Shown: positions 1-64,000 of the stretch, in pieces
Numbering within the stretch: position 1 is the first letter of the stretch
How the letters are laid out: each line of letters begins with the position of its first letter
Assembly (NCBI GenBank): GCA_946699065.1
Contig: CAMPDV010000136.1
Coordinates: forward strand, 248,001-312,000
Length of the DNA: 64,000 nucleotides
From: Loxodes magnus
Lineage: Eukaryota; Ciliophora; Karyorelictea; Loxodida; Loxodidae
Reading direction: 5' to 3'
Made by a program: the position numbers and the translations under genes
Notes under the pieces: generated by a model
Database searches by the model: none
Seen by the model: only the letters and a program-made list of their open reading frames with translations
What the model was told of the DNA's origin: nothing

Positions 1-1179
1 AGAATCTTTATTAGTTTTATGAAGCTCAATTCCTTTCTTTCTCCTATTTTTTTGCTTCAGTTATTTTTTCCCTTTTCATTCTAAATTTTTTTAATATTGA
101 AAGATAGGTAAAATTTACTTGAAGATATTACAATATCATACTCTACTTTAGGTAAATTGATTTTAGAATAACTATTAACTAAATATTTTCCCTTTATAAT
201 TTTATTCTATTTTCTCTACTTTAAAATAAATAAATAATTAAGTTTAATTACCTTTATTTCAATTGCTGCAAAGGAAAATAGATATCAACTAGAGATGCTT
301 TATTTATAGTCACATAACTTCTTGCTTTAGATCAATAAGCTTTTTATTTTATCTTAAAAAGCATTTGCCAATAAATCTCAGGCTTTTAATGCCTTAATTT
401 TCTAAGCTATTTCTAAAATTTAACTTAATTAACCTATAAAATTCACTGTATAACACCTTATACTCCAAATTACATGTTTTTTACACTATCCACATAAATA
501 ACTATATTCATAAAAACAAATTCATTAACTTTAAAACTTTTCATCTCAGTCTTCTTAATTTAGATTCCTATAAGATCTGAAATATTAAGCAAAGCTATTG
601 CTTCATATCTTAAAATGTAAAATCCTTTTATCTTATATCCTGTTAAGTTTGCATTTGTTTTTAATAAACAGTGTAATAGTATCTGCTTATATTTTTATAT
701 TAAGTATGTAGACTTATCCCTATTTTATAACGGATATTAACTTACCCTTTTCTACATCTTATATAAGATTTTAAAAAATTTAATTAACTCTTCTTAACGT
801 AAAAGTTCTACTAGCCAACAAGCTAGTTTATCTAACTGAGTATTCCTCTATTGCCTTACTTATCTATCTGATTATCCGTATCTTTTTAATAACTCTACCC
901 GCTTAAAATCCTTTAATTTCCTAGTTACCTAATAGTTTTACTTAGCTACCTTAATTTTAGCAATTAATAGCTTTTACCTTTTACCTTAACTATTTACTAG
1001 ATTACAATCCTTTAATTTTAAAGGCAGCTTACAAGATATAAACATTTAGATGTAGCTCTATGATAGATGTATAAGAGGCAGTTTGTTAATGCTAAGCTAA
1101 ACGTATAATGGCTAGCTTTAAATGAGCGCTTACAATTATTTGATGTTATATTTGTTTATTAACGTATTCTCCATTTATA

Positions 1180-3251
1180 ATGGGGTAGAATAGTTGCTGC
1201 GAGACTAGAGAGAAAATAAATGATGATGCTTAAGAAATAGAAGAAGAGCGATGGATGGATTGCATAAGTAAGAAAAAGGAATAGAAATAGGAGAAAGAGA
1301 AAAAGAAGGAATAAAAGCAAACTCTTTTTAATATTAACCTTAATGAGAAGGAAAAGGAAATTCTCACTAACTTCAAGTCTATTTATAGAAGGTTCATTGT
1401 TAGGAGATCTTTTGATTATATAACTGAGGCTGATTATTATAACTCAGACTGAGAGATTTAAGTGGAGGGCTTGCCTTAAATTTATCCTAAGTATAATAGA
1501 GTCTATTTAATTAAAAACCCTAAGTCCTTATTCTTATGCTAAACCTTTAGCATTTAGGATGGAATTGCTTTTAACTATCATAGAGACTTTTTAACTTAAT
1601 TTAGTCATCCTAATCTAGTTGAAATCTTCGAAACTTACTAAGATGAAAGGAGCTTTAAGGCAATTTACAAATATAACAATTATATTCCTCTATCCATTTA
1701 CAAACTCACCAAGCGAATGGAAAAATTCAAAGAGCATGAAATAAAGGCATTTGCTGAACAATTGCTAGGTCTTATTTAGTACTTCCACTAGAACAATGTC
1801 ATTATAAAGTCAATAACAGCAGACCATATCTTGGTTAATCAAGAAGATCCCTTCTCTCACCCTCTAAAATTAGCAAATCTATCACTTGCTGTCAAATTTC
1901 AGTAGTCAGCGATTATTTAGAATGTAGACTATAGATATTACGGTTGCCCTGAATTTTAAATTGGACAGTAGCAATTCACCTATGCTAGCGATTTATGAGC
2001 AGCAGGCATTCTCTTATTTGAACTTTGACTTGGATATCATCCAAACGAGACACTTTAGATATGTGTTTTAAGTGATTTAGAAAGTGAGAATTATTAAAAA
2101 TAGCAAGTAGAAAGTAATGAATACATCTAAAACTGGATTTAAATAATTAAGCAGCTCAATAATAAGAAGAAGTTCTTTTCTGGAGGAGCCTTTCAGCTAA
2201 TAAGTACTTTACTTGAAGTAGATCCTAAAAATAGACTAAGTGCCAAAAAGATACTACAATTTGGGGTATTCAAATTCCTTTCTCTTAATTACGACCAATC
2301 ATTATAGATAACTGAAAAACTAATGGCTTTCTACCATCTGTCTGATAACTTAAAGTTAGTCTACAAAATTTTAATTAACAAAGTAGTTAATGAGAGCCAT
2401 TATACTTAAGTAACTTAAATGTTTAATATGATCGATAAGGATAGAAATGGATATATAACAAAATCAGAACTTAAGAATGCTGTTTTAAAGAGCCATACAA
2501 TCGATGACAACTAGTTAAATGAACTGTTCAGCGCCTTAGATTCTACATAAGACGGAAGAATAGAATTTCAAGGTAAGCATTTTATTATAGAGTTCCTACT
2601 TCTTATGACCTACGATTCTATTAACTAAATATAATTGGAAAAAGGGGCAGAGAATTTGTTTAAAAAAATTGATCAGGTAAGTTATTAATGCAGGATAAGA
2701 AGGGTTACATTAATAAAAGCTGTATTAAAACTTACTTTAGATATAATTACCAGCATGAAAAAATCTTTCTAAAGTTCTTTTGTGAAGCTTCTTAAAACAA
2801 CGATCGATTGTTTTTATAAGAATTTGTCAATCAGTTCTTAAAATATCAGGAAAACCATAATTTCATTACATAACTTTAACTGAAGAGTAAAAAATCAAGG
2901 AAGTCTTAATTTCTTCACTAAAGTTGTAATAATTTTGAAAGTCCTACAAAATTTCATGAAAAAATTAGAAATTCGACTACAAGAAGTAATCATAAAAAGA
3001 AAGCTTCAAATTAAAAAATTACACGAACGCTTTAATAAATTTATTCTTTGCAGGATATCCTTTTGTGTTAAGCGAGAAAAGCTTTAAAGTTAAATATCAA
3101 CTTAACTTTCTTCTTCCATCTTTTTTTAATTAAAAACCCTTATTAATTTTTTTATTCTTTTAGCAGTTTTACGCTAGATATTTAATTATCTAAGTTTGTC
3201 TTTTTCTTATTTCCATTATCTCAAAAGCATCATTCTTAAACACCTAACTGA
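1180..3251 (+). CDS. EF-hand pseudokinase (CDPK-like), copy K1, stop lost
   Basis: Calcium-sensor protein with a dead kinase fold. Exons are 1180-2572, 2591-2676 and 2694-3251, with 18- and 17-nt introns. The start MGQNSCCE is an N-myristoylation motif with adjacent Cys, suggesting membrane anchoring. The kinase C-lobe is recognisable: YYGCPEF replaces the APE motif, then DxWxxG follows with Trp as TGA (1996-1998). Catalytic residues are missing: the HRD loop reads IKSITADHILV, DFG reads NLS, and the beta-3 Lys seems to be Gln. EF-hand 1 (DKDRNGYITKSE) is canonical; EF-hand 2 (DSTQDGRIEFQE) is near-canonical; two degenerate hands follow. The TGA stop of K2 and K3 is CGA here (3024-3026), adding 75 residues up to TGA at 3249 (678 aa). 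The role is inferred: a Ca2+-responsive scaffold. Confidence 0.8.
2573..2590 (+). other. 18-nt spliceosomal intron
   Basis: GTAAGCATTTTATTATAG. Removing it joins exon codons to give the EF-hand end FQEF, the Glu-Phe expected at loop position 12. It is kept in all three copies (23556-23573; 53247-53264 on minus). Its length is a multiple of three, so frame alone would not reveal it. Confidence 0.8.
2677..2693 (+). other. 17-nt spliceosomal intron
   Basis: GTAAGTTATTAATGCAG, with a TTAAT branch-like core. It is needed to keep frame into the third EF-hand (DQDKKGYINKS), and is present at 23660-23676 and, on minus, at 53144-53160. Confidence 0.9.
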
Positions 3252-3454
3252 ATCTACTTTCTTATGTTTTTTCTAAATAAATTTTAACGAAAAGATACAA
3301 AAATGGTAAACTTTATCATTTTTTAATTTAAATCTCTCATGTAAAGCTTGCTTATTAGCTATTCTTACCACTTAACTAATAAAAACTCCCTAATTTATCT
3401 AGCAATTAATTCTCTTTCAAGTGTACCTTATAATTTATCATATCCTCATCTTTT

Positions 3455-4210
3455 TTGTTTGCAGGCTAATTTCTAAAAATAATGTTATTAGCATAATTGA
3501 AATTGGTTAAGCATATAGAACTACCTTCAGTATAATAAGTTTATATAACTCTAAAGTGTAAAATTTTGAAGATATGGCTCTTATAAGTATTTGCATTATA
3601 CTAATAATTGATAATTTGCTAGTATAACTAAACATGATACATCTAAGATTATATTCATATCTACTTATTGTACTTTCTATGACTACTAAGTGTATTTTAA
3701 AAGTAATAAGGGAAATAGTTAGAATACAAGTTAAAATTTAAAATTATTTTAAAGGAAATTCATATTTAATAGCCTTGTTGAAGGTATTCTAATGCTTTGA
3801 AGCAAAGGGAAATAAATAAAATCATCTATGATACTGAAGGATGTTAGTATATGAGTAGATATGAATGCATATATAATACTAAGCTTATTTAATTAAGCAG
3901 GATAGTAGAATATCAAGAAAGATGATAGCATCAAATAAGTCTAAAGGGTAATTATACACAAATTATGTAATGAAAAACATACTAAGAGTAAATAATTTAA
4001 AATAATACTAAACATTAAACACAAAAATAAGCATAAGTTAAGCTTTATTGCTTTAATAATAAAGTGATACCTGATAAATAAATCAGAAGCTATTTAATAA
4101 CCTAAGAAAATTAAATTAGAAATACAGATTTATTTAAAACTTAAAGGTTAGCATCTATATCAAAAGTATAAATATATTTAGAACAAAATTATTAAAATAA
4201 AGAAGAAGGA
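3455..4210 (+). repeat. Near-invariant segment of the kinase repeat
   Basis: About 750 bp that I read as essentially identical in K1, K2 (24424-25181) and K3 (about 51636-52393, inverted), while the flanks and gene bodies differ. No recognisable protein or RNA gene: forward frames are open only because all stop codons are readable. It may reflect recent gene conversion, a conserved non-coding element or an unrecognised RNA. Confidence 0.6.
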
Positions 4211-4862
4211 ATTCATAAAGCTCTAACTTTAATTTAAAACAAGCTTCAAATTTCATTATCTAAAAAACCTAATTTTTCGTAATTAATATAGTTAAAAGAA
4301 CTAAGTATTACTTCATTGTCAAGTAATAACTCTGTTAGTATCTATAATATTCTTTAAGAGACTTTTTTAAGGGAAAATTAAATATTTTATTTATACAGAA
4401 TTCTTAAATTGCTGATTTTAATAATTAAGCTGAAAATTTTGCTACCATATATAAAGAAAAGGAGATAGTATCAGATGTACTAATAAATTTATTTAACTAT
4501 AAACTAAAATTTTCTAGAAACTCGGCAAGTTAATAAATAAAGAGCTTAATCTTCAGCAAGCTAGAGTTTATAAAAGATCTGATTGATATAAAATTATAGA
4601 TACTTTTTGAAACTCATTTCAATAAATCATTCATTGTCATTTTTTCTTTTAGAACTTTATTATTATATCTCTTTTGCAATAATATGACTTATATAACTAT
4701 GAGACTTAATCTATAATCTTAAATTACATAATAATGGTTTTTATCTAAATATCTTAAAGTCAATCATTATGCAAATATTAAGGCATATTTAAGCATTTTG
4801 CAATATCAATCTTTCTCTATATTTAGTTATAATATATAGTATAAATAAATAAATTTGATTAT

Positions 4863-4895
4863 AGAGCGCGTAGCACCTCGTTGGTGTGCAGCTCT
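4863..4895 (-). other. LINE 3'-terminal stem-loop
   Basis: On + the outer stem AGAGC/GCTCT (4863-4867, 4891-4895) encloses an inner stem CACC/GGTG (4874-4877, 4883-4886) with a TCGTT loop. It starts about 12 nt after the ORF2 stop. A related stem-loop in retroposon D (50097-50120) shares GTAGCAC, so it may be the site bound by the reverse transcriptase. Confidence 0.6.
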
Positions 4896-4907
4896 TTAAT
4901 AAATGTT

Positions 4908-7900
4908 TCAATACATGTCTATTTCTTCAAGTAAGCCTTCAGGTAATAAAAATTCTTCTTTTATTAGTTCCATATCTTCATCATTTTCTTCTTCAATATC
5001 TCTTGTTCTTCTGTCTTCTATCTATCTACGTTTTATTGATTCTTTGTTACAAGCGTCCATTATTTTTTTTACATACTTTGCTAATTTTCGTTTCTAATTC
5101 TTTTCTTCTTAATCAAGCTTTTATAAACTCATAAAAACTATCCTTTTCCTGCTCTATAATCTTTTCCTATTTCTTTTTTTCATTCAATTTTCTTTTCTAA
5201 GTATCCTTTTTTTTCTAATATGTTTTTGATATAATCTTTTATTATCAGGTCAGTTTTAGCTCTTTTTTACTCTTCTTGGTTCTAATGAATTTTTCGAATT
5301 TTGCCGTACCTCATATTATATCAAATAGTTCCATTCCTTGTCTTTCTACTCCTATTGTTCTTAACTTTCTAATACATATTTATCTACTTTCTTTGTATTC
5401 TGAGCATTTTTCTATGATATGCCTTTCGTTTTCTCTTGCATCATTACAGAAAGGGCATTTGCTTGTCGCAACTAGGTGTCTTTCTTTTAAACAATCCTGG
5501 CTCCCATTACATCTCGTTCTTATTCTAAATATGTAGCATATTTCTTCTTTTCTATTTTTATTGTATCTCAGGTAGTTGGGTGGTCCTACTACATATTCAT
5601 CAAATCATGTTTTTCTATACTGTAGAGTTGTTATTATTTACTCCATTCTTTCTCTATCTTCTATGTATACTCTATGTTCTCAAATTGCACGATTAATGTT
5701 TTTCTTCCCTTTTTGATTATTATTACCATCATCTATAAATATATTTTTGTCTTCAATTTTTAATTCTAATTTTATTGTCGTGCAGTATTGTTCAAAAATA
5801 AAGTTCTCTTCTTTACTTAGGTCGAACATTAATCCATCTACTGTTTTTCCTTAGTTACCTATTAGTTTGCCTCTTAATCTCAGCGTTTTCTGCCATAGGT
5901 AATGTTTAAATTTCATAAACTGTAACTCGTATTCTAACATCTCATTTTACACTTAGAAAGGGGCATCTATGATTGCTCGTAAAGATCTTCTCTATATTAT
6001 TTCTAATTGTTCCATCACTTATTTTCCTACAAATTATTCACAATATGGGATAACTTCTGTCCCATAGCTGAATACTGAGCTTACGAACGTTTTTATCATT
6101 ATACCTGCGTTATATGGTGTTAATCCCTTATTCATTGTTATTTTACCCAGTATTCATGTTTACATCTTTTATGCTGCTTCTAGTCTGTTCTCCATGTGTT
6201 TTTCAAAGCTGATGGTTTCTTCTATTATATGCCCTAAGTACTAAAAGGACGTTACTCTTTCGATTCTTAAGTTTCCCACCTCAATAGTATTACCTATATT
6301 TTCTCAGTTTCTATTTTCTGCTGCTTTTCATATCATTCATTTTGTTTTATCTGCAATTTCCAGTTTGTATTTTTCTGCCCATGAGGTTAAATTTTTGATT
6401 ACTTCCTCTAATTATTCTCATTCACTTATTAAGGCTAGGTCATCTGCATATGCAAAACATCCTGCATATATTTCTTGTGTTCATCCCTCTTAGTTTTTAA
6501 AGTCTATCGTAATTCCTAGCTTTTAATCTTCCAAGCTATTGAGAAGTCTTGCTATTATTAAGTTAAATAGTCTTGGCGACGTTATGCTTCCCTGTTTTAG
6601 TCCTTTATTTGTCGCGAATGATTTTGCTATTTATTCATTGATTTTAAGTTTAATTTCTTCTTCACAGTAGAAGTTTGCTAGGAGTTTAATTATCTATTCC
6701 GGTACTTTTAGATCGTTTAGGATTTATCATATATCTTTTCTTTGCACCGAGTCGTACGCTTTCTTAATATCAACAAATATTACGAAAACATCTTTTTTGT
6801 TCCGTATTGATCATTCCTATACTGTTCTTAGGTTGAAAATTTATAGTGAGCATGATTTTCCTTTTTTAAAGCCATATTAATATTCGCTTTCATCATTACG
6901 CAGATATCCTTATAGTTGCTAGAAAATTCATGCATCTACTATTTTTAAAGCATGATTCAGTAAAGAGATTGGTCTATAATTCATCGGGTTCATCTGTCCT
7001 CCTTTTTTGTATATTAATATTATGTATTATTATTTCATCTCTTAAGGTATTACTCCCTCTTAAATCATCTTAACTATCATTTTACATGTTACTTCTGTTA
7101 GTTTTTTCCCACCTGCTAATATTGTGCCTACTTGTATTTCATCAGGTCCTGCTGCTTTTCATTTCGCCAATTAGTTGATGATTTCTCAAATTTCATATTC
7201 GTTTACCACTATTTTCTCTTGTTTAAGAATTTAGTTGGTAGCGTATTATCGCCATCTTCATACAGTTTCTACCATTCATCCCTGAAAGTATTAACATCTT
7301 CTTTTAATAAGGGTACTCATTAATTATTTCTTCTATTAAGTAAGCTTTTTAGTTTCTTCCAGATATCTGTTAGACTTCCTTTATTTACATTGTCCATAAA
7401 TAGGTTTAGTTAGTTTCTTTTATCTTTTTTTCTTGATTAAATGTATTATTATCTTACTCTTTGGTATTCTCTTTGATTCTCAATTTATTGATTTTCATTT
7501 ATTTGTTCTCTGGTCTTTACCCTTTATTTTAATTGTTTGCTGCATTTTCTAAAGATTTATTACACTATTTTGTTGTTTCTGAATATTTATATATCTTAGA
7601 GTTTTATGTTTTGAATTTTCCACATACTATTTAAACTCCTTCTTATATCTTTTTCTTTCATCATTTATAAGTCTATGTGCCGTTTAGGTTATCAATTTCT
7701 TCTTCTTAGAGATTTTCTTGTATAAATCTTTCAAATTTTTCTTATATCTCTTTTTTCTTTAATAGTAGGTAGTTTATTTTTGCTATCTTTTATGGCTTTC
7801 TTACTTCTTTACCCATTTTTACCTATATAATACCAGGCCTATGGTCACCTATTACGTATGAGTAATAAAAATCACTCTTTAACACCTTTTCTCTCATACT

Positions 7901-9058
7901 CTCTTCGATTAAAAAGTAATCTATTTTATACTCATTGTTTTAGTGAATAAAGGTACCTATTTCAGTTGGGTCTAGGCATATTAAATTATTCTGTTCCATA
8001 AACTGTGTCATTCTCTTTCCTGCTGAGTTTTTTTTCTTTGGCAGTCATTTTTCTATGTGCGCATTTCAGTCTCCTATTATCATTATATTAAGTCCTTTTT
8101 CTATTGCTTATAGTTTAAATTCATTCACTAAATTATAGAAAGGCTCGTACTGTTCGTTGTTATTTGCAACAGGAGCGTAGACATTTATTACTGCTAATTA
8201 TTTAATTATTTCTATTGCCATTACTCTCGCTCCTCCAAAGAGCGTCATTTGGTTTACTTCATTCTATATCTCTCTGATCTCCTTACATATGTCGTTTCTA
8301 ATATAGAAAGCTACTCCTTTTCCTTTTTTTGATCCCACATTTATTAAGTTTTTATATCCTGCTATATTACACATATCTTTTTAGTCTTCAATCTAAATTT
8401 CTTATATTGCCATTATGTGGATACTTTTTTGAGTCATGAATTTGGCTAGTGCCTCTTTTGCACTTCTTACTCCCCTAACATTTGCTGTCCCTATTTTTAT
8501 GACTTATTCTTAATCTTTTTTTACACTCATTCCCTCTACTTCCTCTTCACCTTATTCTTCTTTTTATTCATCTTCCTTCTCCACCTTTTTTTCTTCTTAT
8601 CTATCATTCTATGCTTCCATATTATTTTCTTTATTAGTTCTTTCCCCTTTTTTGTCTTTTTCATCTTATTATCTACCTTTTCCTTCTTCTTATCTATTCT
8701 AATCTTCTTCTTTTTCCTTTTCCTATTAGTTGAAGTTGGATAATTGTTCATTTTTGTTTATCGGTTTCTTAGCATAGTACATTCTCATTGAAGTTTGCTT
8801 CAATTTACTTCTTTCTTCTCACTTTTATCTTGCATCTTATTCTTTTTCTTCTTGAGTTTGTTCTATTTCTTTTTGCTTTTTTTCTTTATTTACGTTTTTC
8901 CTGACATACTCCATTATACTATTTTGTTTATTTCTTATTTCTTTTGTTAGGGTTTAGCGTTTTTACCATCACCTATCCTATCCTTTTCTCTAATTTGCTT
9001 TATGGTATATCTTATTATTTAGTTGCTTGTTTTCTATTTTATTTAATTATTTGAACAT
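4908..9058 (-). CDS. LINE ORF2: endonuclease and reverse transcriptase, frameshifted
   Basis: Target-primed retrotransposition enzyme of about 1380 codons. In order: a basic coiled-coil N-terminus; AP endonuclease (about 8480-7800) with TANVRG, AIQEI, NVYAP, GDWNAH (Trp TGA at 8066-8068), KIDYF and GDHRPG; a linker; reverse transcriptase with AKWKAAGPDEI (about 7160), NYRPISLLN, DIKKAYDSV (about 6746-6772), QGSITSP, FAYADDLAL (6439-6450), KTKWMIW and FQYLGHII; and the zinc finger CPFC-x8-H-x4-C (5403-5457). The acidic tail ends EEIDMY then TGA at 4908. More than twenty Trp codons are TGA. Frameshifts lie in T7 (7425-7431) and T8 (5063-5070). All catalytic motifs are present. The start is the ATG at 9058, but similar-looking sequence continues upstream. 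Confidence 0.9.
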
Positions 9059-9165
9059 TTCTCTATCCCTCTGTCTTACATATGTCCAATTTCATTTTGA
9101 TGAAAAATAATTTTTATTTATTCTTTAAGCATAAAAAACTTTTTATTATTTAATTGTTTAGTTGT

Positions 9166-9184
9166 AATAATAATAATAATAATG
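9166..9184 (-). repeat. TTA microsatellite between ORF1 and ORF2
   Basis: A short trinucleotide run at the end of the ORF1 unit. The same kind of run forms the 3' end of retroposons B (48882-48900) and C (61437-61450), so it marks the boundary of the ORF1 module. Confidence 0.8.
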
Positions 9185-9214
9185 TAAACTAAATGTTAAG
9201 AGTTTTGGAGTTCT

Positions 9215-9297
9215 TCGGGATTCCAACCGATTTCGCTCCGCCTTTTTTTAACGTGGATGTATACCACGGCCTTTTTTTGAATGTGGGTGGCTACCAC
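9215..9297 (-). ncRNA. Three-hairpin RNA region after LINE ORF1
   Basis: Three small hairpins: TGTGG/CCACA (9282-9286, 9294-9298; 7-nt loop), CGTGG/CCACG (9252-9256, 9264-9268; 7-nt loop) and TCGG/CCGA (9215-9218, 9227-9230; 8-nt loop). Element B has the same three at 48997-49013, 48968-48984 and 48931-48946 with equal loop lengths. Base pairs change on both sides (AGTGG/CCACT, CTGG/CCAG), so pairing looks conserved. Confidence 0.65.
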
Positions 9298-9300
9298 AAT

Positions 9301-9981
9301 GAATTTTCCATGTTACCACTAAATAATTTCTATTTATAAATTCCTGAGTCGGTTATTCAAAGTTTGTTTAACATCCTTCATGTTTTTATTTCTTCTCTTT
9401 TTTTCAATTTTTATCATTTTTAACAATTTTTTAATAAGTGATATTTCGACCTACAACATCAACAATTTTTTGTCTATTTTTTTTATTCAACTAAGGCAAA
9501 AATAATCTTTCTATCCGTTCCATTCTTTTAATTAAACTTTTATCAACATTTTATTCTATATTTATTTCTTAATCTTTTGCTTAAGAAGGGAGGACTTCAA
9601 TACTCATATTTACCGCTTGTTTGAAATTATTTTAAGACTGAGTATAGAGCTATTGTTCTGTCTCAATATTGTTTATATAAGCTATTTCCTAAGAATTAAT
9701 AGTTCGTTATTTTGATCCTCAATGTTATTCATAAGCTCTCTAATTCTTTCTCCTTGATTATGTGTTTCTTCTTCATATTTAGAAATTAATTTTTTCATAT
9801 TTTCCATTTCAATTGAAAGCGAAGTGCTCTCATTAACTTGTCCAACCATTACTTTGCCTTCTGAAGAGGAGCTTGATAAGTGTTCCATTGATTTCTACTT
9901 CTTCTCTAGTTCTTTGTTGGCTCTTCTTCTTGCGTTCCTTGCCTAATTTTTAGATAGTCGAATATTCTATTCCATTTCCAT
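9301..9981 (-). CDS. LINE ORF1 zinc-knuckle protein, frameshifted
   Basis: RNA-binding (Gag-like) protein. The start MEMEQNIRLSKNQ leads to a basic stretch, a Ser run (SSSSSEGKVMVG), a coiled coil (about residues 60-100) and a CX2CX4HX4C zinc knuckle, CWCCRSKYHLLKNC, whose Trp is TGA. The conserved NKLWITDSGIYKQKLF follows. Element B encodes the same protein in one frame; here two indels, near 9675 and near 9465 (an A run), break it. No in-frame TGA ends it before the hairpins, so the 3' limit is arbitrary. Confidence 0.75.
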
Positions 9982-9994
9982 TTTTTTATATTCT

Positions 9995-12900
9995 ATATGG
10001 GATTTCTTTAAGAGGATCATTATGGGTTATAAAAGTATAATTTACTATAGCTTAGTTAGCTATATGACTACAGCTTTATAGTTAATTTATAGTAAAATGT
10101 TTAATAGTTTCTAACCACTATATTTGATTATAAGTTGATGTATAGAATCATTTAAATATAAGGATATAAAAGCTAAATAAATAAGTAAACTAAGTAGATT
10201 TAAATTAAGTTTAGTCTCATTGAAAGCTTTTATTTTAAGTGCTAGATCATGAAATTATCTTAGTTAACTATAATTAATTAAATTCTGTAGGTAAATACTA
10301 TTAATGTTCAGATGTTTTGCACCCTTTGCTGGTAAGAGTAATAAAACTATTACTCTCTTTAGAAATAGTTTAAGATTACAGTACTTATACTTAAATTTTT
10401 AAATAGATAGCATTAGTTTAAGTTAAAAGTCTTAAAATATTTTTTAACTAACTCTTTTATTCTTAAATTGATAACTGAAATCTCTGATATTTCAAATATG
10501 TAGAATCATATAATCCTAAGCTATTTAAGGAAGCTTTTAGATATAAATTTATAGTAATTAAAAATACAAAGATGCTTTAAGCGCTTTTTAAATCTTAAGA
10601 GAAGAAATTTAGTATTCAACTGAGTAATATAGATAAGTATTACTAAAAAGAAGTTAAGGAGAAAGATAGATATTTTACTAAAATCAATTTCTAATTTTTA
10701 AAGAAATTTCTCTATTTATCAAGATAAATAAGCTCTAGTTTGGCTTATTACAATGTAGCTATAAAGATAAACTCATTTTACTAACATTTCTAATAACTAA
10801 CTCATAAGGATAATAATAGCTGATTGATAGTTAGCATTTAGTTTCTATATGATCAGTTAGGAAGGAAGATAATACACTCATATTTATATTAAGATATCAT
10901 TTTATTCAAATAGAGCAACAGAGTGAAATAATATCAACTGAAAGTTATCTTAAACTAAAGAACAATCATTAAATCGTATAGCCTTTAGACTATTATACTA
11001 GACTAGGAATATTATTCAACAAGATTGGCTTATATAATGCTATATAGTCGAGATTAATATTCCAAATAAAATTCTTAGCTATCTAAATAGAATTAGTAAT
11101 GCTATAAGTTTATGTACTGAGAAAAAGAATAAGTTTATTTAAATTTCCATCAAAAGTAAAAGAAAATACTATAATGGGAGAGGAAATAACATTATTTTCT
11201 ATAGGATTCTATGAATGTGAGTTTATTAAGCTATTTTAAGAATAATTTTAACTATAAAAACATTATGAAACTCAAGCATAAGAATAACTTAAGCTTAAGT
11301 CAGTTTTAACTTAATTTAAAGGTACAAAGTTCCTTTAGCGCTTTAAAAAGTAAACAAATTTCATCAAACTAAACTTCTAAAATAATCAAGTTAAATGAAT
11401 GGAAATCTTTTTAACTAAGTAACCAAAATCTTTGTACACATTTGCAAATTATTCTACTAATATTCTTTTAGTCTTTTTAGATTAAAGATGTAATATAAAT
11501 TAATTAGCGTGAATAGATATTTACAGTAAAGCTGAAAATTTGTCTAAACAATTAGATACAAAATAAGAAAAAAGAAACTTGCTTTATTAGATAGAAAATT
11601 AAAATTTGAAGCTTTCGGGTAAAAGCTGATAATATAAATTACTGTAATGAACTTCTAACCTTCAAACAAAAAGAAGATTGGAAAATGTCACTAAGAGATT
11701 AATTTAAATATATAAAAATAAATTTAAGAACTTAAAATTAGCGAAGATAATTGTATTAAGATGCTAAAACAAGAAAATACTTGACTTTATTTTACTAGTT
11801 AAGTTATGCTTTAATAAGAAGAAAAAATCTGATTGGTATTGAATTAAAGACTCTATGAGAGAAATGGGGGTAATTTTTAGTACTGAGAGTGAAATAAAAA
11901 TCTTAAATTTGAGCTTTAGTTCTGGGATATTTAATGGTAACCTTTTTCATCGTAAGTCTATCAATATAAGCATATATAGAAATGTCAGCTTTCTAAGCTA
12001 TAAGGCAAATAAAAATAAAAGCTATTATGAGACGATTGTAAAGTTAGTAAAATAGATATAAATCTAGGTCAGGAAGATGCTCTCTTTTGATTGCTGTTAA
12101 CAACTATAACATTTAACATTAAGACACTAAATAATCTTAATAATCCTCTATCAATTAAAGGGTAAAATAATTAAAATTCTTGATATTTAATCTTATAATA
12201 ATTAAATTAGGTTTTAAAGCTTTCTTTGAGTAAATAATTAAAAAGCCTGCTTTGATCATAGTAATTTTTCAATATTGTTTGTTAATTCAGAGGAGATATA
12301 GAAAATAAGGAAATGTAGACATTTATAATTTGTTAATTAATAAACTAATTTAGTTTCTTGGAAAAAATGAATTAGACTAAAAGAGAATAAATTAGAGTTT
12401 AGGCGTATTAGTAATATCTGATTCTTGAGGAAATTGAGAATGTAAATCTATTTTATCTTCTAAAGCTTATTTATTTGAGTACTATTTAGCCTTGTTTAAG
12501 TATACTGATTCTACTTTTTAATTGTTTTATTATAGTTTAATGAAATTTAAAACTATGTGACAATCTTAAATTTATAATAGCTATTTAAAATGTTGAGAGA
12601 TTTAAGCTAAATTTTAAATGCTTTACTAACAATTTTTTAGAATGGATGCTTTAATAGATCCAGCATGTCTTCTGATTTTAGTTGTCTGGTGGTCAAAGTT
12701 AGAATTAATTTCAAGCTGGTGTAAGTTAAATAGCTTGTAAAGTAAATCCATCAGTATTAGACCTAAAAATTCTCTTTCATATGAGTTTCGGATTTAAATA
12801 AATTTAGCTGAAGATACATAGTAAAAGGGGAAATCAGCTTTACATTCTAATAGTAAGAAATCAGAGAGGAAATATATTAATCTTATTTTATTGATAAATT

Positions 12901-15900
12901 GGTTAGCTTTCTTGCAGTCAATTTTGGTCTAAGGTATATTTTAATTTAGATATCATTTAAGCAGAAAAGCATTTAAAGCTCCTTCTATCAAAACCAATTT
13001 TAAATATCTTGCTAATTTCTTTATACATACACTTAGTTAAATACATAAAAGAGTTATTTTGATATGATATATTTACGAGAGACACTTAGCTAAAACATTA
13101 AATAAGAAAAAATCGGTGAATTAGAATTTTTAGACTTTCTAAGTTAAAAGAACAAATTTAACATAATGCATTTCAAGTCCCTCACATATTGGAGTATAAT
13201 AATAAAAAATGATTTTATATAATTTTGGTGTTAATAGAAAGAAATAAATATGAAGAAAGTAAACAGTAGGCTGAGTATTTAGCTGTATATCAACATTATC
13301 TCATTTGATAGTTTTCAATCTAGAAACAAATATCTAAAATAAGAAAAACTAAAATATTATAATCTAACAAGACAAAACTATGATAGTGACATTTAAAATT
13401 TCTACAATTAACAAGTATTTAGATAAATTTAACATCTATCATTCTATAAAACGATTCATAAGCAAAATTAAATCCTTTTTTATCATTTAGAAATACAATG
13501 AAAATACTTCATTAGTGCATGATATAAAAGCTAAGAATAATCGAATTTTTGCTAATAATTTAATGGATTTTATAGAAAAATAAAATAATAATCTCTTAGC
13601 TAAATTAATTCTCTTTTAAGATTAAAATTTAAAAGTTTCTACGTTATCTAAATTAAAAAATAGCAACTATCAAAAAATATTTATTAGATAAGTCTCTTAA
13701 ATGTAACTAAATCTTCTCTCCCTTTGTTTCCAAAACAACTATTTCTACCAGATTTATCATTCAATTTATATGTAAAAACTTTATCATCTTGAAAATATCC
13801 AAGCATGCTGATATGAAGTTAATAAACTCTAAAATACTAAAATATAAATGTTTGCTTTTATTTGTAAAAAGTCTAATTTTTATTCTTTTGATCAGACAAA
13901 TTTAAGAGAAAGAAAAGAATTATTAGCTATTGATTTTTAAATTAGACTGATTATGATATGATGATAAATAAATATCTACAATTAATATTTTTCTAAGTAA
14001 TAAAAGAGAACAATAACATATATAGTGTAATTATAGATTTCATATAGATAAATAGATTAAGCTTTATGCAAAAGGCTAATTAAAAAGCAAACTTTATTAT
14101 TTAACTTAAGGATTTAATTTCTTAAAATTTAAAAATAAAATAGATATTTCAACTGTAGCTATATTAGTTCCTTTTCTTGCTTGAAATTAGTTTGAGAAGT
14201 TATGCTTAATGAAAGTAATTTGGTTTCTTTATTAAGAATTCATCCAGATTTATAGATATTTATATATATTTAAGAAATTAAATGAGTTTATTTAAAGATA
14301 TATTTCTATGCTTCATTTTCTCATTTATAAGAAACTTTAAATAATAGACACATACAGATTTTAAGAATTTACAACTAAATATAAATTTGGAAGTTGTAGT
14401 GTTAAGATAAACCTGGAAATCTAGCAATATGAAGGGAACTATAATTTTAACTAACTCTTAAAAATTTTATTGACTTAAAAATATTTTGGAAGAGATGAAA
14501 TATAATACCCAAGTAAAGCTTCATTATTAGAAATGCTGAATTGGCAAAACATAAAACTAACCGTAAAACATTCAAGTAAGGATCTATAAAGCAGATATAA
14601 ATAATTAAAATGCTGCTTAATTAGCATTTTCTAATTTATCTTTCTAGTTAAAAATTTTATTAAAGATAACTTAGAAAAAATAATAGAAATGTGCTTTAGA
14701 TAAATAAGAAGATAAATAAAATGAATCCTAATTTTATGCTTAATCTACTAATAATATAAAGCAAATAATTATAGTGGAGCAATAAAATTTACTCTTTATT
14801 TGATTATCAATCTCTAGTTAGATTCTCTTTAAATATTAAATTTATAAGGTAGATAGTATATTATACAGAACCTGCTATTACTCTATAAATATAGTAATCT
14901 AATTATAAAATTTTCTTAAGTATAATAAAATTATCTTGATGTATTTCCTTACTCAGAGACTTCATTTAAATGGTTATTAATTGCTTAAAGTTAGAAATAA
15001 AAGATAAGATAGTCAAATTTGTATTATTAGAGTTGCATGTATAATTGTAGTAATTCATATATTTATACATAGAGAACTCCTAAGGATAAGCTTAAATATT
15101 AGATATAATATCCTAATTTTTTATATGAAGGAAGCTTTAAAATCAACTTACAAATATTTTCTAATTAAATCCCTAGAGTTTAAGTTTAAATTAGTATAAA
15201 CTGATATAAGGAACTAAGAAATGTATATTTATAGTTTATTATGGTAGTTATGGTAACGATGAAAAATCTAGAAGTAGCCAAAGGCATCTATATATCATAC
15301 TACGATATTATAAAGATAGCAAAAATCTACATCAATATCATAATTAAAAAATTGAAATTAGAATCAATAAAATTAAAAATTTTAGATATCTAAAACTTAA
15401 AATATTTGAACCAAAAAATTTCCTAATAAACCATATAGCTAAAGGTATAAACAACTATATAGTTAATTATTTTCTAAGTTATTTATATAAATTTAATTTC
15501 GGAAGTATAAATGAATTTTTAGAATCAAAATCTAAAAATTAAAATTGGCTTTTTCTTCTAGAATAGTTAGGAAATTTTACCTCATTTAAAGTTATATCAA
15601 TATATCACTTTCAAAAACCTATAAATGTGAAGCTTAATAAAAATATCCTATTTATAAAATCTAAAATTTTTATCAATCTTAAATTTGTTCTGTTTTGGTA
15701 CTTTCTAAGTTAAATAAAATAAGATAATGCATCTATATCTTTTATCTTTTTAAAAATATAACTAAGATGAATATTTTACAAACGAAGTTAGATACTCTTA
15801 CTATTTGTCAGTTCAATACAATCCTAGCTTTAAAAAGAATTACATATCATAACATTATATTTTCTTTTCATAGATATTATATATTTCATACGTTTACCAT

Positions 15901-16540
15901 TTAAACCTTAAGCTGATATCAAATTAAAGATTTATTATTTATTTCATTTCAAATTTAATCAAATGTATTTATGTATAAGCAGCTAGATCTAAAAGATTTA
16001 ATAATACACATTCCAAATTTAAGTTTTAGTTTTATTTAAAAAATTATTAAAGAAAAAGAATTTCTAGAAGCTATTTAATTTCTTAAAAAAGTTGATCTTG
16101 GAACAAAAAATTTTGCTGGCATAAAGATGGATTTACTATTTTAAATTTCATAGTTCTTATCTGTTCTTAAAGCATTCGAATGTTTATTTCTGATTTTTAA
16201 TATTTAACTTGAAATAAACCTAAATATTTATTTAGATTACTTTTGCTTAATAATACTTATCTTTAAGTTTTACTTAAAGCCAATTAAAAATCAATAAGCA
16301 CTAAATATTGATTCAGAAGTTATTAAAGTATCATTAAAATAATTATCTAATAGAACTTCTTCCAGCTTTATTAAAACAAATAAAGGTAATTAAAAAAATA
16401 TTTATGCTTCATTTTCGCTAGAATAATTAGGGTTTTTTATCTTCCTTAATTTTAGTTGTATCAAGTGACAAATTGATATATGAACCCAGTAAAGTTAGAT
16501 TAAGTACTTAAAAATATTTTATTTTTCTTGAGTGATATGG
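9995..16540. other. A+T-rich DNA without recognised genes
   Basis: About 6.5 kb. The first 50 bp or so resemble the flank at 26773. I could not find a motif-bearing protein, tRNA or element on either strand, but short exons of unfamiliar genes could be missed because nearly every frame is open under this code. Confidence 0.5.
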
Positions 16541-19500
16541 AATAATAGTGCTAGACAAGTTTCTAAATAAATTTCTTATTTAAGTCTTAAATGACGCATA
16601 GATTTTAGAATAATAGTAGAAAATATTCATTAAGCAATTGCTGCTAATAAATTTATAGTAAAAGATCTAATATATCAAATAGAGTAGCTTTCAAAATTAT
16701 ATAGTTATATAACTTTATGAGATTCATTTTTACTTAAACTACAGCAAAAATAAATTTTATTGTAGTTTAAGAAATCTCTTTATTTGCAAATTCTATTACT
16801 TAGATTTTCATTAAATAATAGAATATTTTATATTTTATTATTGTTGATGATCTCAATAATACTTACTTAAGATATAAAAGAGATGCTGCTTTTGAAATAA
16901 AATTAGTTTATTTTATACTTACATTCAGATATTTAATTCTATTTATATTCATTAATATTTTTGTAGCTATCAAGAGCTTCTTGATCATGTTAGCCTCCTA
17001 ATATATTCATTTATTTCTTTTTAAACTCAACTCTTGTCTTAAGAATGAAAAAGTTTTTATAGCATTGGATAAAATTAAAAAAACATAATTTACAACATTT
17101 TTATATTGCTCCTTGCTTCATTTATTGATTCTTTTATCGAATTTAATTTTGAGTTATATCTAGCATATTAAGATTTCTACCTTGTTAGTTAGTTATTCAA
17201 TTATCATCAAATCAAATTACTTTTATTCCTTAAATTTTATGATATGCAATCTATTATCTTCTATTTGCAATGATCTGTAACTATTCTCTAAGTTCTATTA
17301 TACTAGAGTAAACTTAAATTTAGTTATTATAAAATAATAATTTTTATTTCCTTAATCTCTATTAATATTCAAGGGGAATATTTTCTATAATTAAGTTAGG
17401 TAAATCTTTATGCTTTTTAAGCTGAAATATAATTAGCCATGTGAATTAATTTTTGCTTTATTTACTTTATCTCCTTTAGCTTTTAAGAATTTTAGTCTAA
17501 AATACAATAAAAAATTAATCTATGAACTTTCTTCTGTTTAACTATTGATAGTTTCAAAATTCACTCTCTCATTAACTATAATATACTTTTAGAAAATATT
17601 TAACTATTATCTGACTCTTTTCTGGCTACAAAGCTAAGATGTTAGCTTTAACTTGTTTCCTACTTCCGTAATTAGGAATATAATTTATGTTTGATTCTTT
17701 TACTACGAATGCTTATCACTTTAATTAGCTTATTAGATTAAGGGTTTCTTCATTATTTCTACATATATTGAGAAATATTTTTCTAGTGGATGTGAGAGAT
17801 TTTAAATAAGTTTAGATTTATTACTAAAAGAACTGTAAAAATTAAATTTTATCTAAATTTAAAATTCAACTTAAGGAAAGCTCAATTTAAAACGATTGTG
17901 ATACATTTAAAAGCTTCTCATTAATTAAAACTTCAATTTTTGAAAATATTAGCTCTTTAGATCTTCAAATCTTTTCATCTAAGATTTAAGCTAAAACTTC
18001 GAGATACGATCTAAGACTCAATTTTCAATCTTAGTGCTTATGAAAAAACATAAAATTATTTTAATTTTTTCTGACTTTTATAATTTATCTAAGTTGTTTA
18101 TTTAACTTTAAATAACTAAGATACCACATAAAATTATACCTCAATTTTAAATTATTAGCTTTAAGTTAGCTTTTATTTAACTATTTTAGGTAGATAAACA
18201 AAATAGATGTTCCTAGTTTTTGTTATTGCTTGCTGAAATCATTTTGGAATTATATAAATTATTTTTTTATGTTTCTTTTCAAAAAAATTAATTTACCTAT
18301 AATTACTTTCGTTTCAATTACAGGTAGCATTATTAAATTATCAACTTTCATACCTTTCTCTCTTAATATCATTTTAACTTTATATTTTAACTATTATCTT
18401 TGAGCATCTTCCTTCTTTCAAAGCCTTCAGATATGGTTGTCTTAATTCCTTTAATATTAATATATAAATCATCAGTTTGCATACTATAAACCAATAAAAA
18501 TCCTTATTTAATCTCTCAAAAAAATATTTAATTCTATCTTAGGCTATAGAAATTCCTATTTTTATTACCTCTTTATATAGATATAAGGGAACATGAGAGT
18601 TAAATATCTTTTAATAAAGTGTTTATTAAATATATTTCCTTTCTATAACTTAGAGTGTTTCTTCTATTATATTTATCCCTTTATATACATCATATTTTAA
18701 CTTCATTATGATACTTTTCAAGATAAATTTAGGCTAGAAGGTCAATCTATTTTAATAAATCTTGCTTCTAAGTAATTATCAAGCAAATAAGACTTATTAT
18801 ATACCCTTCTTATATATAGTTTTAGCTTTATATCATAAGGTTAATGAGATAATACATCTTGAATAGATTGACTCTAGTCTTTAGTTGCATCTTTGAAAAC
18901 TTATTAGCTAGATCCAAGTTTTTGTTATTAAACCGCACTATGTAATAAAGCTTAATTATAAGGAAATTAAATTTTTAGTCTTTGTTTCTAAATGTTAGTT
19001 CTAACTAGAAGACATTAAAGAAAATAAAGCTATAAAATAAACCTTTTTAGGGTTTAGAAATTATAGAAAGTAAAGAGTCTTTAAGTGATAAAAGACTAAG
19101 CTAGTTTAAATTAAGCTTTAGTTTTTTATTTTTACCTTACTTTGCTTTTATATCTTAGACAGAGTTGTATGCTAACCTAGATTTAATATCCTCTGCTTGT
19201 ATATTTGTATAGACCTTTAATTAAATAAGAGTCTAAATTAGTATTAGATAGCTTTATTTTATAATACCTCTAGATATTGATTTACTATGGCATTATAATT
19301 TTAATACTTCAAACTATTTATTTTTAGCTACAAAAATAAAATTACTAAGCATGCACATTAAAGCTAATATTCAGAGATAAACTTTCTACTTTCATAGTAA
19401 TAATATCAATCTTTTAGTTTCTTAATGAAGTTCTATATAGTAATATCCCTTAAGATATACTTGCATCTTGAAAATCGTATGACTATTCTAAGAAATGAAA

Positions 19501-20926
19501 AGGCTATAAAATAAATTTTCTATAGCTTGCTAAGCTTTATTTTGACTTTTTGCTTAAAAGAGTTAGCTTTTTAAGCATTAAATTAGTGATATTTGCTTAA
19601 ATCAAGGCTTCATAGCTTTATTATAATACATCTAAATTTAAAATCCCTATTTTTTAATATCCTTTTTACATTAAATCTATTAACTTTGACTTAGCATCTC
19701 TTTTAAATGAATTTAGCATTCAAATTTGATTTTAGTTCTTTTAACTGAAGGATACATTTGAAGGAATTTAAAATAGGCTATTTAATAGCTTTTTTCCTTC
19801 CTACTTCATGCTTATTTACAGTTTATCTTCTCCCACGTTAAAATCTTAATGCCTAAATTTTAATGAGCATGTGATGATAACTTCATAAACTTAATTCTCT
19901 TTGTAATAGAAACAAAGAAATCTTTCTGTTTAATTCTATCTGATTTTAAGGAATTAAAAAGTAAGATATTGACTACTGTAGAAAAAGGAAAATAAAAGGT
20001 TATGGAAATTATGACTTAGATTAAATACAAATAGCTAAAGTTTGGATATTTTAGTGTCCTAGATAGCTTAAAAAACTATTTTATTCCATTCTAGGACTAA
20101 AATAAATTCTAGCTAAAAGAGCTTAAAAGTGACAAATGATAGTAGTAATTATGATCCTAACTAAAAAAAATAAAAATAAAAGGTAAAAATTAAGAAGAAG
20201 TTAAACTTTCATCTCTTTGATTAAATCTAAAGATGTGAAGATCTGAAATTTAAATGGAATCATAAACACTAATTTTAATAGCAATGAATCAGTTAGAATT
20301 TCTAGTGATTTATTCCTTTCAAACGAAAGCAGAGAATAATAAAAAAATATGAAGCTTAAATAGTTATTAGAATCATTTAATGAATTGAGTATTTTTGATT
20401 TAAACATTATTTCTAATAGAAATTCATAAGATGCTTTAATTTCATAGATAAAGTTAGGTTATGTTTGTAAGAGTTTCTAGTCTGTTTTTAAAATATAGGT
20501 GGCAAAAGAATTGAAGACAGGCTAAGTAATTTAAATTTTGTAGAAAGAAGAAAATTCAAAGAAAGTAAAATGAAGATGCTAATAAAAGGAGGAAATTAAT
20601 TCGAATAAAGTGTATAAGTAAGTGAAATCAAGTTTATAAGTATGTGAAATAATAAATATCAAAAGACTTAGTATTTAACGATTTATCAAAATTGGTAAAT
20701 CTAATTTACCTTAACAGTGTAAAGGAATTGACATATTTACTAGCTTCATTCTTTCTTTAGATTTGTGTATATAATAATATTTTGGCTGCAATTTACACTT
20801 ATGATTTCATATTGTCTTATTTATAGCTTATTTTTTAATTTTCTTAATACTTTAATGCCTTTCTTAACTTAAAGCGTGTAAAAAATTAAATAATTGAAAG
20901 TATATATAAATACAATAATAAAAAGA

Positions 20927-23900
20927 AGAATCTTTATTAATTTTATGAAGCTCAATACCTTTTCTCTTATCTTTTTGGTTCAGATATTCTTTCTCTTTCT
21001 CATTCTAAATTTTTTTATTATTGAAAGATAGGTAAAATTTACTTGAAGATATTACAATATCATACTCTACTTTAGGTAAATTGATTTTAGAATAACAATT
21101 AACTAAATATTTTCCCTTTATAATTTTATTCTATTTTCTCTACTTTAAAATAAATAATTTATTAAGTTTAATTACCTTTGTTTCAATTGTTGCAGAGGAA
21201 ATATGTTTTAGCAAGAGATGTATTACATAGCTTCTTGCTTCAGATACAATAAACTTTTTATTTTTGATCTAATATTTATATTTTCAAGGTTAATTTATTA
21301 CCTTTTATGCTTAAATAACCTAGAATAATCAACTTTTATTTTATATCTTAAAAAGCATTTACCAATAAATCTCAGGCTTTAAATATCTTAATTTTCTAAG
21401 CTATTTCTAAAATTTAACTAATTAGCCTATAAAATTAACTATATAACACCTTATACTCCAATTTCTGTTTCTTACCCTGTCCACATAAATATTTATAGAA
21501 CAAATTATTAATTTTAAAACTTTTCATCTCAGTCTTCTTAATTTAGATTCCTATAAGATCTGAAATATTTAAGCAAAGCTATTGCTTCATATCTTAAAAA
21601 TGTAAAATCCCTTTATTTTATATCCTATTAAGTTTGGACTTTATTTAGCAGACAGTGTAAATAGCAATTCTAAAACTTGTATATTAAGTACGTAAATTTA
21701 TCCCTATTTTTTAACGGATATTAACTTAGCATTTTCTACATCTTATATAAGACTTAAGCCTGCTTTAATTACCTCTTCTTAGTTTTAAAATTCTACTAAT
21801 TAACCAACTAATTTTTCTAATTGAGTATTCCTCTATTGCCTTACTTATCTATCTGACTATCCGTATTTTTTAATAACTCTACCCGCTTAATATCCTTTAA
21901 TTTCCTAGTTACCTAATAGTTTTACTTAGCTACCTTAGTTTTAGCAATTAATAGCTTTTACCTTTTACCTTAAATATTTACTAGATTACATCCTTTAATT
22001 TTAAAGGCAGCTTACAAGATATAAACATTTAGATGTAGCTCTATGATAGATGTATAAGAGGCAGTTTGTTAATGCTAAGCTAAACGTATAATGGCTAGCT
22101 TTAAATGAGCGCTTACAATTATTTGATGGTATATTTGTTTATTAACGTATTCTCCATTTATAATGGGGTAGAATAGTTGCTGCGAGACTAGAGAGAAAAT
22201 AAATGATGAGGGTTAAGAAATAGAAGAGGAGCGATGGATGGATTGCATAAGTAAGAAAAAGGAATAGAAATAGGAGAAAGAGAAAAAGAAGGAATAAAAG
22301 CAAACTCTTTTTAATATTAACCTTAATGAGAAGGAAAAGGAAATTCTCACTAACTTCAAGTCTATTTATAGAAGATTCATTGTTAGGAGATCTTTTGATT
22401 ATATAACTGAGGCTGATTATTATAACTCAGACTGAGAGATTTAAGTGGAGGGCTTGCCTTAAATTTATCCTAAGTATAATAGAGTCTATTTAATTAAAAA
22501 CCCTAAGTCCTTATTCTTATGCTAAACCTTTAGCATTTAGGATGGAATTGCTTTTAACTATCATAGAGAATTTTTAACTTAATTTAGTCATCCTAATCTA
22601 GTTGAAATCTTCGAAACTTACTAAGACAAAAGGAGCTTTAAGGCAATTTACTAATATAATAATTATATTCCTCTATCCATTTACAAACTCACCAAGCGAA
22701 TGGAAAAATTCAAAGAGCATGAAATAAAGGCATTTGCTGAACAATTGCTAGGTCTTATTTAGTACTTCCACTAGAACAATGTCATTATAAAGTCAATAAC
22801 AGCAGACCATATCTTGGTTAATCAAGAAGATCCCTTCTCTCACCCTCTAAAATTAGCAAATCTATCACTTGCTGTCAAATTTCAGTAGCCGGTGATTATT
22901 TAGAATGTAGACTATAGATATTACGGTTGCCCTGAATTTTAAATTTGATAGTAGCAATTTTCCTATGCTAGTGATTTATGAGCAGCAGGCATTCTCTTAT
23001 TTGAACTTTGACTTGGATATCATCCAAACGAATCACTTTAGACATGTGCTTTAAGCGATTTAGAAAGTGAGAATCCTTAAAAATAGCAAGTAGAAAGTAA
23101 TGAATACATCTAAAACTGGATTTAGATAATTAAGCAGCTCAATAATAAGAAGAAGTTTTTTTCTGGAGGAGCCTTTCAGCTAATAAGTACTTTACTTGAA
23201 GTAGATCCTAAAAATAGACTAAGTGCCAAAAAGATACTACAATTTGGGGTATTCAAATTCCTTTCTGTTAGTTACGACCAATCATTGTAGATAACTGAGA
23301 AGCTAATGGCTTTCTATCATCTGTCTGATAACTTAAAGTTAGTCTATAAAATTTTAATTAACAAAGTAGTTAATGAGAGCCTGCAGACTTATGTAGCTTA
23401 AATGTTTAATATGATCGATAAGGATAGAAATGGATATATAACAAAATCAGAACTTAAGCATGCTATTTTAAAGAGTCATACAATCGATGACAGCTAGTTA
23501 AATGAACTGTTCAGCGCCTTAGATTCTACATAAGACGGAAGAATAGAATTTCAAGGTAAAAATTTTATTATAGAGTTCCTACTTCTTATGACCTACGATT
23601 CTATTAACTAAATATAATTGGAAAAGGGGGCAGAGAATTTGTTTTAAAATATTGATCAGGTAAGTTATTAATGCAGGATAAGAAGGGTTACATTAATAAA
23701 AGCTGTATTAAAACTTACTTTAGATATAACGAACAGCATGAAAAAATCTTTCTAAAGTTCTTTTCTGAAGCTTCATAAAACAGCAATCAATTGGCTCGTT
23801 AAGATTTTATCCAATAGTTCTTGAAAAATCAGGAAAACCATAATGTCATTATGTAACTTTAGCTGAAGAGCAAAAAATAAAGGAAGTCTTAATTTCTTCA

Positions 23901-25990
23901 CTAAAATTGTAATAATTTTGAAAGTCCTAGAAAATAAAATGAAAAAATTAAAAGTTCAACTCCAAGAGATAATAAAAAGAATAAGAAAGCTTTAAATTAA
24001 AAAATTACATGAACGTTTTAATAAATTTATTCTTTTGAAAAATATTCTTTTGTGCTAAGCGAGAAAAGCTTTAACCATAAATATCAACTTAACTTTCTCT
24101 TCCATCTTTTTTTAATTAAAATCCCTTACTAATATTTTTATTATTTTACCAGTTTTACACCAGATATTTAGCTATCTAAGTTTGTCTTTTTCTTAAAACA
24201 ATTATCTTAAAAGCATCATTCTTAAACATCTATTAAATCTAATTTCTTATATTAATTTCAAACTTAAAGTTTAACGAAAATATACAAAAATGGCAAACTT
24301 TATCCTTATTTAATTTAAATCTCTCATTTCAATACTAACTTATTAGCTATTTTTATCTATAAAACTAATCTACTAGCTAAACTAGTAATTAATTCCCTTT
24401 TCAAACTTAGCTTATCTTGCACCTTTTTGTTTGCAGGCTAATTTCTAAAAATAATGTTATTAGCATAATTGAAATTGGTTAAGCATATAGAACTACCTTC
24501 AGTATAATAAGTTTATATAACTCTAAAGTGTAAAATTTTGAAGATATGGCTCTTATAAGTATTTGCATTATACTAATAATTGATAATTTGCTAGTATAAC
24601 TAAACATGATACATCTAAGATTATATTCATATCTACTTATTGTACTTTCTATGACTACTAAGTGTATTTTAAAAGTAATAAGGGAAATAGTTAGAATACA
24701 AGTTAAAATTTAAAATTATTTTAAAGGAAATTCATATTTAATAGCCTTGTTGAAGGTATTCTAATGCTTTGAAGCAAAGGGAAATAAATAAAATCATCTA
24801 TGATACTGAAGGATGTTAGTATATGAGTAGATATGAATGCATATATAATACTAAGCTTATTTAATTAAGCAGGATAGTAGAATATCAAGAAAGATGATAG
24901 CATCAAATAAGTCTAAAGGGTAATTATACACAAATTATGTAATGAAAAACATACTAAGAGTAAATAATTTAAAATAATACTAAACATTAAACACAAAAAT
25001 AAGCATAAGTTAAGCTTTATTGCTTTAATAATAAAGTGATACCTGATAAATAAATCAGAAGCTATTTAATAACCTAAGAAAATTAAATTAGAAATACAGA
25101 TTTATTTAAAACTTAAAGGTTAGCATCTATATCAAAAGTATAAATATATTTAGAACAAAATTATTAAAATAAAGAAGAAGAAATTCAAAAAGCTCTAACT
25201 TTTATTTAAAACAAGCTTCAAATTTCATTATCTAAAAAACCTAATTTTTTCGTAATTAATATAGTTAAAAGAACTAAGTATTACTTCATTGTCAAGTAAT
25301 AACTCTGTTAGTTTCTATAATATTCTTTAAGAGACTTTTTTAAGGGAAAATTAAATATTTTATTTATACTGAATTCTTAAATTGCTGACTTTAATAATTA
25401 AGCTGAAAATTTTGCTACCATATAAAAAGTAAAGAAGATAGCATCAGATGTAATAATAAATTTATTTAACTTATAAACTAGAATTTTCTAGAAACTCGGC
25501 AAGTTAATAAATTAAGAGCTTAATCTTCAGCAAGCTAGAATTTATAAAAGATCTGATTGATATAAAATTATAGATACTTTTTGAAACTCATTCAATAAAA
25601 CATTTATAATTAGTTTTTCTTTTAGAGCTTAATTACTATATCTCATTAGGTAATAATATGACTTATATAACTATGAGATTTAATTTATAATCTTAGCTTA
25701 TACATAAAATCTTAAATTACATAATAATGATTTTTATCTAAATATCTTAAAGTCAATCATTATAAAAATATTAAGGCATATTTAAGCATTTTGTAATATC
25801 AATCTTTCTCTATATTTAGTTATAATATATAGTATGATAATAAATATTGAAGATTATATCTTATCAAACTTTAAGCTTTAAGTCCTGTTTAAAATATTAA
25901 TATCTAAAATATCTTTGCTTGCTATGAGGCTTTATCTATAAGATATTATCATAGCTTTAATGCTATAGAAGCTAAAGCTAAGATTATTAT
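20927..25990 (+). repeat. Kinase repeat unit, copy K2 (direct)
   Basis: The most complete copy of the unit. Its start aligns with base 1 of the window, and it runs past the point where the LINE interrupts K1. Gene, introns and near-invariant segment (24424-25181) are all present. Confidence 0.9.
22163..24012 (+). CDS. EF-hand pseudokinase, copy K2 (intact)
   Basis: Reference copy of the gene. Exons 22163-23555, 23574-23659 and 23677-24012 give 604 aa ending in TGA at 24010-24012. The N-terminus is MGQNSCCE (myristoylation motif). In the kinase domain the conserved Trp of DxWxxG is TGA, and the catalytic Lys, HRD Asp and DFG Asp are absent as in K1. Four EF-hand-like loops follow; the first is canonical. 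Differences from K1 are scattered and mostly silent or conservative. The family resemblance is to plant and alveolate CDPKs, but the residues needed for phosphotransfer are missing, so a catalytic role is unlikely. Confidence 0.85.
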
Positions 25991-26130
25991 GAAGCTTCTA
26001 AAATATTTTTTTATTACTAGCTTTAGCATTAAAAATTAGATTAGTCACTGTATTTTATAGCTTTGGTCAATACATATAAGCTTTAGTCCTAACAATTAAA
26101 TGAACTCTTCAACTCTTTGAAGTGAATAAT

Positions 26131-29100
26131 GTTAAAATAATTAAGCTTAAGCCTGAAGCTTTTCTTCGAGTTATATTCAATTTTAAATCCTCAAAATGCA
26201 AATATAAAGTAATAGAAAATTAAACTTAAAGAGAAAGATTCTAACAACCAACATTATCCATCACAATTAATTTGAACGAATAATAGGTTTCCATGTATAG
26301 TATCTTGATATATATCTTTACTTCTGTCAATACTGAGTATAGTGTAAAGCAAAGAGATATAAATTAGCAATCTTTTAAAGAAATGAAATTTGTACTCAAA
26401 TAACTTAATAATTATGATCCTTTAAAATTAGATGTTTCTCTTTCTCACTTACTATATCCTTACATGTCCATATATTATATAAAAATTACATTAGCTCTCT
26501 TATTGTTATAATATACAAAGTTCTTTGTACTCTAATATATCACTAACTAAGTATAAATTTAAAGGCTTTATAAATGGAAGTATGAAATAGTATATGATTC
26601 AGACATTATTTTTGGGAAAGATATGAATGTAGTCTGTCTTGGATGATTTTTATATAATAAGCATATTTTTAAATACTTTCCATTGTAATTAATTATATAT
26701 AAAAATAAAAGGTATCACTATAGTTATCATCACATTGATATATAAAATATTTTCGAAAATATTTATAATTTATATGGGATTTCTTTAGCAGGTTCATTAT
26801 GACTTATAAAAGTATAATTCACAATAGCTTAACTTACCCTCTGTGATCTTTTTGCTTTTAATTAGCTTCTAAAAAAATTATGTTGATAGATTGCTTGACA
26901 GGTAATTAGTTTAAAGAATTTGATTATAAAATATAAAAAAAATCATCACATAAAGATGAAATTTTAATCTGATCTAACTAAAAATCTAATATAGATAGTA
27001 AATTTAATATCTAGCAACTTAAGTGTATTCAAATAAGGAAAATGATTATAGAAATGACACAATTATCTATCATTTCTAGTTAATATCCTTTAGTTCTATG
27101 CTTGAGCTATTATGTAAAGGAGCATTTCAATGCTTTTAATAATTATAACTTCATAAGACTTAAATAGAAATTCAGATGCTTTATTTTCTCATTTTAGTCT
27201 AAAGGTAAAAGAGAGATATTGCTTAAATATCATTCATTTTAGATCTAATAAAAAGATGGCGGCTTTTTGGTAGATCATATGTTTTGGGTAGCTCAAATAA
27301 ATTATTAAAGTCAGTTAGAAGATATTCATGTTGATAGCTATACGGCTTTAATGTATTAATTGACACTATTTTGTATAGAAGTAAGTTTGAAGATAATGAA
27401 ACTCAAAGGAATTCAATTTAATTTATTCCTTCAATAACTTAAATTTCTCCTTTCTTCTATAAAGCTAGATATGAATAAAAAAATAGAGTTTCTTCTTTTA
27501 GTTTAACTTGAGAAAAGACAGATTATTCTAGCAATTTTTTCTTGCATCTTAATTAAATAAAATTTTGTCTTTTAATCTCTTAAAAGCGAGAATTTATATA
27601 GTAAGCTATTTATTATTTTCTAGATTTAATGCTTGAAGAAATTTAATTTTTTTAATGGAAAAATTTAATAAAAAGCAATACTCTTCTCAAGCTCCATCCT
27701 TATATTAAAAAAGTTCAATTATAACTTTTATCCTCCTAAAATTTTTTTAGCTTAGTAGATTTTGAGATTCTCACATTATAGTACTTTCTCTTTCGAGCTT
27801 ATTTTACATTCTATCTGGTATCTTTTTAAAGATCTTTAATTGGTTATTTTTCTATTATATAAGTCTTAAACTTTAAGAGCAAAGATCATTGTAATACCTA
27901 ATTAAACTACCAATATCTTTTATAATCTTTATTGCAATGATTAAACATGTACTTTAATAGCTAATATTATACCTCTTTTAATTAGTCTTGGTGAAAGCTT
28001 ATCGTTTTTTTATTTCATATAAAGTGATATAAAGTTAATTTGTAGATCTGACTTTTTGTTTTATTATTTCTAATTAATTTCATTCTATTCCATTGGCTTA
28101 TCTCTATTTAAGTCTTAATAGATACTCAACCTATTTTCTATTCTTTAATAGTTATTAAATTTAGGTTTCTTTAGAGCTTTTTAATTATGTAAATGAAAAT
28201 ATGATTAGATAGCTTTCATTTTTAATATAATTTAGAAGATTTATTATTCATATTTAACTTATTCTCACAACGTATATACTTTTGCTTTCTCCTTTCTTTT
28301 GATTAAATTATGTTTTTGCTTTTATTCACTCTTTGTATATTCAACTGAACGTGATTATTTATTTTTCTATGTTCCTATCAATCTAGTTATGCTTTATTTT
28401 GTCTAGATATTTTTTTGTTTCCGAATCTGAGTTAAAATGCAGTTTAAGTAGAAATTTATTTTTTCTATCTCTGTAATTTAAATTTACTTTGTACTGAGTA
28501 TAACTGCTTAAATTTTGTCTTTCAGCAGTAACTATCTTAGTATCTCACTCCAATAGAATCATCAAGATAATGTATTGCTTAACAGTTCATTCAAATTTAA
28601 GCTTTTTCACTGTGAATGCTTTCATTAATTATGTGCGATAAACTAGAATGAACATTTAGCAAGCATCATTTGTTATATTATATATTTCTTTTTCATTTCC
28701 AGCTTAAAACTTACTCCTTTATTCCAATTTCTTGCTATTTCAATCTATAGTTATTGCTTAAACGCATCCAATCTAGTTTAGCAATACTGAACCTCATTAA
28801 ATCATATATTTTTGATTTAAATTTCCTCTTCTGAAAATTCCTTAACAACCCTCTTTCACTGAAAATGCCCATTTTCCACATATAATCTGAGTATTATATT
28901 TGAGTATGGGTTATTGCTATTTTTAAAGCTAAATTAATTATATATAAGTCTAGGTTAAAAGGTTATCACTAAGAGTCTCTCATGTCTACTTATACTTACT
29001 AAAGAGGTAATCTAAATACGGATCTTTAGAGTATTTATAGAAAGTAACTTTTATTTTGAAAGCTAATTAAGGCTTTTGGTTGCCTTAGGAAAGCAAACAG

Positions 29101-29170
29101 GTGATTAATTAAGATCATTTAAGTAATTAAAATAGCTAAATTAGAAGCTTAAGTTCTAATAAACTTATAT
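26131..29170. other. A+T-rich spacer without recognised genes
   Basis: Region between the left arm and the RING gene unit. It contains a short block (26773-26830) also seen beside the LINE at 9995. No protein or RNA gene identified. Confidence 0.5.
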
Positions 29171-32100
29171 CAGCAAACTTAAAGAAGAAAAGTGTTTAAA
29201 GGCTATAGTTAAGATATATTGTTGAAAGGTATTAAGAAAAAAGGATAAAAGTTGATAGTTCTAGTGAGAATAGAAATTTAAAGTAGGATTATTTAAAAAA
29301 TTTAGACGAAAAGAAGCAAAAAGAAGAACGAAGAAAAGCTTTATGATAATCTAAAATATTTCAACATAAATGAAGCATTTCTTATATCTATCTAATTAAA
29401 GTAGTTTAATAAAAACTAGCTTCAAGCTAAAATTTAGAGAAGACTTATTTATTTTATAGCTAAAAAGATATAATTTAAGGGTAAGGAAGATATTAGGATA
29501 AAATCTAACTGGCTAAATCGGATTAAATTTAGCAGGCTAAATCAAATAATGAATATACTTTTTAGTTTGGATTATTATAGGTAGATAATAGTATAATAAT
29601 GGCTAAGCGAAGAAAGATATACATAATAGAATTAAAAATGCATCAAATAATTAAGAAAATTAAGTTTCATGAGATAAAATTTAATTAAATAAGAGTCTAA
29701 CAATAATTCTCTAAAAGTGAATTATAAAAGTTAAAAATAGAGCAATAGTAAATATAACCAAGGAAGATATAAATTCTAAGAGGAACAAGAAAGAATAATT
29801 AATATTATCTTTAAAACTTTTCTATAAGTAATATATAGAAATTGATCTAGATATTTAAATCGAAAAAAAAGAAATTTTAAAGAATTGTTTTGGTAATTAA
29901 AACATTTTTATTCAATAGAGAATCTTTGGACTTATACATTATACAATCTATTTTTTCTCTTTAAAGAGTTAAATTTTTATAAAAGCGAAAAATTAATTAT
30001 AGCAAATTAAAAAATTAAAAGTAATATATTAAATCAGTTGAATCATCAATATTTTATGTCTCTAAATAATAATCCTAATAGAGGTCCTTGATCGTACCAT
30101 GATTGATGGCCAAATTCTACTGGAATGTTTTAAGTTTCTAAAAAATGGACTTCAAATCCATCATATCCAAAATTAAATATATAATATTTTTTAGCTACTT
30201 TACATAATTATCCTTCTACCATTGCTAACTGTAAAGTGTAAAGCTAATTTTTTTCAATTTATGCTATTCCTTCTTGAAATATCATGTCATGAATTTCATT
30301 TTCTTATATTATCCTGATTTCTAAATTTTAATTTGGAATTGTTGAATCAACATCAGATATCTATGCTTATCTACCTTTATAGATTTTTACCTAATGAAAG
30401 TGCAAAGGCAATTATTCTTAAATTCATTTAAAGGAAAAACCAATCAGTTGGCAATCTTTGTTTGTTTTAAAAGTTAGATAGCAAGGCAATTCATTCGTTT
30501 TTTAAATTTCAAACCTAATTTCACATCCTCTATTTACCTGTAAATATGAATAGCTGGTACTTTTTTTAATTTATTCTTGCATTTACTTAAATTTCATTTC
30601 ATTCTACTAAGCTTCTTCAGACATAAAGGGGCTTTTAAATAATAGCTAAATTTGAAGAAATAATTCCTTATATCTTCCATTATTTTCTTCTACACTCTTG
30701 CTTTATATTTTATCGTATTATTTTACTCATTCTACGGCTTCTTATACTTCATATAGAGCTTGCTATCTTATATAATCCTCAAATGTAAATTCTACTGTTT
30801 AGTTTTATTGCTTTGATAACTATAAAGGTTGAAACTAAATCTACTATTAAAGGCTATTTCCGCTGTATTTTATTTTAATTTCTTAGATATCTTTGACGGT
30901 AAAGAAATAGCAATTAGTTATTAGTTCTTATAGTTACTGACTGTTTATTTAGGTCTTCAGCCTTTTTTTCGTTAGCTGAGTTATTTCTTAACTTTCTCTT
31001 TTAAGCTTTATTAAAAATACCAGTGGCTGTTATTGGATATTACTTAGTTATCCTTACATTAAGCTCTCTTTCTGTTTTTGACATAATTGATCTATTTTAG
31101 CTCCCTTAGTAATTATAAAATGCTTTGTGGTTTCACTGTACTGAGTTATTTAGTTTAGCTAAGATTGAAGTTAGTTAATAGATTTCTATTTTTCATCCTT
31201 CAGTTTTTGTATAATTATGGGAAACTAATTATATATTAAAGACAACTCTATCTTCTAGCTCTATAATCTCTCTTTAAGAGCATTGATGCTTTATACTTGT
31301 TTGCTGCTTTTCTGAAACTAAACTAATCTTCACAAATTATCTGAAATTAGTAAGTTCTGTCTCAACCTTTAATAGTCACTTTCGGAAATCTTCTAGTCAA
31401 AAGGACACTAAACTCCAAGATAGCCTCAGTTTTACTAGCAGCACTACAAACATAGAGTATGTCCACAGTTAAGAACCTTAGGAATATTATTCTAATCATT
31501 ATAATTAGCTTTGCATTTCTTGCACTGAAAAAGGCTGAAAATTTACATCTTTATCTATGAAACTTAAAATTAAAGCTTACTTAAGCAAAAAAGGGATAAA
31601 CTTTATTGAAATCCTTTCTATTGTAAATAAAGATATCCTTTCTATTATAAACATAGAACTAGTTTATTACCATAAACAACTAGCTTAAGGAATAACCTTA
31701 TAAGCATAACTATGCTTCATTAGATTTTACTACTGCTCCTTACTTTTATGATTTATTTAGTTTCTTAGTCCATTTATTAACTTCTTACCCTCATTATTAC
31801 CTTAGAAACCAAATTCTTTAAAACTAAGAAGCAGGCTATAGAAAGTTATATAGGATAGCTTGATTAAGGTTAATTTCATACTGTATATTAAGCTTATATC
31901 ATCAGATTAAAGCTATGTGATTAAATATAAACCTATATTTATTAACCTCTATTAAGCAGAGTAATCTGAAGATATCAAAAATCATAAAGGAAATAAATTA
32001 TAGGATAGCCATGTATTTATTTAGAAATGGTTAGAGAAAATTTTACTGACTAAACATTTTCTAATAAAATCAAGCTATTTATTAGAAATATATAAGGAAA

Positions 32101-32240
32101 ATGTAGTCTCTTAAAGGTCTTAAATATAACGTATAAAATAGACGGAATAACTTAAATAATAAAACAGGCGGTGAGTGAATGTAGATTTAGGTTGTCTACT
32201 ATTCTAGATAAATCAGGCAAGTTTATTTAATGAAGAGACT
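29170..32240 (-). repeat. RING gene unit, copy A
   Basis: A duplicated block matching about 57800-61740. 29170-30045 is diverged, 30575-31949 is almost identical to 59130-60484, and 31950-32240 is again diverged. Copy B lies within the right inverted-repeat arm. The left arm lacks the gene, so the unit was gained on one side or lost from the other. Confidence 0.85.
30046..31548 (-). CDS. RING finger-coiled coil-PHR-like protein, copy A
   Basis: Probable E3 ubiquitin ligase of 500 aa in one uninterrupted frame. The RING is at residues 9-51: C9, C12, C28, H30, C33, C36, C48 and D51 (C3HC3D, ending CPFD). Trp41 inside the RING is TGA. Residues about 60-310 are Gln/Lys-rich coiled coil. The C-terminal 165 residues or so form a beta-rich domain with LTFKTNKD...GFSFKW, MIFQEGIAQI...YTLQL and a final GPLLGLLF; the order of strands resembles a PHR domain (Highwire/BTBD type), a by-eye judgement. 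The end is an unusual cluster: TGA TGA, two codons, then TGA. Copy B has the same domain pattern with many protein changes, so the fold seems constrained. Confidence 0.85.
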
Positions 32241-32992
32241 AAATAAAAGGATCTAGGATTTCTTAATCAAATTAAAAAGTTTATCCACACAAATTTTAAT
32301 CAAAATGAATCCCTAGAGTTGAAAACATATTTAGCTGCTTATTACACTACAATATGAACCTTAAATCAGTCTTTAAGTACACTATTATATCAAAGTACTA
32401 CGCATTTAATTAATCTTGATTTCCAAATCTCAATTGTTCACTTTAACTATTTATAATAAAAGAAAATTAACTATAAGTATTAAATAAGGAAAGCTAGGAA
32501 GCCCTAAAACTTAAATAGTTAAAGTCTAAAAATAAATATACAACTATGTATAGAAAAAACTAATAGGAGGGTAAGAACTATTTTTGTCTTTATAAAGTTA
32601 AGTTTTTAAGATAGAGGGAATTTAATTTAATTCTGGAGATTTTGAAATGAATAGAGTATTTAATTAAACTATGGAGTATGTAGTATAATATAAAGTTTGT
32701 ATTGCTGAATATATAAAAATCGCTAATAGGAAAGCTTGCTTGAAGGCAAAAGTTAAAAACAGGAGTTGATGTTAAAGGTATGCTTATTTGAAATTTCAGT
32801 TCCATATATAAACCGATAGAGTTAATTGATAGTTATATAGTGCTAAATCAAACTTTAAAAAGGAAATAAGTTATATGCAGAAACTCAAGATCTCTTGATG
32901 AGGCTATTATAAGTTTAATTTACCTTATCAAATATCAAGCTTAAAAGTGTTTAAAATTAAATATTTTAATTACATGCTCAGTATACAATTAT
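32241..32992. other. Spacer without recognised genes
   Basis: A+T-rich, between the RING unit and the 33-kb frame. Nothing identified. Confidence 0.4.
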
Positions 32993-33660
32993 TCAATCCA
33001 TTAAGAGTAACTAAAGACCTAAATAGCTTAAATTATAGTAAAGCCAGTTAAGAAGCATTAAATTAGTTTAGTAAAGTTGCAATTTTTTTTATTTGGAGCT
33101 CATAAATTTTTACTATTAGCAAAGCTTTATATAATTTAGCAGTTAAGCAAAGCAATTGATTAAAGAAGGTAAATTTTCCTTCCTGGTATTTTTTCAATCA
33201 TAACCCGTGTCTCTTTTATTTCTTTCTCTTTCATAATATGTGAGAAACTCGTTTAATACAGCAGATTCTTTTTTAGATTGAACTTATTTATTGCGAAAAG
33301 TTTCTCCAATTTTTCATATTGACATTTACTGAAAGATTTTAGAAGCATAGTAACTTAGAAAACAGACTAGAAATTAATTGCTAGATATCCCTTCTATAAA
33401 GTATGTTGGCTTATGAAATAATCCTTTCACTTTAAATCTCAAACATTTACTTATCTTGATTCACCGAAATATAGTTGAATCACATTATTAATCCAACATT
33501 TTTTCTCTATTTTATACTCTCCGCTTACCTACAATGAAGTTAAAACCTATTATAAAGCATAAGATGCCTATTATTTACCTTCTTAATTCCCTTTTGCTAG
33601 CCCTCAAACTTAATTAATTATTAATATTTACATAGAGCTACTTATTTCTGGAAAAGGTAT
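32993..33660 (-). CDS. Possible unrecognised protein-coding frame
   Basis: One minus-strand frame reads as protein-like sequence over about 200 codons, including SKKESAVLNEFLTYYERER and FHKPTYFIEGISSNQF, with Gln mostly as TAA/TAG and a TGA at 32993-32995. A possible membrane helix (ILCFIIGFNFIV) lies near the upstream end. I do not recognise a family; start and extent are guesses and the other frames are also open. Confidence 0.3.
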
Positions 33661-34890
33661 AAATAAAGAAAACAAGCTGAAGACTCTAAACGGCATACTC
33701 TATTATTCTAAGTATACAAAGTCTTAATAAGGAAAATTTGTTCTTTAAACAGATAAAAGTAAAGATTTATGCATATGATAGATTGCAGTTTATCTAAAGT
33801 AGAATAGGTTTATCTCTATGTAACTAGTAGATTTTACTAGTTTTCTATGAAGCATAATTTCTAGGTTTTCTCTTTCTTTTTTAAACTTCAATAAAATTAA
33901 AAAGTTCCTGCCTTTATAAAATGTTTAGCTTTTTCTTAAGAACCTTAGCCTTGACTCTATTCTACTAGCTATAGAAAATAATGCTTTTCCTGCTTTATAC
34001 GATAATTAAGAAAGTAAATTTATTAATTTTCTAACTCTTAATTATATTATATATGTAATAAAACAAAATCTATTATGCTTCAACTAGTCTCAATCTAATT
34101 GTATCTAAATCTTATCTTTTAGCTATCAATTTTATCAATTTAAGTGCATTTTTATTGAATAGACTTGATTTAGTTAGCCATTAATATATTAAGCATCGTT
34201 ATGCTTAAAAAGATAGCCGCATTTTCTTCTATCAAGGTTATTAACAAACTAAGAGGATTAGCCTGCTTAATGACTTGAGATTTTATTTAATTTTATCTTC
34301 GATATTCAGATCAAATCATAAATATAAGCTTTCCCTTTAACTCTTTACTGTTATCCCTCATAACAAACTTCACTCCAGTCCCTAAACTTATTTTCTTTAT
34401 TAGCTTCACGCTCTATAAGTCAGTGGCTATTTCCTTATTTTCTTACCCTTTATAATTCACTTATGTAGAGAGAAGATGAAAGCTAGTATACCGAAAGCTA
34501 GAGTAAGAGCATAGTTATACTTAAAATACCAGTTTGAGAGTATAATAACCCCCTGCACTCTATAGTATATCTAGTTCTCATACTATATACTCACAAGCAC
34601 TTCCTTCTAAATACTTTTAGAAATACACTTTCATTACAGTTAATAACTAGCATTTGAATAGAAAATTCAATGATAACTATAGATTTTATAAAAGAGTATC
34701 AAAGCTGCTAGTACTATTTAGATAGGAAGAAAATGAAAGAAGGTTAATAGGAGAGTAGATTGAAAGCTAGTAAATAAAAGTTTGATAGAAGCAAAAATAA
34801 GAGGTAGATATAAAATTTTGTGCTAGATATACTTGTGAAAGAGAAGGAATGTGAAATCTAAATAATATATAGGTTTTTTAGAATATCCAA
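33661..34890. other. Spacer without recognised genes
   Basis: About 1.2 kb with locally higher C content near 34340-34600, but no motif-bearing frame on either strand. Confidence 0.4.
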
Positions 34891-35754
34891 TCAAGAGATT
34901 TTCTTAGTTTCTGGTACGTTTCCATACTATGGATATTGTTGATTTTGTACATTATTCGCTTAATAGTTTGCTTAAGGAACTTAAGTATATGTCTAAATTT
35001 GGACCTATTATTAATTATACGGTACAGCTTGCACTCCTTGACCACCAAAATTCTAAAAGCCAACTTATGGATAATTGTTTGGATATTAGTTTTAAGCAGG
35101 ATTTTAAGCTAAGTTTTAGGGTTATTAAGCTAAAGGTATTCCTTATTATATTTAGAAAGTCTAATCAATTGTAGTGTTAACCATCTATTAATTACCAGGC
35201 TAAAGCATAATCAATATTCTTTTCATGTTGCATGCACTAATAATATTACAGGAGCATACGAAGCAAGTCAATATATGAGCAACAAGAGAAAGCCACATTC
35301 CTGCCTGCAAGTTATAAGCATCATCCTTTGAAAGCTTGCATTCTATAAAATCCCCATTGTCTTTTTAGCATTACCAGTCATCATCTTAGTCTAAGTAGCA
35401 ATCTTTACCAGATCCATAGCAGACATCGTAGTATGCCGTTAGTATAAAGCCAAAGAAGATCGTTATAATGATAATGATAATTGAGTAAAGGATTTAGAAT
35501 ATTATAAGTATAATGAGACAGACTTTTTAGTTCCTATAGTTACAAAAAGCGACATACTAGCATCCAAGGTAAAGAACCGAAATGACACAGATAAAGCCAA
35601 AAGCTGAATTAGAGGCTGCACACATAATAATCAAAGCAACGAGAGCAAGAAGGGTTGTAAGGGAAGCGATTATGAAAGAGACCATAGCATATGTCTTAAT
35701 AGAATGCTAAACCTTTATGCATTTGAAAATTTTCTTCGTTTGTAATTCTTCCAT
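34891..35754 (-). CDS. Four-helix membrane protein with Gln-rich tail
   Basis: 287-aa membrane protein in one frame from ATG (35754) to TGA (34891-34893). Four hydrophobic segments are clear: about residues 23-48, 54-74, 79-108 and 154-178. Between the last two lies an acidic, Cys-containing loop (YDVCYGSGKDCYLDQDDDW, then QC and EC), probably outside the cell or in a lumen. The C-terminal 90 or so residues are low complexity, rich in Gln, Asn, Pro and Tyr (NQYPNNYPQVGFQNFGGQG), ending ETKKIS. The plan resembles tetraspanin/MARVEL-type tetraspans, but no CCG motif is present, so the family is not assigned. Most Gln codons are TAA/TAG. It lies upstream of no obvious operon partner. Confidence 0.8.
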
Positions 35755-36766
35755 TTTTATAATCTAAATTTAAGAAAATAATTTAAATTAACGATTTTTA
35801 GCTTAGTCAGCTTAGAAACTAACTCTACCTCAAATTTATCGCTACTCTATTTTTCTAATTATTTGATTCCTTCTTTACTTTCCAGTGAAGAATGCCATAC
35901 AAGAAAATTATGGTTTAGATTACAAAGTGAACTGAAGACAATGATCACCTTCTCACTTGTATGCTAATATTTAATTCACATGCAAAAACGTTTCAGCTTA
36001 TGATTAAATTTCTACTTGTATAAAAGTAAAGCCACTAAGGGAAAATTTTAAAAACGGTCTCATAGTTATTATATATCTTTAACAATAATCCCGATAAAAG
36101 TAGTTAGAATCCATACCACTGACTAGCAATAATATATATTAATCATAAGCATTGTTCTAGCTTACCGTTATTTTGATTCAATGCAGATTAATTGCTTCAG
36201 GTATGTTTGATTATAAGATAAACGTCATGCATCAATGGAGCTAAATTTAGTTAGTAATCTTTTTCCATCTTGTGCAAGTTTTTATCAAGAGCATAAAGAG
36301 TAAGATAGATTACTAAGATAGAAGCTAAGCTATTATGTATGTACATTTTGGTAGCTAAAATATATCGAGGTGCTCAAAACGTTTTACTAAAACTAACTTT
36401 ACATAGATTAAAAGATGCAAGGACAGATATAAAAAGGCAATCTTTTATACTAAAATAAAAGAATTAATACTTTTATCTATCAGAAAGACTTTCGCTCATA
36501 TACTATATCATTTAAATGAGTGTTTAAGTAAAATAGGCTTGTGGTTAGTGTAGTGATAATATACTAATGTTAATACTATCTTATTGGTATCTTTAAAAAA
36601 ATCAGTATCAATGCATATAATTAAGCTTGCTAAGAAGCTTTATTTATCATACTAGCAATATAATTTGCTTACTTCCAGTATATATTAGAGAATAGCCTTC
36701 GATGTATTTACTTAAGGTTTTAGTTTCATGTAATCGTAATTATAAGCATATGTAATAAAAGCTTCA
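35755..36766. other. Spacer between divergent genes
   Basis: About 1 kb between the minus-strand tetraspan gene and the plus-strand unrecognised gene, so it should hold both promoters. No specific motif recognised. Confidence 0.4.
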
Positions 36767-38440
36767 ATGCGTTGCTTATATATCCAAATAAGAAGTTTAC
36801 TTCTTTCACTTTATTAAGAACTTAATAGTTATCCTCTTAAGCATTAGTATGCGAATGCAGTCTATTGATACCGTTATTTGGTATAAAAGATAATTTACCT
36901 AAGCAATGTTTAAGTAATTACTGATTAATACTCAATCAATTTAACTTTAATAGTTAAAGACATTAGTTTGAATGAAGCAGATTTAACGACAAAAAGGAAG
37001 AAAAGGACTGAAATGATAATACTATTAGGATAAAAATACTAATCCATACTATTACCTTCTAGTTTAGGTTTATAACCCTTTAATAGCTAAAAGGATAAAG
37101 ATTTTCCATACTTCTTTAAGAATTGATAATATCCTCATATGAGAGAAATAATACATCTAATAAGGGTATATTAAAGTATATATAGTTAGACAATGAAATC
37201 TATAAAAAAGTAATAAAAGCTAACTCTAGATTCTTAAGATAAAATGCTTTTAAGCTAATTAAGTATAGTCATGAGTAGTTAAAGGAACTAGGGGAATGCT
37301 CAATCAAAGCAGAATAATTTGATTAGGCTGTTTAGCTTTACGCTAATGATTCTGAGAATGTTTTGATTTACTAGTAGAAGTATAAATCTAGTTACTTGAG
37401 TTATATAATTAGAATGCTTTAATTCATCAGTAATTATTAGAAAATAAACTCACTTGGATACATTAATCTCTTCCTTTTTGCTCTCACTTCAAATTTTGTC
37501 AGACTCCTTGTAGTTTCTAGTTAATGATCTTCAGTAGAATTATCTAAAATATTGATTCATAAAAAGCATTGTAGATAAAGAAAAATCAACTCTAGGCTTA
37601 GAAAGAGAAATCGTATATTAAAAAATTAGAACCTAGAATAGAGAAGAAAGATACTAGCATCATTCTTTAAATTACCTGATATATGAGATGTTGATTAGAT
37701 AAAGGAAGGCAAAATATGACGGTTCAATTAGTTTTTAAGTTAAAAGATTTAACTTGCATGGGATTTCTATTTATCAGTTCATTTTTTAATTTAATAAGTT
37801 ATGAATAGAAAATCAACAGAATAGCTAAAAGACCTGGTTTGAAAATAGAGATTAAGCAAATCTCCTAACTTGGAAGAAAAAAGATCTAGTGATAGTAGTA
37901 TATAATCAATTATTGAGTCCTTTAAGCTTTTATTTCATTTAAATGTGAGAAGATTAAAGAATAGAATATAAAGAAAGTAATAAGAAAACAGGAAAATAGA
38001 TGAGATTCTATTTCTGGTTTGACTCCTAGAATTTTAATAGATGATAACTATGATTAATGAAAAAGAGAGATCTGGTTTAAAAGCCACTAGTAGCTTATGG
38101 TTATAAGTATACCATTATTTCCAAATTCTTCCAATTTAAGTTCCATTCTTATAAATGGAAAACTTAAATGCTAACTTAAAAACAGTATGCAAGCAAAAAT
38201 TAAGGTAAAATAATTATTTTCCAATTATCTCTACAATTCATACAACAGTAGCTAAAATCTAAATTCCATTTATAAGGTTGAACTAAAAAAAGAAAAATTA
38301 CTCAAATAGTGTAGAGTAAACATATGTCTATCTTTAGACTCATTAATAGACTATTTAAGTTCGTTTAATAAATGAAGCAGATAAAATAAGCACTTCTATA
38401 AGCTAAAATAATAGATTCTAGCCTAATCCTAGGATATAGT
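36767..38440 (+). CDS. Unrecognised protein gene, probably two exons
   Basis: From ATG 36767 (MRCLYIQIRSLLL) one frame reads as a soluble, helix-rich protein for about 240 codons, with segments such as IVKDISLNEADLTTKRKK and KYSHEQLKELGECSIKAEQF. Beyond about 37500 protein-like sequence continues in another frame (VDKEKSTLGLEREIVYQ, then FYFWFDSQNFNRW). A 25-nt GT-AG interval near 37509-37533 (GTAGTTTC to TTCAG) would join them. The end is approximate; it runs to within about 70 bp of the TPR stop, so the two genes converge. The ECSIKAEQFDQA stretch is TPR/alpha-solenoid-like, but I cannot name a family. Confidence 0.45.
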
Positions 38441-38506
38441 GAGATTATTAAATTTAATATGGTTTAAGAATTTTTAAAGGTTTATTTAGTTTTAATAATC
38501 TACTTT

Positions 38507-40834
38507 TCATTTACTAGAGTTATTCGTTGTAGGAAGTTAGCTTAATATCTTTTAGATATCTTCGGTTACATTCTCCTACTATATTTTGCCAGAGATTATA
38601 CTAAGGATTGTTTTTATGGCATCAATGCTCCCTAGTACTGCAGCATCGTTCTTGTATAATTATTTTTAAGTGCTAGCTTGGAAAAATTAACTAAATAAGT
38701 CTAGGAGATTTTTGTTTTTCCAGTACTCAATTAAGCTGTTTGAGCTGATTTTTATTAGTTATACTTTATTACTTAATGTGATTTTCTCTGCTATCCTCAT
38801 TACAACACTTTCTCTCTGACTTGGATGAACAGCAATAATATTTAGAATCTTGTTCGCCTATTCTATGATGTTGTCTTCCTTTATTTACTAGACTAATGAT
38901 AAGATCTATTATCCTGATTCTCCTATTTCACTTTATTTTTCCTTCATCTTTGCATATCCATTTACTGCAGCCAGAATAATAGAAGTTTCAGCTGCTATTT
39001 TACCTGAGCATATCTATTCAGCCTCTTTCATAACTGCTTATAGTCTACCATAATAAACATCATAATAACTTTTAAGTAAAGCATTATTCTCTATTTAAGG
39101 ATTAACGCTCATTAAATAGATTCCTATATCTGCCTTTTCTAATCCTACTCTAAATTTTTTTTCTAGTTCTTTAATATTTCCCTCTTAGATTTCAAGCAGA
39201 TGAGTCAACTAAGTTTCTGAAACTGATTGCTTAGGCATAAGTACATCAACGAGGCTGCAAATGTCCATATTTTTCTAGACTTTTAATTCTTAAAACTCTG
39301 ACGTGAACTAATGTAATTAGGCTTGAGGACTATTTTGACTAATCTACTTCAACTTTTCTTCAACATTGACAGAAACTTCTTATATCCTCCTTATTTTTTC
39401 AATAAGTATCAATAGCTTTTTGCTTAATTTTTCATCCATATTTTGAAACTATTACTAATTTTTATCAGTTCCTTAACCTTTACTCAGGATTAATTAGTAA
39501 GCTTTGTTAAAGTCTCTTAAAGCATCTTTCTCCTCTCCCAATTCTATTAAAACTTTAGATCTGTTACAGTAGTATAAAGCTTTGCTAGGTTCAATCTTTA
39601 TGGCTTTGTTATAGTGTTCTAGTGCTTCTTATTTTCTCCCTAAACCTTAAAGAGCAATTGCTTTGTTTAATAGAGCTTCATGGTAATAAGGGTTAATGCT
39701 TATTATAGAATCATAGCATTAAATCGCTTCCTCTTTCTTTCCAATATCTTATAGAGCGATGCCTTTATTAAAATAGGCATCTACGTAATTATGATTATGC
39801 TTAATAGCAACATCATAGCTCTCAATAGCTTCTTTATACTTATTCATTTTCAGCAAAGAATTGCCTCTATTGTTATATGCAGCAGCATTTTAAGGGTTTA
39901 AGTTAATTACTGTATCATAGCATTTTATAGCTTCTTCATACTTCCCTAGATCCTGCAAAGCAGCTCCTTTATTAATTAATGCTATTGAATAATTGGGATT
40001 GACTTTAAGACCAATGTCATACTATTCTAGTGCCTCTTCTAACTTTCCTAAATTTCAAAGAGCATAACCTTTGTTTATGTAGTTCTAAATATAATGAGGG
40101 TTGAGCTATATTGCTGTATCATAGTCTTTTATAGCTTCTTGAAACTAATTAAGGATTAATAAACTGTTTGCCTTATAGCTGAAACCTTCATAATTCAAAG
40201 GATCAACCTAGATAGCCTTGTTAAAGTGTTCAATTGCTTCTTCAACCTTACCTAAGCTCTCAAGGAGCGTACCTTTGTTTAAGTAAGCAAGTACGTATTT
40301 ATCATTGATCTAAAGTGCACTATCGTAGCACTTAATTGCCTCTTCTAATCTGTTTAAGTCTTAAAGAACTATACCCTTGTTCACCCAAATAGCCTCTTCT
40401 TTAGGATTATGCTTAATAGCATCTTCATAGCACTCAAGTGCTTAATCTTTCTGTCCTAGCACTTAAAGTACATGTCCCTTGCTCATATAAGCCTTAACAA
40501 AATCAGGTTTAAGCTAAATTGCAGAATTATAAGCATCAATTGCTTCCTCCGTTCTTCCTAGATCAAATAAAGCGACTCCTTTATTGTAATAAGCATTGAC
40601 ATACTTCTCATTTAGTTTAATCGCAGTATTAAAGCACTCAATGGCTTCCTCTTTTTTCCCTAGTTCTTAAAGTAGATTCCCTTTAAAGTAATAAGCAGCT
40701 TCATTGTTAATATTCTTCTTAATAGCAGAATCTAAGCATTCTATAGCCTCATTCTTCTTCCCCTTCTAGTATAGTATATTAGCTCGCTTTATTAGGTATT
40801 TAGGACTTGATTTAAATATCTAAGCTGCTCCCAT
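38507..40834 (-). CDS. TPR-repeat protein, 775 aa
   Basis: Intact single frame from ATG (40834; MGAAQIFKSSPKY) to TGA (38507-38509). Residues about 10-440 are thirteen tandem 34-residue tetratricopeptide repeats, e.g. AYYNKGVALFDLGRTEEAI, with the usual W/L-G-Y-A-F-A-P pattern (NKG, LG, EEAI, YD, NP). The remaining 335 residues are helical and coiled-coil, without a catalytic motif. Repeat 8 has Trp encoded by TGA (40055-40057), while Trp codons elsewhere are TGG. TPR superhelices bind partner proteins; ciliates carry many such genes, often linked to cilia or signalling, but this one's partner is unknown. The second residue is Gly, though position 6 is Ile, so myristoylation is doubtful. Confidence 0.92.
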
Positions 40835-43800
40835 TTTTATCCTCCTAAGTGATTCAAAAATGAGTCTATTTTTAAATAGAGCTTAGATAGTACGATTGAT
40901 ATAGATAGGCTAGCTAAAGCTTGTAGACAAACTCATAATAAAATAAAAAACTAGAGATAAAGCGAGTTTCTTAAGCCTTTGCTATAATGCTTGATCTTAG
41001 TTAGCTAAGCAAATAGCTTATATAATAGGCTTGCATTAACTTAAATATACCTAGCGGCTAATTTGAAAATAAAGCTTTGATTCAATCTAAAATAAATAAG
41101 GAAAGCATCAGATAAGTAAAATGCATACTCTAGACTAAAAAATTCAGTCATTTGAAGATCTGAATTAGTTTGGAAATATTTAAAGAAAGAAATAACGAAT
41201 AGTCAGTATTTTAAGATGCCTTCTTAGGCTTTAAGACCTATTTTAAAACAGATAAATAGATTCTTTAGAACATTTTATTTAAAGATTTGAGTTGAATTTA
41301 AGTAGAGAAAAGGTAATCCTTCAAAAATATAAAAGCGATTGGTTGTATAACCAACAAAAGGAATAAAATGTAAATAAATCCCAGATTTGATTAAATTTAG
41401 TAGGAAATATCTAAAAGTCCTTTGTCATAATCTACAGAAGTCTACAATTAACCAAATTTTCTTGTATTATCTCTCTTATGTTCAATTATTTTCAAGCTAC
41501 CAAGTTTAAAAGGTAAATTCTTGAATCCAATGCTATTAAAAAAGACGAAGCTTCTAGAAATTGTTCTAAAGATCAAATTTTGTTGGGCTTTTTACAGGTA
41601 TTATAATATCTACAATGCTTGATCATCCTTTTAGATAGACAGGGTTATAATGAATCCTATCTCATATTTTTAAGTTTTCTCTTTTAATAAAAAACAACTT
41701 TGACTATTTTTGTTTGATATATGCACTCCTGTTCTATACCATCACTTGACTAAATTATGTCCTAAAGTTTGACGTTAAATTAAATAGAGTAAACGTATCT
41801 TTTTGAAAAGAGTCTTAACTAAGCTAGTAGAAAAGCCTAATACTTCTTTATTTAAAAGCAAAGCACGATGTACAAGAAATAAAGGTGCAAGATATTAAGC
41901 TGGATTAGGCTAAAATTATCTAGTTGAAAAAAAACCTATCCTGTTACACTTGCTTAGTATATAACTAACTAAAAACAATCTTTTATAGAAAATTCAGGCC
42001 AAAAGACTTAGAAATGCTAGCCTTTTCTTCTTCTAATTGAAAATTAAACCGTTATCTATAGTATTTTAGCTTTAAACTTGATATTGGATATGATTAAAAC
42101 TAAATATACCTAAACTAATTATTTAATTAGATTAAAAACTAAATCATGTTGATTATATTATTCTTGAATACACTCTAGTAGTTTGATGATCTGTTTCTCT
42201 CGATCTTTGTTTTAAGCTATTCTTCGAATTTCTATCTTATATATAAAGCTCTTAGAAGACATTTCTTTTAATTAAAACTCATTAATTTGCCTTTTTAAAC
42301 AGAAAGCTACTACAATTTTTTCTTAAGTATTGTCTTATCATCAGCCTTATATTTGAAAATTAAGCTTTATAATGTCTTAAAAAACTATTCAGCATTAAAG
42401 ATCTAAATTAAAGGCTATTTTCGACGATTTCTCTTAATTCTATTTTACTCTAAAAGGTTACATCTATCTTTTATATATCAGCTTAAATACACTTAAAGAA
42501 GAGGGCTCTTAATTAGTGGAAAGCTATAGAAAATTAAGGAAAAAGTAAGGAAAAAAAGGTTATAAGTAAAGTGTTAAAACTTGAATAAGGCGATTATTTA
42601 TTCTACTTATCATTTCTGATATTAAGCATTGCTTAAGACATAAATTGGTTATATGGTATAGTTATAAGAGTTTTTATTGGAGTTTACGTAATTTTGTAAC
42701 AATCACAATTTAAGCCACACTAAGTTATTATGTTATAGATTAAAATCTAAAGCTATCATTCTGGTTTAAAGCTGCAAATAAATAAAGAGCTTAATTTTTA
42801 TGAAATTTGAAGGGATTATTTTCTCTCTATAATCTTAGCTTAGCATACTTCAGGTAGAAAGACTTATAAGATTATCTTATGATAAGGCATATTAAAACTT
42901 AATAAAATATTTCTTAGGATTATTTCCTTGCTTCTGAATATATTTTAGTACTAACATCACTTCTACTATCTTGACATTCCTTCTTCTTTATCACTTCACT
43001 GCCTTCCTTTAAATATTTACTTTTAGATTCTTTGCTTAATTTAGTTGCTTTTATCACCTTTTATTCTTCTTAATATATCCTACTTCTCTAGATTATGTAG
43101 GACTTATTAAATAGAAGTTATATGAGAGGTAAGTAAATGCTTTATACTGATAATAATGATATTAGATATTGTAACCTTAAGTGAAAACTGAGATTCTAAT
43201 TGATTTCTATTTCACTACTATATTGCAGCAAACATTTTGCTGTTATTACTTTCTACTACTAAGTGCTATGGTTATATATTATTACCATTAAACTCCAAAT
43301 GATGTACTTAGTGACTGACAAAGTGGACGCTTTGTTATTTTTTTAATCGAAGCAGACTGGATTACTTTATCGTGCTAACTTAAGTATCTTATTATGGGAG
43401 TTTCGATTTCCATTCTTCCAAAAAGATAATTTAATATATGGGAAAAATCTCGTTTTGACATATTGATAAGAATTCAAGGTATCGCAAGCTAATAACATAC
43501 TTGCTTTCAATGGGAATTATAAAAAGAGAAAAAAGAGGAAAGGGATGAAAAAGATTGGAGTTCAGATAGTAATAGATGTTTGAGTAATTTCAGAAACTGT
43601 TAATTATCTATATTATAATGCTACTCTAAATACAGTTTATATCATAACTTCACTAGAATTAATCTTCATAGTTTAATTATCCTTTTTTATCTTTCTCTAT
43701 TTCTTTTATAGAAGGAACAACTTTGCGAATTCTAAGGGCTTTTTTCTGTTTAGACTGTGGTTTCTATTTATGTGAAAAGATTAATAAAGCATTTGAAAAT

Positions 43801-44786
43801 GGGAGATATTGCTATCAGTGACAGGCAATTTATTTTAGTAGGGTTGAGAGCTTGCAATTAAAAATTAACTAAGGTTGTTAGAATATAATGTGAAAAAATT
43901 AGGAGGAGAGAAAGGGAAAATTATATTACTCCTAATAATTTATTTTTGCGCCAATGGATAAAAAAATGGTGAATCAATTTTTTCAATAATTTAAAGTTCC
44001 AAATAAAAGAATTAAAAAGTAAAGTGAAAATTTTAATTATTTATAAGGCGAAAACTTGACAAATTCTAAGATAAGACTGAAATTTAAATTTTGCAATATA
44101 TAAGAAAAACTCTGATATATAATTCAAAAGGTAAGAAACTACAAAGCATGAAAGTAACTATGAGGAAATGAAAGAAAATAGCGACATAAAAAGTATAAAA
44201 AATTTAAAAAATGCTACTCCGAACATCAAAGAAGAACAATAAATATAAGGTAAGATAAACTTTTATTTATCTTAGATGAGTAAGATTAAATAATAGTTAA
44301 TAATAACTAACGGAAATCCTCCTACAATAGGATCATAGCGCTTAAAATTATTTAAAAAATGATAAAAATCCGGAACCATATTATATCCGTAACTTTTAGA
44401 CTATAATTTTGTTTCCTTTTCATGCTTTTGTCGTAAAATCTAATATTGCTAATTGTGGATAAATTTTATGTCTCTTTTTCCTTTATAATGCTTCTTTTTA
44501 TATTACGATTGATAAATTTGTCTTTTGATCTATATTTATTTTCTTTTATTCGATTCTGTATCTTTTATTTTTTAGTATCAATTATACTTTTCCACATTAG
44601 AAATCTCTAATCAAGCTTGGGGTTTTATTATTTTCAATACTTAATTCTCTTCCATATAGACCTAATTATGAGATTTTTCCAAAGTTCCATCCTTACTATA
44701 TATATTGACACCTTCTTCAGAGTGATTATAAAATATCCTAAGATAAGATAAGTCAATTAACGTGATAACTGCCTTCAAAAGGCAGA
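40835..44786. other. Long spacer, possible unresolved exons
   Basis: No gene could be assigned with confidence. On minus, about 42890-43090, one frame reads as Lys/Ser-rich protein-like sequence (SKESKSKYLKEGSEVIKKK) and could be an exon. A plus-strand GTAAGT donor-like site sits near 43128. The rest is A+T-rich. Confidence 0.4.
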
Positions 44787-45553
44787 TCATGGTTGATTAA
44801 AAAATTATTGATAATTATCTTTATATTCTTGAATTTCTTCGTCAGGATCAATTTCTTCTATTACATACCTTCCGGTGGTGACTTAGCCCTTCTTTACTAT
44901 TGGAATCTTGCTCCAATCTCAATCTTTGCCAAATATTAGTCTGGTTCTTCTCTCCTATGCATTGTAATATCTCCAGAAGCTGGTCTCCATTGTACAATTT
45001 TCTTCTAAACATTTTTCCATTTGTAGGGTTGTAAAGTTTAGTCATTTTGTTCCAAATTTTTCTAGTTTTCTAATTTTTATTTAAATTGGAATTGTCTGTA
45101 TTTTTTATATAATGTACTATTTTAAAACTGTAGAAAAATCTTGAATTGCAGTTTTTTGTATTGTATCTTAATTTTCCACATTTTTTGTATTTAAAAAATT
45201 TTTCCGGTTAGAAAAAAATTTGGAATTCTTTTATTCAACAATCATAGAATCATAATGAAGGAAAAGAAGTTATTACTAATTATTTTGCCTATCATTTTAG
45301 TTTAGTTTAAACCCCGTTTTTCCATTTCTTCGCTAAGTTGAGAGTTTGAGGTTTTGTTTCTTAATTCCGTTTTTAGTCATTGATTTTCACTTTATAATTA
45401 TTGCACAGTAAAAGTCAAAGATTCAATCCGTTAATTCAGGTCAAGTAATGACTGTTACATCTTTTTACTTTCTGTTTCTAGGGAGTATATTTCAATGAGA
45501 GAATTTTATTAGTCTATATTCTGCTAATTTTAGAGGATCATTTCTTAGGTCAT
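44787..45553 (-). CDS. Coiled-coil protein, frame interrupted
   Basis: Start MTQEMILQNQQ (ATG at 45553); a Gln-rich coiled coil follows (IYSLETESKKMQQSLLDL, SENQWLKTELRNKTSNSQ). The same frame is protein-like again further on (REEPDQYLAKIEIGARF, AKSPPEG). The last 25 or so residues, EEIDPDEEIQEYKDNYQQFF and then NQP with TGA at 44787-44789, are in a different frame. An 11- or 14-nt GTATGT...AG interval near 44855-44870 would join them. The middle (about 45100-45290) reads better in yet another frame, so further tiny introns or indels are likely. No family recognised. Confidence 0.5.
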
Positions 45554-45981
45554 TTTTTTAATGATAAATAACAATTAATTACCCTTCAATTTTTAACTTT
45601 GTAGATAAAGAAATATCAACAAGTTTAAATTAGATAAATGAAAGGAGATACTTTCATATTTTAAATCATATTAAGAAAGGTATTGCAAATAAGTGAGCCA
45701 AATTTAGAGATGCTTATAACTAGTTATATCGAAATGCTAGTAAATCTACTCATATAGATTTAAAATTTAAATTTACTAGAATAATTTTATCTGCTGGAAA
45801 CTTTATCTAATAATTTTCAGTTTATTGCTATATTATACCTAACTAAGAGTTGAATCAAAGTATTTCATTTTCTGAATATTTATGTTTCTTTGTAAATTCT
45901 AAAATGCTTGGCTAAAATAATTCACTTAGATTGTTATGAAAAAGTCTTTATTTAAAATCTAAAAGTAGATCTTTTTTTAAA

Positions 45982-47730
45982 TCATGGTGTATATGCTAAA
46001 ATGCATTAAAGAAGCTAAAAATAAAATATATGAGTTATTAGATATTTATCATACTTAAACAAAATTTTTGATTTAAATACGCGTAATTTAGCAATTTTGC
46101 GCAGCTCTGTTGTAAATGTCAATTATTAAAGTTTCTCTATAAATTGTTACCATATAGGTTCTTCATCTAATTGCGAGCTAAGTTGCATCATTTTTTCACC
46201 AAAGCAAAAGGCGTCTTTAAGTAATTACAGTTTCATTTCTCAACTTATGTGAAGAAACTAACCCGGTCCAACATTTAGAATCCTTAAATACTCAATCAGA
46301 TCATCATTGGGAACTATTTTTCCATTTCAAGTAATATCTCTTTATCAATTTATGCATCTTCATCATAATTATATTTTTAAAGGATTAATTGAATGATGCT
46401 CTTAATTCCACAAAATATTATTGATATATGATTTAGGATGCTCAATCTTTTGGAAAGTATACTAAGAGAACTAATTAAAAAATTGGATTTTAGTATTTTG
46501 TCTAGATTTTTCTATCATTTACCTGCCTTTGGTTATAATATTGAAAAATAGCGAAATTCTAAAGAATGTTATAAGATAGATAATATAATAATAATATCTA
46601 TTAATATATCTTGAATATATATTCATATAGATATTAAGACTGCTTATTTTCATTTCATTCATCAGATCTAACTTACATATTGCTCATATTTATCTTCTTC
46701 ATCCTTTTCTACTGCTTCAGTTTTGTCCAGATCATTCTGTCATTGTAGAAGTTCATCATTTTATTCTAAAGTTTCAATTCTTCTTCTAAGTAGCTTTTAA
46801 TGAAAGCTTTTAATTCTGAAATCAGTTCCTTTTAACTGCTTTTAAATAGGAATTTACAACTAAGATAGCATTGATTGTATATTAGCATTTTATTAGATAA
46901 TATTTTTAAATCTTGACTATCCTAAATAAGATATTGCGGAGCTTCACATCATTAAATATGAACAAAGCTATCTAAGTTTCCACAAATTCAAATCTCAGAG
47001 TGGTTACTTTTGAAGTGTCTTTATTATAAGTCATATTAGAAATTATAGCAAAAGGTTCTTAAATTGTGCATAGAAACTATTTCTCTGATCATATATTTAT
47101 TAAATTTAGCATATGTATTGAATATAATCTATCTTGTTTCATTATCGATATCTTCAAAGTAAAAATGTGCATTTTACATTGATTTCATCCTGTCTGTAGC
47201 ATCTAAAAAGAACTTTTCTTTGATTTTATCTTAAGCTTTATCCTTGAATTTTTATTGGCTTCAATATTCTATATCTCTATTTCAAAATATCAGGTTAATT
47301 TTCCAAGTTTTTAAAATGTCTAAGATTAACAATCTTTCTTTGCTAAAAAGAAAGCAATATCAGAGTCAGGATTTGCTTACGTTTCTTATAGTAATTTTAA
47401 ATAAACTAAGTGCCTCATAATTATGCAATATTCAAAAGATAGTCAGTATAAGTCTATGAAGTATAATCGTTAAATGTTGAGTTTGGACTTTGAAATATAC
47501 ATCTTGCTACTTTTCTTTAACTAATATAATATCTTTCTTTATTTTTCCAATATCCCATAAAATTGCTCATGGAATGAGTATAGAGACATTAAAGTTTTAT
47601 AAATAAACTTTAAAAAATTAGAGATTAGATATAAAAACCAAAGTAGAAAGTAAATAAATAAAGAAAAGCTATCTATTACTATATGTTTATAGCGGGTAAA
47701 GAAGTCCAAAAATAAGAATTTATACATCTC
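45982..47730 (-). CDS. Unrecognised multi-exon gene
   Basis: Several minus-strand blocks read as protein: ETQANPDSDIAFFLAKKD (about 47380), ATDRMKSMQNAHFYFEDID with NETRQIIFNTYAKFNKYM (about 47000-47210), an acidic coiled coil LDKTEAVEKDEEDKYEQY (about 46690-46750) and EHPKSYINNILWNQ through IVPNDDLIEYLRILNVG (about 46250-46460), ending in TGA at 45982-45984. Blocks are in different frames. A 19-nt GTAAATTCC...AAAG interval near 46840 would join two of them, so small introns are probable. Start near 47730 is uncertain, with a possible N-terminal membrane segment. Function unknown. Confidence 0.45.
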
Positions 47731-48867
47731 CTAATTAAATTTGAAATACCAATGAATAGTTTTTAAATATACTAAAATGTTTCTTTTATAATACTCTTAA
47801 TAAAATAACTAAGAGTATCAAGTTTAATATAAGTAGGAGCATTAAATTAATTAATAATTCCTGACTAATTAAAGAGTAAATTTTAGATCTCTGAGCTGAT
47901 ATTTTTCAATTATATGCCTTTATATAAATTACAGAAAACCAAATATTTTATACTTTTTAACTATATTTATGAAGAAATATAGGTATGTGAAAATTAAGGA
48001 AGTCTAAAACAACTAAACCATAAATAAAGAAATCGAAATTACTTATATGAAATGCTATAAACTTATAGGAATTAATACATGTTAATCAATAAAGCTAAAT
48101 ACTCGCTACCTTAATGAAGCAAAGCGATAATTAGAATGTGATTGATTATTATTCTATTAGAAGATATAAGAATGAAGAAGATAATTAAATGAAATATATT
48201 TATCGCTATTTGAAATAAACTTAATAGCATTTTTAGAAGTTATTAATTCAATTAAAGGATGTAAATAAATTATTGGGCAGAAAGTAAAAGAACTAAATAA
48301 TTATTAATCATTAAATAAACTTTCATGCTTTAAAGTTATTTAGTTGTATGTTTAGTTGTATATAAGACTCAAGGCTTTATTAAGAAAGTAGGAAGTAAAG
48401 CTAGGATAATGGAGGTTTTTCCTATTTTCTCTAATAATACAAATTCTAATTTTAATACGTTAAAATAAGACTTAAAGATTTATTCCAAGATCAGAAGTAG
48501 AGTAGGAATCAAAAAAAATTAAGTTTGCTTCTTGTTGAGTTATCTAATTGTTTTGATCTTTTAAAATATAGAAATAAATTAATTAAACAATTTATGGTTC
48601 TATATTAACTTCTTTAATGGAGAGAAAAATAAATCAGAAGACTCAATATATAAAATTTTCTATTAAAGGAAGAATAAAAATTACATCTATTTCCTTATTT
48701 AGTGCTTTCACTATTGAATACTTGATCTTAGTGATATAAATAAAAATGCAGATAGATTTATAATTTCAGTAAGATTCATAATTTTAGTTTTATAACTAAT
48801 ATTATAAAGGAAAGCAATTGAAGATATAACTTCCTATATTTAACATTTAAATCATAAATCAATTTAA
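47731..48867. other. Spacer without recognised genes
   Basis: A+T-rich DNA between the multi-exon gene and retroposon B. Nothing identified. Confidence 0.4.
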
Positions 48868-48881
48868 AATTTCCTAAAGTA

Positions 48882-48900
48882 TAATAATAATAATAATAAT
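48882..48900 (-). repeat. TTA-repeat tail of retroposon B
   Basis: Trinucleotide run directly against the target duplication; takes the place of a poly(A) tail. Confidence 0.8.
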
Positions 48901-48930
48901 ATACTTAAAGTTAGTAGAGTTTTGCATTCT

Positions 48931-49013
48931 CTGGAATTGCAACCAGTTCCTGCGGACAGTTTTTTAACGTGGGTGTGATCCACGACCTTTTTATTAAGTG
49001 GAAGGTTACCACT
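48931..49013 (-). ncRNA. Three-hairpin 3' region of retroposon B
   Basis: CTGG/CCAG (48931-48934, 48943-48946; 8-nt loop), CGTGG/CCACG (48968-48972, 48980-48984; 7-nt loop) and AGTGG/CCACT (48997-49001, 49009-49013; 7-nt loop). Same order and loop sizes as in the LINE at 9215-9298, with paired base changes, so it is probably an RNA structure used in transcription, stability or template recognition. Confidence 0.65.
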
Positions 49014-49014
49014 G

Positions 49015-49713
49015 TAACCGTTCAAGTGGTCTTGCAAAAAGCTTTTATTTGTAGATCCCTGTTGGAGTTATTCATAGTTTATTGAGTTGTCTCCATGTTC
49101 TTTTCTGCTCTTATTCGTTTATTTTCTTTCATTATCAACAGTTTTTTAAAATATGTTGATTTGATTTGCAACATCAACAAAGTTTGTATTATTGTCTTTA
49201 TTTCGTTCTTTTTTATGATAATTTATTTTCTATATTTTCTAATCTTTTAATGAAACTTGTAGCAATCATTTCTTTTTCTGGATTCAATTCTGTTTTTAAT
49301 TCTATTGGTATTTTTTCTATTTCCATTTTTGTGTCATATTTAAAGTTTTATTGTGACTAAGTTCAGAGTTGTTCTTCCGTTATCAAATTGCTTTGAATGA
49401 GCTGTCTTCTGAGTATTAATAATTCGTTGTTTTAATCCTCTATGCTATTCATTAATTCCTTTATTTTTTCTCCTTAGTTATAAGCTATTTCTTCATACTT
49501 TGAAATTAATTTTTACATTTGATCTAGTTAAATTTAAAGTTTTTGATCAGATTCGTTTTTAGGTTATCTTATCTCTATAGATCCTACCATCACTTTACCT
49601 TCTGATGACGAACTTGACTCCTCTCTATGCTATTGTTTTTTCTAAATTTCTTTTGCCGCTTTTCTCTTTAGGTTTTTAAGTTAATTCTTTGAGAGTCGAA
49701 GAGATTAATCCAT
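49015..49713 (-). CDS. ORF1 zinc-knuckle protein of retroposon B
   Basis: Frame intact over its length, unlike the LINE copy. MDQSLRLSKNQLKNLKRK is followed by a Ser run (SSSSSEGKVMVG), a coiled coil (about residues 60-105), a segment ending IKRLENIENKLSQKR, and the zinc knuckle CWCCKSNQHILKNC (CX2CX4HX4C; Trp is TGA). The conserved NKLWITPTGIYKQKLF comes after it. Protein similarity to the LINE ORF1 is clear while bases differ at many codon third positions, supporting real coding use. There is no TGA between this motif and the hairpins, so the true C-terminus is unknown. Presumed role: binds its own RNA. Confidence 0.8.
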
Positions 49714-50096
49714 TTTTCACTGTAATTTCCTAAAGTAAGAATTTGTAATTAACTACCATATTAAGTTGTATGATCTTTAGCAAAGAAAAAGTCTAACTAC
49801 CTCAAGAGAATATAGATGTAAGAATAGAAGCTATTTATTTCATAGAGTTGAAGAGTCTATTTAATTGTTAGGACTAAAGCTTATAGTTATATTTTTATTC
49901 CAATAACATAAAATACAGTGACTAATCTAATTTTTAATGCTAAAGCTAGTAACTTAAAAAAACATTTTAGAAGCTTCATAAAAAGTTAAAGTTAAAGTTA
50001 AAAAGCTTTGTTAAAGCCTTAGTAGTCAGCCATCTGACTATTCTATCAGCTTGTCTCCATTAGTTTGTCTTGAATTTCTACTAGGCTTAGTTAGGC

Positions 50097-50120
50097 GGTG
50101 TAGCACTTCATTAGCGCACC
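50097..50120 (-). other. Stem-loop shared with the LINE 3' end
   Basis: GGTG/CACC closes a second short stem around TTCATTA. The GTAGCAC core and spacing match 4870-4890. The ORF stop TGA (50108-50110) lies in the loop. Confidence 0.55.
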
Positions 50121-50842
50121 ATCCTTTGATATTCTGAATAGTTTTCATCTTGCATGTAGTCCTAATTATTTCTCCAAGGATTAAGATTTGAATTAAAGAA
50201 TTTTTTTCTATAAATGTTTCCGCTTTATGTTGGATATATCCTAAATAGTTTTCTAAAAATATCTTATTTATTCTTTCTTTAAATTTCGCTTAGTTAGTAG
50301 CAGTATTTTCATTGGTGTTATTTATTGCACACGTAGCATTTTATTCTTCTTTTAAACTATTATTCCTGTAACACTTATTTAATTTAAATTTACTACTTAT
50401 TTTAAATAAACGTTTACTGTTTATTTTAATTTGAGGCTTCATTTTCTATTTCCATAGGATCTGATTAATTCTGTTAAATCGAAAATGGCGTAACCTGAAT
50501 TTATTATTAAATTTAAAGAATTCTTTGTTCCAGTTTGTTTTCTATTTCTTATGATTATTAGTATTGTTTCTCAAGTAAAGACGTTATTAGTTTTTCTAAT
50601 TTTTCTACATTATCAGTGAGGTATCTATTTTTAAACATAAACTCTTTTAATGACTTAGATAATATTTCTATTTGAGTTTGTGTCGGAAGTTTTTTTAGTT
50701 CTGGATTTCCAAGTGGTTAATGTTCGTCATATCAATCATATTTCTCACTTTCACTCATTGTAATTATTTCGCTTTTTTATTTTTTAGAAAATTTTCCTGT
50801 TTAAATGTTTTGTTCAAAGTTCTGTTATTTCTTAGAAGCCAT
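50108..50842 (-). CDS. ORF1 zinc-knuckle protein of retroposon D
   Basis: 244-aa intact frame, ATG 50842 to TGA 50108-50110. MASKKQQNFEQNIQTGKFS leads to a coiled coil (LTDNVEKLEKLITSLLEKQ), a Gln-rich stretch, and a knuckle CYVCNKQHQWKYC (CX2CX3HX4C, one residue shorter than in B; Trp is TGA). IYPTQSGNIYRKKFF corresponds to the ITPTGIYKQKLF motif of B. This is a distant member of the same family with the clearest stop codon. Presumed RNA-binding. Confidence 0.75.
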
Positions 50843-50850
50843 TTTATATA

Positions 50851-53800
50851 TATAATAATCTTAGCTTTAGATTCTATAATATAAAGCTATGATAATATCT
50901 TATAGATAAAGCTTCATAGCAAGCAAAGATATTTTAGATATTAATATTTTAAACAGGACTTAAAGCTTAAAGTTTGATAAGATATAATCTACAATATTTA
51001 TTATCATACTATATATTATAACTAAATATAGATTGATATTACAAAATGCTTAAATATACCTTAATATTTTTATAATGATTGACTTTAAGATATTTAGATA
51101 AAAACCATTATTATGTAATTTAAGATTATAGATTAAGTCTCATAGTTATATAAGTCATATTATTGCCAAATGAAATATAGTAATTAAGTTCTAAAAAACA
51201 AAATGGTTATAAATGATTTATTGAAATTAATTAAAAAAGTATCTATAATTTTATATCAATCAGATCTTTTATAAGCTCTAGCTTGCTGAAGATTAGCTCT
51301 TTATTTATTAACTTGCCGAGTTTCTAGAAAATTTTAGTTTATAGTTAAATAAATCTATTAGTACATCTGATACTATCTCCTTTTCTTTATATATGGTAGC
51401 AAAATTTTCAGCTTAATTATTAAAATCAGAAATTTGAGAATTCGGTACAAATAAAATATTTAATTTTCCCTTAAAAAAGTCTCTTAAAGAATATTATAGA
51501 AACTAACAGAGTATTATCTTGACAATAAAGTAATACTTAGTTCTTTTAACTATATTAATTACGAAAAAATTTGTTTTTTTAGATAATGAAATTTGAAGCT
51601 TGTTTTAAATAAAAGTTAGAGCTTTTTGAATTTCTTCTTCTTTATTTTAATAATTTTGTTCTAAATATATTTATACTTTTGATATAGATGCTAACCTTTA
51701 AGTTTTAAATAAATCTGTATTTCTAATTTAATTTTCTTAGGTTATTAAATAGCTTCTGATTTATTTATCAGGTATCACTTTATTATTAAAGCAATAAAGC
51801 TTAACTTATGCTTATTTTTGTGTTTAATGTTTAGTATTATTTTAAATTATTTACTCTTAGTATGTTTTTCATTACATAATTTGTGTATAATTACCCTTTA
51901 GACTTATTTGATGCTATCATCTTTCTTGATATTCTACTATCCTGCTTAATTAAATAAGCTTAGTATTATATATGCATTCATATCTACTCATATACTAACA
52001 TCCTTCAGTATCATAGATGATTTTATTTATTTCCCTTTGCTTCAAAGCATTAGAATACCTTCAACAAGGCTATTAAATATGAATTTCCTTTAAAATAATT
52101 TTAAATTTTAACTTGTATTCTAACTATTTCCCTTATTACTTTTAAAATACACTTAGTAGTCATAGAAAGTACAATAAGTAGATATGAATATAATCTTAGA
52201 TGTATCATGTTTAGTTATACTAGCAAATTATCAATTATTAGTATAATGCAAATACTTATAAGAGCCATATCTTCAAAATTTTACACTTTAGAGTTATATA
52301 AACTTATTATACTGAAGGTAGTTCTATATGCTTAACCAATTTCAATTATGCTAATAACATTATTTTTAGAAATTAGCCTGCAAACAAAAAGGTGCAAGAT
52401 AAGCTAAGTTTGAAAAGGGAATTAATTACTAGTTTAGCTAGTAGATTAGTTTTATAGATAAAAATAGCTAATAAGTTAGTATTGAAATGAGAGATTTAAA
52501 TTAAATAAGGATAAAGTTTGCCATTTTTGTATCTTTCCGTTAAACTTTAAGTTTGAAATTAATATAAGAAATTAGATTTAATAGATGTTTAAGAATGATG
52601 CTTTTAAGATAATTCTTTTAAGAAAAAGACAAACTTAGATAGCTAAATATCTGGTGTAAAACTGGTAAAATAATAAAAATATTAGTAAAGGATTTTAATT
52701 CAAAAAAAAGATGGAAGAAGAAAGTTAAGTTGATATTTATGGTTAAAGCTTTTCTCGCTTAGCCCAAAAGAATATTTTTCAAAGGAATAAATTTATTAAA
52801 ACGTTCATGTAATTTTTTAATTTAAAGCTTTCTTATTCTTTTTATTATTTTCTCTTGGAGTCGAACTTCTAATTTTTTCATGGAATTCTCTAGAACTTTC
52901 AAAATTATTACAACTTTAGTGAAGAAAAAAAGTTTTCCTTTATTTTTTGCTCTTCAACTAAAGTTATATAATAATATTATGGTTTTCCTGATTTGTTAAG
53001 AACCATTTGATAAAGTCTTAACGAGTTAATTGATTGCTGTTTTATGAAGCTTCAGAAAAGAACTTTAGAAAGATTTTTTCATGCTGGTAATTATATTTAA
53101 AGTAAGTTTTAATACAGCTTTTATTAATGTAACCCTTCTTATCCTGCATTAATAACTTACCTGATCAATATTTTAAAACAAATTCTCTGCTCCTTTCTCC
53201 AATTATATTTAGTTAATAGAATCGTAGGTCATAAGAAGTAGGAACTCTATAATAAAATTTTTACCTTGAAATTCTATTCTTCCGTCTTATGTAGAATCTA
53301 AGGCGCTGAACAGTTCATTTAACTAGTTGTCATCGATTGTATGGCTCTTTAAAACAGCATTCTTAAGTTCTGATTTTGTTATATATCCATTTCTATCCTT
53401 ATCGATCATATTAAACATTTAAGTTACTTAAGTATAATGGCTCTCATTAACTACTTTGTTAATTAAAATTTTGTAGACTAACTTTAAGTTATCAGACAGA
53501 TGGTAGAAAGCCATTAGTTTTTCAGTTATCTATAATGATTGGTCGTAATTAAGAGAAAGGAATTTGAATACCCCAAATTGTAGTATCTTTTTGGCACTTA
53601 GTCTATTTTTAGGATCTACTTCAAGTAAAGTACTTATTAGCTGAAAGGCTCCTCCAGAAAAGAACTTCTTCTTATTATTGAGCTGCTTAATTATTTAAAT
53701 CCAGTTTTAGATGTATTCATTACTTTCTACTTGCTATTTTTAATAATTCTCACTTTCTAAGTCTCTTTAAACACATGTCTAATGTAATTCGTTCGGATGA

Positions 53801-55925
53801 TATCCAAGTCAAAGTTCAAATAAGAGAATGCCTGTTGCTCATAAATCACTAGCATAAGTGAATTGTTACTGTCCAATTTAAAATTCAGGGCAACCGTAAT
53901 ATCTATAGTCTACATTCTAAGCAATCACCAGCTAGTGAATCTTGGCAGCAAGTGATAGATTTGCTAATTTTAGAGGATGAGAGAAGGGATCTTCTTGATT
54001 AACCAAGATATGATCTGCTGTTATTGACTTTATAATGACATTGTTCTAGTGGAAGTACTAAATAAGACCTAGCAGCTGTTCAGCAAATGCCTTTATTTCA
54101 TGCTCTTTGAATTTTTCCATTCGCTTGGTGACTTTGTAAATGGACAGTGGAATGTAGTCATTATATTTGTAAATAACCTTAGAATTCCTTTCATCTTAGT
54201 AAGTTTCGAAGATTTCAACTAGATTAGGATGACTAAATTAAGTTAAAAATTCTCTATGATATTTAAAACCAATTCCATCCTAAATTCTAAAGGTTTAGCA
54301 TAAGAATATTGACTAAGGATTTTGAACTAAATAGACTCTATTATACTTAGGATAAATTGAAGGTAAGCCTTCCACTTTAATCTCTCAGTCAGAGCTATAA
54401 TAATTATCCTCACTTACATGATTAAACTAGCTCTTAATAAAATATCTTCTATAGATTGAATTGAAGCTAGATAGAATTTTCTAATCCTTCTCACTAAGGT
54501 TAATATTAAAAAGAGTTTACTTCTATTCCTTCTTTTTCTCTTTCTCTTTCTCCTATTTCTATTCCTTTTTCTTACTTAGACAATCCATCCATCGCTCCTC
54601 TTCTATTTCTTAACCCTCATCATTTATTTTCTCTCTAGATTCGCAACAACTACTCTACCCCATTTTAAATGGAAGACTGTATTTCTACGCTAATAAACAA
54701 ATATGTCATCAATCAATTATAAGCGTTTATCTTATAACTAAGCCAATGATATTCGTTTACTTAGCATTAGCAAATTGCCTCTTATATATCTCAATCATAG
54801 AGTTACATCTAAATACTTATATCTTGCAAGCTGCCTTATAAAAATAAAGGGCATAATCTAGTAAATAGCTAAGACATAAGGTATCAATTGTTAAAACTAA
54901 GGTAATTAAGTAAATTTATTAGGTAAAAGGGGATTAAGATATTAAGCTAAGACGATTATTAAAAACATATGGATAGCGATTAGATAAGTATGCTAATAGA
55001 GGAATAATCAGTTAGACAAACTAGCTGTTTATTAGTAGAATTTTTACATTAAGAAGAGGTAATTAAAATTGGTTAAAGTCTTATATAAGATGTAGAGAAG
55101 ACTGAGCTATTATTTGCTATTAAATAGGGATAAATCTAAGTACTTAATATACAAGTTTGCGAATCGCTATTTACACTGTCTGCTAAATCAATTCCAAACT
55201 TAATAGGATATAAAACAAGTGATTTTATATTTAAGATATATAGCAATATCTATGTTTGAATTTCTTCAGATCTTATAGGGATATAAACTAAGAAGCAAAG
55301 GAATGCAAATTTATAAAATTAATAATTTTGTTCTCATGATTAGAAAATGTATTCAGATAGTATAAGAAACATGTAATTTGGAGTATAACTTGTTATATAG
55401 TGAATTTTATAGGTTAATTAAGTTAAATTTTAGAAATAGCTTTGAAAATTAAGGTATTAAAAGTCTGAGATGTACGGGTGAATGTTTTTAAGATATAAAA
55501 TCAAAAGTTTATCATTCTAGGTTGTTTAAGCAACTGAAGTGATAAATGAACCTTGGAGTTAATATTAGAAACAAAATAAAAAGTTTATTGTATCTGAAGA
55601 AAGAAGTTTATGTGATTATATAAAGCATCTTCAGTCGAGGTCTAACTTCCTTTGTAACAATTGAACTAAGGGAATTAAATTATAATAAATCAATTATTCA
55701 AAGTAGGGAAAAATAATAAAGCTTTTAAGAGCAAATTTTTAATTAATAGTTATTCTAAAACCAATTGATAGGCTACTTAAAGTCAAATATTATAATGTAA
55801 TAGCTTCAAGGAAATTTTACCTATCTTTTGATAATAAAAAAAGTTAGAATGAAAAAGAGAAAAAATATCTGAAGTAAAAGGATAGGAGAAAAGGAATTGA
55901 GCTTCATAAAATAAATAAAGATTCT
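50851..55925 (-). repeat. Kinase repeat unit, copy K3 (inverted)
   Basis: Reverse-strand copy of the unit, the most diverged of the three in its gene body, yet with the same near-invariant segment (about 51636-52393). Confidence 0.9.
52805..54663 (-). CDS. EF-hand pseudokinase, copy K3 (intact)
   Basis: Exons on minus: 54663-53265, 53246-53161 and 53143-52805, giving 607 aa ending in TGA (52805-52807). The start MGQSSCCE keeps Gly2, Ser5 and the two Cys. Indels relative to K1/K2 are whole codons, introns are at identical positions, and all three internal TGA Trp codons are kept. The activation-loop region YYGCPEF and DxWxxG are retained, as is the absence of HRD and DFG. Conservation of frame in the most diverged copy argues that the protein is, or recently was, under selection. 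Confidence 0.85.
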
Positions 55926-58565
55926 TCTGCTTTTTATTACTGTATTGATATATAATTTCTATTATTTAATTTTTAATCTGCTTTAAGTTAGAAAATACAT
56001 TAAAGTATTATGAAGGCAAAAAATAAAAAATAAGCTATAGATAAGAAAATATTAAACCATAAGTGTAAATCAAAACCTAAATATTATTATATACACAAAT
56101 TTAAAGAAAGAATGAAGCATTAAATATGTCAATTCTATTATATTATTAAGGAAAATTAGATTTATCAATTTTGATAAATTGTTAAATACTAAGTCTTGAG
56201 ATGTTTATTATTTCACATACTTATACACTTGATCTAAATTAATTTCCTCCTTTTATTAGCATCTTATGGATTTCTATTATAAATACTTTAAAGATTGAGA
56301 TAATTACTATGAAAGTAGGAAAATTTAATCTTTGAATATTAGCTTTAAGGTGTATACTTTTAGGTTTATTTATATAGGTAGAAAATGATTTATTTGGAGT
56401 ATTAAAATTATAATGTCAAAGTAAGAAAATATCTAGAGATACTAAGTTAAGATAGTCATGTGATATACTACTTTATATTCATGATTCTTTTCTATATATC
56501 TTAAGTGAATAAAAGCCTAAGCTTCTACCAAAGATTTAGGTAGTTATATAGGCTTATTTATATTCTAAATAATGGATAGTCTAAACGTCATTTCATATAA
56601 GATAGTAAAGCTGCTTCGCTTAGTTCCAAAGCACCAACCTAAAATTAGCTTACAATATATAAGCAAATAAATTTAACTTAGATCTAAAACAATCTCTAGT
56701 TGCCTTATCTTCTTTAATAGTCTGATATTATTTAAACTAAAGCGATTTATATAAAAATTTAAATCCACAAACAAGTTGAAAATAATACCATGCATATGGA
56801 TTTAGCAGGATTAGAAGGTAAGTATTTTATATGTTTTTGATGAAGTGAATTAAGGATATAAACGTAGATATTTACTTAACTACCTTTCAGTTTAATTTTT
56901 CATATGATATTATATAAGATATTATAAAATAAAGCTATCTAATACTAATTTAGACTCTTATTTAATTAAAGGTCTATACAAATATACAAGTAGAGGATAT
57001 TAAATCTAGGTTAGCATACAACTCTGTCTAAGATATAAAAGCAAAGTAAGGTAAAAATAAAAAACTAAAGCTTAATTTAAACTAGCTTAGTCTTTTATCA
57101 CTTAAAGACTCTTTACTTTCTATAATTTCTAAACCCTAAAAAGGTTTATTTTATAGCTTTATTTTCTTTAATGTTTTCTAGTTAGAACTAACATTTAGAA
57201 ACAAAGACTAAACATTTAATTTCCTTATAATTAAGCTTTATTACATAGTGCGGTTTAATAACATAAAGAAATCAGATCTAGCTAATAATTTTCAAAGATA
57301 TAACTGAAGACTAGAGCCAATCTATTTAAGATGAATTATTTCATTCAGCCTTAAGATATAAAGCTAAAACTATGTATAAGAAGGATATTTAATAAGTCTT
57401 ATTTGCTTGCTAATAACTTAAAGAGAAGATTATTAAACTATATTGACCTTCTAGACTAAACTTATCATGGAAAGTATCATAATGAAGTTAAAATATGATG
57501 TATATAAAAGGGTAGTACAATAGAATAAACACTCTAAGTGATAGAAAGGAAATATATTCAGTAAACGCTTTATTAAAAGGTATTTCTCATGTTACCTCAT
57601 ATCTAGATAACAAGGTATGCAAATAGGGATTTCTAAAGCAAAGGATAGAATTAAACTTTAATTTTAGAGATTAGATAAGGATTTTTATTGATTTGAAGAC
57701 TACAAACTGATGCTTATATATTAATATTAAAGGAATTAAGGTAACTAGATCTGAAGACTTTGAGAGATATATTATCAATTTGTATTGAACTTCTACTTAC
57801 AAACTTAAAGAAGAAAGATGCTTAAAGATAATAGCTAAAATATAAAGTTAAAATGATATTAAGAGAGAAAGGTATGAAAATTGATAATTCTACCTGGAAT
57901 AGAAATGAAAGTAATTATAGGTAGGCTAATTCGAGTGAAAAGAAGCAAAAAAGAAAATAATTAATGAAACTACAAAATACTTTCAGCAGATATAAATGAA
58001 AGCTAGGAGCATCTATTTAAATCTAAATAAAATATTTAAATAAAAAGTAACTTAAAGCTAAGAATTTAAAAATAAACTTGCTTTATTTTATAACTTAAAG
58101 AATAAGGAAGATATTACTTAAATCTAAATGGCTAATTAAAAGTAAGTTTAATAGACAAAATAACCAATAATTATACATTTTAACTAGATTATTATAGGCA
58201 GATAATAGTATAGGAACAGTTAAGTGAAGAAAGATATTTTAACTAAGAAAATTATAAAACAGTAAGAAATTTTTTAAATAAGATATATATAAACAAATAA
58301 GAGTCTAAACAATTACTCTAGATATGCCTTCTAAAAGTAAAGAAATAAAATACTAAGTAAGTATAATCAAATTAGATAAACATTCTAAAAGGAACTAAAA
58401 AACTTATTGATAATATCTTTAAGATTTACCTAGAACTTAAATCTAGAAATTGGTCTAGAAATATAAGCAGAAAGAGAGAATTGCATTAAGCAGTACTTTA
58501 TAAGAGAGAAAGGAATAATTTAGTTTAGTTAAGTTTTATTTTATTAAATCAAAAGTAATATATTA

Positions 58566-60083
58566 TCAGCGTAATTCTCGAAATTTAATGTTTTTGAACA
58601 ATAATCCTATTAGTGGTCCTTTATCATACCAAGATTGATGGCCAAATTCTGTTCGAATATTTTAAGTATCTAAAAACTCTAATTTGAAATCTTTTAAACT
58701 GACGTTATGTATAAAATATTTTTTTGGTACCTTATAAAATTAATCATCCTTTAGTTCTATCATTAAGGTGTAAGGTACATCTTTTTAAACTTCAGCTACT
58801 CCTTATTAAAATATTAAATTCTGAAATCCTTCCTCTTTATAATATTTCAATTTAAAGTTTTAATTTGGAATTTAAATTCTATCTTATTCGGATTATTTAG
58901 CTTAATTACCTTTATATAATTCCAGCTTTTTAAATAGCAAGATCTATGATCCTTAAAATCATTTAAAGGAAAAACCTGCCAGAATGCAGTTTTTGTTTGT
59001 TTTAAAAGTTAAGAAGCAAGGTAAATCATTTACCTATTAAAGTTCAAAATCAGCAGATTATCCTCTATTAAATTCAATAATTTAGGATTGATTATCTTCT
59101 TGTACTTCATCATACATTTACTTAAATTTAATTTCATTCTACTAAGCTTCTTCAGACATAAAGGGGCTTTTAAATAATAGCTAAATTTGAAGAAATAATT
59201 CCTTATATCTTCCATTATTTTCTTCTACACTCTTGCTTTATATTTTATCGTATTATTTTACTCATTCTACGGCTTCTTATACTTCATATAGAGCTTGCTA
59301 TCTTATATAATCCTCAAATGTAAATTCTACTGTTTAGCTTTATTGCTTTGATAACTATAAAGGTTGAAACTAAATCTACTATTAAAGGCTATTTCCGCTG
59401 TATTTTATTTTAATTTCTTAGATATCTTTGACGGTAAAGAAATAGCAATTAGTTATTAGTTCTTATAGTTACTGACTGTTTATTTAGGTCTTCAGCCTTT
59501 TTTTCGTTAGCTGAGTTATTTCTTAACTTTCTCTTTTAAGCTTTATTAAAAATACCAGTGGCTGTTATTGGATATTACTTAGTTATCCTTACATTAAGCT
59601 CTCTTTCTGTTTTTGACATAATTGATCTATTTTAGCTCCCTTAGTAATTATAAAATGCTTTGTGGTTTCACTGTACTGAGTTATTTAGTTTAGCTAAGAT
59701 TGAAGTTAGTTAATAGATTTCTATTTTTCATCCTTCAGTTTTTGTATAATTATGGGAAACTAATTATATATTAAAGACAACTCTATCTTCTAGCTCTATA
59801 ATCTCTCTTTAAGAGCATTGATGCTTTATACTTGTTTGCTGCTTTTCTGAAACTAAACTAATCTTCACAAATTATCTGAAATTAGTAAGTTCTGTCTCAA
59901 CCTTTAATAGTCACTTTCGGAAATCTTCTAGTCAAAAGGACACTAAACTCCAAGATAGCCTCAGTTTTACTAGCAGCACTACAAACATAGAGTATGTCCA
60001 CAGTTAAGAACCTTAGGAATATTATTCTAATCATTATAATTAGCTTTGCATTTCTTGCACTGAAAAAGGCTGAAAATTTACAT
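58566..60083 (-). CDS. RING finger-coiled coil-PHR-like protein, copy B
   Basis: 505 aa, ATG 60083 to TGA 58566-58568. Residues 1 to about 320 are almost identical to copy A in DNA (I noticed only a base or two of change), including the C3HC3D RING with TGA-encoded Trp41. The C-terminal domain differs at about half its residues but keeps LPCFLTFKTNK, GFSFKW (Trp TGA), LIFQQGVAEV, YTLMI, EFGHQSWYD and GPLIGLLF. It ends IKFREL-Arg-TGA, without the TGA cluster of copy A. An ancient duplicate whose front half was recently overwritten by gene conversion fits best. Confidence 0.85.
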
Positions 60084-60478
60084 CTTTATCTATGAAACTT
60101 AAAATTAAAGCTTACTTAAGCAAAAAAGGGATAAACTTTATTGAAATCCTTTCTATTGTAAATAAAGATATCCTTTCTATTATAAACATAGAACTAGTTT
60201 ATTACCATAAACAACTAGCTTAAGGAATAACCTTATAAGCATAACTATGCTTCATTAGATTTTACTACTGCTCCTTACTTTTATGATTTATTTAGTTTCT
60301 TAGTCCATTTATTAACTTCTTACCCTCATTATTACCTTAGAAACCAAATTCTTTAAAACTAAGAAGCAGGCTATAGAAAGTTATATAGGATAGCTTGATT
60401 AAGGTTAATTTCATACTGTATATTAAGCTTATATCATCAGATTAAAGCTATGTGATTAAATATAAACCTATATTTATT

Positions 60479-61458
60479 AACCTCATAAAAAATGGTTGAA
60501 GGCTTCAAGTCACTTCTATACCACATCTTCCTAAGCCAAAAAGGAAGGGAGGAAGCAAGAAACAAAGTCTTAATAATCTTAACAATCTTCTCTATCACAA
60601 CCTTAACCAGCACTGAACAATAACTTGGAATCTAACAAAACGAACGAAAGCCAACCTTGAAGAATATACACACGGAAACTCCAACCTCAAGCGAGAAACC
60701 AAGGAAACAGATGAAATCTGTTCTCCATCAGGAGGTATCAGAGTTCAACCCTTCTGGCCAGATGAGCATGGAGTAGCTCATCAAAGTGGTACTGAACATC
60801 CAGGAAGAGATCAAGAGATTAAAGAAGGACAATAATATGCTGATGGCAAAGCTAGACTTAGCAGAAGGAATTGAATCAAGACTTATGTCCTAGGAAAGAA
60901 ATCCTAACGCCTTTTGGAATATCTCACAAAGTCAGACTAACGAATCCTAAAATTAGTTTTAGAAACAGACTGAACTGGATAACAGACTTGAAAAAGTAGA
61001 AGAGAAATTATAAACTTTTAAGAAAGAGTAAAGCGAAACTGGAGCTATACAAATGGAAATCGAAGCCTAGAAAGAGCAAACAAATCAAGGAAAATAATTC
61101 AAAATAAAAAAGAAATGTTTCTGCTGTGGAAGCGTATGATATTTTTATCGAAGTGTTAGAAATTCTAATAGAAATAAAGAAACTATTGGATAAAAGAACA
61201 ACAAATGAAGAAAAAAGAAGAAGGAAGAATGAAAAGAATGTATTGCAGCCCGGATGGTTCAATATACAAGATTAAGATGGAACCAAGGCAAGTTAAAGGA
61301 GGGAAAACCTGGAAAAATCCGAGTTCCCAATCTCGCTAAAATTGGGCGACCAAACTTTTATATTTAACAAAAGAGAGCATGAACTGCAGTATTCCTGACA
61401 AGTAGAAATCCCTAAAACGGAAAACTTAAAATTAAAATTATTATTATTAATAAACCTC
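60479..61458 (+). mobile_element. ORF1-only retroposon C with 6-bp target duplication
   Basis: A 968-bp insertion (60485-61452) between two copies of AACCTC (60479-60484, 61453-61458); RING unit A is uninterrupted at the same place (31944-31949). Sense is plus, with the ATG almost at the 5' edge and an ATT/TTA repeat tail (61437-61450). It is visibly richer in G+C than its surroundings. Near the 3' end a TTGG-GCGA-CCAA hairpin with a GNRA loop lies at 61342-61353. Confidence 0.88.
60492..61262 (+). pseudogene. ORF1 of retroposon C, frameshifted in the zinc knuckle
   Basis: MVEGFKSLLYHIFLSQKGRE opens a frame through EKPRKQMKSVLHQEVSEF and a strong coiled coil (LNIQEEIKRLKKDNNMLMAK; LDNRLEKVEEKLQTFKKE) to a knuckle starting CFCCGS at 61116. 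There the knuckle His reads Tyr, and one indel shifts the last Cys into another frame (CQKFQQKQRNYWIKEQQ), where MYCSPDGSIYKIKM, the family's post-knuckle motif, follows. So the copy is probably non-functional, unless the shift is an assembly error. Confidence 0.7.
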
Positions 61459-63109
61459 TGATAAGCAGAGTAATCTGAAGATATCTAAAAATAATAAAGG
61501 AAGTAAATTTAAGTATGGTATTTTAGTTATATTTGCATAGTAAGCATAGAGAAAACTAGATAGACTACTATCAGTTAGTGAAATTAAGTGATTTGCTAGA
61601 AATATACAAGGAGATTGCCGTTCTTAAAGGTCTTAAATAAAACTTATTAAATAGATTGAATAATCTAAGTAATAAAAAGAGGACTAGAGCAAATATCAGT
61701 TGAATGTTGGTTTAAGGCAATTTCTATTAAAGATATAGTTGGAAATTGAGTCTTTGATCGTATTTCGAAGGTTAAGATCAAATCTTAAAGAAAAGGATTT
61801 GAAAAATCCAAGAGCTAGACTTTATAAAAATTGAAGCTTTAATTAATGAGAAGCTTATAAATGTAGCACAATCATTTGAAATTGAGCCTTTGTTTAAATT
61901 GAATCTTAAATTTAGATAATAATTAATTTTACATGCTTAAACTTCTCACATTCACTAGAAAAAATATTTCTTAAGACTAATAGAAATTATGAAAAAACCA
62001 ATAATCTAATAAGGTAGCTAAAGTAATAAGCATTCACAAAAGAATCAAACATCAAACTATATTCCTAGTTACTGAAGTAGGAAACAAGTAAAAGTTAAAG
62101 CTAATATCTGATCTTTATAGCCAGCAAAGAGTCAGATAATAGTTAAATTTTCTCTTAAAGTATATTATAGTTAATGAGGGACTGGAATCTGAAATCATCA
62201 ATAGTGAAGTAGGAAGAAATTCCTTAAATTAAATTTTTGCTTTATTTTAGCATAAGATTTCTTAGAAGCTAAAGGAGATAAAGTAAATAAAGCAAAACTT
62301 ACATTACATGATTAAGTATATTTCAGCTTAAAAAACATAAAGTTGTACCTTGTATAAATAAGAAAAATATTCACTTTGAGAATCATAGAGTTTAAGGAAA
62401 TAAATATTATGATCTTATATTAGCTAAATTTGAGTTTACTCTAGCATAATAGAAACTAGTGAATAACTAATATAATTATAAATAGAAGATAACAGATTAT
62501 ATATTATGAGTCATTAAGGAAGAAAAGTTATTTAAATTGATTGTAATTGAATAAGTTAATTAATAAGGTAGAAATCTTAATATGTTAGATATACCCAAAT
62601 ATTAAAGTATATAAAAGAAGTGATAAATTAAGCAAGGAGCAATATAAAAATCTTGTAAATTGAATTTTTTTAAGCTTATTTAATGCTGATGAAAATTCTT
62701 TATATTCTGAAGACAAAAATTGAGTTCAAAAGGAAATAAATGAATATATTAGGAGGCTAACATAATCAAAAAGCTTTTGATAGCTATAAAAATATTAATG
62801 AATATAAATAGAATTAAATATCTGAATAGTAAGTGCGAAATAAATTAAATCAAGAATAGAATTTGTAAATGAAAGGACTGAAAAAGAAATTCCTTAAAAA
62901 ATGATAAAATTGTTTTTTGCTGTAGTTTAAGAAAAGAAGAGTCTCATAAAATTATGTAACTCTAAAATGAATTTTGAAGCTTACTCTAATATTTGATATA
63001 TTAGATCTTTTAGCAACTGCTAAATGCATATTTTCTACTATTATTCGTAACTTATGTACCATTTTAAACTTAAATAAGGAATTTATCTAGATTTTATTTA
63101 GAAAAAGTA

Positions 63110-63990
63110 AAAAAATATATCAGAATTCAAAACAAGATTCTTCACGGCTCCGAGTTGACGACATCCTAGAAAGACTAGGATCAGGAAAAGAGTATCTAAA
63201 AGGCTACCCATCAGGATGAGTCTCCCATCTCTGAAGAAAAGTTTAGAAAGATGGTTAAAAATATAATGCGCTTGGAAGTTTCGAATCTCATCACATAATA
63301 GTAAATAAGCTACGATTAGCAGATTAAAGTGGTGCTGGGCCTCCAAGAGGAGGTCAAAATATTGAAGAAAGAAAATAAGAAGTTAATACAAAAACTCGAA
63401 TTTCCAGAGGAAATAGAATCGAGACTCTTGGTCCAAGAAAGATACCTTAATGCATTTGAAACATTTCACAAGATTAGAGCAGTTAATCTCAAAACTAGTA
63501 TTAGAAGCAGAAAGAGCTTATCAACAAGTTAGAAAAAATAGTTAAGAACCAGTACAAATTGCAGCGTTAAATGGAACTAAAGAATAAAGGAATGATCCAA
63601 AGATAATTGAATGCGAAATAACTCAAGAATTCAACTTCGATAACAAGCAAAAGGATGTTATTACTGTAACTCTCAAAAGCATCTGTGGCAAAAGTGCTAG
63701 AAATTTCTCAATTTCAAATAAGAATATTGAAACTAGTAGAAGTAGTTGGAAAGCAAAAAGAAGAGACAATAACAACTGAAACTATCAAGAGAGAGAAAGA
63801 TTAAATTGTAAGAATTTTGGGGAAATTTACAAGAAAAAGTCTATCTAGCATCTAGGAGAAAAAAGATTCAAGGGTAACATACAAGGCAAGGGGAGGAGTT
63901 GTAGAGATTTTTCATACTTTTATATTTAGCATCTAGAGCAGTCTAGAGATTGGCGAAAAAGAGGTTGAAATACCTTCAAGAACACCAAAC
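63110..63990 (+). mobile_element. Decayed ORF1 element E, reaching the window end
   Basis: Relative of element C. The coiled coil LGLQEEVKILKKENKKLIQK with EEIESRLLVQER (from 63329) matches C's IQEEIKRLKK...GIESRLMSQER. The zinc knuckle CYYCNSQKHLWQKC (about 63656-63697) is intact, CX2CX4HX4C, and GEIYKKK follows. Frames differ between the parts, so the gene is broken. Like C it is less A+T-rich than its surroundings. The 3' end and any target duplication are not visible. Confidence 0.65.
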
Positions 63991-64000
63991 ATTTAATTTT

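Follow-up and report, generated by a model that had tools for sequence, protein, structure and literature searches.

All three stop codons are read as sense in a DNA window that most likely carries the karyorelict nuclear code of Loxodes or a near relative

In the portions of the literature drawn on here, the karyorelict ciliate Loxodes magnus uses NCBI translation table 27, in which TAA and TAG specify glutamine and TGA is both the tryptophan codon and the terminator (PMC11441545). All 64 codons can likewise be sense in Condylostoma magnum (table 28; PMC4967479), but there UAA is also a stop. Three sense-coding stop codons, probably specifying glutamine, glutamine and tryptophan, are described for Amoebophrya sp. 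ex Karlodinium veneficum (PMC12005148), which differs in belonging to a parasitic dinoflagellate lineage, and the nonstop code of Blastocrithidia (PMC12153298) resembles these codes in its three sense stops and in TGA as tryptophan, yet assigns TAA and TAG to glutamate.

The window, i.e. the whole stretch of 64,000 nucleotides analysed here, shares with L. magnus the use of TAA and TAG as glutamine and of TGA as sense, and probably also TGA as tryptophan and as terminator. The 3' flanks are GC-poorer than the coding sequence in both (PMC11441545), and the LINE domains of the window fit. Introns of L. magnus are printed as about 17 bp (PMC11441545) and one predicted 17-nt intron is present in three paralogues of the window, unlike the introns of 15-16 bp printed for heterotrichs. 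Nothing tested in the window contradicts the L. magnus code. We propose, with a probability of roughly 0.88, that the DNA is nuclear, that it comes from a karyorelict ciliate, most likely of the genus Loxodes or closely related to it, and that table 27 is its code. It is very unlikely that TGA stands for a different large or aromatic residue in a nuclear code otherwise like that of karyorelicts, or that table 27 is used here by a lineage that is not karyorelict. The code has already been described; the window illustrates a known oddity clearly and does not add a new one. The karyorelict reading of the first-pass annotation is supported, with all three stops sense, TAA and TAG best read as glutamine and one RING-like gene (RING_A) in which no stop-type codon but TGA lies close to where the coding signal ends.

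Read through all stops, the window contains genes for a TPR protein, for an EF-hand kinase-like family of three paralogues and for a RING-like pair, together with a decayed LINE (Table 1). In-frame TAA and TAG account for 13 of 224 kinase codons, 19 of 447 codons of the TPR region and 12 of 262 reverse transcriptase codons. Because the Pfam E-values of Pkinase, TPR_1 and RVT_1 come from read-through frames that cross stop codons, and because the kinase frame is kept with a third-position excess, the in-frame stops within these domains are more than chance; TAA, TAG and TGA are all sense inside constrained genes. RING_A matches zf-RING_5 below the curated cut-off (E 5.3e-5) and TRIM32 with an E-value of 3.7e-9. 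Twenty further read-through stretches yielded one weak Pfam match (LRR_15, E 0.0051), and neither an Rfam match at the gathering threshold nor a tRNA was found in the window. A viral-contig scan returned one weak match.

Table 1. Features of the window, with positions counted from its first nucleotide.
Feature	Position	Strand	Remarks
Kinase-like EF-hand gene copy A, exon 1	1180..2676	+	499 codons; 3 TGA (2 within the Pkinase span); Pkinase E 4.6e-24, EF-hand_7 E 4.4e-11
17-nt GT..AG intron, copy A (predicted)	2677..2693	+	identical in three copies; removal restores the EF-hand loop
Kinase copy A, exon 2	2694..2833	+	reading after the intron, up to the tentative second intron
Tentative 16-nt GT..AG intron, copy A	2834..2849	+	GT and AG present in three copies; putative
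Likely terminator TGA, kinase copy A	2881..2883	+	if the 16-nt intron is real; TGA at that column in three copies
LINE reverse transcriptase domain	6223..7008	-	RVT_1 E 1.5e-35; 8 TGA in span; frame differs from endonuclease
LINE endonuclease domain	7835..8491	-	Exo_endo_phos_2 E 1.2e-10; 2 TGA in Pfam span
Kinase copy B, exon 1	22163..23659	+	4 TGA; Pkinase E 7e-24
RING-like copy A (RING_A)	30046..31548	-	4 internal TGA; terminal TGA at 30048-30046 or either of the next two TGAs
TPR protein	38507..40936	-	internal TGA 40057-40055; first TGA after array 38509-38507; TPR_1 E 7.2e-100, 12 stretches
Zinc-knuckle-like stretch, LINE ORF1	50300..50338	-	TGA opposite TGG of the copy at 63656; read by eye
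Kinase copy C, exon 1	53161..54663	-	501 codons, 3 TGA; aligned to A and B
RING-like copy B (RING_B)	58566..60083	-	4 internal TGA; TGA at 58568-58566
Zinc-knuckle-like stretch, another LINE ORF1	63656..63697	+	TGG at that column; read by eye

In the kinase-like trio, exon 1 keeps its frame in all three copies, with one in-frame 6-nt indel. Substitutions fall at third positions in 25/48, 47/97 and 51/110 cases in the three pairwise comparisons (p 0.0056, 0.0014 and 0.0031), the pairs not being independent; beyond the last in-frame TGA the counts are 16/31, 8/15 and 17/31. As the frame is kept and the excess continues beyond the in-frame TGAs, TGA is sense in the trio. The Pfam domain scan of these genes covered copies A and B, and two protein searches with the kinase, against 5819 and 3517 candidates, gave no match at E <= 1e-3. 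Splicing of the 17-nt and 16-nt introns is predicted from sequence. If TGA were a stop only, as in table 6, the in-frame TGAs would be marks of pseudogenes, which would suit a LINE copy that is frame-shifted and in which 10 of the 13 aligned TGA columns have no tryptophan preference; the three TGAs common to all kinase copies, with constraint continuing downstream, and a TPR array intact past its TGA make this highly improbable.

TAA and TAG behave as CAA and CAG do. In the LINE profile the 41 TAA/TAG columns score 31.0 bits as glutamine, 26.0 as lysine and 7.9 as glutamate, and the 16 CAA/CAG control columns score 15.1, 13.2 and 5.2, respectively. RVT_1 also scores highest with glutamine. Taken alone, TAG scores 7.0 bits as lysine and 6.3 as glutamine in nine LINE columns, and the TPR families lean slightly to glutamate over glutamine (TPR_1 324.3 vs 323.6; TPR_8 238.3 vs 228.4). 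Reading CAA and CAG as glutamate, as a control, changed the TPR_1 score by 0.0 bits, with only three such codons within the repeats. A code of the Blastocrithidia type (table 31), with TAA and TAG as glutamate, TGA as tryptophan and TAA as terminator, exists (PMC12153298) and would suit the TPR scores; it is extremely improbable here, since the window otherwise fits glutamine better, by 23 bits over the 41 LINE columns, by 8 bits in RVT_1 and by 1.8 bits in Pkinase. Codon changes among the kinase copies were discarded as a discriminator, as 44 (glutamine), 47 (lysine), 42 (glutamate) and 43 (tyrosine or leucine) of the 114 variable columns are synonymous and the candidates are not separated.

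The window shows TGA as sense far better than it shows TGA as tryptophan. Pkinase scores best with tryptophan among ten residues tried, and the kinase TGA column is tryptophan in three printed structure alignments. The motifs listed in the first-pass annotation are where it placed them: the TGA of GDWNAH at 8068-8066 (minus strand), DLwAAG in three kinase copies, CwCC at 9464 and 49179, FSFKw in both RING genes and one TGA inside the TPR array. Its claim of conserved tryptophan sites in independent proteins is not borne out in that form: a clearly conserved tryptophan is found in the kinase column only. Counting TGA at tryptophan columns, the check it had proposed, came out for tryptophan in the kinase but not in the LINE, where 3 of 13 TGA columns have positive tryptophan log-odds and the summed score is about -10.6 bits (best methionine, 0.8; tyrosine, 0.0); the GDWN site is mostly phenylalanine or leucine in homologues. 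The LINE was accordingly rejected as evidence for tryptophan. One copy carries both domains, and it is frame-shifted and decayed; as in-frame TGA in such a copy is no evidence for tryptophan, judgements on the code should rest on constrained paralogues.

Among the remaining families zf-RING_UBOX favours tryptophan, and TPR_1, zf-RING_5 and RVT_1 favour other residues, phenylalanine being highest in RVT_1 and, among six residues tried, at the TPR site. Phenylalanine is compatible with the TGA sites of the window, and the sum over Pkinase, TPR_1 and zf-RING_5 is 436.5 for phenylalanine, 435.6 for tryptophan, 434.3 for tyrosine and 432.6 for leucine. Yet that TGA is sense for phenylalanine, tyrosine or leucine is hardly credible: tryptophan leads (434.6 vs 431.5 for phenylalanine) once zf-RING_UBOX replaces zf-RING_5, the kinase column stands for tryptophan, TGA lies opposite TGG in the two LINE ORF1 knuckles, and TGA is published as tryptophan for karyorelicts. 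Beyond the kinase column, TGA probably means tryptophan as well.

Termination at TGA is clearest in RING_A and is shown in part. Where its coding signal runs out, from 30132 to 30009, TGA is the sole stop-type codon, with neither TAA nor TAG in that stretch. The TPR gene and RING_B have a TAA as the stop-type codon closest to the signal end, within 2 codons of it in the former and 1 codon after it in the latter, and kinase copy A, without the tentative second intron, meets no TGA until 3249. Such endings would suit a Condylostoma-type code (table 28) with equal sense meanings, in which TAA and TAG also terminate near the mRNA 3' end, as they may do in the TPR and kinase genes. We consider it unlikely, as RING_A can end at TGA only, the RING_B frame continues to outscore the other two over 57 codons past its TAA up to TGA (BLOSUM 176 vs 108 and 118; third-position excess 21/47, p 0.07), and the predicted intron length departs from that printed for heterotrichs. 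TAA depletion before the stop is printed for L. magnus (PMC11441545), and the TPR gene has TAA 15 and 10 codons before the TGA at 38509, a single gene that makes no test. Five families had been said to end in TGA only; of the three examined, RING_A bears this out, the TPR gene and RING_B are compatible with it, and the kinase agrees only with the tentative second intron. Signs of TGA as the sole terminator are thin.

With table 27, TAA and TAG would be read as glutamine and TGA as tryptophan inside genes, and a TGA near the mRNA 3' end would terminate the gene. The published model for these ciliates lets nearness to the poly(A) tail decide whether a TGA is sense or stop, and this may apply here. 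The window also shows the cause of the near blindness of ordinary gene finding that had been claimed for it, as no closed ORF in the window reaches 120 aa under table 11 or the standard code. With its three copies, the kinase-like gene lends itself to testing TGA both as sense and as stop within one gene.

All three stop codons are read as sense in the window. Under table 11 no closed ORF of at least 120 aa was found in any of its frames, and 32% of the window is flagged as coding by a codon-usage model trained on the genes it contains. Domain searches, with TAA and TAG translated as Gln and TGA as Trp, recover TPR_1 in the TPR protein (12 stretches, E 7.2e-100), the endonuclease (E 1.2e-10) and reverse transcriptase (E 1.5e-35) of a decayed LINE, and Pkinase in a kinase-like EF-hand gene (E 4.6e-24 and 7e-24 in copies A and B, the two of three copies scanned). 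Two RING-like genes match zf-RING_5 at E 5.3e-5 and 1.4e-4, both below the curated cut-off, and copy A matches a TRIM32 chain at E 3.7e-9. No credible Pfam family was found in two further stretches with coding-like codon use (table).

Features of the window, with codon counts for the domain spans
Feature	Coordinates	Codons	TAA/TAG	TGA
Kinase-like EF-hand gene, copy A	1180-2883			
Kinase-like EF-hand gene, copy B	22163-23866			
Kinase-like EF-hand gene, copy C	54663-52954 (minus)			
Kinase span		224	13	2
EF-hand span		55	4	0
TPR region		447	19	1
RT span		262	12	8
Endonuclease span		219	7	2
RING span		46	6	1
RING-like copy A	30034-31950 (minus)			
RING-like copy B	58566-60484 (minus)			
LINE ORF1-like segments	9165-9994, 48921-49675, 50027-50831, 60489-61641, 63121-63998			
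Further inverted duplicates	16903-19269, 56917-62848			
Coding-like codon use	34900-35680, 44369-45557			

The three kinase copies carry three in-frame TGAs in common and a fourth confined to copy B. Exon 1 measures 499, 499 and 501 codons and aligns with a single in-frame gap of 6 nt, whereas the flanks (342-1179 and 2884-4800) have 55 gap columns each. Third-position substitutions are in excess in pairs that are not independent (A-B 25/48, p 0.0056; A-C 47/97, p 0.0014; B-C 51/110, p 0.0031), with counts downstream of the last in-frame TGA of 16/31, 8/15 and 17/31. The TPR array likewise continues beyond its sole internal TGA. Across five coding sequences of the host, in-frame TGAs are fewer than those in one of the other forward frames (TPR 1 vs 14 and 37; kinase copy A 3 vs 2 and 24; RING-like copy A 5, one of them terminal, vs 6 and 19). 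As domains read through stops and the kinase frame is kept past TGAs, the first-pass claim that TAA, TAG and TGA are all sense is borne out.

Gln is the best overall reading of TAA and TAG, as had been proposed. A LINE profile built from the 63 of 120 homologues of at least 880 aa gives, over 41 TAA/TAG columns, Gln 31.0 bits, Lys 26.0, Asn 18.6 and Glu 7.9, and over 16 CAA/CAG control columns 15.1, 13.2, 9.5 and 5.2, respectively. TAA by itself (32 columns) favours Gln over Lys, 24.7 to 19.0, and TAG (9 columns) Lys over Gln, 7.0 to 6.3. The profile ranks the right residue first for 34 of the 43 sense codons with at least four columns, CAA being one of the nine misses (Lys on top, 9 columns). 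Rescoring agrees for RVT_1 (Gln 123.2, Lys 117.1, Glu 115.0, Tyr 103.9, Leu 101.5) and Pkinase (85.7, 84.5, 83.9, 73.8 and 72.3), whereas EF-hand_1 leans towards Lys (40.1 vs 38.2) and the TPR families towards Glu (TPR_1 324.3 vs 323.6, TPR_2 282.9 vs 278.1, TPR_8 238.3 vs 228.4). Tyr and Leu are excluded by rescoring.

TGA had been placed at conserved Trp sites in independent proteins, which holds for the kinase DLx column, Trp in all three structure alignments shown, and fails at 10 of 13 LINE columns. Pkinase of copy A scores Trp 85.7, Phe 83.1, Tyr 82.9, Leu 80.4, Cys 78.2, Ser and Gln 76.6, Arg 75.8, Gly 75.1 and Lys 75.0. Phe leads in TPR_1 (325.8; Arg 324.4, Tyr 324.3, Leu 324.1, Trp 323.6, Cys 322.2) and RVT_1 (126.9; Leu 126.5, Cys 125.5, Arg 124.9, Tyr 124.8, Trp 123.2), Leu in zf-RING_5 (28.1; Phe 27.6, Arg 27.5, Tyr 27.1, Trp 26.3, Cys 22.5) and Trp in zf-RING_UBOX (25.3; Arg 24.1, Tyr and Leu 23.4, Phe 22.6, Cys 20.2). 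Totals for Pkinase, TPR_1 and zf-RING_5 are Phe 436.5, Trp 435.6, Tyr 434.3, Leu 432.6, Arg 427.7 and Cys 422.9; with zf-RING_UBOX instead, Trp comes first (434.6; Phe 431.5). The three LINE columns favouring Trp score 3.64, 2.66 and 0.47, the last being that of GDWNAH, where homologues have F (0.24) and L (0.20). Since the endonuclease and RT lie in different frames, the LINE TGAs may be plain mutations. By eye, the ORF1 knuckles read CwCC in two copies and CYYC, CYVC and CFCC in others, and HQwKYC (TGA) aligns with HLWQKC (TGG), lending Trp modest support. At the most diagnostic TGA column Trp thus fits best, and the literature leads one to expect it, though this window does not prove it.

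That genes end at TGA is partly shown. Of five families said to end in TGA only, three were examined, the RING-like, TPR and kinase-like ones, the first two with a codon model trained without the tested gene and scoring stop codons zero. RING-like copy A conforms: its coding signal peaks 9 codons upstream of TGA 30048, with no TAA/TAG from 30132 to 30009. The TPR signal peaks 9 codons downstream of TGA 38509, TAAs lying 4 and 2 codons ahead of that peak and 2 codons beyond it, and that of RING-like copy B 59 codons upstream of TGA 58568, adjoining a TAA. Past that TAA the RING-like copies align over 171 gap-free columns, the gene frame being the most conserved (BLOSUM 176 vs 108 and 118; third-position substitutions 21/47, p 0.07); at the end, TGA, TGA, two codons, TGA in copy A faces CGA, GAA, two codons, TGA in copy B. 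In the kinase gene, removal of a 17-nt GT..AG intron, predicted from sequence and identical in the three copies, restores the EF-hand loop. A 16-nt GT..AG stretch, also in all three, is tentatively a second intron; its removal would lead the frame to a TGA common to all copies, and without it the first in-frame TGA of copy A is at 3249.

The kinase copies lie in large repeats of up to ~5 kb. As the motifs usual at catalytic sites look altered in the alignment (IIKSITAD for HRDLKPEN, NLS for DFG), the gene may encode a pseudokinase. The RING-like copies match over one stretch at 1348 of 1349 aligned bases, but over the 3' part at 383 of 567, an abrupt change suggesting recent conversion or chimaeric duplication. 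Most of the ORF1-like segments carry CCHC-type knuckles, and together they comprise at least four different sequences; the further inverted duplicates are ~1.1 kb at 80-85% identity.

Several items of the evidence first listed are weaker than stated; the observation itself is sound, and the code is an already known one. According to PMC11441545, UGA is the sole stop of Loxodes magnus and also Trp, its introns have a mode of 17 bp, the length of the intron predicted in the kinase gene here, with those below 16 bp negligible, unlike the 15-16 bp of heterotrichs, and ~2,700 RVT_1 and ~1,200 Exo_endo_phos_2 copies are counted, domains that one LINE here combines. The GC content given there is 33.5% for CDS and 18.6% for 3'UTR, compared with 27-32% for CDS and 10-25% in four 60-nt flanks beyond supposed stops here. 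Codes with all codons sense are also described in PMC4967479. Extending this literature to the window, tRNAs reading TAA, TAG and TGA would compete with the release factor eRF1, and a TGA near the poly(A) tail would terminate translation.
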